This document shows, in pieces, positions 1 through 64,000 of a DNA stretch of 64,000 bases. A model generated the notes under the pieces. That model was not told the DNA's origin, made no database searches, and worked only from the letters and a program-made list of their open reading frames with translations. Numbering within the stretch: the stretch's first letter is position 1; every line of letters begins with the position of its first letter. Source of the DNA: Apoderus coryli. Its lineage: Eukaryota; Arthropoda; Insecta; Coleoptera; Attelabidae. The stretch covers positions 23,849,135 through 23,913,134 of the forward strand of contig OU452202.1 in assembly GCA_911728435.2 (NCBI GenBank). Direction: 5' to 3'. The position numbers and the translations under genes are program-made.

Positions 1-660
1 TGTGAATGGAAAACCCCAAAGTAAGCCGTTCTAAGGAGATGAAAATTTAAGTAACACGCAAGCTGTCTAAGCAAAAATAGAGCACTGGACAACTTGCGAC
101 TTAGGTATTCGATGTGAGAGTACCAGTTAAGATTGTCATCCCAATAGACTCCAAGCACTTTGACAATGTCACCACTGATATGGGAGAAATTAGAAGACAG
201 CTTCAGAACATTACACTTGTCTTCGTTAAGCCTTAACCCATTCGCACCAAACCATTTCTTGGCTGCATTCAAGACCGAAAGGGATATAGTGTTCAGATTG
301 TCAAAACTTGAACTACTCGACACAAAACTGGCATCAACGGCAAAAAGGGACGGAAATGAGATATCTGACATATAATGGGAGATATCATTTATGTATATAA
401 TGAAAAGTAATGGGCCACGCACAGAGCCCTGAGGCACCTCATAGCTCACCCTTTTAAGAAAAGATATTTCACCGTTCAACTCGACCAGCTGCTGTCTCTC
501 CAATAGGAAAGAGTTAATCAAACCCCCTCTCTCCATAGAAAGACAGAAGGGTATCATGGGAAATGCAGTCAAAAGCCTTAGACAAATCAGTCGTGGTCAA
601 TACAGAGTGTTTACCATACTCAAAAGACGCAATTTGATCGCCCACAACACTCAGGATCGA
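1..660 (-). pseudogene. 5'- and 3'-incomplete LINE reverse transcriptase fragment
   Basis: Reading the minus strand gives the central and thumb part of a jockey/CR1-superfamily non-LTR reverse transcriptase. A KAFDCISHD block lies near 560-600. It is followed by VPQGSVRGPLLFIIYIND near 410-440, the place of the YADD box (mutated to FAVDAS), and then the downstream LGVYWDDNLNWYSHIEYLS block near 90-130. These blocks are the normal order of RT motifs A, B, C and E. The catalytic Asp-Asp pair is changed, so the enzyme would be dead. The copy runs off the left window edge, and its 5' side stops in a GATC-rich stretch near 660. The nearest clade is uncertain, but the LINE RT assignment is secure. 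Confidence 0.85.
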
Positions 661-2157
661 TCGATCGATACAAAATGGATCGATCTTGTGGGTACCAACA
701 AGCCAAAACCAAACATCTCATTGTAGATTTTCATTGGCCCAAAACCTACAGTTGTGTTTGTTGACGTTTTCATTTAACATAAATGGTGCATCATCGGAAA
801 ACACTATAATAAAATCGATAAACCGGTTACTTTGGTCCTATCTTGTCATCATATCACAAAATTGCATTCTTAAGTTAAATTTATCATGTGATAGCTCCTG
901 AATTACATATGCGAGGTTGATATTTATGTTTTATTAAAACATTATTCTCGGTTTTGAAGCAGACCCTCGAACTGATATATTACTCCCTATACTACACTGG
1001 GTTTTTTTGGGTTTATAGATAAATAATAAGATTCAAAATGCCATAGACAAGAAGCATTTACTTCACTAGGGACCTTCAGATATTAAAATTATATATTCCA
1101 GATACAACACAGTATACCTAGATACATTTAAGATCTTTAATATCCATATTACAAAATTGAACGATATAAATTTAATTATCGTTCATTTGATATAGTATTA
1201 AAATATCTTCAACACAAATCGTTAAACTAACTAATTTTTTCTAAACTTGTTTATATCGGTAAACGCATATAAACGAGAACGTCAAATAAAATCGATAATT
1301 TATAGTGTTAAATAATAATTTTATTGTAGACGAAACGCTTTTATTGGAAAATGAATGTACGACTCGAGGAGTAGAATACACATTGAGTATTTATATGTAA
1401 AGTATAAATAAAACATAATGGTGATTATGATTCTTAAGTCTGTACTGGGTACACACATACTACCGCGTAAATTATTCTGCAGGTGTCTTAATTTGTTTTA
1501 TTACTAGAAGTTAATACAAATCCTATCATGTTAAATATTTGGAATGAATAACCAACTCAATTATTGTCGATTAAAGCTGTTTGATCAGTTGCTAAATGCC
1601 ACAGCAGGCAAATATTTGAGTAACGAATTTTGACGTAAATGGCTTCACATACAACTTAAGTTTAAAAGACTGTTTACGTAACAAAAGCATCAATTATTGT
1701 TTAATGCGCAAATTCTATGGTGGACATAGTCTATAGTGAACTGAGCAGTTATGACGTTACTCTTGCATCTTGCAGGAGCCGACTGTAGACGAAATCTTTA
1801 CGACATTATGCTAATTGTGGTTATAAATACTTTAAAGTGTTTTTTTTTCTTCTGTAAACAGGAGTCTTAAAATCCACCGCTTTAGAGTAGAAATTGCTGA
1901 AAATTTAACATAAAAACAATGATATATAATCAATAAGTCGGTAGGATAAATGATACAAATTTTTTTTTGACAAAACTCGATTTTATTATTCAAGCTAATT
2001 GCCTTCGAGAGCAATGCAACTAGTATAGCGATTTTCCAAATTTTCGATACCATTTTTATAGTAGGATTTCTCTTTCTCGTCAAAATAGGCCTTAGTTTCA
2101 GCGATTACTTCATCATTGGACTTAGTACTAAATAAAAATCATATGGAAAAAATCTAT
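661..2157. other. AT-rich unassigned DNA
   Basis: No open frame with recognisable protein similarity, RNA gene or clear repeat structure was seen. A short (GATC)n run occurs at about 657-684 at the edge of the LINE fragment. Confidence 0.6.
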
Positions 2158-3260
2158 GTGGTCAGGTTGACGCAGTTTACACGGACTTTGCCAAGGCGTT
2201 TGATCGAATAGGTCATGTTGTGTTGCTGAAGAAATTGGAGGGTTTTGGTTTTGGGCCGAGTTAAGTATCACTTTTTTCCTCGTATTTGTCTGAAAGATAT
2301 CAATATGTATCATTGTATGGTTTCGACTCACATTGTTATAAGGCTGTGTCGCGGGTACAACAGGGGTCCAATTTAGGTTTGGACGATTTGGCTCTGGATT
2401 TGACTTGTTCGGGACTCTTTTTCGCCGATGATCTTAAAATTTTTAAATCTGTAAACAGTGTTGAGGACTGTGAAAGTTTACAGCTTTGTCTGGATGCCAT
2501 AAGACTTTGGCATGCCGCGAACCGTTTGTATTTGAACCCCAACAAATGTAAGGTAGTTACATATATGGAAGAAAACGCCTCTGCATTATGATTATTGTAT
2601 TGAAGACATATCGGTTACACGTTCGTAGAAACGAATGACTTAGGAGCATTGTTTGGTTCTAAATTTTCTTTTAATGACCATATTCGTTCAAATGTAAGCG
2701 ATGCTCTAAGAATCTATGGCTTTGTTGTTAGATGCTCCAAACCCTTTGCTGACTTAAATATTTTCAGGATTTTATACTATGCCTATGTTCGCTCGAAAAT
2801 GGAATATTGTTCAGTTGTATGGTGTCCCTACTATATGTCTTATAAATTACTTATTGAGAGAGTCCAACGAAGATTTTTGAAGTTTTTGTGTTTTCGGGAG
2901 GATGGAACTTATCCTGTCCAAGGTGTAAATGATTCGTTGTTGACCACTCGTTTTAACGTTTCCAGTTTGGATTTGCGACGGGGCATAGCACTAATTGTAT
3001 TGTTATTCAAATTATTGAATAACAAAATCTGTTGTAGTAGTCTCCTTGAGCCGGTTAGTTTTTGGGTGCCACGTGAAAATGCCAGAAATAACTTGCTTTT
3101 TATAACATTAGAGCTAGAACTAATATTCAGTGTATTTAATATGTGTGATGTATTTAACCGCATATCTAGTGTTTCTGATATCAATAGACTAATATATAAA
3201 GTATAAAAATTAGCTTCAAAGAATTTCGGCGATAAACGAAGTGCATACATTTTAATAATT
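2158..3260 (+). pseudogene. Truncated LINE reverse transcriptase with internal deletion
   Basis: The plus strand encodes a non-LTR RT from motif A (DFAKAFDRIGH, about 2184-2216) through QQGS (about 2356-2370) to FADD (about 2421-2432). The thumb and C-terminal region lies at 2649-3206, with WCPYY and the RVQRRFLKF block typical of LINE connection domains. A stop interrupts the frame after motif A near 2260. The usual PLLF...IND segment after QQGS is missing, so an internal deletion lies near 2375-2400. There is a further frameshift near 2590. The C-terminal 185 codons are open. It is a dead 5'-truncated jockey-superfamily copy, of a different lineage from the 24.5/44 kb pair because its blocks differ. 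Confidence 0.85.
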
Positions 3261-3708
3261 AATTACTTGCTTAAGTATAAATTTTATCAATACCCCTTGT
3301 AATACAGGTGTTTTTCAGCGTCAATGGAAAAAGTGAGAGACAAATCGCTCTGATTGAAATTTAACGGTTAAACACCTAGAATTATTGGAAATAATAATAC
3401 AGAACAAAAAAAAAAGAATCACTTCCTACGTTATTCTTTATTATTAAGCGTTTGAAGTGAAAGCACTTAATCATTTTTGTTTTATTGTTGTTCATTAACA
3501 TATCGATATGCTGAGAGAGTATTATTGTAAAAAAAATATAATATAATATGTGCTCTTCTGGTATAGAAGTTATTTTGCGGTTTTATGGTGTTATTTCTCA
3601 CAATTTTCTAATATATACAGGGTTATTCATATGTATGGAATCAAATTCATATCTATATTTGTGAAAACGCAAAAACACGTAAATCAGTTCTAAATCAAGC
3701 GCTTTTTT
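3261..3708. other. AT-rich unassigned DNA
   Basis: No coding signal. It contains one copy of the recurrent terminus TATACAGGG near 3614-3622 (see the dispersed TACAGGGTG motif). Confidence 0.5.
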
Positions 3709-3904
3709 AATTTAGACAGGACAATGATATTATGAAGGGCTACTTGCATGCCAAACGACATGCGGAAGCAGTGTCATTAAGGATAGTTTCTTAAGGCTTA
3801 AATGATAGCGTTCTATAGTTCTATACTGAGTAAAAGCATCAAAAAATTGAAATTTTTCCGTTGCCTTAAGGGTTGTGAAATTTAGACAGGACAATGATAT
3901 TATG
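3709..3904. repeat. 170-bp satellite-like monomer with repeated start
   Basis: A 26-bp segment (AATTTAGACAGG then ACAATGATATTATG) at 3709-3734 recurs at 3879-3904, giving a 170-bp period. The unit between contains GGATAGTTTCTTA and GATAGCGT blocks. A diverged second copy lies at about 4763-4925, so this is either a short tandem satellite run (one monomer plus the start of the next) or a mobile unit flanked by a long direct repeat. Confidence 0.7.
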
Positions 3905-4762
3905 CACAGCACAGCACTTGCACAGCGTGAAATTTTTTGTTGAATAAATATGTTAAACAGCTCTCTTTTGTTTTCCTACTGTATGAAATCTAGAAGATTA
4001 TGCTGTACATAACTTGTATCTAATCTTAAATTGTTATTAAGTGCCAAGTCATTAACCAACTGTTGTTTTTACCGATTATTTTTTACCTATGTACTTCATT
4101 CTGTAAAATTATTCTTCCTATAGTTGAAAATTAACCCAATTTACCTATCCATTATGTTTTATTCCAACTAACATGCAAAATAACCTGTTACACTTTCTAT
4201 AACAAGGCAGTAGTACACAACATAGAAAATAATTTTATGCTAAAACCGTATTATTAACAATTTCGTGTCCCACCTGTTATTATTTTAAAATATTTTTATT
4301 AATAATAACGCACAGGTCAATTTTAACAAAACATGTTAAATTATTATTATATTAATGGTATGTTTGTCTTGCTCTTTTTGTTGTTGTTGTTGATTTAGTT
4401 TCTACAATAGAGGGAAAGTTTTTTTTGGCAGAACCAGTAGTTGATCTATTTTAGACTATACAGTGTGTCTCAATAGTTCGAAAAGCCTTCAATAACATAG
4501 AAAATGATTTCGTTAACTGTTCTTTCGCTATAAAATGTAGTACTTAACAGAAAACTGGTTTTTTACACACAGTTTTTCATGAAAATTTGTTTTCTCTTAT
4601 ATTATCTGATCTGATCAAGTTTTAGATTAATTTTAGTAGGGACTCTTGACAAATAAGAAAACAAACATTGTATTTTCACGAAATAGCCATAGGGGCAATA
4701 AGACTTAGATAAAACACGAAAAAACCAAACTCTCATAAAGTCCGGGCCTCATGGAGTTGGGA
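3905..4762. other. AT-rich unassigned DNA with (GTT)n
   Basis: Nothing assignable was seen apart from a short (TTG)n microsatellite at about 4377-4392. Confidence 0.5.
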
Positions 4763-4925
4763 AATTTACTCAGGACAATGATATTATAAACGGCTATCTG
4801 CATGCCAAACGACATGCTGCAACAGGGTCATTAAGGATAGTTTCTTATGTCTTGAATGATAGCGTCCTATACCAAAATAAAGCATTACAATTGAAACCTG
4901 TTCTGCGCCTGATCGGGTTGTGAAA
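4763..4925. repeat. Second copy of the 170-bp repeat
   Basis: Shares with 3709-3878 the start CAGGACAATGATATTAT, CATGCCAAACGACATGC, GGATAGTTTCTTA and the end GGGTTGTGAAA. It is diverged by substitutions and by unrelated sequence in the middle. The order and spacing of the shared blocks are the same, so it is one monomer of the same family about 1 kb away. Confidence 0.7.
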
Positions 4926-5266
4926 ACTGCATTAATTAATTGTAAAAGATTAGAGGTAGCGACTTCAAATTGGGCATGCAGATGGATCATTTTAACGATT
5001 TATCGTATAGAATATGTACTTAAATAATCAATATTAATAAGAAGTATGTTTTAAGCAATTTAAAGGGTAAGAAAACACTTCTCAATCAATATATTTTTAT
5101 GTGTGAAGTATTGAGTTAATACTCTTTTTTCAAGTAACCAACAACCTCAAAGTCAACTCATTTATTTTTAAATTGCGACTGTAAAATTAATTTCTTTCTT
5201 ACCCCCCAGGTTTTTTGACAAATAGGAAATTAATAATCCTTCGGGATTGTTCAACAAAACAACAGT

Positions 5267-5307
5267 GCCATACATGTTTCAAGGTCTAAAACCTCATCAT
5301 CAGTGGC
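5267..5307 (-). ncRNA. Hammerhead ribozyme-like motif, type A, intact core
   Basis: On the minus strand stem I GCCA is followed by CUGAUGA, one extra U, a 5-bp stem II (GAGGU / ACCUU with one G-U), then GAA and the self-complementary stem III ACAUGU. The cleavage-position A follows, and UGGC closes stem I exactly. All invariant core residues of the hammerhead consensus (C3 U4 G5 A6 N7 G8 A9; G12 A13 A14) are present. The odd points are the extra base between A9 and stem II and a stem III with no loop, as in minimal type I hammerheads of Penelope-like elements. Cleavage activity is inferred, not shown. Confidence 0.75.
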
Positions 5308-5362
5308 TTTATATAATTTAGAATTTTGAAAATTTGCTTGATTGATTGATAAATTATATAAA

Positions 5363-5407
5363 GCCACTGATGATGAGGTTTAAGACCTTGGAACATGTAG
5401 ATATGGC
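5363..5407 (+). ncRNA. Degenerate hammerhead-like motif, type A
   Basis: This is the inverted partner of the minus-strand motif at 5267. It keeps stem I GCCA/UGGC, CUGAUGA, the extra U and stem II. GAAAC is changed to GGAAC, and four bases (GATA) are inserted between the cleavage position and the stem I 3' strand. It is probably inactive in cis. Confidence 0.6.
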
Positions 5408-5479
5408 ACTGACTGTTCAATTATATAAGTAAATTTTTATTTATATTATGAAAAGTAAAATATCAAAAACTCTTCAAAC

Positions 5480-5503
5480 TAATAATAATAATAATAATAA
5501 TGA
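5480..5503. repeat. (AAT)n tail of the LINE at 5504-7575
   Basis: A run of AAT triplets lies immediately downstream (on the minus strand) of an AATAAA-type signal. It is the microsatellite 3' tail of the adjacent minus-strand LINE. Confidence 0.8.
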
Positions 5504-7575
5504 TTTATTGTGAAAATGTAGAATATATACAATTGCACAAAAAGGATAGAGATTTGGCCAATGCCACTCTTCCACTCTTCCTTAAAAAAACATATACAAA
5601 TAAAGAAAGAATGTACAAAACAAAAACTCTTAAAACTAGAATAAACAAATTTTCATTTTAAATTAATGTAAAAAGTTAATCACACTATGAATAAATTCTG
5701 AGCTTCAATTGTCTCTGAAATAATTCCAATGGCAAATCAATTATATCAATACATTTATTTAGCAGTAGTGAGGTCATATACGAGAAACTGTCATATGCTT
5801 AGGGATAGTAAAGGAATCAATACGTACATTAACATCATGAACATTAGAACGTCTACACAACAACTTATACAAATATTGAGGGTCACGAGCATGGTATATC
5901 TTATGTTGCAATGAAGTATATAAATACTCATATCTCACATCCAACTTTGGCTCACCCAATCTCTCAAAAAATGGAGTGACATGTGCAGCAAAAGAAACCG
6001 TGCAAACAAACCTTATACAAGAATTCTGCACTCTCTGCAACTTCATTTTATTATAATGAAACAAAAAATAAAAATATACCGGAAAACAATATTCCAAATG
6101 CGGATAAATAAGAGCTTTAACCAATTTAAGTTTAGTAGGCTCATCAACCAGGTGTTTAAGATGGTATATCGAACGCAATTTAAAAAGTGAATTCCTGCAT
6201 ACATTGCCACAATGCTCGTTAAAATTTAGCTCAGAATCCACGATTACTCCTAGATCTCGAGCTTTATGCATCCAGGGGATAACATCATTGTTAATCTTAA
6301 CATTAAACTCTTGAGTAACAAAACTACCGTGGCGCTCGTTGCCAATGCACATTGCCACCGTCTTCCTAGAGTTCAGGAGTAAACCATTGTTTAAACACCA
6401 ACAAGAAAACTGAGACAGCTCTCCATTTATTAGATCAATTGCAGTCTCAGCACTGGCTAGGGGAAGAGACAAATATACCTGGATATCGTCCGCATAGAGG
6501 TGTATGGTAAAGAGCTGGAATGATCCCACAATGTCAAATACATAAACAGAAAACAACAATGGTCCAAGAATAAATACTCCCTTGTGGAACACCACTATTG
6601 GTCACCAAAAAATCTGAACATTTGCCCTGCAATTTCACCCGCTGTCTTCGAGCACACAGATAACTTCTGAACCATGTCAACGACACACCATCAAATCCAA
6701 GGTATTTAAGCTTGGCAAGCAATAATTCAAAATTAACACGATCGAAAGCTTTACTTTGATCCAGCAGAACAAGTATTGTTAACATGGATCTGTCCATGGC
6801 GGTAGCAAGGTCACTCATGACGCTCAGAAGCGCGGTGGTTGTGCTGTGCTTCTCCCGAAAGCCTGATTGAATAGACGGCAAAATGCTATTCTCACGTATA
6901 TAGTCTAAAACTTGACCACCAATTATTCGCTCAAATATCTTCGACATTGCGGGAAGTATGCTAATTGGTCGCAAATCATTACAAGTTACAGGAGACCGAA
7001 CTTTAGGTAGTGGAATCACATCCGCCATCTTCCAAACATTAGGAAATGTCCCTGAACTGACAGAGTCATTGAAAATATTACAAATTATATCCGCACAATG
7101 TGGTATAACTAAGCGTATCATTTTTATGTTAATACCATCAACACCATAACACTCAGATTTAATTCTGCTAACACATCTCATAATATCCTGACAGTCGATC
7201 TCCTTAATCTGAAAAGCTAAGCCGTTCCGAAATTGATTATTATTAAAAAAATTTAAAACTTCATCACTCGCCTGTGACTGACCGACAACATTTAAAAAAT
7301 AGTTGTTAATTTGATCCGGGTCCTGAAACTCATCCGGTAAGTCATTTGAGTTTTGATTACTACAAACACCCCAACGAGAAAAATTTTTCCACATCGCTTT
7401 AGAGTTAGATTTACAAGCTTTGATTGTTTCGCGAACATAAGCCTTTTTTTCTGCTTTAATGGCCTGCTTTAAAAAATTTCTAATGTCAACATAATACTGT
7501 CTAGATGTATCAGTTCTGTATTTAAGATATCTTTTATGAGCCTTTTGTTTTAAACGAATCATTTCATCAATCAAC
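5504..7575 (-). pseudogene. LINE ORF2 (reverse transcriptase), nearly complete RT domain, frameshifted
   Basis: The minus strand carries the longest LINE reading frame in the window, about 630 codons in two overlapping frames (7574-6534 and 6595-5774). In order it shows a basic linker with AIKAEKKAY, then the RT fingers (ECYGVDGINIKMI and PISILPAMSKIFERII). Motif A follows as LLDQSKAFDRVNFELL, then GVPQGSI, ILGPLLFSVYVFDI, YADD at about 6485-6496 and the LGVIVDSELNF block. The C-terminal LYPHLEYC-like and QRVQNSCIRF blocks come last. A 4-bp insertion between GVPQGSI and LGPLLF near 6580 shifts the frame. A second shift near 5774 separates the last ~30 codons (ending near 5685). The endonuclease is missing, so the copy is 5' truncated. 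The tail is (AAT)n. It appears related to the LINE at 61.8-62.9 kb. Confidence 0.9.
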
Positions 7576-10177
7576 TAGGTACTTATATCTCCGCGTAGTC
7601 CCAGAGAGAAGAGCAAAACGAAAATCAAACTAAATCCGACCAAGCTGCACTTGTCATAATAATATTTAAAAATGACAATTACTAATTAGATCATTAACAA
7701 ATTTACCTTATCTCATTACGAACTAATTACATCAGGAGAAAAAAACTATATAAAGTGTGTTCTCTCTATCTACAACAAACTACTTACTCTATTCATATTA
7801 CGTACTATGTAAGTATGAGAAATATTTTTTTAGAAATAAAAGAAAAACAGTGAATAGAAACATTATTAAGTAATAACATGAGAAGTGAACTGACATCTTT
7901 TCATTGTCGTTCGCAAAAACAAATGGGTTCTATTGTAATAGACATAAAGAAAAAAAAACTTAATAATGATAATGGAAGAAGTATTTAGGTCAATATGGTA
8001 TTTATGACATGTAATGAGACTCCTTGTTCTCTTACTACTTTGTAAGAAATGAAGAATTATAAAAAATAAGTAACCAGTATGTGTGGCCTCTGTATATTAT
8101 CAGGCTGGCACGCGAGCGTATTTGCGAAAGAAATAATTATTATGCTTATTAATATTATTGCAAATAAAAATAAAGATATAGGTACATATCTATCTATTTA
8201 AGAATGTTGTCTAAATTTCTAAATCAGATATCTTGGGTTCAGGCGGCAGATTACTCCCTTTTTAATAGTGCAAATTTGCTCAAATAAATTTAAAGAAAAT
8301 GTAATAAAGAATCGATTCAATTGTTTATTCACAATGGAAATTTTAAAGAATAAGTTTGTCAAAAATTTGGATTACTTTCGAAAGTTTTCGTTGCATGATA
8401 TTTTACAATTTAAGAAAAAATTAAGGCTAACTCCACAAGAATGCATTAAGTCGCTTCGATTAACTTTTAGTAGAGTAGTAGAGAATTAAACAACAATCTA
8501 CTGTATGTATCTCAAGATGAACCAAAACTCACAAGAGTTGTCCGCACATGAAGTACACCCAAAAATGAATGCTTGCAACTTTGACTGTAGACCGACTTCA
8601 CTATAGTCAACTTCTGTGGAAAAAGAAGCATTTTGCCGATGTGCTAAACCTTTGTGGTCAATTTTTAAATGTTTGTCAATATCGCCATTAAATAAATATT
8701 GATGATTACTGGCAAGTAAAATATTAATTACAAAATCAGGACACCAAATGTATTCATGCAAATTGCATAATCTGCAAAACAAAAATGAAGTTCACACAAT
8801 TAAAAATACAATAGACCATTTAGCACTTTAATTAAACAAAGGCTACTATTAAACAACAGAATAGGAATAATATAGTAAGAATCCGTTTTATCTAGATCAA
8901 TCTCTTGTCGCGACGTACTATAAAATTTTACTGGAGCAAGGCTGTTGCAAAAATATATAATTATTTTGTGAAAACTTATATAAATATACCTAGCGCACTT
9001 AAATATGATTATATTTTATTTACCTTTGCAAACAACTATATCTACAGTGAGGACCTTAAGTCACACATAACTCTGAAAGAAATTTTTGTTGGAAAAAATG
9101 CTCACACATCATCTCTCTTTGTGGAAAGTTTTTTTTTTTCATTATCCATAAGAATTTTACAATATTTTATATGTAACACAAATACAAATTGGGCTATCCT
9201 CAATCTGTCCATGTTTGTGTCGCTATTGTGAATGACGGTTGCTATACAATCGAGATTAGAATTAGAAAAAGATAGAGACTTCCGGTTTTCACTGTTTCCT
9301 TTATTTTTAGATGCTCTTTCCATTTAGTGAATACTAATAGCACCATTCCATTTGATTTTTCTAAGAAAACTAACAAAATCAGAAATATTGTTGTATAGCT
9401 CCACCTAGCGGCTATATATGAAAAATAAATAAAAGCACCAATACTTTGGTTGATACACCCAAACATTACCTCTATGCTGAGCCTAATTTTATTAAAATCG
9501 GACTATCCATAAGAAAGTTAGATAACTTTTAACAAACCAACATTCTCCGGCTCGTCCACCATGTATTGATAGAGAAAAATGGTTTATATGAAAAAGTTTT
9601 AGAATTGTAGTTAGATCATCCTCATTAAGTTTAACACGTAATATAAGTATATTTTTAAATAAACAGTGTTTTTCAATTTAGATTTTAGAAAACTAAAACT
9701 ACTGCAGCGATTTCTCTTGTCAGCTTGGGTATCTATACACCCTGTACAATTACGTTTACCTATTATACTACACGACTGACCTGTATAACTTTCTGTTAGG
9801 TCAAAAAACCGGCAAATTGTATCGGAATTATGAGCGATTTTTGGTATTTACTGTAACAAGTAAACATCACATTTTAAGGTTAAAGAAGTATAAAAGTTAA
9901 TTGTTTTTGTGTTAGAACTGCAAGAGCACGCGATTTTACTATACGTTGTATTGTTTGTATTACTTATTGTTGTTTTAAGAACGTATTGTCTTCAATTATT
10001 CAATTAGGCTTTGTGTTAATTAGTTAATGCCACATCTTTTAGGATGATTTAGATTACTATTGTTTTTAAATATGATGAATGACTGCTAATTATCACTTTG
10101 TGTGAGTTCAACTGTGTGACTAGGTGCGTTTGCACACGGGACAACTTGTTTTTGACTAGACTCTAATTGTCAACTAG
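7576..10177. other. AT-rich unassigned DNA
   Basis: No recognisable gene. A 73-codon frame at 8268-8489 has no recognisable domain. A short segment with AGAGACTTCCGGTTT (about 9274-9288) recurs near 51428-51440, and a TATCCATAAGAAAGTTAG segment lies near 9505. Both look like scraps of a dispersed repeat. An inverted TACAGGGTG-type terminus (CACCCTGTA) occurs near 9738-9746. Confidence 0.5.
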
Positions 10178-10345
10178 TTGGATACGCGTTTCTCCAGCCA
10201 GCACATTTGGGCACAACAAAATCCTCACGCAATGTTTTCTGTGAATGTTTACATTGGCATTATGAACAGACAACTAATCGGTCCCAATTTCTTTGAGGAA
10301 CTGTTGGCGCGAGCTGTCCATTTAAATTTTTACAAAGGATACTTG
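10178..10345 (+). pseudogene. Tc1/mariner-like transposase fragment
   Basis: About 50 codons read QHIWAQQNPHA, then FSVNVYIGIMNRQLIGPNFFEELL and a LNF...KGYL tail. This matches the block between the first and second catalytic aspartates of insect Tc1/mariner-superfamily transposases, usually seen as WSDENPH... then FSVNVWCGII...LIGP-F. Conserved order and spacing make the match convincing despite its length. No TIRs were seen; the RTE-like LINE starts 70 bp downstream. It is a short dead relic. Confidence 0.7.
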
Positions 10346-10409
10346 AATTTGAAAAGGTCGTCAGTGTGTTTGTTAAATCAAAATTATTTACTAATATACC
10401 TTTAACTTA

Positions 10410-12100
10410 CACAAAAAACTAAAAGAGACTACCGGAATACATAAAGGCAGAGCAGCAAATGTACTGGCCGACGAAAACAATCAGATAATCACCGATGACC
10501 GGGAAAAAATTGCAATCTGGGAAAGATATATTAAGGAACTTTTCTACCAGGACAGACCTACAATTATGAACGAAGATAACGACCACTTGACAGGACCATC
10601 AATCACAAAAGCGGAGATAGAAAAAGCGATACATAACTCTAAAATCAATAAAGCAACTGGACCGGATGGGATCCCATCGGAAATATTGAAGATATTGGAT
10701 GAAAGAGGCATTGAAGTTCTACACAAAATATTTAACATCGTATACGAAACAGGACAATACCCACAACAATGGCTAAGTTCAACATTCATCCCTCTACCTA
10801 AAAAAAATAATGCTAGAAAGTGTGGAGACCATCGACTGATTAGCCTGATGGGCCACACTTTGAAAGTATTTCTAAAAATAATTCATCAGAGGATCTATAA
10901 AAAATGCGAAAGAGATATCAGTAGCTCACAGTTACAGACAAGGGATGGGCACAAGAGAAGCGATAGTGGCCACGCAAGTCCTTGTACAGAACTGCCATGA
11001 TGTGAGAAAATACATATGCCTTTGCTTTGTTGATTACGAGAAAGCATTTGACCGAGTTGAACATCCCAAACTAATGCAGCTCCTCAGGAATCTTGACATA
11101 GATCAAAAAGACATTAGATGTATAGAAAATCTATATTGATACCAGACTGCACAGATTCGGCTCAATAATGAGCTGTCTGATGATATAGAGATCCAGAGGG
11201 GCGTGCGACAGAGATGTGTCTTGTCCCCGCTTTTGTTCAACCTGTACTCGGAGGGGGTCTTCCGGGAAGCATTGGAAGATGCGGAGATCGGTATTAAAGT
11301 CGACGGAGTGTGGATTAATAACATACGTTATGCTGATGACACAGTGCTCATCACTGATAACATGCAAGACTTACAAAGACTGATAAACACAGTCGGTCAA
11401 CATAGCAGATTGATGGGTCTAAACATAAACACTAAAAAGACGAAGTTTATGATAATAACAAGGAACCTAAATGCGTTTGAAGACTCACAGTTAACATTCA
11501 ACGCAATGCGCATAAACAGAGTGAACAAATTTAAATACTTGGGCATGTGGTTATCTGAAGACTGGACCTCTGATATCGAGGTCAAGAGTCGCATCGAACA
11601 AGCCCAACAAGCATTCCTAAGACTGAGGAGAGTAAATAGTTGCTCGGACTTCGATCTTAGTCTGAGGTTGAGATTCTTAAAGTGCTATGTGTGGTCAGTA
11701 CTTCTCTACGGGATGGAAGGTTGGACCCTTAAAGTCAAGAACATTAACAAATTGGAAGCGTTCGAGATGTGGCTTTACCGCAGAATGCTCAAGATACCGT
11801 GGACTGCAAGAATAACAAACGTAGAAGTTCTGTCCAACATCAACAAAGAACGTGAACTGTTAACCACCATAAAAAAGAGAAAGACTTCATATCTGGGGCA
11901 CGTCATGAGGAACAAGAAGTATGAGTATTTACAGTTGTTGATCGAGGGTAAGATAGAGGGCCGTAGAGGGATAGGAAGGAAGAAATTGTCATGGTTGCGG
12001 AACATAAGACAGTGGACAGGAATAAATGACATACAGACCCTAATTCACACCGCAAGAGATAGAGAGGAGATGGAAAATCTGATCGCAAACATCCATTAGT
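10410..12100 (+). pseudogene. RTE-like LINE reverse transcriptase, 5' truncated
   Basis: It encodes most of an endonuclease-reverse transcriptase of the type often annotated as RTE (HmRTE-like) in insects. The blocks in order are ITKAEIEKAIHN, NKATGPDGIPSEILK, PLPKKNNARKCGDHRLISL, CFVDYEKAFDRVEHPKLM (motif A), GVRQRCVLSPLLFNLYSEGV (motif B), RYADDTVLITDN (catalytic box, 11326-11360), KTKFM and KYLGMWLSEDW. The C-terminal tail is AFEMWLYRRMLKIPWTARITN then YLGHVMRN...KIEGRRGIGRKKLSW. The last 298 codons (11203-12099) are open. A frameshift near 10950 and a TGA in place of the expected Trp near 11138 break the frame. The catalytic YADD is intact. Endonuclease is missing because of 5' truncation. 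Confidence 0.9.
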
Positions 12101-12107
12101 GGATAGC

Positions 12108-12128
12108 ATCCGAAGAAGAAGAAGAATA
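12108..12128 (+). repeat. (GAA)n tail of the RTE-like LINE
   Basis: A GAAGAAGAAGAAGAA run lies about 10 bp after the stop of the LINE frame. RTE-type elements often end in such short tandem repeats, so this marks the 3' end of the insertion. Confidence 0.7.
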
Positions 12129-15100
12129 TACCAAGCATGAACATTTTTGGCCACCAAATTAAGTACATAATTTGTTGTAACTAAAATAGATTAAAAACTT
12201 AGGATAAATAAGATTATATAAAAAGTGCAATAGAGCAGAGACAGTAAAAATATTTTTGTTTTCCTTATTTATTATCCTTTAACCTTGATCTTCAACTGCC
12301 TTTTATTTTATTTGTCTTGGATTTTTTTAATAAGAAAGACTTAGCTTGTCCTTTTCAAGAATTTCTTTTACAATAATTCACATTTACATTTTCGTTTTTT
12401 CCCTTGGCTTTGTTCATGCATGTGTAATTGAAGTCTTGCTCTACATGCTGACTAGATTCCTATCAACTTTCTAGTCAGCATAATATAGAGTAAGAATTCA
12501 CTTATACATACATCTACAAAACCAATTTTTTCACAATAAGCCCATGAGGCTGCAGTGAAACCGGGGACTTATGACCCTTACAAAAAACAAAAAAAATGTA
12601 CAAAACCAAAGGAAAAAAAGAAAATGTATATGTTTGTGAATTGTAAAAGAAATTCATGAAAAAGTCTTGTCGAAACATGAAAAAAATAGTTGTGTTGTGA
12701 ACGTCAACCAAAGACAAGTAAAATAAAAGAAAGTAAAAATAAGAAGGTGTTCTCGAAGAAAATTCTCCTCCAAAAGACTGAGCAGGAGAACGGAGAAACT
12801 ATACCTACAGTAGTTTTCAAAGCTCCCAAAACTAGAAGCGATGTAGAACACTTTTCTTATTATTTTGCTTAGCAAAATATGCTTATAATAATAATAATTG
12901 TAATAATATAAATACCTTACAATAGAAAAGGCAAGGCTATTTAGAAATTCCTAATAGTGATATTTAAAATAGTACCATAAACAGTTTGTCACAAATATAC
13001 ATTTCATATATATAATAGAAAAAAAAAATATTAAAGGCGTCAACAGATCATTTCAATGAAACAACTTCCTAACCACAAGTCATCTTTGCTGGTAAAGGTC
13101 ATTTGAATTTAAATAAAATAGTGCATAATGTCCTTTCCATTGGCGTAACTTAAGATAAATTAAACTCTAATATGAATTAGTTTGTGAGTTGAAAATAAAT
13201 GAGGTACTTTGAATGTTGACTAATAATAAATTTATAACAGGTAAAGCCTTATAGCAAATAAAAAAGGTAAGCAAAGTATTAAAGTTGTTAGTATAAAATG
13301 ATGCATGTTTAAAAATGGAACGTAGGACCATGGATGGGACGCTCACACCTCGTATTGTTATATTAAATAGGAATAATAACATATTATATGTTAATATATG
13401 GTGTATCTTTTGTTACCCCCCATTGAAAATGTGTGACATCCTAGGTACTGTTTAAATTAACATTTTGATTTAGGCGGGACAATGTACTGCGAGTACGACG
13501 TCGTAAGAACAAACTTTTTATTTTTTTTTATCGCTATTTATTCTGTGTATCATGTATGGGGCCGTACTTTATAAAATCATTGTTCATATGTTAATGAATG
13601 GTTATGCAATTTTTTTCTTTTTGGTTTTTTTCCTGTTCTAATACTGACTTGTAAAACAATGTTAGGTAATTCATTGTTGGATGAGATAGGTTTTCAAATC
13701 ACTTATTTTTGGAAGGGTATGCAATCTGGGAGGCAGCCAAGTTAAGCAAATAAATAAATAAAGAATTAGTAAATTGCTTTGAAAATTTCAACTTCGATAG
13801 GTCTTTCTGTACTTATCTATACAATTTAGCAGCGGAACACTATCTTTGTCAGATTTACAAAAATTTTGTACCTCCAGTTAACCCCCAAAAATTATCTGTA
13901 CTTTTCTAGCATCCTCAAAATGTAGGATATAAGCAGCACTGTCTTGGCCGATGGATACTGAGTTCTAATTAAATTGTCAGAATATGAAACTAGACTACAA
14001 TTGGACTGACGGTTTGTTAACTAGCATCTCTAGAGTAGACTGTATATATTTTTTTAAGGGAGATGGCTTTAGGTGATTTATCTATAATCCACAGATCATC
14101 TAATAGAAATGTTTAAACGTATATTTTGCATAATCTAAGAAACGCCAGAAGGCTAACCCTGTATCTTAGTTGTAATCTTTTAGTATGTTTTTTAGCTTAG
14201 CAATACGCCACCGAAGACGTTCAAGTACTAAATGCCTCTATAAGCTCTATGTGGCAGATAAGTGAGGTATCTTATTGCGTCTATGCTAGCTCAAAGAGTG
14301 AGATAACCTCCTGAGGTATTGATAATGTTGACAGTACAAAATTAATTACACTACATATACAGGGTGTCCCAGAAGTCGAATATTGAGTTCATTTGTAAAG
14401 CTATAGAAAATAATTGCGGATATTCAACGGTTAAGTTTGGTGTGTGAGGTTGTCATAGTGAATTCTTTTTATTCTACTCAAATTGCAATAATTCCAATTT
14501 ATATAATTATAATAATTTATATGTCAGGCTACACCGGAAAAACAAAGCCCTTGTAATGTTAAAATGTGTTTTCGTTTAAAAAAAAAAGTTATAATTCCTA
14601 TTTATATCAAGCATATTTCAAATCCATGGCTTTTACCTTGTGGAGTCATCTAATAATATTATTTGAAATATCTGTATCTCTTGGATGGGCGTAGGTATAT
14701 ATCTATTGCTTTAATGTTATTATTTATTTATCAAGGTAAGCAGCATGTATATCTAATGATTTTTCTTATAATATATTCACATTTTATATATTATATCGTA
14801 TAATAGCAGTTTAAACTTTAACAAAGTTCTATTATTCATAAGGATTCCTTATCAGAATAGAACAGATTAATGTGGTTTAGTTGTTAATGTCAATATGTTG
14901 AAAGGAATCTGTTACAAAATGCTGCTACAAATTATTCAAATAATTGCTATAGTCATTTATTTTAGAAGGCAGTAACATATTTTTATTTTGTTGAATTTTA
15001 TTATTCATATATTTATAACATACTGAAAATTCGTTTCATAGATTTTGCATGCAATTATTCATTTTAATAATCATTAAAATTTACAGACTGTTTTCGACAT

Positions 15101-16269
15101 AGAACTCTTTCGTTTTTTAGGAAAACAAAATGCTTGACAACTATTTCTTGAATCAAAAAATAACCAGCCTCCGACATAGTCAGCAAATTTTTGCTTTGAA
15201 ACAAGTAGTCCTAAAACAAACTTTTAACTAGCAATAGTAAATTCTAGCAGGTACAGAATGAGCGGAAATGAGAGGACATTCTAATTCGGGAGCATCAAGT
15301 TATCAAAAACGGGATTAAACGCAAATATGTGATAAATTCAATTTTAACATTTATATTCATTTTTTAAGTTTCAATTTATTTTAAAGTAACATAACAAGAA
15401 TATTATTTAATAAAAGGTTTTTTTTTGTATATAAAAATGGGCACTATTTAATGAAGATATATCCAGCAAGACCAACTGCGGTAAATTCCATAAATAATCG
15501 AAGTCAAAACTATTAATTTTGTATTTTAAAACCATTATAAGTCATACTATTTTTATATAAGATTCAATAATAATAATTAGAGGATAATTATATACAACAT
15601 AAGTGTTCTTTTTTTTTTTCTACAGAGATTGTTTTTTTGTATTATATTGTTAAAAAATTAAATAACAATATATTATTATTATTGATATATAATTTAATAG
15701 ATTATTCGCATCACCATATAATTTCTATAACTAATTTGAATATAATATCATACATATTTATCGAATATATAAATATTTAATGTGTTATTTTGTTATTTAT
15801 GTGTGACATCTTTATTCCTATACAATGCCTAGATTTAATATTTAATAATGATGAAATGAAAGACGAATATTTTTCACAATTATTTAAAAGCATTTAAAGA
15901 GTTCAATGTATTTTTAAAATCAATTCGACAATGTCTAAACTTAATACACCAGTATTTATTGTCGTTATATTATACACCTGTAACATAACCACTACTAATA
16001 AAGGCGAACATCTCAATAAACTCCTATCAGAAATAAAATATGATATTACTTATTGATAAGTAGCGTCAATTTTTTATTTCGTTCCTTGTTTTCATCACAG
16101 TCGATCCATAAAAAGATAAGCCAAATTTGGAAGGCCTACTATACCGAACGAAAAAAAGCATACAGACCAAGACTTTCGTTCATCACTCAGTGGCAGAACA
16201 CAAAATTACATAAGATTTACGACCTTTTAGAAAACCCAAAATTCGTTTTTCTTTTTAGAAACACAACAA
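12129..16269. other. AT-rich unassigned DNA
   Basis: No convincing gene. An (AAAT)n run at about 13748-13762 after a moderately complex stretch may be the tail of a LINE or SINE 3' end. A TATACAGGGTGTCCC terminus lies at 14356-14370. Confidence 0.5.
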
Positions 16270-16289
16270 ATGTCAAAACGAGTCACAAT

Positions 16290-17215
16290 GTCGGTGAAGT
16301 TAGAGAAAAGTTGTACAAGTTAAACCAACCGTTTTCCAGAATTTTTGAAAAAACGTTTTTTGCGATATTAGTTTATATTTATTTCTGACATTATTTTTAG
16401 AGATATAAAAAAATTAAAAGCACTTTTTTTTTGTTACTTTTTGAGGAGAATAAGATAGCGTTTACAAAATTTCACTATGACGTTTCGTTTTTGAACAACC
16501 ATCATCATCTTCGTTTTTTTAAATATGGCCCTGGATTTTTTATTTTAAATTTAAAGGTCTTTTTAATTCAAAAATAGGTGGTATATCACACGTAATGGTG
16601 TAAACAAGTTTTCAGTATTTTTAGTTTTTATTTAAACTTCTTCAAGAAGAATCGCCAGTTGGGCACTACTTAACTGAGAAGGCAGAGCAGTAGGTTTAGG
16701 AAAAATATTCTTTGGCACTACTTATAATTATTTGCCAATTTATTTCTGTCTCAGTAGAACATTTTATTCTGTACGCGCTTTTTTTAAATTTAGTTGAAAT
16801 TTTTGAGCTTTTTGAAGTTACTAAAAAAACGCCATTCTCAGATGCATGTTTTACGCAAAATAAGTGCCAAACTATGGCGATTTTCTTGAATAATTTTAAA
16901 TAAAAACACTGAAAATTGTTTACACGTGTGAAAATGGCTTTACAATTAACAATCAAAAATGCAGGGCCATATTTAAAAAAAACAAGTTGAAGATGGTTTC
17001 TCAAAAACGAAACGTCGTAGTGACAATTAGTAAAAGCTATCTTTTTCTCCTCAAAAAGTAACAATGAAGAAGTGCTTTTAATTTTTTTATATCTGTAAAA
17101 ATAATGTCAGAAATAAATTCTCGAAAACGGCTAAATCTACTTTACTTTTGAAGACAGCATTTTCATTAATTTCTCTAATTATATGGTATGTCACCTGTGA
17201 AAATGTTTATCAGCA
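16290..17215. mobile_element. ~0.9-kb foldback element with long imperfect inverted repeats
   Basis: Inverted arms at about 16290-16700 and 16800-17215 share many blocks in opposite orientation: TTTATTTCTGACATTATTTT, TATAAAAAAATTAAAAGCAC, GTTACTTTTTGAGGAG, GACGTTTCGTTTTTGA, AAATATGGCCCTG, CACACGT...GTAAACAA, TTCAAGAA-AATCGCCA and TGGGCACT/TTGGCACT. The arms differ by many substitutions, so the element is old. The only frame inside (122 codons, minus) is a by-product of the repeat and has no recognisable domain. It looks like a non-autonomous foldback/MITE-like element. The transposon superfamily is not identified. Confidence 0.75.
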
Positions 17216-17464
17216 ATAAATAGCAAAACATTTAAGGAAGTTAACAAAAATTAACTTTCCTTTACAGATTAAAAAAAAGTAAAATAGTTTATGTAGGTAT
17301 TATTTATTAGTTTTTTAGTTAAAAATGTGCTCGTATTATATGTAAAGTCTAATTGTTAACTAGTTTTAATATTTTATTTCACTTTCCGTCGTGAGAAATT
17401 AAAAAATGTAAGAAAATGGACAAAAAAATTAATACCTACATCATGTGAGTTCGTAACAAACTTT

Positions 17465-17510
17465 CACATATCTGGAGAATGCGAAAATCAATCGCCGAAA
17501 CGTAACGTAA
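17465..17510 (+). ncRNA. Degenerate hammerhead-like motif, type B
   Basis: It reads CUGGAGA, then A, a short GCG/CGC stem II, and GAAAC with GUAACG downstream. The order matches the type B motif (CUGANGA-A-stem-GAA-ACGU), but invariant A6 is G and stem II is only 3 bp. It is probably an inactive relic and is supported mainly by comparison with the better copies. Confidence 0.4.
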
Positions 17511-18069
17511 CAGTGATGACAAATTGAAATAAATTATTAAAAAAAAAATGTTTTAATCGTTTAAAAAGAACCTACTACCCAAGGAATATACTTCAGCGCG
17601 CCAGTGTATAATGACATCACAGAAATTCATTAAATTGAATCAGGCAAAAGATAATATAATACTTTATATAAAATGAAGTTGTAACTGTAAATTTAATTAA
17701 GTTTTAGGACGTACTCCTTTTTACTTTTGCTTAATGTTATGGAAGTAATGTTCTTATAGCAGAAATAACATTATTATTATTTTATATGGCATCATAACTA
17801 ATGATGATTACATGTAACAATTTCTATCCCAGCTGAGAGCGAGTGATCTTTTTCTAACAGACTATTATTATCATTCTTCATGGAAAATACATAATAATAC
17901 CTTATTGATATTAATTAGGGTTATACATTTTTGACAAATGAGTGAGATATCACATTGGAGTTTAAGCTTTATTCACATCATTACGTTAATGTGCAACAAA
18001 TTGTTATATTATTATTCCTCAACAAAGAATCATTCTGATCTAGTGTGTTGAGTTGACTTTAAAATCTTT

Positions 18070-18145
18070 GTTGGTTTTATTTTATTTAAAACTCAATCCC
18101 CCTAAGTCTAAGGTTATATGCTTTGGAAATCAACAGAATAAATAT
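18070..18145 (+). pseudogene. Possible short LINE RT scrap
   Basis: The plus strand reads KLNPPKSKVICFGNQQNK, which matches the motif after the catalytic box in jockey/CR1-like LINEs (LN..KSK.I.FGN). Nothing recognisable follows, so only about 25 codons support it. Confidence 0.4.
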
Positions 18146-20729
18146 ATTGTAATAAGACACCACGCCACTGGTATTATGTATACTAGTTGGGTGATTTTAT
18201 AGATATTTTCTATTAGTTTGGGAAGTTTTCTATCTATCTTATCGTTTATTGATATAGATTTTACCAAAGCAATAAATACGTCTACCAGTAGGTTACATGA
18301 ATAACAAAAATATATAATTTTTGTCTCTTTTCTATGTTCAACTTTTAGAAACATATGCACCGTGTTTTCTTGTTCGAAGAATGACATTTTAAATACTGAG
18401 TGGTCTCACTTTTGAACATCGAAATGCCTTCATGTAAATTAAATGTCGGACTTTTATTATTATATACAAAAGCTAGTAGTTGGAGAGTGTCACGGTTTCC
18501 CATATCAAATAATATATATAAAGGGTGAATAAAAAAACAATGGGTTTTTGTCCAGTCGCTGATTCGGGAGATTGAGAAGTCGTTATAAAATCGTATTGTT
18601 TCTTGCTTTGCAAATGGTAGTGACTGGTTAATCTTTTGAACGAACTCCAATGTATTTTATTTCTAAGACGTAAACTATAGGTACTATTGTTGTATTTGTA
18701 TAGGAATATTTTAAAAATGCTCTTTTTTTAGTGGCCATTTTTCATTCTGGATTACCTACTTGTCATTTTTATGAGGCAATTTTGGAAAGGCGATAGGTCT
18801 TTGAAGTTAGAATCGTTTTAGCCTTGGTAGAGTCTAGATGTGATTTCTAATTGTATAAAGTTTCTTAATAATAATCGAAGTTCAAGTTCAGTAAGTTCTA
18901 TGTTAATTCTTTTAATTGAAGGCCTTTTTGATTCCAATCAATTTTTATAAAGATTAAATTGTTTCTTTTAAGTAATTGAAATAAATTCAGTTTTCAATTG
19001 TAATTAAAGTTTCGTATGGGAATTAATATAATTATTGGTAATTATATTAATTTTCCTATTTTAAGTTGTACATTAATGAATAAGATTTTCTTCTATATAT
19101 TCATTCTCGTTTAATTGTTTTATTCTTTTTTTTCTGTTTATACATATTTATTTCTTGTTGTTATTAATTTTCTTTATTAATTTTAGTTATTAAATTAGTT
19201 GTTTTGAGCCCAAACTTTTGCGTTTTATTTCTAATAAAGTTTTCGTTATGTTGTTGACAGAAGGGTCATCTAATTATTGTTTACTGCTCATAATTTGGGA
19301 GTTGTTCTTTCTTTGGACTTGAATATTTCACAACACAATCTTTATGAAAACAGCATATGCATCTTTAAAACTCATATTCGCTAACAGACTATGAGTAATG
19401 AGTGCATACATTTTTACATCGTGTAAGTCTTCAGGATATTTGAGCGATATAAGATTTAAAGATAAATATACGATGCCACATCATAGAACTGCAGCGTCCG
19501 GATGATAATAATAATTAAAATAATTATACTATGACATATTAAAACAAAATGTGTGTGACAAAATGTAACTCACGTACGAGCAATAAATTGAATTGTCACT
19601 AACTGTAATTTTATCATCCAATTATGACAATATCTTTGATATAAATTATTAAAGACTGTCTGTCACATATCTAGCCTATTGATCATTATCGAAATAAAAA
19701 CGATATTTCTTTTGTGCAAAAATTACACATTAGACATAATTTTAATGGTTTTTCAAGCTGCATTATTTTGCAATGAAATTAACTTCATTAGGTACATGAA
19801 TTACATAAATGTTTTAATGTCGTGTGCGATTTTATCTGTGGCTACTAGAGTAGGTACAGCTGCTTCGTTTGACTTGCGCCGCTTCCGCATTTGAAATGCG
19901 CACTAGAGAGGCATCAAAATACACATTCCGACATGAAAAAAAAAATTAATAAATAAAACACAATTTGTATCACAACATAGAAGCAGCAAACTACCTGTAA
20001 ACAAGATAAGATTTTAAGTAACGAAAATTGCTGCTACGCGAACGAAATTTAAATGGACAAATTTCGAGATGTTTCGCGATATATCAGTTTTATTATGTTG
20101 AGGATTCCTGAGGCGCAAAATTCACTTTGACGCTTCAACATCTTATATTTGTTGTGTAAAATAGTTATCTCCATTTGTTTATAGTTTATTAGTTTTTCAG
20201 TTGAATTTTAACACATCCATGGGGTTTGATAATCAAAATTAAATAAAAATATTGTTTTTATAGCCTTATGAACGACAGTTTTCGAAGACAGAACCAAGAC
20301 AACTACTGTGCGGAGTGGCAGTCTACTGCTACTAGAAATTGAGATGGAAACAGGAAACTCGAGAGTTGCTATTATAGAAAATTTGAATTGATTGACTTGG
20401 CTATGTACTAGAGAAGTACAATAATAATTGTGTTGGTGGTGGACCTTTTGGGAATTAGTCTTGCTTGGTCACACACTAAAAAGTTAATGTACATGGTGAT
20501 CACGTATATTTTGACCAATATGCTATCTTTGTTAATATTGGTCCTAGCAAAAATGCTTAAATTATGTTAAATTGAAGTAAATTGAGTGCTGGGTTAGTAC
20601 AGGTATTGAAAATAATAAAAAAAGTCTCCAAATCGGGTTTTTCGACACTTTTACAACATTTTTAAATGGACTACCCTATATATTTCACTACAGTTCTTGT
20701 TTAAATAAATAAAGGTTATTGCATTTAAT
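18146..20729. other. AT-rich unassigned DNA
   Basis: Two overlapping minus-strand frames (18130-18387, 85 codons; 18345-18650, 101 codons) have no recognisable domain and are probably chance. Nothing else was seen. Confidence 0.5.
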
Positions 20730-20751
20730 AGCAACAACAACAACAACAACT
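20730..20751. repeat. (CAA)n microsatellite
   Basis: About seven CAA triplets in a row. Confidence 0.9.
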
Positions 20752-20869
20752 AAGATAGCTTTATTAATGTAAACTTTAACAAACTATAAGAGATGTTCAT
20801 TTGAACGCACAACCGTTATCTTTAAATTAAATTTTGCAATGCTTTGCAGATTTGTTATTATTGAAAAAA

Positions 20870-21530
20870 TCAATTTCTGTTACAATTCCTTGTTGGATTT
20901 GTTGAATACTTTGAGGTCTATTGGTATAAATTTTATTTTTTAAATAGTCCCAAAGAAATGTGTTAAGTGGCGTTAGACCTGGATGGAATTGTCCCATTCT
21001 TACCAATCCATACGTTATAATTTTTATTTAATTAAATCTTAGAACACCGTGAGCTGGCGCTATATCTTGTTGCCAAATTAATATTATTGAAATATTTAAC
21101 GGTAAATCACTTATTTCACTTTCTAGGAGTGACCTATTATAACATAATATGCCACCTAAAATCCTTTCTTTAACTAATCCACACCAAACACCAATATGAT
21201 TTCTCCCAGAATGTTTAACTGGTAAGAAAATTCTAGGGTTGTTGTTGGATCAATAGTGAAGATTTTTACGATTTGGAAATGATGCAGTGCCAAAATTGGC
21301 TTCATGAGTCCAAATACTCTTTAGTAAAAAATCAGGGTCTTGGTCAATATTGGTCAGGATAATTTGAGAAAATTCCAAGCGTCGTTGCTTATCAATGTCA
21401 CTCAGATATTGAACAGTTTTGTATTTAAAATCGTGGAATTTATTTTTCGGAAGCGTTTTTTGAATTTTTCCGTAAGAATTTTCTGTAGCTCGCACAAAGT
21501 CTCGAATTGATGAACATGAAGCATCTAAAA
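20870..21530 (-). pseudogene. Tc1/mariner-like transposase remnant
   Basis: The minus strand shows, in order, QRRLEFSQIILTNIDQDPDF and IWTHEANF, the first catalytic block, where the usual WTDE is WTHE. NRKNLHY and HIGVWCGLVKERILGG follow, then IWQQDIAPAHG, the second catalytic Asp block (QQDGAPAH in intact relatives). GLTPLNTFLWDYLKNKIY comes last, the third block, normally PDLTPLDFFLWGYLK, with Asp changed to Asn. The first and third catalytic acids are lost and the frame breaks near 21245 and 21040. About 81 codons (21250-21495) are open. It belongs to the lineage common in insects with HYWSDENPH- and FLWGYLK-type motifs. No TIRs were found. Confidence 0.85.
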
Positions 21531-23151
21531 GTCATATTTCATATACCAATATAGGCACAATTTTCCTATGTTTTGAATTCTTTTGTAAGTATTAGTAAAA
21601 GTGTTTAAACTTGGTCTAGCTCTATTCAGATATAATATAATATACTCCTAAAATTAGACAACATTGAAAAGAGGCTTTAATAACCTTTCAAGTGATGTGA
21701 TATTATTCAAGCCTGCATTCCATTTAAGATTTTAATGGTGGATGTCCCTCTGTGTGGGGTTTGAATTTGGGGCCTCAAAAGTAGTCGAATCTTACTTCCC
21801 CTTCGAGAACAAAGTTGATGTGTTTCACCAATTTGTCCATTTTAGGCCAGAAATGCCTTTAAATTGCTTTGTTTTTTTGTGAGCTGGAACACGTTGTATA
21901 AAGTTATGGCACAAATTCTTCTGGATAAATCCATTTACACAAATTTAGGTTTCGCTTAGAGCTAAGAGGATATTAGCGCAGGATGTACCCGGAAGAATAG
22001 TTTCCATCAGTTTAGTAGTTCTGTTTAAATTATATAAAGTCTACATTTAATAAAAACATGAATAATCACAATAATTATTCATAGTTAACGGTCGGCCAAC
22101 TAAATTCGCTGTGCCCGAAATGGGTGCATGTTATCACATACCAAACATCCAAGATCTAGTAACCTATGACCTAGTGTACACCTGTAAGGTATTTATTAGC
22201 ATGAAAGCACGTTTCTGAACATGGCGCGCGCGATCTGAATTACCAATAAACTTTAAACAGAAACGGTTGTTGATCGTTCTCGCAGTCGACTATTTGTTTA
22301 AAATTGTATTTATTGGGAAAAAAGCTAAAGCGGGGTTTTGCATTCAACACCTGTATTAATGTAGCACGCGCTCTTTATATAGGGTGTTATCAATTAGTAT
22401 TTCAAAGCATATTATCAAATATTTAAAATTTACATAAAGAAAAATTGGGCATGTTACTCTTTGATTTACCGCTTTACACTATAGAATTATAGAACATCAA
22501 ATATAGTTGGTATATAAGTATATACACTGACCAAACATCTATCGGTAGGCGCATACTTCCTTATGCAGCCTCTAATTGGCAATATAAAATCTCGGGATAC
22601 TTTTACTGAATAAGGAATTGACTATGTGCGTGCTGATCCACTTTCATACGCATAGACATCTCCGATAAACAGTGTCGTACATATAGTTTTATCTAACGAT
22701 TTTGATTTTAAATATATTAAGAATATTTCTTTACTAAATTACAATTTACCATCTTCTGCTATGGAAATTCGGGAGTATCTAGTGTTGTAAATAGGACTTT
22801 TATTTTTGCAAAATCTGAAAAGAATAGACCAAATTATGTTATGCTTATGAAAGGCCTCGGTTGTTTCTTCAGGTGATGCAAGCCGCTTTATTTATTCATA
22901 ATTGGGAACAAAAATAATAATGCGACGTTTTCGTTTGGTCATCCTGATTTATTCTATATCTTTTGGCACACAAATTACTTCGATTCTCTAAATGAATTAT
23001 TGTTGCTACATGTACAGCCGAAGAAATGATCTTCGGTCAAGTTAGGGTGAATTTATCTGTAACACATTTTTTTTCACAAATGTTCATACAAAATTCACAA
23101 CCGGTTTTATCATTTTCATTCACTGATGAACTACCTTGGCAAATTGTACAC
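21531..23151. other. AT-rich unassigned DNA
   Basis: No recognisable gene or repeat. It includes a short CG-alternating stretch (GGCGCGCGCG) near 22221-22230. Confidence 0.5.
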
Positions 23152-23180
23152 CTGATGATGCTTCACCATCAAACGTTGAC
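23152..23180 (+). ncRNA. Possible degenerate hammerhead-like motif
   Basis: CUGAUGA is followed by a weak AUG/CAU stem and CAAACGUUG where CGAAACGU is expected. G12 is missing. It is included only because the order of elements matches the better copies nearby. Confidence 0.25.
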
Positions 23181-23636
23181 CGAAGCAATTCAATAATGCA
23201 AGATCATCCAGATCAAGAACAGTACATCAAAATATTTTGATAAATTAGAAGTTTTATCTTCTGTACTTTTCATTATTTTAAGGGAGCCAATTTCCCTGGA
23301 TTCAAAATTATACAATTTGGAATAAGACTAGAAAGTCTTAAGCCTTATTTCTACGCCACTTTTACACTATTTCTATACATTTCTACACAGAAAGAGAAAT
23401 TGATTGCCCCAACAGTGTTCACTTGTCTTCTTCAAAGGAATGACGAGGCACGATGCAAAATCTACGATCTCTTTTTTAATCGGCGTATATCTTCAACTTG
23501 CAATAATTACAACGTCTTTGTATCGAAATATCTTTTTAAGGTAACGATCTACATATGTTTATTGACAAAAGAAATTGTAGTACATTTTCCTGTACATTTT
23601 TTTTTGTATATAATAAACGTGGTTTTTAATAAAATA

Positions 23637-24129
23637 TATACAAGGTGTCTCTAAAAGACGCGGCAATATTTAATGGGGTGATTTCTTAAGTCATTCTATA
23701 AAGAAAGCTCCCATATACAAGGTGTGAACCTTTTTTTTTTGTTGTAAATAACGATTTTTTTTTTTAATTAAGTCAAATATCTCCTCACCGATTTCTTTAA
23801 AATTTGGCAGCGCTGTTTCTAGAAATAGGGAGCTTATATGGCTCTCACTAGATCAAAACTATTAGATAAAAGTTATTGACAACAAAAATGTACGCCACTG
23901 ATGATGAGAACACAGTTTCTCGAAACATGTATGGTAGCGTATTGTAGTTTTTTAATAAATCACAAACAATAATCAAAATATCAGTTTAGATGTTAACCAT
24001 CATATTTATACTCCTGATAACTATAAAATCTGGGAACTGGCTTACAAGTTTTGAAAATGGATAATACTTTCTGATTGGACAACTTACTTCTTAAGTTTGT
24101 CTGCATGTTTTATGGGGACACTCTGTATA
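23637..24129. mobile_element. ~490-bp element with TATACA-GGTGT termini, copy 1
   Basis: The left end TATACAAGGTGTCT and the right end GGACACTCTGTATA are inverted copies. The left 240 bp (GCGGCAATATTTAATGGGG, ATTTCTTAAGTCATTCTAT, CCGATTTCTTT, GCTTATATG) is clearly homologous to 53529-53730. A hammerhead motif sits at 23890-23940, just past the part shared with that second copy. No protein is encoded. Confidence 0.6.
23890..23940 (+). ncRNA. Hammerhead ribozyme-like motif, type A, best example
   Basis: UACGCCA opens stem I, then CUGAUGA and one extra U. Stem II is a perfect GAGAA/UUCUC hairpin, followed by GAA, the self-complementary ACAUGU (stem III) and A at the cleavage position. UGG-UAG-CGUA closes stem I with seven pairs around a 3-nt bulge. 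Every invariant core residue is present. A bulge in stem I is what natural hammerheads use for loop-loop contacts that speed cleavage. This is the strongest candidate for an active ribozyme in the window. Activity is inferred from structure only. Confidence 0.8.
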
Positions 24130-24527
24130 AATCCTAACTTAAGACGGATGATATTATTTTAAAACCATAATTAATTATATTTTGGATTGTAGAAAGTGCC
24201 GCTCTATATATGGAAGTGCAAATTCGTTGATGATTTTATTAATTAACTTATTTATTATTAATATTAATTATCATTTTTAATTGATATTGAAAGGAAAAGG
24301 AATAGATATTTTAATACCACGTTAATTGGGGAAGTGAATTTGTTTTATTTATAATTTGCAATTGTTATAAAAAATGTTTTTAAATTAATAAGAAAAATTA
24401 TCTCCCTGAATATAAATAGAGAAAGAAGTTCTCTTTACATACCTTTTGTTTTGTCTAATATTTTCATTATCAAGTTTTTCTTCTTTCGTGCAGTAATAGG
24501 GATTGTTTTTTGAGCTCTTTTGGAGTA
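24130..24527. other. AT-rich unassigned DNA
   Basis: Nothing recognised before the 5' truncation point of the adjacent LINE. Confidence 0.5.
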
Positions 24528-25878
24528 ATGTATATAGTGCCTAGGCAAAATTTTTGAAAAAATACTCTTTAAACAATTAGCCAACTATTTTGAAAGAAAT
24601 AATTTATTTTCTCCGAAACAACTTGGATTTAGACCGAAACTTAACACCGTTTCAGCTATAGAAAACTTTATAAAAGCGCTATAACCGCTTTTGAGAGTAG
24701 AAGGCTTGTGGGGGCTTCTTTTCTTGATTTAACAAAGGCGTTTGATTGCGTCTCACACGATATCTTGTTGGGTAAACTGGAGCGATACGGTATGAGTGCG
24801 AATTCGATTCGTTTGCTGAGTTCCTATCTCACTGGTAGGAATGTTGTAACGATGTTTGAGTCAAAGTCTTCTCAGCCCTTGTGGAGCTCTTGTGGAGTCC
24901 CACAGGGCTCGGTGCTCGGACCTCTATTGTTTTTGATTTTCATTAATGATTTACCGCTACATCTGCCATGCTCTGACCTGACATTGTTTGCTGTTGAATT
25001 GTCGCGTGATGTTCTGGCCTCAAGTATGATTAATTCACAGTCGAGGGCTGCTGACTGGTTTGCAGCTAACAAACTCTGTATGAATGCCAATAAAACAGCC
25101 ACTAAAATATTTACATTACGTGAGACGGATGTTGCTGTTTCTGATGGTCTGGTAAAGTTTTTGGGTGTCACTTTGGACCAAAAGCTAACCTGGGCGGGTC
25201 ATGTCGAGGTTACCATTGCCAAGTTGTCTAAGGTTGTGTTCATGTTGCGAAGCTTGAAGGGTGAAGTATCTTTTAATGTTTTGAAATCAGCATATTTTGG
25301 CCTTTTTCACAGTGTGGCTTCATATGCTTTGTCAATTTGGGGACACTCTTGTCATGCTAGTCGGGTATTCGCAGTCCAAAGACGAATAATGACAGATTTA
25401 AAGTTTAGAGAGGATGTCGGACCTAAATTTAAAGAATTTAAAATAATTACACTCCCGTGTCTCTATATCTACAATTCAATTATATATGTGAAAAATAATT
25501 AAAATCTGTACATAAGGCATGATGAAGTTCACAACCACAATACCAGAAACAAAAATTACATTCTTCCTGAATATATAAGGTTGGGTAGAAGCAGAAATTC
25601 TGTAAATTATTATGGTCCCACATGCTATAATCATTTGCCAGATAGTTTGAAAACACTGAGCCTTGCAATCTTGAAAAATAGATTAAAAAACTACTTAATT
25701 GACAAGGCTTTTTACTCCATTGATGAATTCCTCAGCACTGACTTTCTGTTTTGATTGAGTTATATACATTTCTATGTTTTATGTTGTGTTATGTAATATT
25801 TTAGTATTTAATATCACTTGTGTAAACCTTTTTTGGTAATGACATGTAATGACAATAAATAAAAAAATAAATAAATAA
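24528..25878 (+). pseudogene. LINE copy 1 of the 24.5/44 kb family, catalytic box deleted
   Basis: It starts in the RT fingers (KIFEKILFKQLANYF, about 24548) and runs through QLGFRPKLNTVSAIENF and motif A (DLTKAFDCVSHDILLGKLE). CGVPQGSVLGPLLFLIFIND and LTLFAVELS follow, then the LGVTLDQKLTWAGHVE block and the C-terminal SIWGHSCHASRVFAVQRR. Compared with the inverted copy at 43.5-45.1 kb, a 21-bp in-frame deletion near 24990 removes the FADD catalytic box and five following residues. The polymerase cannot work. A stop near 24680 and a frameshift near 25390-25500 also break it. The 3' UTR has TGACAATAAAT and ends in an (AAAT)n tail at 25855-25878. Confidence 0.9.
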
Positions 25879-27002
25879 TGTTCCAGAATTCAGCAATACC
25901 GCCCGCTGATGGTTATGGATTGTTAAAATGGCCCTTAAACCAGTTTGATTGGATCGGCGTGCTTTAAGAATTGAGGCTAAGACGAGGAATTATAGATTAT
26001 TGTTGAAATGTGAATCTAACTAGTTCCGACAGGAAAAATATAATTCTACTACCTATATATTATGCATCGAACATCAGTTTGTTACAAATTCTTTTGGTTA
26101 GAATATGCATTCTGTACTATATGCACTGTAACCATAATTTAGATATTCCTGACACCAGATTAATAAAGCAGGTTTGTTTATTTTTTTTGCTCTTTTGGTT
26201 CATGTTAATTATTTTTTGATATTTCAAATAAAAAATTAACAAATAAAACAAAGAGTAGTATTATATAGATACTAATATATCAGTCTACTAAACATTAATC
26301 ACAAAGCATATAAAAAAGTGTTATTAATATATAAATCTGACTAATTTGATTAAACTAAAGCCACATATTAAATCTTAAAAATCTATTAGCATAGTATTCT
26401 TTCAAACGTTCCAAAAAAAAATCCCGTTGTATCTACCTACGTACCGATACCGACCAAAAGTTTATCCTACAAAATGCTAGTTTTTAATTGTTAAAACATT
26501 TAAATTTTGACTATCAAGGCAACACCAGTTTTTGTTCTGTTCCTTATGCATTATAATTTATTCTAGTTTATAAAATAAATGACAAGTCAAATTTAACAAG
26601 ACTTTAATCGGAATTCGATACATTTCAGAAGCAATTTTAGATCAATTTAAATGCCACAGTTAATCATGGTTTCGCTACTAATGTCTATACCGTAACTATA
26701 AATTATATTAAAAGTTGTTATAGACGGTTTCTTAAGTGAGATAGTTCCAAATTTAGATGCAGTGTATAATTTAGATTTAGAGTATAGAGCGATTATATAC
26801 CTACCTTGATAGGTATATTTAATAATAATATATTATAACGACAATAGAAATATTCTGAAAAGTGTCAGACTGAAAATTTATTTCATAATATCGGCTATTT
26901 ATCTAATTTTACATACGGATCGTCACTTTAAAGGGCAAAGTCTAATTTTAATAAAATATTCAGATGCATTTTTACAATAAAACGTATGAGATTATAGGTT
27001 TT
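25879..27002. other. AT-rich unassigned DNA
   Basis: Nothing recognisable on either strand. Confidence 0.5.
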
Positions 27003-27215
27003 GACACCTGCTAGTAAATATTATTCACATTATTAAAGCAGTATTATCGGTAGTAGGGTCTCGATGATACCGAGATAATTTTGTCATAGAGAATGCCGAA
27101 AGCGTGTTGCTTGATAATAGCCCAAGGCCGCAGGCCGAGGGCTATTATCTTTGAGCAACTCGCTTGAAGGATGTCCAGTTGTCAGTTTGACGTTTAATCA
27201 ATTTTTAATAAAAAA
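27003..27215. repeat. Cruciform-forming dispersed repeat, copy 1
   Basis: It starts GACACCTGCTAGTA and ends GTCAGTTTGACGTTTAAT. Its centre (27100-27165) is an imperfect palindrome with GATAATAGCCC and GGGCTATTATC arms, AGGCC/GGCC near the tip, and outer GCG..TTGCT / GAGCAA..CGC blocks. A second copy lies at 28751-29016. No coding capacity. Confidence 0.8.
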
Positions 27216-27708
27216 CACCAAACTGAAAACACCACATGTAGGGTATTATCGCTGTAATCCAGAGGTGATTGGATGAAATTTGACACATGACTTAAAATTA
27301 AGTAATTTGATTGGTTACTATATTTAGTAAAAAATTATCGTTCACATTTTTACATGATATGGTATTTCTCTAAAAATTTCTGCTATATTCTTTGATGTGT
27401 ATTAGCTTTTAATCAGTCTGCTGAGGTTCTGTGAGTTGCCTACTTTTGACGCGACATTATTAATAGCACAGCACTGGTACTATTTTGGTAAGGAAACACA
27501 GTTAGGAAGAGCAGTCTCACTGCCCTTCTACGCATAAGAGGACTTATGCTTGATGGTATCTGATTTTATTAGAAATTTAATCAACTATTTAGATACAAAA
27601 TAATGCTGAAAACAGCTAAAATTATTATTAATTTTACAAGAAATCCCTTGCGGGATTTCCCAGTCGTTTTGTGGTAGTTTTATCTATAAAAAAGTCATTG
27701 AGAGTTAT

Positions 27709-27822
27709 AAAAAAAAATTAAAAAAGAAAACAAAAAAAAATTTAAAAAAAAAAGTTTAAAAAAAAAATTAAAAAAAAAATGAAAAAAAAATTTCAAAAGA
27801 AAAAATTTAACAAAAAAAACCA
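27709..27822. repeat. A-tract low-complexity block
   Basis: About 110 bp made of 9-10-base A runs separated by two to four other bases, on the strand given. The tract spacing is about 12-14 bp. It may be a decayed poly(A) tail or a slippage expansion. Confidence 0.85.
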
Positions 27823-28750
27823 TAACGTTAAAAAATGCTATTTAGTTACGTAAATTATGCCAACTATTATCAAGAATGAAGGAAGTTTTTTGAATATTTG
27901 ATCATAGGCATTATTTAATTTAAATAATGTCTAGGATTAGAAAATTAGAGTATAGCAAAGAACTCTGTGTTTTGAACTCCACAGACATAACCTAAAGCAA
28001 GATTCAGTTTATTTATTTAAAAATTGGTTCAAATATTTATAAACCAAATTACCTACAATAAAAGACATTTAAAACAGCAAACCATAACTATAAATTATAT
28101 CTATCCAATTTTCTTTCTAATGCGTTTTACACACAGCAATTACTATTCTAATAAATAATTGAATAAGCACCTCAATGATGTCTATGCTGCTTACGGTAAT
28201 TTTCTTGAAAACACATTATAAAACAAATTTTATGACCGGTTGCTGGGTCGCCAAACGGCCATTGTAGGCGTATATCATGCTGGTGGTTTTTGCCATAATA
28301 AATTTTACTTAATAGGTTGCAATTAAACAGCAACATACGATTTGGTTGTTTCTAGATTTCAAACATAAAATACCGACAACTTAAAAATTTAAAACTCAAG
28401 ATAATTCGTCGTACTTACACTATTTTTAAGCTCAGCTAATTAGGTGACATCTGTGCTCCGTTTACATTCACTCTATCTGTTATTTAACGGCGTGGTAGCT
28501 TAAATTAACGGTGTTTGCCCTTACATGTTCTGACAAGAGATGCAACTAAAATTCTTTCGGTGGCAATAGATTCCAATCGCTGGTTTGTTAAAGACCCCAA
28601 CGCTAAACATTAATCGTTTCTTTACACCTATCCGGAACACTTGGATTTTTTATTCATTTACATACTCAAAATCAAGTGTTTGTTAATTTTTAAGAAGCAG
28701 TAGCGTACCAATTGAGTTTAACTACAAAAGCGTGGTAAAAGTAAGGTTTC
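27823..28750. other. AT-rich unassigned DNA
   Basis: No gene or repeat recognised. Confidence 0.5.
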
Positions 28751-29016
28751 GACACCTGCTAGTAGATATTATTCACATTATTAAAGCAGCATTATCAGTA
28801 GTAATACCCCTAGGGTCTCGATAATACCGAGATAATTTTGTCATAGAGAATGCCGAAAGCGTGTTGCTTGATTATCCTTGTGCAACTCGCTTGAAGGATT
28901 CTCTATGACAAAATTTTGAGTAATTATCAAGGCCTGAGGAGTATTCGATAAGATAATTTTTTACTTTGTAGATATCAACAATTTGATTGTCAGTCTGACG
29001 TTTAATAATTTTCAAT
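28751..29016. repeat. Cruciform-forming dispersed repeat, copy 2
   Basis: Shares the start GACACCTGCTAGTA, the middle GCCGAAAGCGTGTTGCTTGA, CAACTCGCTTGAAGGA and the end GTCTGACGTTTAAT with 27003-27215. In this copy the dyad is formed by TTTTGTCATAGAGAAT (28840s) and ATTCTCTATGACAAAA (28900s). Copy 1 lacks this right arm and instead has the GGCC-rich hairpin tip. Confidence 0.8.
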
Positions 29017-30200
<1,184 letters not shown>

Positions 30201-30829
30201 ACCAGCAAAAATAAAAAAGATAAGAAGACACAAAAAATATAAAAGTATATACAAATCAAGTACAATTACTTCGTTTATTTTTACAACTTGGATAATTATA
30301 ATAGTTAGACCAGCAGAAATAGATTGGATCATCACTTTTTTAGATTGTAACAATAATTATGATCTTCGTACACCATCTGATATTCCCTCTCCAGTTTTGG
30401 TATTGTCAGATGCTGTCCAAGGGTTTACTCAGAAAAACTTTTACACAAACAAAAACAAAAAATGCAGCATTTTAGAGTTACTTTTCAGCGAACTAACATT
30501 TAAATTTTGGGCTATCGCGAGCCAAGAAAATGACATTATATATCCACTTGTCTTGTTCCCTACATGTTGGAAAACAGCTGAAATTAAAACCAGTTCTGAC
30601 AGAATTATATCCGGTGTCGTTTTTCTCAAATTTTCGAAGTGATTCTAAAGGGTAGTCCAACCAAAACGACGATGTTAATTGTAAATATAACAAAAAGTTT
30701 TCAGAGAATTATCTTAATATTTTTTATTATGATAGAAGGATCTATGACAATTATGTGTGAACCAAAATATCGGCCAAATGCTTGCCACGGTTTCGGTGGC
30801 AAACCTCTATCAGATGGCCCATATTTTCA
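30201..30829. other. AT-rich unassigned DNA
   Basis: It includes the immediate downstream flank of the SMAD block (A-rich, AATAAAAAAG near 30210). An 81-codon plus frame at 30397-30642 has no recognisable domain. Confidence 0.45.
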
Positions 30830-31130
30830 ATGACATAATTGAGATTCAGTGCCGTTAATGTGCCGAATTATCTCATCCTTTAGCTCTTGAATTATTCTTG
30901 GCTTATTGACGTACACTTTTTCTTTTAAATCATATGATCGTGGCGGCCAATTAACATCGCCACGGTATGAGAAAACACGGCCATTGAATTTCTCGCGAAA
31001 AAGAGCCATTGTTTCGTTGGCACATATCTTCCAGGTCCATATGACCAATTTCTGGCCACAGAAAGTCCGTTATCACTGTGACTGGTTGGCCGATCTCATT
31101 TTCGGAGTCTATAATAAGCCAGATGAAATG
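30830..31130 (-). pseudogene. Mariner-like transposase C-terminal remnant
   Basis: The minus strand reads DSENEIGQPVTV, TDFLWPEIGHMDLEDM, then ANETMALFREKFNGRVFSY and RGDVNWPPRSYDL, followed by KEKVYVNKPRIIQELKDEII and RHINGTE. This is the C-terminal third of the insect mariner-like lineage also present at 41.4 kb. The segment with the second catalytic Asp (QQDGA..H) is deleted between EDM and ANET. The usual TPLD-FLWG stretch after CDL is deleted too, removing the third acid's context. About 73 codons remain open. No TIRs are recognised. Confidence 0.85.
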
Positions 31131-32243
31131 GTGTTGAATTTTTTTTTTTTAGTAGTTTTTAGGCAGTTTCAATTTCGTCAAAGCTGTAGCTGTACGTTTT
31201 TTCATCTCATGGAAGGCTAAGCTTTTTCTTTAATAAATGATTAGCAAAAGGTGAATTAGCCTTAATCGGGAAACCTCATTTACTCAGTTGACAGTCTCAA
31301 AAGCTTTGCACAATTTATCAACTCAAGTGTTCTTCTCAAAATTGAAGAACCGGAAGCGGAACTTAGTAAGTACAGATACAAAATATACCACGATTTTTTC
31401 TTTAAAAGTTTAAATGTTTTAATCAGTTCCACCACTGTTTGAGAAAGAAGCAAATTTACATACAAGAGCGTATGCCACCCACTTGGAATCTGGTGAGCTA
31501 TTAGGATTAATTAGGAAGTTTCTACAGCCATTACCATTAGTTATACGATAGTAACGAGTCGATTATTTTCAGATACCGGCCTAATTAAGTTCATTTACAC
31601 ATGATGGTATATATAGGTAGGTATATAAAATGGTGACGATGGGTATATACCTCTATCGCTTGAATCCATTGCTGGTAAGTACCACTTAAAAGGTGTATCT
31701 AGCCTCTTGTCGCATATGGTAATTAGATGATGTTTGTAGAAATATTAGATTATTGGATAATCTCTACCATTATTTGATAAATTAAATATTTTAACTATTA
31801 TTATGCTGACTAGATATCTCTTTTATATCTTTCAGTATGTTCTGTTGTCTACTATTTTAATTATTTCTTTTTTTTTATGAAGTAGGTATAATTTAATGAT
31901 ATATTTTCTTACTTTTGTTTGTATTGTTTAAAATACAGATCAATAATTTTATCATACAATTGCTGACAAGTTTCTGTAAGTGAGATTTCATTGTTAAACG
32001 TGGAAAATATTAGCTGATATATTCCTCGTATAATAATGTAGAATTTAAAGTCACGAAACCTAAGTTTGCAAACCATTTCTTAGAAAAATAACCTAATGTT
32101 TAAAATATGCAAAGAAATGAATGATTTAATTTTATAAATCCCGTTTGCACGCCGCTGGTGTTGATCATTTATTTTACAAATTTTTCTCTGATGCAGTTTA
32201 GACATTATCTGTTATTGTTTATTTCGTAAAATTGCGATATTCT
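31131..32243. other. AT-rich unassigned DNA
   Basis: No gene or repeat recognised. Confidence 0.5.
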
Positions 32244-32706
32244 TATACATCGTGTCCCATCTAAAACTTCCAACCGCCCTAAATTTTAACACTGTTCAGA
32301 TTTAAAAAAAATGCTTAAACACGTCAATTTTAATCTTAAGTGGGATAAATTTTTAAAATTATTCCTTTCCGTCAAGAGAGGTCGAGTGACATAGTATTCT
32401 GACGCTGCTTCCCATAATTGTAGACAAGTTTTTGACGGACGAAAAAACTGTGAAAACCTGCTGTAAGATTCATTTTTTTTTTATGAAGATGGTGAACTTA
32501 TCATTATCAAAACACATTTGCATAAATCAAATAAAATCTAAAGCATTCAAAATATTTAATACCGAACATACTTTCATAGAAAATGAAAGCAGCTTCACAA
32601 TAATATGTTTCGCGACCCCTCTAACCATTTAAAATTTTTGACGGGGTTGCTCTGAACCATTTTAAACATTATGGGGGTGTAAATTTTATTTGCGACACGC
32701 TGTATA
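32244..32706. mobile_element. ~460-bp element with TATACA-CGTGTC termini
   Basis: The left end TATACATCGTGTCCC and the right end GCGACACGCTGTATA are inverted copies with few mismatches. They resemble the TATACAGGGTGTCCC termini seen elsewhere in the window. The interior has a 66-codon frame with no recognisable domain. Probably a non-autonomous DNA transposon. Confidence 0.5.
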
Positions 32707-33014
32707 TCAAGAGAAAATTGCAAAGATATTTCGAGGTGTACGCAGTGATCCAGCTAACATCATCCACCGACATTTTCCAAATTTGTCACTGCCTTACATT
32801 GAAACCCTGTGTTGGGAGATTGGAAAAAATATTTGAGGCCAATACTCCATAGGTTAAGGATGGCGATTTGCACTTCTGGTTGAAAATCCAATATAAGCAA
32901 ACATATGAGGGAGTTATGGCTAGTAAAAATTAGCCGTCCACAACTTTTTCGAAATTCAGCATTGATATTTCATATTTTATATTCTGCTTTTAGGGTCCTT
33001 CACAAATACGAATT

Positions 33015-33266
33015 GTTAGATTATTTCATAGGGTAGAGGTTAAAGAAAACACCAGAACTATTCAAAAATGCGACGTTTCGCAGCTATATTGCTGCTTCCT
33101 CAGGCACTTAAGCGTAGTCAGGTACAAAAAAAATGAGAATGAATGTGATTCTCATGGTATGTACGTATCGATAAATGTTTCATTGAAGATCAATTTTATT
33201 GTTTGTTTTTTTTTTGTACCTGACTCTGGTGTTTTCTTTGTCCTCTACCTTATGAAATAATCTAAC
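33015..33266. mobile_element. 252-bp foldback unit with a hammerhead motif in one arm
   Basis: A 41-bp inverted repeat (33015-33055 and 33226-33266; blocks GTTAGATTATTTCATA, GGTAGAGG and AAAGAAAACACCAG) encloses a second inverted pair (GTCAGGTAC plus A-run, 33117-33133; T-run plus GTACCTGAC, 33206-33224). In the right arm the two blocks are adjacent. In the left arm they are separated by a 60-bp segment holding the hammerhead motif. Confidence 0.85.
33066..33109 (-). ncRNA. Hammerhead ribozyme-like motif, type B, intact core
   Basis: On the minus strand AAGUGC opens stem I, then CUGAGGA (position 7 is free in the consensus), an extra A, and a perfect 5-bp stem II (GCAGC/GCUGC). GAA, the self-complementary ACGU stem III and a cleavage-position C follow. 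GCAUUU closes a six-pair stem I (one G-U). All invariant core bases are present. It differs from type A in the base after A9 (A not U), the 2-bp stem III and the cleavage base. Confidence 0.75.
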
Positions 33267-33852
33267 AGTTTCATATTTTAGTTGAAATAAACATTCAGAA
33301 ACAAAGATATCATAATAACGAATTCACTACAGCAAATCGCGGTAATTACGTAGTTTTATACCGTATTTATAAAGAAAACGAGGCAAGGCGTTTGGTGTAT
33401 GGTTGCAGCGCGTTGCTTCTTTGAAAATACAAAGTTCGTGCTGGTATAAGCCTCTGTGTATACGAAATCTAGAGTTAGGTAGGTAAATCGTATACTATAC
33501 TTCGCTCATTAGATGCTCACGTGCGACCTTTCACCTCTGACATCATCCATACACACGAGCCCTCTCCTATTATAATGATTCCATTTAATTTCATTTTAAT
33601 TTATTTCTCTACGGTAAGAAAATCGGTGTTGAACTGAGTGGCTATTTTAGAATTATTAATCAGTATAATTTAATTTGATACAAATGAATATTATGGGATG
33701 TAATAAAATCAAACAACTATGATGCAATATCCAATAAAAATTTGATGTACTGAAGAAATAATCCTGTTAAATTGTGGAGTGGAACTGTAATTGTAATAAA
33801 ACTATACAGGATGGCCATTTTTTTATTGAACAGTATTGCATTATGTAAACGG

Positions 33853-35540
33853 TAAGAGAAAATCAGTGAAATGGGGAACAAGTTGCAGATTCAAATACTC
33901 TTTAGTAATTATTGTCCGAGATATTTACAGGGGTTTTCAAAATATCTCCAAAAAAAACAAAAATACTGAAATTTCAATTAACTATCTTTCTACAGCTTGT
34001 ATCGTTAGAGCTACGTTATGGTTTAGTTACGAAAGTTCCGTGGCGACGAGCTTTTCCAATAGGTGCAACCCCTTTGAAATTTTTAATGAGAGGCTATGTT
34101 TTTTTTTTCCGGATTATTGAATGTATTTTGATTTTGTAGCGAACTGTGAAAGCCGTAACTCCGTATCACAACAGCAAACACAGTTATAGTGATTTCTCTT
34201 TAACTATGTTAAACAATCGTGTTAGCCATGAATGTCAAAAACTGACAAAATCGCGTTATCCTTGACAGTTTCTTGACAGTTCATTCAAGCAATTAATACG
34301 TTGCAAAATGCACTGATATTCGAGAGTAGAGAAGCAAGATATGTATGAAGTCTACATAACATCACGTAGAAACAGAGCTTTAGCTTTGCAGACCTATTCT
34401 CGCAGTTATGCTGAAAGAAGAGTAATATTTTACAGAATTGCCCGCATGACAACAACAGGATGTGTTGAATGCAAAACAAACATGTACGTTAGACGTTCGT
34501 TCGTGAACGAGATAAATGTACTGGCGCATGTAGATCTCGGTGCTACGCTGTCAATCAGAGCTATTATTGCTCTAGAGTGTGGCATAAGTACAGCGGTGTA
34601 ATACTATTTGGTACTTGCGGGTGACTAGAAACATGAATTATTATTGTCAACACTGTCAAAGAAGCAATGCAATTCAAGAATAACGCTATTTTGTCAGTTT
34701 TTGACATCCATGGCTAAACATTTGTTTACTTTCCCGCACCATTTGAGCTAAATTTTGGAGTTTGAGGGAGTCCTAGAATGTACACATTAGTTTTTGGTGG
34801 AAATCGTTTTAGCCCAAATTTTCATATAGCAGTAGGGGTCGTGATACATCATTTTAAAGCATTTTTTATCTGCTTTACAGCGGTAGGTTACTGTTGATAT
34901 TTACCCCCATAATTCTCGATAAAATTACGATTAAAATTTCACCAGTTAGGTAGTTATAACTGTTATTAGAATACAATAAAGTAATTTGATAAAGGGTATT
35001 TGGCGTCACTGATAGAGCTCTGGGAATATTGTTTTATTTCTAATTTTTGAATAAAGTAGTTAGTTTGTTAGGTGAGTTCATTGGAAATAATTAAAAAATT
35101 CTGTCTCGTTACGCAGGTCATATATTTTTGATTATATTATATCTTATGAGAAAAGTTTTGGGGAGACACAACCGATTTTTTAACATAGTTAAAGAGAACT
35201 GCCTATAGTAACTGTTTGAAATCAAAAACTATCCAATAATCCGGAAAAAAGTCATAGGCGTCCGTTTAAAATTTCAACGGGGTAGCACCTATTGGAAAAG
35301 CGCGTCGCCACGGAATTTTCCTAACTAAAGCATATCGTAGCACTAATGATACAAGTCAACTTTGATCCATAACTTGTCTTTCTTAGATGAACCAATAGCG
35401 AGTTAATATCAAAAATGCAATTTCACTATTTTTGGTTATTTGAAGATCCCTGTAGATAATTTGCAAATCATAAAAAGTTATCAAAGATCTTTTGAATCTG
35501 CAACTTTATCCCCATTGAACCGATTTTCAAACTCTTTCGA
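33853..35540. mobile_element. Long-TIR DNA transposon derivative, right arm interrupted
   Basis: The left arm (33853-34290) and right arm (34650-34730 plus 35172-35540) are inverted copies. They share AATGGGG-A..A-GTTGCAG, CCGTGGCGACG-GCTTTTCC, AATAGGTGC, TTCCGGATTATTG, CTCTTTAACTATGTTAAA, GTTAGCCATG and TGTCAAAAACTGACAAAAT. A ~440-bp segment (about 34735-35170) splits the right arm between the TAGCCATG and TTAACATAG blocks and is absent from the left arm, so it is probably a later insertion. The 360-bp centre carries a transposase N-terminal fragment. The ends overlap a TATACAGGATGG terminus at 33804. Confidence 0.75.
34341..34601 (+). pseudogene. Transposase N-terminal (helix-turn-helix) fragment
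   Basis: An 86-codon frame reads LALQTYSRSYAERR...IFYRIARMTTTGCV... then NEINVLAHVDLGATLSIRAI and a final ECGIS. This order resembles the paired helix-turn-helix DNA-binding region of insect Tc1/mariner-like transposases (A..Y..RYP.RR..F.RL...L..TGS, then V.A.V..NP..S.R.IA.E.GIS). No catalytic region follows before the right inverted arm, so this is an internally deleted element. The assignment rests on pattern and on its position between matching TIRs. Confidence 0.6.
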
Positions 35541-35551
35541 CAAGACAAGAA

Positions 35552-35776
35552 TATTTAGATTCGGAAATTGTTGGGATGAGACTCACAAATTAATTTCTCA
35601 AATGAATGAATCGCTGTTGAAAACACTTGTCTTCTAGACGATTTTTGTATTATATGTGTTCCCTGAAAAAGGCAACAGTTGTACGTTGCCGAAACGTAAA
35701 AAAATGTTTTGACATTAAATAACAAATTGTTATTTAGTCTGTGTGTAATCCCAAGAATTTCCGAATCTAAATTTTG
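35552..35776. mobile_element. Foldback unit flanking a hammerhead-like motif
   Basis: Inverted arms of about 35 bp (35552-35586 and 35743-35776; blocks TTTAGATTCGGAAATT and TGGGAT) enclose the type B motif at 35661-35700. The layout is like that at 33015-33266, but the arms differ in sequence. Confidence 0.75.
35661..35700 (+). ncRNA. Degenerate hammerhead-like motif, type B
   Basis: It reads CUGAAAA, an extra A, a perfect 6-bp stem II (GGCAAC/GUUGCC), GAA, ACGU and A. Invariant G8, the base thought to act as general acid, is A, so cleavage is unlikely. Stem II and stem III are well preserved. Confidence 0.55.
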
Positions 35777-37449
35777 AAGAAATAAAGCTTTTGGGACGTA
35801 AAGTATATATTTTTATTGCAATTAAAATTTAATATTTTACTACGAAGCCGCCCTCGTCTTTGAAATCGTACAGAAGAATTATTTGTCGAGCCGACATCGC
35901 AGCACATATACAGTGACTTTAAGCTAATAAAAGAGTTTCAGCCTCCTCAAAAAAACAAAAAATTTTTGGACGTTGCAAAGAATTCAGTTACTTTGATACC
36001 TAATTGCATGCTAACAAAATTTTAGAACACACGTTTATGCGGACGTTTTATTTTAGAAACCAGGTCTAGCTTTCCTTGGCTCCTCCCTATACCGTTGACT
36101 CTGATATCATTACTCGTATATGAATGCGGCAGCAGCAGTTTCAATAATTATAACAAATATTTACTACTTTCTAATTATTATTGCAACAACTAAAGGTATT
36201 GCATGCCAAAAATATATTAAAATCCCACCCATGTAAACATCCAGTTAATCAACATATTTTTACGTTAATATTCTTAATGTAGTACGCAACGGTAACAAAA
36301 AAATCTTATACATAACCAATTATTTTACCATAAATCGAAATCCAACCATTAATTTTCATTTCGTTCAATTTTTTTTTCTCTTCATTGCAATGTTAAGTTT
36401 TGTACCTATATAATGTTAGCCTTCATTTGGCCTGCAGCTAAACATCAGTATAAGTATGACACGAGATCTAAGAATGAATGGTTGTACAGAGAAATAACAT
36501 AGAAAAAAAAATAAAGGATCATTATAAATCAACACATGCTGCGTGTTATTTTTCGAATGATTTATTAGTTGGCCACACTCCAGTCTATTTTAGATTAATT
36601 TAAATGTTTCTGATTTTTTATTGCTTGCTATTTAATAAACTTTAGAAAGAAGCGTTATAATACGTCCCTGGAGGTCGAACACAATTGTTTTTGTAACTAT
36701 ACAATTTATATTGACTTTTGTGACTAAAATTAACATTGAGCGATAAACGTTTTTCATCAGTTAGTTAGTTTACGAGGTACAGGGCAATTTTCTAAAATTT
36801 TCTTCCTCAAATAGCTTCCTTATTTTTATAAATACTAAAAACAATGCATATAATACAGTGACGGACTTTTCAGAGGCCTATAGTTCAGATAGAAACTTAT
36901 ATTTTTTGAAATGCAATAACCACTATATTTTAAGCCTTTTTGATTTACTTTTAAATTAAAATTAAATTTAGAGTTATTAGATATATCAAATTGTCCTTAA
37001 GAATGCGACAAACTATTACTTACATTCGAAACCTCAGCAACTTTTCGAATAGCAGTACCTGGATTTTCTTCAACCATGATCAGCACATCCTCTCTCAGAT
37101 TTTATTTCCACTAACACAATGTTTGCGTTTTTCTTGTTTTCAACTTTTTCTAAATTTTTAAATTCATTCACGATGCGATTTCAACTATCGGTAATTATTG
37201 ACGCAATTGGGCAATATTAAAAAAACACACAAACTTTAAATATAGGATCAGGTATGAACTTAATCAAATATCCCCTGAAATGATGAGAAACGTCATTAAA
37301 AAATTCGGATTATACGGCGTCCTAAGTGTTAAGAATAGAACTGAGCACAGTTCGAGCATTTGCTACCATATATAGATTAGAGTAACTTTTTGTGTTTATT
37401 TTTTCCTTTCAAACTAAATAAATAATCACTAGTGAAATGGATTCAGGCA
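35777..37449. other. AT-rich unassigned DNA
   Basis: No gene or repeat recognised. Confidence 0.5.
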
Positions 37450-38070
37450 ATTTTGAAAGACCGTGTCATTACGGCTGAAATAGGAGAAGTGTCTGTAACG
37501 CGGACCAACTTTCAAAAGAGGGCGCAAACGCTCCGTTCTGCGGCCCGGAACCCATCTTTGGCCTTCTAAAAAGCCATATGATGGAAGAACTTCGGAGATG
37601 GGAAAAGGAACAACTTAAGTCCTACTAGAGAAACACTCCAGGCCTAAGACAATCAAAAAGGTTTATCAAACCTTCAGAGGCCAACGCAGGGAAGCTTATC
37701 CAACTGGAGAGAAGCGACCTAAAGCGAATTACAGGCGTTTTTACGGGACACCACCCAGTGAAGTACCATCTCAAAAAGATGGGCCTAACCGAGGACGACA
37801 CTTGTCGGTTTTGCAAAGACGCAACAGAACACGTGCTCTGTGAATGCATGGCACTTTTCTGCAAAAGGCTAAAACACCTTGGAGGGGTGACCCTAACACC
37901 CGACCAGGCAAGGAATTTAGCCCCCAGAGAAATCATCAACTTCATGAAAAGTGTGGGACAGCTGGGCAATTCATAGATTAGAGTCCTTCACAAAAGATCT
38001 TCTGCAGGTCGAAGTGAGGGGAGGCCAAACCGCCTAAACGACTCCGATCTACAATCTACAAATAAATAAT
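37450..38070 (+). pseudogene. LINE C-terminus: RNase H end and zinc knuckle
   Basis: It begins near an RNase H C-terminal motif (NADQLSKEGANAPF, where intact relatives have EEADQLA..GA) and continues FCGPEPIFGLLKSH, ELRRWEKEQL and LERSDLKRITGVFTGHHPVK. The zinc-binding tail CRFCKDATEHVLCEC follows, then the closing APREIINFMKSVG. The layout RT-RNase H-CCHC is typical of I/R1-type LINEs with RNase H. There is a stop near 37627. The last 72 codons (37758-37976) are open. The 3' UTR ends in an AAATAAATAAT tail near 38057-38070. Only the last ~180 codons are kept, a severe 5' truncation. Confidence 0.85.
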
Positions 38071-41000
38071 ATTCAATTTTCAACATATCGATAACCGTTG
38101 ACTTTAGGTCAAATATTGTTGGAATCCTATGGACAATCAAAAAAATTGCTAATATACAGGGAGTTCTCTAAAACAATATATGAAATTACGTTTATCTACT
38201 ACACATTCGACCCTGTATACTTCTCTATTCAGTCAAAAACCGGGCAACTTAAAACCAAAAGTGACATGAGCAAAAAATGCCCTTCCAATTATATGGAGTT
38301 TATTTATTTATTTGACTCTTACTTATAAATTAATTGGCCATTTCTTAAACTCAAACTTTTTCTCCATTTAAATACCAAATTAAATAGAAAAAAGTTATTT
38401 CCAGCACAAAAACAGTTTTACCAATTTGCTGCTCAACCATGGCGACCTGATGAACTAGATGTTAACAAAACTAATCAAGCAAGTCTATGACAAAATATTT
38501 GTCAACTCGATTTCGTTTTGTATTCAGTTTCCTAACAACATTAACAAAGCTCTTCGACATTTTGTGCGTTTTATAACAGACAGTGAGTCATAACATAAAG
38601 ACGGTGTCCTATTTAAAATTTTCACGGATTACTTTTTTTTGTATAGATCTTGCAGACTGAGAACTGCTCTAAAAGTGTTGCTTTATCTTCCTTTTTATGT
38701 TTTCCTAATATGTATGTCTTTATTTATATTTGAAATATATTGTAAGTACTGGAAAATCTATCAGATACAATGTACATAGAAGAAATAATCTACAAATACA
38801 CACAGAAAACACAGTAATGCCGTGTTGTCGTTTCATAGTCTTGAATAAAAACATCAGAACGAATCAAACAATCGAATTGGGTATGGAAAACATCAGAAAG
38901 TCTATTATGCCGTGTATACTCAATCCGTATCTTGATCGAAAGCACACGATATCACTTTATTGTGTCTCCAAAACATATCAAGAGAATAGTCCTTTTGCCT
39001 TTGAGTATTTTGTTTGGGGTACAATTAAACATTTCTTGAAAACTGTTTTTTTTTTAATAAATAAATATTTTGGTATAGAGAATCAATATTGCAATATTTT
39101 TTTATGAGCACCCTGTTTAATATTGGGAACTTTCTTTATGGTATCTCTGCACTAAGTCGCCCAGATCGACTTACGAAGACTCTTCTTTATAATCATTTCA
39201 CGAAAAAAAAAAACGGTGTTTAATGTATTTTAATTTCAATGCAAAAAAAAAGCAAAACGTAAATCATCATTATTATCAATCAAAGATAAGTGTTAAGACA
39301 GATGAGGCATGCATATTGCATGCCTTAAGCTGCACTCATGCCTTTTCAATTGTGTGTTCTTGATTGTTTGATTTATTGATTTTTTTTTAAAATGTACGCA
39401 ATTTGAATAAAGACTATTATTATTATTATTAAATTTCGCTAAGAATTAAAAAAAGTTGTTTACGAGAACCTTAATCCCAAAGAAAAAAATTAAAACGGTT
39501 AAAGTTAGGATTAGCTGATGATACATAAAATGTACTCAGAATTTTCTGTTAGAACCAGCCATTCTAAAAATACTTGAGATGAATGACACTCATTGGCTTT
39601 GGTCTGCTGCCCAATTTTCCAAAAAAAAAAACTGTTTGCTTTTTGAGATATCGCTCAATATCGAATCAATTAGCTTTGCTTTGTAAATGGTTTTAAGCCC
39701 GTTAAGCAATAAAACTCTAAAAATATGCAACCTGGTAAACAGTTTGTGAAAAACTGAACTGAATTGCTGTTAATTCTGTTAACAAAAAAAATTTAAAATA
39801 TACGCTGCATTGTTTTCTAGATATTCGATAGTAATTCGAGCATTACAATATGTGCATAATTAATATTATAATTTAATAATTAGTATATCTTCGATGATTT
39901 TCTTAAACATGCTTTCAAAAAAATAACAGTTTCAGATTATGACCAGTACATTATATCACCTGATGACCATTAAAGTATTATTATGCATATGCAATGAGCG
40001 ATTGACGTGGCCACCAATTAAAAAATTACAAAACGCTGACTTTAACCAAAACGACAATAAAAATAATGCAAAATACAATAAAATGATACCAATTAGCTAC
40101 GCTCTGTTAAAATATGATACCATTGAATTTGAGAAAGTTTTATTATTATTATTATGATATTTTTAGAGGAATCGAAAATCACCATTATATTTTTGTTCTT
40201 ATACAGAATTAAATAAGTATGTAATTAATCTTACAATGGATAATGGATAAGGCGCGTTTAATAGTCAATTTATTGCATTTTGTGTAAATCGTTTGTTAAA
40301 GGAGGGCGTATATCCGTTATGTTGCGATACACATGGAAGTTGGATGGAACAATTGGTTATGGCTCTATATTGAGCAATTATCTTCACCTAATTCGATTGG
40401 TTCTTGGTCTATCGATAACATAATATTCAAAATATTTTTTGTTTCAAACTGAATTTGAATCAAAGTTGAAAATATGATTTTCTTCAGTTCCCAATGCAAA
40501 TGACATCGATAGTTCAAGTTTTAGTGGCATAAGGAAAATATTGCTCTAGTGATGTGTGTAGCAGCTTTTATTTTTCTTTTTCATAATAAAGCTACTTTTT
40601 TGAACTTTGAGCAGCTGGATAACCCATGATAACAATGTATCTAATGCTATATATTGATAGCAAAATAATTATATATGAAATTATTGCTTGTTGTTTGTAA
40701 AATAAACATGGTTTGACAATATGATATCATAGTCGTGGGTAGAAGAACTCTGTTAAAAAAATCGCATACCTTGTCATTAACAGAAAGACATTTTCATATT
40801 AATCCTCAAAAAAAATCCTCCCTGTACCCAGAATGTAGAGTGTATCAAAATAAATCACTTGAAGATTTTCGTCAACTCAAAATCTCATAGCTTTGTTTTT
40901 TAATTAGTAGTATAGGTTTTTAATTAGTAGTATAGCTTTGCCTAAAAGATCTCGCTCGTTCCTTCATTCTATAAGACTCATTTTAAAGGGCAATTCTCCA

Positions 41001-41290
41001 TATTTTAAATAGGCAATAATTCATGTACTAAAGGAAATAAGCAGCAAAAAGGCATGGTCCAATTTTAGAGCGGCAACTTTGGCACATTATCTTTGTGTGT
41101 GCCGCCAATTTTTTTTTTTGTTCGACGATCTTGAGTTAACTTTCTCGTCAACGCTCCATATTGTCTTTGCACGGCTCATGGCCTTTAAATATTGTTTTGC
41201 CATAAACTTTAACTTTGCTTTCGTTTGTGCTTCCTAAGATCAAAGAAATGATATGAATTTATTTTTAAGCTTCTTGGTTCTGGATATAAC
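38071..41290. other. AT-rich unassigned DNA
   Basis: It includes a 65-bp stretch bounded by inverted TACAGGG/CCCTGTA (38154-38218) and CACCCTG near 39110. The frame at 38730-39107 has no recognisable domain. An AGGCATGCA/TGCATGCCT perfect palindrome lies at 39305-39326, upstream of an AATAAA and (TTA)n run at about 39403-39431 that looks like a LINE/SINE 3' end. A 20-bp tandem duplication (TTTTTAATTAGTAGTATAG) lies at 40897-40936. Confidence 0.5.
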
Positions 41291-42275
41291 TTTGAGGTTA
41301 GGAAGTAAATTGGCTGTCAAACGATGAAATGTAAAGAATTGAGCTGTCATCCTTTGACATTTATTTAGTAAAAAGTTGGGAAAATTTAACCATGGAACGC
41401 TCCACTCTTGAACAAAGAATTTTAATTGTGAAAATTTTACTGTGTCACTTCGTAAAATTCGAGCAGCTTTTCCTCGCAATCAGGCTTCTTCTGAGACCGC
41501 TAAATTCGAGGGTCATGGTACTGTTGCTGACAATAGACTAAAACAATACGCTCGTAGTGGTCGTAGTGATGCAAACATACCCGCTGTACAACAAAGTGTT
41601 GAGAATGAATCCTGGAACATCAACTCGTCGACGTTCGCAACAATTGGGCGTCACCAGAGGCATTTTGCGCAACATTTTGCATAAAGAACTTTATCTTCAC
41701 GCTTATGAAGTTCAACGCGTTCAGGAATTAAAGCCGGCCGACCATTGTTCGCGACGATCTTTTGGGAATTGGCTGTCTGAAAAACTAAACGAAAAAACGC
41801 ATTTTCCAATAAAAAAAATCTTTCAATTAGGCGGTTATGTAAACAAACAAAATTGTCGCATATACGGGCTCACAAATTCAACAAATAGTCCTCGAAAAAC
41901 CATTACATCCATAAAAAGTGACCGTATATGGCGCGGTTTGTGGTTAGGCGGCATCATCGGCCCGTATTTTTTGTAGCCACAATTGCTTTCAGCAAGCAAG
42001 CAAACAATTCAGTTATTGCATGAGAAATTTCCCAGTCGCCGAATTTCTCGATTTGACGATGTCAATTCGCCGCCTCGTTCTTGTGATTTACCGCCACTGG
42101 ATTATTTTCCTTGGGGGCATTTGAAAGCCGTGAACACACTATAAACTGCCGCTCTCAAAGCAAAATTTTGTGAAAAGAGCGGACGGCTGCCGACGCCGAC
42201 GTCCTATATATAAAATAAAACTGAATTTGCCAAGAAAAAGTGTGTTTTTCAGCCACTTTACTTCCTAACCTCAAA
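41291..42275 (+). mobile_element. Mariner-like element with both terminal inverted repeats
   Basis: The 26-bp TIRs TTTGAGGTTAGG.. (41291-41316) and its inverse (42250-42275) differ at one position. The interior (41392-42150) encodes a broken transposase on the plus strand. At about 985 bp the element is shorter than usual for the superfamily, consistent with internal deletions. A TA target duplication is not obvious at the ends, so the true termini may lie a few bases out. Confidence 0.85.
41392..42150 (+). pseudogene. Mariner-like transposase, frameshifted and catalytically dead
   Basis: The start ATG at 41392 gives MERSTLEQRILIVKI. After a shift, LRKIRAAFPRNQASSETAKFEG and RSGRSDANIPAVQQSVEN complete the helix-turn-helix region. 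A further shift leads into GTSTRRRSQQLGVTRGILRN, HKELYLHAYEVQRVQELKPA, then LGGYVNKQNCRIYG and GLWLGGIIGPYF, and finally EKFPSRRISRFDDVNSPPRS with CDLPPLDYF. The first catalytic block (normally SDEAHF before LGGYVN) and the second (QQDGA..H) are deleted; the third (CDLPPLD) remains. It belongs to the same lineage as the 30.9 kb remnant. DNA cut-and-paste transposition is the family role; this copy cannot do it. Confidence 0.85.
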
Positions 42276-43542
42276 TTTGCGCCCCCTTTATTTTAACTCT
42301 ATAGACCATATTGACGGTGCGGTTTTAAAGTCATCATTGAGCAAAGGTTTAATGCGCACATGCGGTAACTAAGAAAAACACGAAAAGTGAGCCAATTTTC
42401 TGCAGCTAAACGCTGCTGTTAGGAAACTAATAAGAAATGGATAGATAGATAGATAGACCAATGTTTGTGAATTTTGAGAGAATGTTACAATATAGAAAAA
42501 ACATAGAAACAATTGTTATCTCATAGTTCTAAATTGGAGCATGTGAAGAAAAGAGCTTTTGTAAGTGGCGATATAGACACCTAATCGCTGAAAAACTCTC
42601 AATAGCTTCAGCCCATATACATCTGAGACAAGCAAATACTGAAACAATATCAACCTAACCGGATTAGATTTTCATCATTCAAGAGTCATGTCATGTTTGC
42701 TTTGTCTAGTGGTGGTTTTATACTCGTAATAGCTGAAAAAGTGTTGAAGCCATCCATAGAATTATTCACAATAAGCTACAATACAAAACTTGCTCGAGGT
42801 AAGTTCCAAAACACCTGTCAAATTAGTAAAATGTTGGATGCCCGAAACAGAAGATTTTTCAAATAATTAAGACACCATTAGGAAACTAAATCCAGGAGAG
42901 AATGCCTTGAACGGAAGTAAACAAGTTATCTACAACGTAGCGATCGGCTTGCTTACAGTTTTTTGGAAGACCAACAAACAATCAACAGTTAGTCAGCTTG
43001 CTGTTCGCACTAAACGTTCTGGACTTTTAAATATTAAAAATATGTTACAATATTATATAATCCAGGTATGTAACATATATTATAAAATGAACAGCAATAT
43101 TACATTATTTAAGAAACTTTTGAATAGTTCTGTAATTACAGCATTTCTGTAAGGTCGGCCACAACAACTAAATAAACAAACAATATGAGTAATTCAATTC
43201 AAATGAAATAAAATAAAAACTTTTAAAAACCTTCATCTTTTGATCTTCTTTTAACATGCTATAATATGTTACACTTGTAAGATAGTCATTATATTACACA
43301 TTGGTATTGTATAATTTTTCATGCGAATCCCATAATATTACAATATAGCGTTGTACTTTAGTCGGCTTTTGTTTCAAATGGAATTTGTCGCTATTTGTGG
43401 TTTACTGCAAATTGATGAATAATTATTACTTGTTGTTTTATTAATGTTAGTTAGAACAGAGCCATTAAACGGCTATAAACACGTATTATGATAATTATTT
43501 GTTTTCAAATATAACATAATATATGCTTTAGTCATCTCAATA
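42276..43542. other. AT-rich unassigned DNA with (GATA)n
   Basis: A GATAGATAGATAGATA run lies at about 42437-42456. No gene recognised. Confidence 0.5.
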
Positions 43543-45060
43543 ATCTTTTTTATTTATTCTCATTACATGTCATTACCAAAAAAGGTTTACACAAGTCATA
43601 TTAAATACTAAAATATTACACAACACAATATAAAAACATAGAAATGTATATAACTTAATCAAAACAGAAAGTCAGTGCTGAGTAAAAAGCCTGGTCACTT
43701 AAGTAGTTCTTTAATCTATTTTGAACATTGCAAGGCAAACTATCTGGCAAATGATTATAGCATGTGGGACCATAATAATTTACAGAATTTCTGCTTCTAC
43801 TCAACTTCATATATTCAGGAAGAATGACTTTTTTGTTTCTGGTATTGTGGTTGTGAACTTCATCATGCTTTATGTACAGATTGTAATTATTTTTCACATA
43901 CATAATTGAATTGTAGATATAGAGACACGGGAGTGTAGTTATTTTACATTCTTTAAATTTAGGTCTGACATCCTCTCTAAACTTTAAATCTGTCATTATT
44001 CGAACCACTCGTCTTTGGATTGCGAATACCCGACTCGCATGACAAGAGTGTCCCCAAATTGACAAAGCATATCAAGCCACCCTGTGAAAAAGGCCATAAT
44101 ATGCTGATTTCAAAACATTAAAAGAGACTTCACCCTTCAAGCTTCGCAACATGAACACAACCTTAGACAACTTGGCAATGGTAACCTCGACATGACCCGC
44201 CCAGGCCAGCTTTTGGTCCAAAGTGACACCCAAAAACTTTACCAGACCGTCAGAAACAGCAACATCCGTCTCACGTAATGTAAATATTTTAGAAGCTGTT
44301 TTATTGACATTCATACAGAGTTTGTTAGCTGCAAACCAGTCAGCAGCCCTCGACTGTGAATTAATCATACTTGAGGCCAGAACATCACTCGACAGTTCAA
44401 CATCGACAATAGTTGAATCGTCTGCAAACAATGTCAGGTCAGAGCATGGCAGATGTAGCGGTAAAACATTAATGAAAATCAAAAACATTAGAGGTCCGAG
44501 CACCGAGCCCTGTGGGACTCCACAAGAGCTCAACAAGGGCTGAGAAGACTTTGACTCAAACATCGTTACAACATTCCTACCAGTGAGATAGGAACTCAGT
44601 AAACGAACCGAATTCGCACTCATACCGTATCGCTCCAGTTTACCCAACAAGATATCGTGTGAGACGCAATCAAACGCCTTTGTTAAATCAAGAAAAGAAG
44701 CCCCCACAAGTCATGGGTTAAAGTTTCCGCTATACTGGTAAAATATGTAGTGAAATCATCAGCATTAAGATTTGTTAATGATTGTTGGGTAGTAGAACTA
44801 TCCCGTTTATTGTTGATAATATCCCATGTAGCCCTGGCAATATTAGAACCATCTGCAATATACGTATCGTTCGCATTTTTTTGCCATTTTAGTATGAGAT
44901 CTATACGAGTTACGATAAGAGCGAACCATGTCTTTTATACCTTCGATTTGTGGAAACTGTGTAGACAGTCCTCGCAGTAGTTCTCTGACATTGATTCTAT
45001 TAGATTTTGTTACATCATCAGTGTTTCTACTGATAGACTAGAGGGACAATCTTCCGATAC
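43543..45060 (-). pseudogene. LINE copy 2 of the 24.5/44 kb family, internal deletion
   Basis: The minus strand carries the same LINE as 24528-25878, very similar to it and in opposite orientation. From 5' to 3' it reads a linker segment (NANDTYIADGSNIARATWDI, about 44830-44890; NADDFTTYFTSIAETLT, about 44715-44765). An abrupt junction to GASFLDLTKAFDCVSHD (motif A) follows, then CGVPQGSVLGPLMFLIFIN, LTLFADDSTIVDVELS (catalytic box intact, near 44417-44428), LGVTLDQKLAWAGHVE and WGHSCHASRVFAIQRR. The RT fingers between the linker and motif A are missing, removed by an internal deletion near 44710. A frameshift lies near 44070. The last 136 codons (44065-43655) are open to a stop. The 3' UTR matches copy 1. 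Confidence 0.9.
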
Positions 45061-45769
45061 ATCTGTGGCGTGCCAATACGCATTTTTATTAAAGAAATTA
45101 CGTAAATCCTGTAATTATTTCAGTGCTATAATCCAATTTCAACTCACTTTAATAAAATCATGTGTCTCACACAACAAATTGCAGCGTCACGATATTATTT
45201 ATTCAAGTTATCGATTTTTCTTGTCTTAAAATATGCATAAGTAAATAAAAGTGTTCAATCTCAAGATTTCTCCGGAAACTGTACGTCCTGTATATAAGTA
45301 CGTATAATTTCCTTTTCGAAGTGTATTGTACGACTTGACATCAAAACAGAAGATGATGTTTTGTGAAAAATTATTATTTTCTGTCACATTGTAGGCCTCT
45401 AAAGTGATAATACAATAAAAGTAGGTGCCCGCAATTATTTATCCTCTATATACAATTCGTTTCATTGTCCTCAAAAGACATTATACTCAACTTTTTTATT
45501 CTTCAGTATAAATAAATATTGATTGATTGAAAATATAATAATAATGGTCAGATTACTATTGTGTCCTTCTCTATAGAGACAGCTTTTGTAAACTGCCTTT
45601 TAAATAATGAAAAATCAATAATGATGTGCAGTTATTGACTAAAATTAAATTGAAACGATTTTATTGAACGCCAGAGTTGATTGCTCACAATTGCTAAAGT
45701 ATTTTCCTTGATAAGAATTTTTTTTCGTGCGTTTGATGCTATTTTTCGTGTCAGTTTTATTTTCTTAAA
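45061..45769. other. AT-rich unassigned DNA
   Basis: No gene recognised. A CGTCCTGTATATAAG terminus-like sequence occurs near 45286-45300. Confidence 0.5.
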
Positions 45770-45965
45770 AACTTTCAAAGCCCTTGACACCAAAGATCAT
45801 GATCGAAGTTTTGTATTATGGTTTTGGTAATAATTTGTTCTTGTTTTATTTATATTTATCATCTATGCATGGAATGTCTATTATTTCTTGTGTCTCACAA
45901 GGGTCTATATGGCGTCCGCTACTTTTTATATTATACAGTAATCGCATTATTCGTCTTTTTTATAA
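45770..45965 (+). pseudogene. Short LINE reverse transcriptase scrap
   Basis: The plus strand shows FKALDTKDHD (motif A, normally KAFDTVDHD). About 75 bp later SCVSQGSIWRPLLFILYSNR appears (motif B, normally GVPQGSILGPLLFILYIND). The frame shifts between them and there is no catalytic box. Two motifs in order make the call sound despite the length. The family is not resolved. Confidence 0.7.
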
Positions 45966-46160
45966 TTAATAGTTTTGGACTTTCTAATCCACAACCTTTT
46001 AATCCCAAATTGTATCACATTTTTTATTACATGTTTTCTCTTTCAAACTGTTATCCTGATTATATAGATTATAGACCACCTATTGAAAAACTAATAAAAG
46101 AAAAAGGGGATCAAGAATCAGACTAAAATATAATCCAGACGTTATTGTGCAATCGATAGT

Positions 46161-46487
46161 TTGATATTTCCGTACTTCTCGAGGGTTTTTACTTTGAAAG
46201 AGCACTTTTGCATTATTTTTTATCTGTTTTCTATACTATTAATTACCAGGAATACTAAACTTAAGAGATATGCTGTTGCATTTATATCGGGCAATGAGAC
46301 ATTACCCCTAGATGCAGTAAAAGCTCAGATCACTCTCATGTTCCCTTCCACCACAAATTATGCATTGAATTGCTTCGTTCGCAGAGCGTCAAGAATAGCG
46401 AATTCTTGTGCCAATTGCTATATCGAATTATTTGCTCCATTAGGGGAGTTTTCTAAGGGCGTCAGGCGCAATGGTGGGATTTCCTAG
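46161..46487 (+). CDS. Unrecognised 108-codon open frame
   Basis: The second half (from about 46260) has more balanced base composition than its surroundings. It reads KRYAVAFISGNETLPLDAVK..., then NCFVRRASRIANSCANCYIE and FAPLGEFSKGVRRNGGIS. I do not recognise a domain. The first 30 residues are hydrophobic and look like translated AT-rich sequence. It could be part of a decayed element or chance. Confidence 0.2.
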   Translation: MIFPYFSRVFTLKEHFCIIFYLFSILLITRNTKLKRYAVAFISGNETLPLDAVKAQITLMFPSTTNYALNCFVRRASRIANSCANCYIELFAPLGEFSKGVRRNGGIS

Positions 46488-47504
46488 TAATACTGATTTT
46501 TAATCCCTTTTCTTGTTTTCGTTAGTTTTTGGTTTAGTGTTAGATTGTCCTTTATACATATTTTACCTTGTATCTTCTGTTAATTTTCGTTAATTATATT
46601 AATTGTGCTATTGTTGGTGATTATTCACGGAATTCGACACAAAAAATATTTTGTGCCGCAGATCTAGGATGCATATTTTGTGTAAATCTTCATTTTGACT
46701 AAGCAGCACTAGAACAATATTATTTAAATGATGACCATTTAAACTTCAACGACAAAAAATACTATTAGTTCAGCAAAAACAAACTACACTGTCAGATTAA
46801 ATAAATAATCTGACACTTCTAAGTTCATAGGCAATTAGAACTGGTACTAAAAAAACACCCAATCGTGTATAGAACAACTATTTGGTTCTATATTTAATAA
46901 ACACAACTTTGATCCTTTTAAGGCTTCTGGGACACTCTTTATAATATAAGAACAAGTGCCGGAAACCGTCAATAACCATGTCTAATAGTAGACTTTTTCA
47001 CATACTCCTTTTAACAAAGTTAAATGAGAAAAAATAAATTTTATGTGATGTTAAAAAACATAGAAAAATATAATTTTAATATACATTGTAAGCACGTTAT
47101 ATTTATACGATATCATTAAATTATAAGGTTAGTTTTTATGTCTTTCTTATATTTTAAAACAACACAATGATCTACTTAAATGTAATATTTTTTGAATAAT
47201 AATAATTATTTAATTTACTTTAAAATTTAAGGCTGAAGGACTTCAGTCAATGGCCTTTTGGGGTTTTGTTCCAATAAATAATAATAATAATATTTTTAAT
47301 TGTTCGGGGAATTATAATTTTTAATGTCAATGTGTGAAGGCCTGCATCTTTTATTTTTAATATAAATTTGTGATTCCAAAAATTCAGTTCTAAGTATACA
47401 GCAATTCTGCCTACAAGAATTTTTAATACAATTATTCCAAAACGCCGTCTGCACAACAAAATAAACAAAAATATATATTGTTCAATTCAGAACATTTTGT
47501 CTGC
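46488..47504. other. AT-rich unassigned DNA
   Basis: A (TAA)n run lies at about 47275-47291, next to a CCCCAAAAGGCCATTGACTG stretch (read on the minus strand) that looks like part of a dispersed repeat. No gene recognised. Confidence 0.5.
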
Positions 47505-47544
47505 GTCAGACATGTTTCGAGAACATAGTCTCATCATCAGTGAC
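47505..47544 (-). ncRNA. Hammerhead ribozyme-like motif, type A, intact core
   Basis: On the minus strand GUCA opens stem I, then CUGAUGA, an extra U and a 4-bp stem II (GAGA/UCUC). GAA, ACAUGU and a cleavage-position C follow, and UGAC closes stem I exactly. The compensatory change relative to the 5.27-kb copy (GCCA/UGGC there, GUCA/UGAC here) supports pairing in stem I. All core bases are present. Confidence 0.8.
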
Positions 47545-48829
47545 TTTTACAACTTCACTTCCGTCTAAATAATGTCAAAAAAATAGGAGAAACAGTTTGT
47601 ATGAGGTCTTATCATTTTGTGAAAAAATTTGTTTAATAAAATTTATTATTTTTACATGAAACTAACTTTAATTAAATTAACAAAAACGTTTAGAATTTAA
47701 ATTGTTGTTGATACCAGTTAAGCGCGTGATTAATCAAAAATTGAGGTTAAGGAAGTGGTTTTACAAAAATAATTAAGGTTAAATACGTACATACAAAATC
47801 TTCGTAAAAATTAAATTTGTAGAATAGTCTAAGCTAGATTTTGTGGAACATACGTCGTTTTATTAATCTAAATAATCATCGCTCCTCTACGATAGATAGA
47901 TTACTTCATTAAGTATATAATTTTTAGTTTAAAAATAAGATTAAAAAAGTACTTTGTCCACAGAAATTATAAAATACCCTTATTTCATTAAGTATAAGTA
48001 GGTACTTTGAGGAATAATGCGTAACCGTCCTCAGGGAGGGAGGCCTCAACGAGTTAATTATTTTTTTTATTCTTGAACTGTTCTAGAACTTATCAGTATT
48101 ATCAAATAACTGATTCAATGAAATGTGATAATGAAAAACTCTGGATGAACACAAGTTTAAAGTAGAGACCGAAACGGTAGATCAAGCCAGTAACCTCTAA
48201 ATATATTTACCCAATATAATCATCAAAAAAAATATTTTTATTGTTTTAAGTGTGTTAAGAATAATAAAGTAGGTGTTTCAAAAGATATTTCGCTTACTCA
48301 ACAGAGGTTATTTATAGAAAAAAGATTCATCGAAGATTTTCTGAAATTCTAGAGCAAAATTTCGCAATATAAAGCTTACTTACAAAAATTTTTAATTACT
48401 TGGTATGCGGTATCGCGATTTGTTTATTGTATAGTTTATGTTAGGCAGAAATCGACTTGTTTTTAACAATAAATATTTCTTACCTTTTAGATTTGTTTCT
48501 GTTTCCAAAAAAATGATATCGCACTTAGTTGGTTTGATTCATAGAGAAAATATTCACAAATATCACAAAGTAGAACAATCCAAAATTCATATCACTTAAC
48601 GTATTCAAAACAATGTCATTCTTTTATTTATTATTTAATATCAATAAATACAGAAATTGTTAATGACACTGATTAGTTCTAATGTAAATTAATCCATTCA
48701 CTAACAAAACTGTGTAAAATTACATTAGTTTTCACTATATAAGTAATGATAGTTTTTATATTATCGCGCAAGATAAGTACTTTATTGTTTTAATGATTGG
48801 GTTTAGTATGGTAAAGCAAGAAAGATCGT
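47545..48829. other. AT-rich unassigned DNA
   Basis: No gene or repeat recognised. Confidence 0.5.
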
Positions 48830-49075
48830 ACCGTACGTAGTGCACGTGGGGCGGCTGTTCCACAGCAGAACAGCTATCGTCCGTACGTCTTAAGATGTAA
48901 CCAAGTACTGGACCAGCAGCGCTACGGTCGACTATACAAGCCGCGATATCAAGCTGGCACTGAATCTGCTCTAGTTCTGTGACTTAAAGATCGAAAGTGT
49001 TTCTCCGGCTGTTTGTTGTTTGTGGATGGGACCCGTAGTACGTCTCTCTTGTTTTGTTTGTTACCGTTTAGGTAT
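48830..49075 (+). promoter_or_regulatory. GC-richer CpG-containing island, possible promoter/first exon
   Basis: It stands out from the AT-rich surroundings, with many CpG dinucleotides, CACGTG (E-box) beside GGGGCGG (GC box) near 48844-48854, and a GCTGTTC/GAACAGC dyad at about 48855-48875. AGGTATTA near 49071 could be a splice donor. No coding frame is visible, so a non-coding first exon or an enhancer is the most that can be suggested; the strand is a guess based on the donor. Confidence 0.35.
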
Positions 49076-49652
49076 TAATACCCCAGTGACTGGTTTTGTT
49101 GATTTTTTTTCTTTCGTTGTATGTTGTTAATGTGTCGTGGTCAGTTCCTATATTATTAATATTGTTATATTATATTTCAGTGGACAGCAGTAGGAAAAAA
49201 CATTGTTGTCATAATGAATTGCGGTAATTCAGAAGGATGTAGGTTTGTTGGGATTTTATAGAGTGATGGTTTATTGATGTTTTGGGCAAATGATTGATTA
49301 ATAGGATAAAGTGTTTGTCGTTCTTAGGTTTGAATAGTTTCCTTATATAAAACTACTATTTGAGTTCTTAACCCATTAGTGCCCGTAATTTTTGTCTGTT
49401 TTAATTAGAACAAAAACACGTTAGTTGCTATTTATATATGTGAAATAACATTGTATACGCAAAATTTAAAATTTATTTATAATAAAAGTACCAAAAAAAT
49501 AGTGGCACAGCTATTAGCATTTTTCAAAGTCCTTATTCCCTAAGAATCCACCACTATTTAATATTCTTTGGACAAGAACTTATACAATTAATTAAAATAT
49601 TTTTTTTTAGTGACAAAGAAAAGTCAAATCTCCACAAAAATAAACGCAATAG

Positions 49653-49696
49653 TCCAAACATGTTTTGGAACTCAATCTAGTTCCATCATCAGTGGC
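49653..49696 (-). ncRNA. Hammerhead-like motif, type A, core mutated
   Basis: On the minus strand GCCA, CUGAUGA, an extra U and a perfect 6-bp stem II (GGAACU/AGUUCC) are kept. G12 is A (AAAACAUGU) and the cleavage base is U. Both changes should abolish cleavage. It lies inside the piggyBac element. Confidence 0.55.
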
Positions 49697-50029
49697 GAAA
49701 AGAGAAACTTTACAAAATCATTCCTTTAAATTTCTATCGAGGTCATTTCTGTGGCCACCAGGCACATACAGTAACATAAGAGAAACATTACATAAATATT
49801 TAAAACTAAATATTTTTTGAATAATTACATCAGTTATTGATAAATATAATAAAAAGGTATGTTCTATGGAAATTTCTAAAGTATGTTTTTGCAGGTATTA
49901 CACTCAAAACTGGTGCGGTTAGAACATGTTTTACATTTTGTCTCTGTTTCACTACTTTGGACTATCAAGTGATTTTGTTCATTCAAACGTAACTAATTGA
50001 CAAATGGTGATAATGCGCTTGATGATGGC

Positions 50030-50450
50030 CCTGGTTTCATTGAAGGGTGCCCATAAATATAAAGCAATAAGTTGCCGTCTGAATTCGAGTAGCGGCATAT
50101 TATTGTTTTCACACCTTCTCCATAATAGCCCAACTTGTAGCTTAGGTTGATCAATTGAACAACTGAAGAAAGACCACCACTACTGTTTAGTCCTTATTGA
50201 AATTCCATAGCTAGACAGACCTGATCATTCAAAATCGACGCCTCCCATATTTTTGTTATAAGCGGCATTTGAATATGAATTTTACTTTTTTTAGTTATAG
50301 AATATCTCTACATTTTTCAAAGGAAGCATATGATTACAGCAGTTTGATAATACAGTTACAATGGAATTATCATTCCCCCGCACAAGTACTAACTTTCCAT
50401 CGGTTTTGAGTTCCATTGTTCCTCAGCTTGTTTTAGCAACAAATTATACT
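50030..50450 (-). pseudogene. piggyBac transposase C-terminal remnant
   Basis: The minus strand reads a degraded SN-like block, then AAYNKNMGGVDFE (50230-50268). This is the family signature YNK.MGGVD..D, containing the last catalytic Asp. YGISIRTKQ-WWSFF and the closing NNMPLLEFRRQLIALYL follow. The order and spacing are those of piggyBac DDE transposases. Stops and small shifts (a TAG within WWW-type tryptophans) disable it. The N-terminal two thirds, with the other two catalytic acids, and the cysteine-rich tail are absent or unrecognisable. Confidence 0.8.
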
Positions 50451-51018
50451 CAGACATATTTGATTCTTTTGAAACTCTATTTTTCCGTAAAGTACCAGTA
50501 ATAATTTCTAAATTGCGTACTGAACGTAATAAATACCTACTGGTGCGTGTTTGACAGTTCAAATACTAAAAATAGAACAAGGCCAACTGCGCATGCATAT
50601 CTTTGAAATAGACATCATATCTGCCCACTGGCACGTTTATGTGCCAATGGTTTTTTTTCCTTCATAATAAAATTTATGTTATAAAAAAACTTATGGTTTT
50701 GTTGAATATCGTTACAATGAATATTTATCAATAACAAAATGAAAAATGTAACAACTAGTAAAGTAATTAAAAGTAGAAAAAAAATGTATATTTACATCAG
50801 TGCAGACAGGTGTAGTAAGATGCTTTAGAGTGGGTTAGGTTTTCATTAATTTCTCAAAAATCTAGCACTGTAAAATCTAAAAAAAAATTATGACCTGTAA
50901 ATAACTACGCAAGGAACAGTTCAGTATGTATCTAGAACAGCTCAGTTTGGGGAGTTTTGAAAAAATAAAATAAAATAACGCTGGCACATTTATGTGCCAA
51001 TGGGCTTTAATGGGTTAA

Positions 51019-52187
51019 TATATTAGAAATAAAAATCTAATTTTTGCGAATTGATAGACAGTCGCCAAAGATCCGACTCTTAATAAACAATTAGCTCAGT
51101 TTAGTTTTTCCTCAAAAAGTATGTTGAAACACACGTACGAAGCTTTCAGGTTTTATTTTGGTTAAAAGAAATCCGGGATTATTGTAATTTTCTATAAAAA
51201 TTCCAAAAATGACAGCATTCATAGATGCAATGCTTTGCATTTATTTTTATTTATAGGAAAACAAACGAATTAAATAAAGAAATAAACAAAAGAGCTAATT
51301 TTGATTCTACTTGACAAAAGCCGACTAAATCTCATTGACTTGTGGATCAAGGACTATAAACCAATAATACTAAAAAAAAAAAACTGAAAAAGTTTATGCG
51401 GTTATAACCTAAGTTTGGAATATGATAGAGACTTCCGGTTTGAGCTATTCTTGTTCCTTGTCTTAAGCTTATTTAAACAAAGCCTTAAAAATGGTCTGAC
51501 CTTATTTATATTTTAAAGAAATGGGCTATATCAGTTACTTCGATATTGAACGCTACCTAAGGTATAGGTACAACTTTTAAGAAATATTTGAATTTTAAAT
51601 GAAAGGGATAAATTACTTTTCCAACGAGCTTAAGTAGACTTCAATCGAATAAAGGGTTGCAGAAATATCGCACATTTTCTTTTATCCTTGCTACCTTTAT
51701 TTTAGGACATAGGTCAAAATGTTAGACACGGAATAAAGCAAGATTTCCAAACTGAACCTATACCTAAAAATTAAAATTGCGCTTTCTACTGGTGGGTTTT
51801 GAAGTTAACCTATTTTGATCAATTTTTCATAGCTACTTTTGCTAACAATTTTTTTCCTAAAGCTGTGTGATAGTTTTACCGGACATATCTTTCCTATTTT
51901 AGGCTGATCATACGGAAATACAATATTAGTAAAACAACTTTGAGGAGATAGATATATTAGATTAAGCGACGAACTTTTATTTAATTTTGCAATTGTTATA
52001 AAAGACAGCTCTAAAATATTTACCTCCAAATAAAACTTACTTAATCATGTAATATTTCTTTCCTTATTCTTAAACCTTCTTATTTATATTTAAGACTTTT
52101 AGATTCTTTGGGTTTAAGGTTATCAAAAATACAATTATAATTGCGCATGTTTATTATACTGTCAAAAAAACAACTTTTACATCTAGT
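51019..52187. other. AT-rich unassigned DNA
   Basis: No gene recognised. The AGAGACTTCCGGTTT block shared with 9.27 kb occurs near 51428. Confidence 0.5.
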
Positions 52188-52226
52188 GCGACGTTTCGGT
52201 GCGATGATTTGCACCTTCATCAGGCT
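52188..52226 (-). ncRNA. Hammerhead ribozyme-like motif, type B, intact core
   Basis: On the minus strand GC, CUGAUGA, an extra A and a perfect 5-bp stem II (GGUGC/GCACC) are followed by GAA, ACGU, C and GC. The core is complete, but stem I pairs only over two bases before mismatches, so folding depends on flanking sequence. Confidence 0.65.
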
Positions 52227-52279
52227 TTCCTAAATTATTTTCCATGTTAATACGATTAAGTCAAACAAACAAAAAGAGG

Positions 52280-52300
52280 ACGTTTACACGTTGTAAACGT
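52280..52300. repeat. 21-bp palindrome
   Basis: ACGTTTAC and GTAAACGT arms around a 5-base centre. Confidence 0.8.
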
Positions 52301-52642
52301 GAAGCACGATTTACTGGGAAAATACTTGTATCTTTTATTTTTTTAACTGGCATTAGATATGTAGATCTGGGAATTCTGAATCTGCGAGCGCAAATTTTGT
52401 ACAAATTGGCTCGTTGCAGTGGCTGTGGTGCTGCTTTCGGCGAGAAATTCGCCGGGCAAGCGAAGGGATTCACCGTACAACAGTTCTGCTGCTGTAGCTT
52501 GGAGATCTTCCTTCCAGGCGGAACGTACGCCTAAGAGTACAGTGGGAAGAACTTCGGTCTAACGGTCGTTTTGGTGGCACCTAATCGCAGCAGTACAGTG
52601 GGAAGGGCCATACGAAACTTTCTCGAGGGAATCACTTTTCGC

Positions 52643-53092
52643 AGGGAGGCACCAGCCAAAAGTATACCCAAAAACTGTCGGAGTGGTCTGGGAATTAAAT
52701 TACTCTGAATTAAAAACAAAACTGATGATACGATAAATGAACGTATGTTGATGGTATGTTTTTAATTGACACAAATTAATTAAAAGATTTAGAATGTTAC
52801 AAGAAGCTAGTCAGAACAATATGTCTCCACCAGCGGGAGCAACCTCGGCTAAAGTGGTGACCCCGACGTGATTTATTTGTGCGGTAGTTTGTGGAGTGTG
52901 CGTAATTTTAAAATATAACAAACCCCCGTCCGACAAACATTCGCGACATGGCTCATTCGGCTGATCAAAACGCGGTAGTGTCCGCAATGATGCAAGTACT
53001 GGTTCAAATGCAGCAGCAAATGACCAGTTTACAAAGACAGATCTCGGAGATCAAACAAAAACACACAGAGGGAGGCACCAGCCAAAAGTATA
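52643..53092 (+). mobile_element. LTR-retrotransposon leader and gag start between direct repeats
   Basis: TGGTGACCCCGACGTGAT (52855-52872) begins with the TGG that pairs with a tRNA CCA end and fits a primer-binding site. A gag-like ATG follows 76 bp later. A perfect 24-bp direct repeat (starts AGGGAGGCACCAG, ends AAAAGTATA) lies at 52643-52666 and 53069-53092; the second copy is inside the gag-like frame. The LTR itself was not delimited. Another repeated 14-mer (AGTACAGTGGGAAG) lies at 52536 and 52592. Confidence 0.5.
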
Positions 53093-53130
53093 TAAAAATT
53101 CACCATAGATCCATTGGGGGTGCATTGTGA
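52948..53130 (+). pseudogene. gag-like N-terminal fragment
   Basis: Sixty codons start MAHSADQNAVVSAMMQVLVQ, then MQQQMTSLQRQISEIKQ, a short amphipathic coiled-coil-like helix typical of the N-terminus of Gypsy-type gag proteins. The frame stops after about 60 codons and no capsid, zinc knuckle or pol sequence follows. It is truncated near the second 24-bp repeat. Confidence 0.5.
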
Positions 53131-53528
53131 AAATAGTGCCTATTATACAGAGTACAATTGCATAAAAGCTAGTACACGGTAAATAACTTAATATATTGAA
53201 AATGTCCTCGTATTCGTTGGACGATATTTAAAAACTAATACAAACGGGCAAACGAAGAACAAACAAAAAACTTATCCGAAGTTGTTGAAAATCAAAGTAT
53301 ATAATATTACGAGAAGAAATAAACCATAAAATTAAATACGTTAATGATCTAATAGATAAAGTTCAGAACGACGTAAAGAACAAAGGGAGGATCACATTAA
53401 GATACAGAGAGAAATAAAGAAACATCATCATTTTTGACATAGAGAATTCGGAGGATATCCTGAAGGATATGCTAAAAATCCTTAACGACAAGTGATCGAT
53501 ACAAATTACTGCTAGGGATATATAATAA

Positions 53529-53730
53529 TATACAGGGTGTTTCAAAAAGTAGCGGCAATATTTTAGGGGGTGATTTTTCATGTCATTCTATGAAAAAAAA
53601 GGTGTTAAATTTTTTTTGTAAATAACGGTTAAATCAAATATCTCTTTACCGATTTCCTTCAACTTTGGCGGCGTTGTTGCTAGATATATAAAGCTTATAT
53701 GACCCTAAGTAGATCAAAATTAATAATTCC
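53529..53730. mobile_element. TATACAGGGTGT element, copy 2 (left part)
   Basis: Homologous to the left half of the 23637-24129 element: TATACAGGGTGTTTC, AGCGGCAATATTTTAGGGGG, GTCATTCTAT, CCGATTTCCTT, GGCGGCG and GCTTATATGACC. Homology ends near AGATCAAAA, just before the place where copy 1 has its hammerhead motif. Confidence 0.65.
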
Positions 53731-56700
53731 ATTGGTGTTAGGGGAGCAACTTATTTAATTTTGATATTGTCTTGCGATAAAGCAACTGCAACTCGCTTAC
53801 GATATAAAAATTTAAAGCTATTTTACTTTAGGCAATAGAGCGACTTTTAAAGTTTGAAGTTTCGGTAATTTGTTTAATTCATCAAACATTTTTAATATTA
53901 TTGCTCTTCAATATAAATATAGTAAAACTTGTCGTACAAGACATGTTCGGTTAATTTGCAAATTTTATAAATTAACACACACTTATTACAACTTAAATAC
54001 AGTATTGAAAGATCATTTGACTCAGCGGGTGGCTAACTGACCGGTACATATACCTACCGTGTATATATATATAGCTTAAGTCAGTTTAAGATTCACAAAA
54101 AAGTATACCTACATCTACTGGTTGAACTCCGCCAATATGCAGTAACTCACGATGTCGGCAACACAACTTTAACGAAGAACTCATAAATAATGATGAAATG
54201 AATATTATTATCATTATTATAATATGTTTCACATTCACATCATGTGTAACATGCAGATTATATATAGGAAGTCAAATTATATTTATGAATTAGGAGCGTA
54301 TACTCATTAGCCGATGTGTGGTAACATGGACATGTCATAATCTGTATTAAACTGATATATATTATGGTTTAACGAGACAATGTTGTACAAGCTGATAATA
54401 TATAAAATTAGCAAACATCTTTCAGAAACTACTAATTAAAAGACATTAGTATACAAGGTTTGTTCGTAAAAATTGAATTTTTATTTACCTCAATATTGTA
54501 AGTATTAAAAACCAAAATTTGTGGTTGCTATTTGTTGTTTTTAGTATTATTCACAATTTAAAATTTATATATAGCTCTCCATATTTAAGTGTAAAAGTAA
54601 TAATTTGTGCGTTTTTTGTTTCTATCGTAATCTCTTTTTCTTTTTCCCTCTAGTTTTTTCTGTTCATCCTCTAATTATAGAGCACATTTTTTTTCGAAAT
54701 GTTCCAGATAATTTTGTTAAGTTATCAACAAATAGATACGTTCTATGTGCCGTTTGTTTTTTCTCTCAGGCGTTGGTGGATTTGATAAGTATTTTGACTT
54801 CTGTACTACCCATACTGCTGCTTTCTAATTACATTTTCAATAATGATATCTTGGATATCAGGTGAGTCCGGTGGATTGATGACTTCCTTTTAGGTAAAAT
54901 CAACATAAGTTTGACTCATGTGTTCCAAATGTCTTGGAGGATGTGTCTCTTTTTCATTAGTTGGTTCGTATTCTAAGGAAAAACTATTTTCTTCGCGCTG
55001 TACAACATGTTTTAGATAATCGCTTGAATCCGTTGATAAATCACCGTCTATTTCTTTGCAAATTTTGGTACGTTTATTCTCCAGAGAATTATTATGGGTA
55101 TTTCGCCACTAATTCATATGAATTCGTGGCGAAATACGCATACAATGAGTTATAATTTTATATCGTTTTTGTCATAAAACTTACTTCACTAGTTCCAGCT
55201 CTGCTAATGCAGTATGAATGTGCGAGGGACCGCAAGTATCCTTATGTCCAGGATTTTTTAATTTGAACTCCAGCGTTGATTTTGGAACGCCATGTTTTTG
55301 CCGCTGGCGCAAATAAAGATTATTGCTCCTTATATCATTGACTGCATCGTCTATATCACTCCTGTCATTTACGCTTCTTTTAGGCATGATTTTATTGGAA
55401 AGGTCCTTTCAAAACTAGGGCAGAAGATGAAATTTAGTTATTGGACACCTTTTGAATTAGTTAGTAGACAACTGCCTAATAACTAGTTATAACAAAGATA
55501 GAATAATGGAATTCATATTCAGAGAAAGAGAGTGAAATATGCTGCAAATGTGAAGAAAAAGAACAAAAATATTGTCTATAGATTAGTAATGTCCAATCAC
55601 TGATTTTTGGCTTTCTTATTTAGCTAGTTATTGGACACCCCCTAAAAACTCACCCTTAATGATTTATAATTCTAAAGTCTTCATTATTTATCGCATTAAG
55701 TATATACATGGTTAGGCAGTACTAGTATTTGATTTTTATAATTATTTTAAAATATACAAACAGCTGAACATACCTTAGAAGTTTATTAAAAATACACCAT
55801 TCACAATACATGAATGAACAAAAGCACAGTTCCCACTAAAACAACGTTTGATGTTAAAGCGGCGTAGGTTCAAATCAACTCTCTAACCAATAGAGTCGCC
55901 ATGTATGGGGTTTCAATAACTCCCACATGTCCAATAACTGGGTGGTTTACCCTAATTTAAGTTATAATGAATTTACTAAATTTGATGAGTTGAAGTAGAT
56001 TTGGTTCTCTTTGGCTCTCTTCTCAATGAAATTGCTTGTTCAGAAATGCTATGACCAAAGACACCTCATATGGTACATTGAGTTTTGACACACCTGTGAC
56101 TTGGCTTGGAATAGAGCGACAAAACCTTTCATATTAATTATCTCCTTGCATAATGAGACTAAAAACCAAGTACATACTTAGAAATTTCGTGAAACAATAT
56201 AGGTATAGCTATTATTTCAATTATTCTAAAATAATCAATTGTGTCATAACTCCTATCAAAATCAAGCGCAAAATCAATATAAAATTGCATGTCATACAGC
56301 CATTATATACCTGAAACGTGTCGTAACTCCAAAGATTACATATCAAAATATCCATTCGATGTTGTTCATTTTTCTTTTGTTTTTGCCTGCAAGTAACAAA
56401 CAAGAGCAGATATAACTTCGATTGATAGTAAAAGTGACCACACCCGTCCTACTCTCAGATCGACACATACAGACCAAACCACTTTTATTTATTTTATAAT
56501 ATAACTTAGTATGTTAGTATATGAAAAGTGGTTTGCATACCTCCAGCTGGATTTTATTGACAAATTGTGTTGAATTTTATTTACCACAGTATATTTTATA
56601 AAGTAGTTTATTCACTCAGTCTATAATTATAGGTAATAGCAATTATTGATGATTAAACAAATCTCTGCTTAATGTTTCTTTGGTTGAATTGGATTTTCGT

Positions 56701-57038
56701 AATGAGGTACACAAATTTTTGATTGCAATCGAAATGAATAAACTGAATGCTTTATATATACACTGTGTCCAAGATAAGAAATTATATTCTGAAACACCCT
56801 GCTGTATCTATATAACAAAAGTGGCAATCAATCGATTGCGAGTATACTATACTAGTGTATAATTTAATTTTTAAAATTTAATTTTTAACTTAGTCATTTA
56901 AGTACGAATACTTCCGCAGAATGATCGTATCTGAAGATGAGAACTAAGTCTCGTATGCCAAGAATTTGTAAGCCAATTGCCTCAGTGGAACATATATATT
57001 CATGAAATATATATTTTTTTAATTTCACCGGAAATACT
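53731..57038. other. AT-rich unassigned DNA
   Basis: No gene recognised. A (TA)n run occurs at about 54063-54073. Short inverted CACTAATTCATATGAATTCGTG occurs near 55107-55128. Confidence 0.5.
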
Positions 57039-57088
57039 GTCTGTCTGTCTGTCAGTCTCTCTGTCTGTTTATCTGTCTGTCTGTATGC
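57039..57088. repeat. (CTGT)n tetranucleotide microsatellite
   Basis: An imperfect CTGT run followed by CACGAAAACACAAAAACCAC and AACCAAATTTGGTAC, a combination seen at the ends of some dispersed insect repeats. Confidence 0.85.
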
Positions 57089-57869
57089 ACGAAAACACAA
57101 AAACCACTAAACAGATTTTAACCAAATTTGGTACAAAAATACTATAGGACATGGCAAGGAGCTGATTAGATTTCGGGAAACATTGAGCGTAGGCAAGGGG
57201 TTTAAAAGAGGGTTCAAAAATTGAAAAAATTCATAGTTCTTAAACTCCGAAATACTGCATAATTTTTTACGAATTTAATTTAATATAACCTAAAATATTA
57301 AACAGCAAATATTAGACCACATTGGCGTTCAAAAATAGTGTAAAATGGGGTAAAAAATATTTAAAAAAAACGTACTTCTTAAACATAGCAGAAATATTAA
57401 CTAATTATTTATAGCTTTAATAGAATATAACCTATAAAATGTGTCATAAATAACTTACTTTCATAGGCGTAAATAGTGTAAAAAAGCGAAGAAAAGAAAA
57501 TATACCATCTTTTATATATCAAAGTGCAGTGATTGCAATTAATAAACTTGCGTTAGATGCCACAACAATTTCCACACTCGTTGCCCTTCAAAAAAAAAAA
57601 TAACATATTCCTGATGAGGCTGATGGAGATTTATTTTTGAGTCACATTTGTTACAAGGAGTTACAAGGAGGAGAGTGAAAAGAAGAGCTGCGTTCGATTG
57701 TCAATCTGAATGTGAAGGAACTGTGAGTCAAGAAATATACTTCAGTAATAATGTGTATAACAGTAAGAATAATAACGTCAAAATTCAAAGCTCAATTACA
57801 GACATTGATTCACCAGAAGAATAAATTAAAGACAACATTAAAATAACGCAAATGGAAAACACACGGAAA

Positions 57870-58380
57870 TAACTGTGCAGGGATTACGTCTTAGTTTTTA
57901 CCGAAAATCCCAGACTCCTTAATAAGATTATATAGACTCATGAATCAAAATTCAGCACGGAATGAATTATAAATCGCCGAAATAATAATTACCACGACCA
58001 CTTTAGTTTGAAGCCAGATATCCGGATTTACTCAGAGGGTTTGTTAGTGATGTTGTAAAACTCTACCCCCAAATGACAGAGCGAGCTCTTTGTATCAGCT
58101 GGATGGTTCTCCAGCGTATTCCACCAGAGCTGTTGAAATTGATGTTCGAGGATCGGTCGATCGGCCCACAAGGACCCTGAAATTGGCGAGCTAGCTCACC
58201 CGATTTCACACCCTTAGATTATTACTACTGGGATTGTACGGTTTACGGTTACTCTAGGCCTGTACATACTAGAGAGGAATTACTGAACCGCGTTCACGAT
58301 GCCTTTACTAATCTCAGCCCAGTGAACTTCGGAGGTCTGTTTCGCGAGGAGTATATGACAGGGTTATTCAGTGCTTGAAC
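57870..58380 (+). pseudogene. Tc1/mariner-like transposase remnant
   Basis: The plus strand shows, across several frames, RDYVLVFTENPRLLNKII and THESKFSTE (first catalytic block, Asp lost to His as at 21.3 kb), then NRRNNNYH. FQLDGSPAYSTRAVEI follows (second Asp block, normally QQDGAPAH), then SPDFTPLDYYYWDCTVYG (third block, Asp kept) and HTREELLNRVHDAFTNLSPV. The last ~90 codons, from about 58100, are readable with two frameshifts. It belongs to the same broad lineage as the 20.9 kb relic. No TIRs found. Confidence 0.85.
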
Positions 58381-60530
58381 CAAAATTGAGGACATATAGA
58401 CCACGTATTGTAATGATCTTGTTTACATTCATTTGTCACTTTTTATCATTAGTTTCTGTTGTTTTTCTTTGGTTTTATGTTTTGTTTTGTGTTCGTTTTC
58501 TAACATAAGTGTATTGTTCTTTGGTTTTCTACCAGAAATCACATTAAAATATAAAATAGATGCTTATAACAACGCTAATTCAATTCTTGACAAAATCAAA
58601 TCAAAGCTTAATGGTTAAGACTTTTGGAATTTCATCGGTTTTTGCTAAAAATATGGATTAACACAGAAAGTTATAACAAATCGATGCAAAATTAAGCTTT
58701 GGCTTTGAAAATCAAATAATATACAGGGTGTCCCATTTGAAAAATGCACTTTTTTTTTGCAAATTTTGGACACCCTGCTGGCGATATATTAATTGTCAAT
58801 GTGGTTTTCGAAAGTAACATTCTTGTGCTTGGGTACGCCCTAAAATCACTGACCACCACATATACTAGTGGTGCTACTGAAGAGAGATGACCTTTTTGCT
58901 ATGTATAAAAATGAATCTTTCAAATATGGGTATTAGATATTAAATTTGTAGTACCCAGTAAAGTATTTTACAAGAAACTGTGGTTCTTTATAGTTTGAAC
59001 TGCCAGAATAAAATAGTATTTAACTAATTTTCATAATATTAGTTCTTAAAAGCACTTCTATTTGATGCCCAATAATTAAATTTTGTGCTGTCCAATAATT
59101 AAGAAAAATGTCCAATTACTAAGATTTTCCAAACAAAACGATATATAGTAATATTTGCGTAGGAAATTCCTTAAGTGTCGAATAACTGGGTGGTTTCCCT
59201 ATATTGATTATAATAATTCTATATAATTTTTTGACTGATTTAAGGTATACGCATATGAAATCATATAACCCATGTTGGTGAATGAAATGCTTTTATAAAC
59301 GAAATAACTGTTTCTTTGGCCTACACTGTGTAAACAAATTGAGATACTCTGCAGTTATAATAATAATTATAACGTCAGTTTTCGTTTTAATACAGAACAG
59401 CTGCAGGCCAAATTATTTAAAACGAAAAAATTTTACTTTTATTTGTGATTAGCCTAATTAATTGTGTGAAATTTAATTGAATTTTAATAACAAACAGGTG
59501 CTCCGGGTTTTATAACAACGTCTGTAATAAATTGTAAATAATAGTATCTACTCATTAATTCAGAAAATATATTTTGTACAAATTATAATTCAGATCAACA
59601 GTTTTCATCTAATAAATGATTACCAACAATTAAGTGCATTAGTTTAAAGTTAGAAAATTTTTAAGGAATTAATGAATCGTGGAACACAGCAATTATACAG
59701 GTTGTTTCTTAAGTCATCTAAAATATTCAACGAGGCGATTCTTAGAAAATGAAATACAGACTGTCATCGCCACAGATATCAGGGAGTTGTTTCTGCAGGC
59801 AAATGATTTTTACAGTTTTCACTGGAACTGTGCTTTGGATGAGAAAAAATCAAGAGAAAAAAAATTGCTTAGAAATAAATCGGGATTCCAAATTAATTTT
59901 TTGGAAACAAATCATCAAGTTAAGTTTCTTTGGCATAAACCTACATAACGTGCAAAAAAAACATTTTTTATGGCTCATTCGATGAGCAAAATCAAAGGAA
60001 TTAGTAGGCATTAATGAGGGAATTCGTGTTACTAAAAGTAATTGGTTTACAACATTTCTGATTACGGTTTACCCCTTTGCCAAACCGTTATTAAAACATG
60101 ATATTTATACTAACTGGGCATTATAATTTCAATGTGTCACACAGTATATATTTACGAGATGTTCATGAGGTGTGATTAGCATAAGATAATAACAACCATG
60201 GCGATCTACAAGAATTACATGAAGCAATAATCTAGTTTATCTGCTGGATGATCTAGTTTTAGTTTTACTTATTGATTTTTTTCTTCCGTCTATTTAATCT
60301 CTCTTATTCATTTTGCTTCAATTATATTACTTACGAAATTGGGTACTTGTGAAAGTGTCTTCATTTAAGGCGCACATTTGGTGGTAATTATTATTTTGTC
60401 GGATGCTAAAAGTTTAGATAAGTATAATTATCATAATGGTTGATAATTATGTTTATATCAATACGATCTCAAGCAGTTTTCCAGAGCCTTCAGGACACTC
60501 GACTCTTGTGTCCTTTGAGCAGAATTTTTA
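58381..60530. other. AT-rich unassigned DNA
   Basis: It contains a 46-bp hairpin-like unit with CAGGGTGTCC and GGACACCCTG ends (58726-58773) and a TATACAGGTTGTTTC terminus at 59694. The frames at 59679-59985 have no recognisable domain. Confidence 0.5.
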
Positions 60531-60539
60531 ATCTTTAAG

Positions 60540-60840
60540 CAACAGCCAAAAGTCGCATAAGGCATTTCACGGAGTACAAAGTTGTGTGAATTTTAGCTTT
60601 GCCAAAACTAGTTCGCACAATGTTCGATGAATGCGCAATCTTTTGAGAATTTCGAAGTTATATGCTTTATTCATTGTGTACCTGTAATGTCACGACTCAT
60701 TCATAAGCAGTTTATGAAAACAATCAACAGGGACTTAATATTGGGCTTTTTCAGCTGCCGCTTGGATGTATAAACTTCACACAGTGGAGTTTTGTTTCGG
60801 GATCGTTACTGTGAACCCACGAGTCGTCTTCCGTAATGAG
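60540..60840 (-). pseudogene. Mariner (SETMAR-type) transposase remnant
   Basis: The minus strand reads LITEDDSWVHSNDPETKLHC, close to the mariner motif ITGDETWV..YDPETK. A KSP-like block follows and, after shifts, NKAYNFEILKRLRI, where relatives have VN..YYLEVL.RLR. The first catalytic Asp is in EDD/GDE. Later catalytic blocks are not seen. This is a third mariner lineage in the window, different from those at 41 and 58 kb. Confidence 0.55.
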
Positions 60841-61766
60841 TTTAGATTAATATTCGACGTGTGAAATATGTCGAATGGATCTAGGCCCTCTAAAAAAATT
60901 CTAAATGTGTCATTCGATATCTATTTGTTTTTTTTACAATAAAATTGCCCGAAGATGTGTCCGTACGCACATCACTGTTGGAAGAAAAATAATATTTTTT
61001 ACGTAAAAATTAATTATATGTCCAAATGTGCCAAATTTCATTTAAATATCTAAAGTTGTTTTAAAAATATTAAATGTGGAATATTTGATAAAAATTTTGA
61101 ATCTTTGCTTCGTGCATTGTTCGAATATGTTTTATAATGTAATGTAATGAGTTTAGTATAATTTTCGACGTGTGAGATATGTCGAATGGATCTAGGCCCT
61201 CTAAAAAATTTCTAAATGTGTCATTCGATATCTATTTCTTTTTTTTTACTTTAAATTTGCCCGAATATGTGTCCGTACGCACATCACTGGTGGAAGAAAA
61301 ATAAGAATTGCTTTTTAGATAAAGCAACAAGACTTTAAGTTATGTCGGAAATTCGTGGATCGACGAAACGGCCGTCTGTTGAAAGCACGGTAGTGTGAAA
61401 CACATTTCCAACATAACTTAAAGTCTTGTTGCTTTATGTAACAAGCAATTCTTAAATAAAGCCTCCCTGCTAGGGCATTCGGGCGCATCTAGTGTTGGCA
61501 ATAGGATATAATGGAGTTGTTACTTCTTGTCCGGCCATCGTTTGTGAACTGTGTTTCACCCGGCATATTGCCTGTTCACGCTAGGTGTCGCCAAAAACAT
61601 CTCTCTCTCGAAGAAAAATAATATTTTCTACGTAAAAATAAATTATATGTACAAATGTGCCAAATTTCATTTAAATATCTAAAGTTGTTTTAAAAATATT
61701 AAATGTGGAATATTTTATAAAAATTTTGAATCTTTGCTTCGTGCATTATTCGAATATATTTTATAA
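60833..61766. repeat. 311-bp tandem duplication, second unit split by an insertion
   Basis: Unit 1 (60833-61143) and unit 2 (61144-61304 plus 61610-61766) share GTAATGAGTTTAG, ATGTCGAATGGATCTAGGCC, GTGTCCGTACGCACATCACT and AAATATCTAAAGTTGTTTTA in the same order. They differ at few sites. Unit 2 is interrupted by 61305-61609 and then ends where a LINE tail begins. Confidence 0.85.
61305..61609. mobile_element. ~305-bp hairpin insertion with 12-bp target duplication
   Basis: It is absent from the sister tandem unit, so its ends are defined. GAAGAAAAATAA stands before it (61293-61304) and GAAGAAAAATA again after it (61610-61620). The left half (61305-61452) is a foldback: GAATTGCT, AAGCAACAAGACTTTAAGTT and ATGT-GGAAAT face their inverse, with a ~50-base loop holding GACGAAACGGCCGTC. 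The right half has partly inverted GGCGCATCTAGTG and CTAGGTGTCGCC. No coding capacity. Confidence 0.75.
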
Positions 61767-61767
61767 T

Positions 61768-62878
61768 AAATAATAATAATAATAATAAATTTATTTGCAG
61801 TTAAAAAAAAAAAAACAAGTTACAACTCTAATAATTATTACATTACCAAAAAAACTAGAACTACAAAAAGGTCTAGATGGCAGTATAACTACTGATCTTG
61901 AAATCTAGGTCCGAGAAAGAAAAAAAAACATAATTAACGCTAACCTTACGTACCTTAAACTACAAAATTCAACAAGAAAACAATATTACAACAATAATAA
62001 AAAAAAATGGAAACAAAATTCTAGTTAATAACAAAGAAATAATGTTGATAATATTTTTTATAAAAGTGAATTTAACAAAAGACCACGCAATTTTCGTCTG
62101 AATGTGAAAAGGCTTAACGACTTCAAAGTATCCTGAATCTGATTATACAACTTATATATTTGAAAGGAAAATGATCTCTCGAAACTTGAAGTTCTATGAG
62201 CTGGGGGTGAAAGAAGATTACGGTATCTAATATTCACATTGTGAACATCAGAACGGAATGTGATTTTATTGTATAAGTATGGAGGCTGTCCCCGGGTCAG
62301 AATAGAGTGGAATAAAACCGCTGAATGAAGATGTCTACGAGCTTCCATGGAGAGCCACTTGACATCAACGAGTTTATGGCTTACTCGGTCGTACTTCCTG
62401 ATGCCGAATATGTATCGCAAGCAAGATTTTTGTACACGTTCGATGCGGTTTTTATCAACAGTTAATAAACTAGGACTATATACGACATCACAGTAATTAA
62501 AATTACTGAGCACCAAGGCATCAGTTAGTTTAGTTTTAAGCTCTATTGAAAGTGTATGTCTGTGTGGGTATAACATTTTCAATGAGGCATATGATTTTGC
62601 AATGCATCCCGAAACATGCTCGGAAAAGCGCAAATCACAATCTATCACAAGACCCAAGTTTCTCGCACTCTGAGACACTTTCAAAGAGACATCATTAATT
62701 TTAATTTGCATAGAATCTGATATGGTTTGAGCCTTTGAAGGATTTATTGACAGCTGATGTCCCTCCGACCAGCCCAAAAGTGCTTCCAAATCGAAATTAA
62801 TTTTCCTACAAGCATCTACGTAATCATGAGCATAAAAAGAGTGCTTTATTTGACTATCATCAAATACAAACTGATATT
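61768..62878 (-). pseudogene. LINE RT C-terminal half, 5' truncated
   Basis: The minus strand starts at the catalytic box (VFDDSQI, where relatives have YADDSQ; about 62850-62870) and continues DACRKINFDLEALLGWSEGH. LSINPSKAQ, NLGLVIDCDLRFSEHV, SNFNYCDVVYSP, RVQKSCLRYIFGIRKYDRVS and YLYNKITFRSDVHNVNIRYR follow. The last 243 codons (62789-62058) are open, so the copy is rather young. The 3' UTR ends in an AATAAATTTATTATT-type tail (61767-61790). Its C-terminal blocks resemble those of the LINE at 5.5-7.6 kb. Confidence 0.9.
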
Positions 62879-64000
62879 ATTTTGTGGTTTTTTCTCTAAC
62901 TCTGAAGTTTCCACCCCCTGTAAAGTTTTCTTTTTCACCCTGGATATACATAACGGTTTCGCTTTAACACAAAATTGAGCTGAAGTATTTTTGGTCAGAT
63001 AAACTCCCAACTTGTCTTCCATTTAGCAGACCTTGTAACTCTAACTTTTTTCAATATCCCCATGTATCTACATAATTTTATGTTGAACACCCTATATAAG
63101 AATACATAACAAGAAAATCCTTTAATTATAGTTATTTTACAGTGGTTATTAAAGATTTTCATTAAAACGTGATTTTTTCTCAGACATAATAACAACAAGT
63201 GGCAGTTAGATATCTACTAACAAGCCGCACTTTCTATTTCTACAATATATTTAATTTTTTTCCCCTGCTAAAAATCTTCTGTATCTATAATATTACACTG
63301 TAATATTTCGTACGTGCAACTATTTGTTCGTTTTCCCTCCGAAAATCTAATGGTATAGATAGTACTGCCTTGGAGCAGCCACCACAATCAGTGGAGGGAC
63401 CAAACACTTTGTGTGTATTCGTTAAACGGCGCGTGTGTGGGAGGCATATTTACGTAAAATATTAGGAGGGAAACATCAGGCGTTAAAACACAGCGAGAGT
63501 GTTCTATTGCTTGGTTTGTGGTATATGGAAAACGTATATTGGCGTTTGAAATGTAGGTATAATTTGTGAATGATGATTTTGCGCATCGAAGTCCTGTTGA
63601 TTACTACTTTGTGTGACTGGTTAGGATGGCTCAAGATAAAAATGTTTTGGCACATTTCTTAGTGTAGTTTAGCGTGTGTGAGCGGAAAGCCACGCATATT
63701 CTTTCTATAGCATTCTACGTTTTTATTTTTCTAAAAATATATAAGTATGTATCTGTAGACTAAGCAAGTAAATACATATACAGGGTGACTGAAAAAATTT
63801 AGAATTTATTTCGGATTCAGATAAACAAATAAATCGAGAGGGTCCTACAAAGGTTTTTCACCGAGATATGAGCCCCTATAGGACGCCGGTCCCGTTTAGA
63901 AATCGGGTTTTTTTAAATAACTGTGGAAGTATTTAACAAAAATTTAATATATGATGGACACCAGAAAGCATATCTTAAAATACTGGGACTAATGATAAAG
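62879..64000. other. Unassigned DNA, part of it GC-richer
   Basis: CACCCTGGATATA and CACCCTATATA terminus-like sequences occur at 62937 and 63088. The stretch 63310-63700 is less AT-rich than its surroundings, with several CpGs and no coding frame beyond 14 codons (63625-63669). A TATACAGGGTGAC terminus starts at 63777 and its element runs off the window. Confidence 0.45.

Follow-up and report, generated by a model that had tools for sequence, protein, structure and literature searches.

Penelope-like elements (PLEs) are known to carry minimal type I hammerhead ribozymes that act as dimers; with the motifs reported here these share the type I order, a very short or absent stem III with a palindrome, a location in pseudo-LTRs (pLTRs) and a mostly dispersed, non-coding distribution (PMC7761336). 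The same source already describes minimal hammerheads dispersed through non-coding DNA. Comparison with the minimal PLE hammerheads of Cervera and de la Pena 2014 and of Lunse, Weinberg and Breaker 2017, made through citing papers, established no difference. In the rotifer Adineta vaga, Penelope likewise has inverted and direct pLTRs, palindromic head-to-head junctions, an optional tail of ~31 bp and duplications of 8–10 bp (PMC3846280), and the same layout is published for PLEs (PMC3846280, PMC8969392). The Adineta vaga text makes no mention of hammerheads; the ends described here were mostly selected for them.

In a lizard PLE, the hammerhead is inactive without protein and dispensable for insertion in vitro, and none of the RNA-seq ends fell at the cut site (PMC11167929). 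The protein of this element cuts and extends both strands. Its start codon begins after G8, and the motifs described here have a constant extra base after A9; A9-U-G would fit such a start codon (PMC11167929). Metazoan non-LTR retrozymes likewise contain type I hammerheads in non-coding repeats, but these are direct tandem repeats of ~150–450 bp with canonical helices (PMC7229834), in contrast to the inverted PLE ends and loopless stem III found here. Newt and viroid hammerheads also have a stem III too weak for a monomer; their carriers differ, and dimer action was measured there (PMC6155905, PMC6466107), whereas here we infer it.

The window analysed is a 64,000-nucleotide stretch of the Apoderus coryli genome (contig OU452202.1). 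Its hammerhead motifs are very probably minimal type I hammerheads belonging to the pLTRs of PLEs, of which the window would hold short remnants only. The scattered motifs richly illustrate a known type of PLE ribozyme and do not constitute a new family.

Hammerhead copies and their conservation

A type I hammerhead core (CUGANGA...GAA, A15.1-U16.1, H17) is present at five loci, with the first core base at 5303-, 23898+, 33103-, 47540- and 52223-. These were found with a descriptor that gave no match in 60 simulated windows (first-order Markov) and none (0/120) with permuted cores, which bears out the claim of a preliminary description that five copies retain every invariant hammerhead base. 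A covariance model, R1, was built from 56 genome copies, none of them from the window, and adds two decayed copies (49692- and 5367+). The supported loci are:

5262..5311, minus strand: hammerhead, ACAUGU form, full core, stem I GCCA/UGGC (descriptor; R1 E=4.2e-14)
5359..5412, plus strand: decayed partner, in inverted orientation, of the 5.26-kb hammerhead, with GAA changed to GGA and 4 additional bases ahead of stem I (R1 E=1.7e-6)
23890..23940, plus strand: hammerhead, ACAUGU form, full core (descriptor; R1 E=2.6e-13)
33066..33109, minus strand: hammerhead, ACGU form, full core, 6-bp stem I (descriptor; ribozyme identical in genome locus L210)
47500..47548, minus strand: hammerhead, ACAUGU form, full core, stem I GUCA/UGAC (descriptor; R1 E=2.2e-13)
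49648..49700, minus strand: decayed hammerhead of the ACAUGU form that has A in place of G12, with the PLE terminal motif GTGGAGATTTGAC after it (R1 E=2e-11)
52188..52225, minus strand: hammerhead, ACGU form, full core, 2-bp stem I (descriptor; 87% over 147 bp to genome locus L212)

In all five full-core copies A9 is followed by a single additional base, then by a stem II that pairs, GAA, a stem III palindrome and the H17 cleavage-site base, and last by a stem I of 4 (5303-), 4 (23898+), 6 (33103-), 4 (47540-) or 2 bp (52223-). The motif order given earlier is thus present in all five, and the stem I pairs reported at 5.27 and 47.5 kb are as listed. The stem III palindrome is ACAUGU in three of the five and ACGU in two (33103- and 52223-). 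Seven loci, five full and two decayed, are supported, in place of the nine to ten previously counted; after the five window loci that R1 finds at E <= 1.7e-6, its next candidate lies at E = 0.057. The ACGU copies fall outside R1 (33103- at E = 0.9, 52223- absent at E <= 10) and are supported by the descriptor and by close genome relatives.

Covariation in stems I and II of the 56 genome copies came to 0.611, compared with 0.222 when shuffled and at most 0.175 when slid; both stems are thus kept by covariation, and the type I ends lie in stem I. Together with the descriptor and R1, this supports the earlier proposal of selection on RNA structure, although the covariation most likely arose in active elements before insertion and not at the window sites. 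When the RNA is folded in isolation, the predicted minimum-energy structure retains stems I and II in three of the five full-core copies; 47540- favours an alternative fold and 52223- lacks stem I. The loopless stem III palindromes (6 or 4 nt), with predicted self-duplex energies of -4.6 and -1.7 kcal/mol, could pair only between two copies. As such a palindrome is unable to close within one ribozyme, two copies would share stem III.

A covariance-model search had been suggested as a check. The genome-built R1 detects the five loci listed above with an R1 E value; Rfam returned no match in the window at gathering scores and no hammerhead family at E <= 10. Rfam was equally silent at E <= 1 on 20 of 20 fetched motif-bearing loci (of 60 stretches), and appears blind to this hammerhead class in the loci tried; its silence in the window therefore says little, and it was dropped as an arbiter. 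Rfam miRNA matches below gathering at 5278-5391 cover the inverted hammerhead pair and were read as that hairpin.

Relation to the ends of Penelope-like elements

Relatives of the window motifs lie in the ends of PLEs with a reverse transcriptase and a GIY-YIG endonuclease, and the window copies align to such loci beyond the ribozyme itself; the earlier pointer to PLEs is supported by this homology. Hammerheads occur at both inverted ends of L147, an element with a reverse transcriptase, and of L208 and L210, which have a reverse transcriptase plus GIY-YIG. In L208 and L210 a single frame matches GIY-YIG above the Pfam cut-off and RVT_1 under its cut-off. In L147, RVT_1 is above the cut-off; Pfam gives no GIY-YIG there even at E<=10, and the domain is suggested by alignment only.

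Nearly all PLE ends examined were picked for carrying a hammerhead. These relatives are often paired head to head in inverted orientation; a tail may be present, and target-site duplications occur. The arms of the L208-L210 pairs are 99.5–100% identical, and by this measure the pairs appear young; L210/L215 combines direct copies 3079 bp apart with an inverted end. A tail signature lies downstream of 15 of 76 copies and upstream of none (0/76). When shared flank words were compared in 11 other inverted elements, nine exceeded every mismatched comparison, and L214 and L153 failed this duplication test.

The clearest window copy is the insertion at 33.1 kb, in which pLTR homology, tail and a 9-bp duplication are all present:

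32979..33270, minus strand: PLE-end insertion of 292 bp, two inverted pLTR-derived arms with a short centre (ends checked)
32979..33010, minus strand: PLE tail of 32 nt on one side of the insertion (matched by the L210/L215 tail)
32970..32978, no strand: target-site duplication TCATATTTT, copy 1 (same as 33271-33279)
33271..33279, no strand: target-site duplication TCATATTTT, copy 2 (same as 32970-32978)

Its arms (33004-33056/33225-33278 and 33116-33133/33208-33225) carry a hammerhead on one side only, and it is 93.9% identical to the L210 PLE end over 131 bp. The asymmetry of the arms was rejected as proof of two-sided insertion, because a central deletion in a palindrome gives the same look. 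The other window copies have PLE homology only. The pair 5303-/5367+ forms an inverted repeat (5263-5411, 79.7%) in which neither clear ends nor a duplication were found. L212, the relative of 52223-, has no PLE protein match, and 52223- is therefore assigned to PLEs by ribozyme type alone.

A tblastn search of the window with 37 queries (36 homologues plus a frame from the genome) detected no PLE protein frame, its best E being 0.33; the window copies would be remnants, not whole elements. The absence of a Penelope protein, noted earlier as new, is real but not novel, the copies being related to PLE ends. Nor is it distinctive, since a PLE protein match is also missing from 54 of the 60 hammerhead stretches that were fetched (L140-L199); among the ACGU loci L200-L214, only 4 of 15 have one. 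Palindromic pLTR-only insertions thus offer a route to hammerheads with no adjacent Penelope gene.

Abundance, mechanism and alternatives

The 428-Mb genome contains 8701 occurrences of the ACAUGU form, against 5 for a reversed control, and 351 of the ACGU form, against none, giving ~9000 exact copies; stem II is diverse in sequence, and 76 copies contain 56 distinct cores. The window holds three exact ACAUGU copies where 1.3 are expected from the genome average (P=0.14); its density is that of the genome background and ordinary, contrary to the novelty first attached to it.

Under the PLE-remnant reading, the window would hold one whole palindromic insertion (33.1 kb), one eroded inverted pair (5.3 kb) and four single copies. 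In read-through RNA of a tandem-pLTR element, sense hammerheads would occur twice, separated by the length of one element, and the RNA could be trimmed to unit length, with stem III shared by two copies acting as a dimeric hammerhead. We infer that the ribozymes may cleave in this way and may have a role in the PLE cycle. It is possible, though unlikely, that the palindromic stem III is a dimer-linkage site joining two PLE RNAs; the linked RNAs would enter one protein dimer and be reverse transcribed from nicks in both target strands, and the joined products would be the head-to-head inverted pairs observed. Such a scheme would fit because the lizard protein cuts and extends both strands and hammerhead cleavage is dispensable there (PMC11167929), and would make the ribozyme a template-pairing device as well as, or more than, a cutter. 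A competing published account attributes inverted pairs to self-priming (PMC3846280).

A metazoan non-LTR retrozyme family, in which short units in direct tandem carry type I hammerheads and propagate through small circular RNAs, would share the type I topology, the A+T-rich, non-coding character and the thousands of copies. It is nevertheless very unlikely: stem III is loopless, the carriers are PLE ends, and direct tandem repeats of ~150-450 bp are absent among 100 listed places of the 8701, where none of the nine neighbour gaps of <=1 kb joins copies in the same orientation. The full core in five of seven copies might suggest regulatory ribozymes domesticated by the host and retained at these sites, but the two decayed cores, the PLE-end flanks and the background density make this scarcely credible. 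Equally little weight attaches to a set of chance matches or to a repeat that forms a hairpin but no ribozyme, despite the silence of Rfam and minimum-energy folds that retain both stems in only three of five copies; both stems covary, and a pure chance origin is refuted by the zero-hit controls, the covariation and the genome count of 8701 against 5.

With ~9000 exact hammerheads, varied stem II and young inverted pairs, the genome would serve as a natural library in which to look for minimal hammerheads that have kept their cleavage activity and for the reason behind the inversion of PLE ends. Pattern matches also occur in viral and prokaryote collections (at least 12 viral and at least 119 prokaryote stretches); the descriptor was passed by 2 of 131 fetched loci (L044 and L117), which are candidates.

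Hammerhead copies in the window and the genome

Five loci of the window fit a strict descriptor, which asks for CUGANGA, 0–1 extra base, a stem II of 4 bp or more, GAA, a palindromic stem III whose first base is A, then H17 and a stem I of 2 bp or more. With two decayed copies, and named by first core base and strand, they are:

5303, reverse strand (5303-): full hammerhead core
23898, forward strand (23898+): full hammerhead core
33103, reverse strand (33103-): full hammerhead core
47540, reverse strand (47540-): full hammerhead core
52223, reverse strand (52223-): full hammerhead core
49692, reverse strand (49692-): decayed copy, layout as in the descriptor loci with G12 changed to A
5359–5412, forward strand (5367+): decayed copy

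A9 is followed by a single additional base in every descriptor locus: U at three of them and A at two. The descriptor gave no matches in 60 first-order Markov windows, nor did 120 permuted cores put through the same search. CUGANGA by itself occurs 38 times in the window against 18.4 expected. A covariance model trained on 56 copies, all from one contig (C1) of the same genome, recovered, at E ≤ 1.7e-6, five window loci of the ACAUGU form (6-nt stem III), one of them the decayed 5359–5412+; its next-best candidate there stood at E = 0.057. The preliminary description had counted nine to ten loci; seven are supported, namely these five and two of the ACGU form (4-nt stem III). Stems I and II are kept in the predicted minimum-energy folds of three of the five full-core copies; for 47540- another fold is favoured (-9.7 vs -4.8 kcal/mol), and stem I is absent from the fold of 52223-.

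The window is located at C11:23849135–23913134 of a 428-Mb genome. Protein matches with a named source fall in insects (Photinus, Graphocephala, Callosobruchus, Onthophagus and Diaphorina), which points to an insect genome. It has 8701 matches to the ACAUGU-form pattern CTGATGAN{8,30}GAAACATGT, compared to 5 for the pattern read backwards, and 351 to the ACGU-form pattern CTGANGAN{8,30}GAAACGTCGC, compared to 0 for the control. The density of the copies, described earlier as new, is not out of the ordinary: three ACAUGU-form copies are seen per 64 kb where 1.3 are expected (P = 0.14).

Sixty C1 stretches (L140–L199) around places among 100 listed of the 8701 matches contain 76 hammerhead copies with 56 distinct cores. 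Core conservation in these copies proves nothing because the core was the search criterion; the stems were not. Of the 76 copies, 74 have U as the extra base, 74 have A, C or U at H17, and 61 have a stem II pairing over 4 bp or more. For the 56 different cores, pairing is seen in 82.2% of stem cells (61.0% when shuffled) and a change on both sides in 150 (50.7 when shuffled). Their covariation score of 0.611 compares with 0.222 for shuffles and with 0.175 or less for every slide. Nine pairs show a double change, which does not stand out from shuffles of these cores (attained by 74 of 500).

Association with Penelope-like elements

Penelope-like element (PLE) proteins are matched in 6 of the 60 stretches L140–L199 at E ≤ 1e-5 (L132–L139 repeat places already within these), and in 4 of the 15 ACGU-form stretches L200–L214 at E ≤ 1e-3. 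In locus L147, a 391-aa frame contains the reverse transcriptase domain RVT_1 above the Pfam cut-off; Pfam found no GIY-YIG endonuclease there, and the C-terminal part can be aligned with homologues having Pfam GIY-YIG. Loci L208 and L210 have GIY-YIG above the cut-off and RVT_1 below it. In L210 and L215, an inverted end is followed by direct hammerhead copies 3079 bp apart (99.4% identity across 2886 bp). Published PLEs have direct and inverted pseudo-LTRs (pLTRs), a tail of ~31 bp, duplications of 8–10 bp and palindromic head-to-head junctions (PMC3846280; PMC8969392); the hammerhead-bearing elements here share this layout. Just past the PLE end in L147, positions 3037–3143 match U6 spliceosomal RNA (87.9 bits, well above the gathering score).

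No PLE protein was found in the window, as the preliminary description had stated. The copy 33103- is 93.9% identical to the L210 end over 131 bp. It lies in an insertion at 32979–33270, with boundaries set by inspection from the L215 tail and from where the other arm stops, and with TCATATTTT on both flanks. Its hammerhead arm has ~60 bases, ribozyme included, that are absent from the other arm and were presumably lost from it. For 52223-, the alignment to L212 covers 147 bp at 87% identity; no PLE protein match was found in L212. Under permissive scoring without a shuffled control, 47540- and 49692- align well past the ribozyme to PLE-end loci (128 bp with L197 and 158 bp with L149, respectively), 49692- also aligning to L147 and L148, and 23898+ and 5303- do so for a few dozen bases only. 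5303- and 5367+ form an inverted pair, with no clear flanking duplication.

The window holds further repeats. A LINE-type reverse-transcriptase element occurs twice, in opposite orientation, at 24705–25866 and 43546–44710 (pieces 93–98% complementary). A dispersed repeat, ATATACA(A/G)GGTGT..., is present at 23636–23706 and 53528–53598 (83% identity over 71 nt, extending to ~237 bp at 71%). Several nested inverted-repeat arms of 32–111 nt at 33858–35775 adjoin the hammerhead insertion and are unrelated to it as far as examined. Local direct repeats of 70–183 nt (~90% identity) occupy 60833–61792.

Inverted pairs, tails and flanks

Among the 100 of 8701 ACAUGU-form places listed, neighbours read '-' then '+' in 8 of 9 gaps of up to 1 kb, 13 of 18 up to 3 kb and 15 of 29 up to 10 kb; for the ACGU form, the share is 11 of 14 gaps up to 10 kb among the matches listed. 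An inverted repeat spans the hammerhead region in 12 of the first 20 stretches fetched, a share that is no estimate because these were chosen largely for their pair-like look. In 10 of these 12 the left hammerhead starts 42–77 nt inside the repeat end, the exceptions being L145 (10 nt) and L149 (470 nt). Near-perfect palindromes occur in L148 (3.1 kb at 97.9%) and L208 (4.0 kb at 99.5%). The protein frames of L147, L208 and L210 described above lie in longer inverted elements. The large inverted repeat of L149, which also bears two hammerheads, includes inverted copies of a 293-aa frame with no Pfam match (1066–1947 and 6460–7341).

A tail signature lies downstream of 15 of the 76 hammerheads and upstream of none, and a terminal motif downstream of 49 and upstream of 2; both expressions were composed after inspecting some of the same copies, with the upstream side as control. 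The tail of L142, L143, L144, L147, L148 and others ends in ATGGA(C/T)TA(C/T)TT, ~100 nt after the hammerhead, where the PLE frame may start. Another AUG arises within the ribozyme from the extra U behind A9.

In 9 of 11 inverted elements, a flank word of 12–15 nt, a few letters of which may be the element's own, is common to both sides and beats each of ten mismatched comparisons; L153 ties with these comparisons and L214 fails. The test covered these 11, leaving out L143, L145, L146, L149 and L156.

Possible processing and earlier reports

From a tandem element, a unit-length RNA could be cut out by its two sense hammerheads. Since a 6- or 4-nt palindrome is unable to form a hairpin, stem III would be shared by two ribozymes, an explanation already published for the hammerheads of newts, viroids and PLEs (PMC6155905; PMC6466107). 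Where the insertion is inverted, the transcript combines a ribozyme with its own antisense copy and should tend to fold into a long hairpin. One study of a lizard PLE reports that the hammerhead depends on protein, that insertion in vitro does not require the ribozyme, and that public data show no RNA ends from it (PMC11167929).

The preliminary description had called the density of the motifs and the absence of any Penelope protein new. This is answered by a 2020 study which describes thousands of minimal type I hammerheads in many metazoan genomes, most of them scattered through non-coding DNA and some located in the pLTRs of PLEs (PMC7761336). Inverted pLTR pairs tied to hammerheads were not found in a partial literature search, with key originals outside it, and because the search was partial no novelty is claimed for them. 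The full hammerhead descriptor is passed by 2 of 131 non-host loci; one, L117:107 (+), from a scan of prokaryote genomes, has a 4-bp stem I and a 5-bp stem II.
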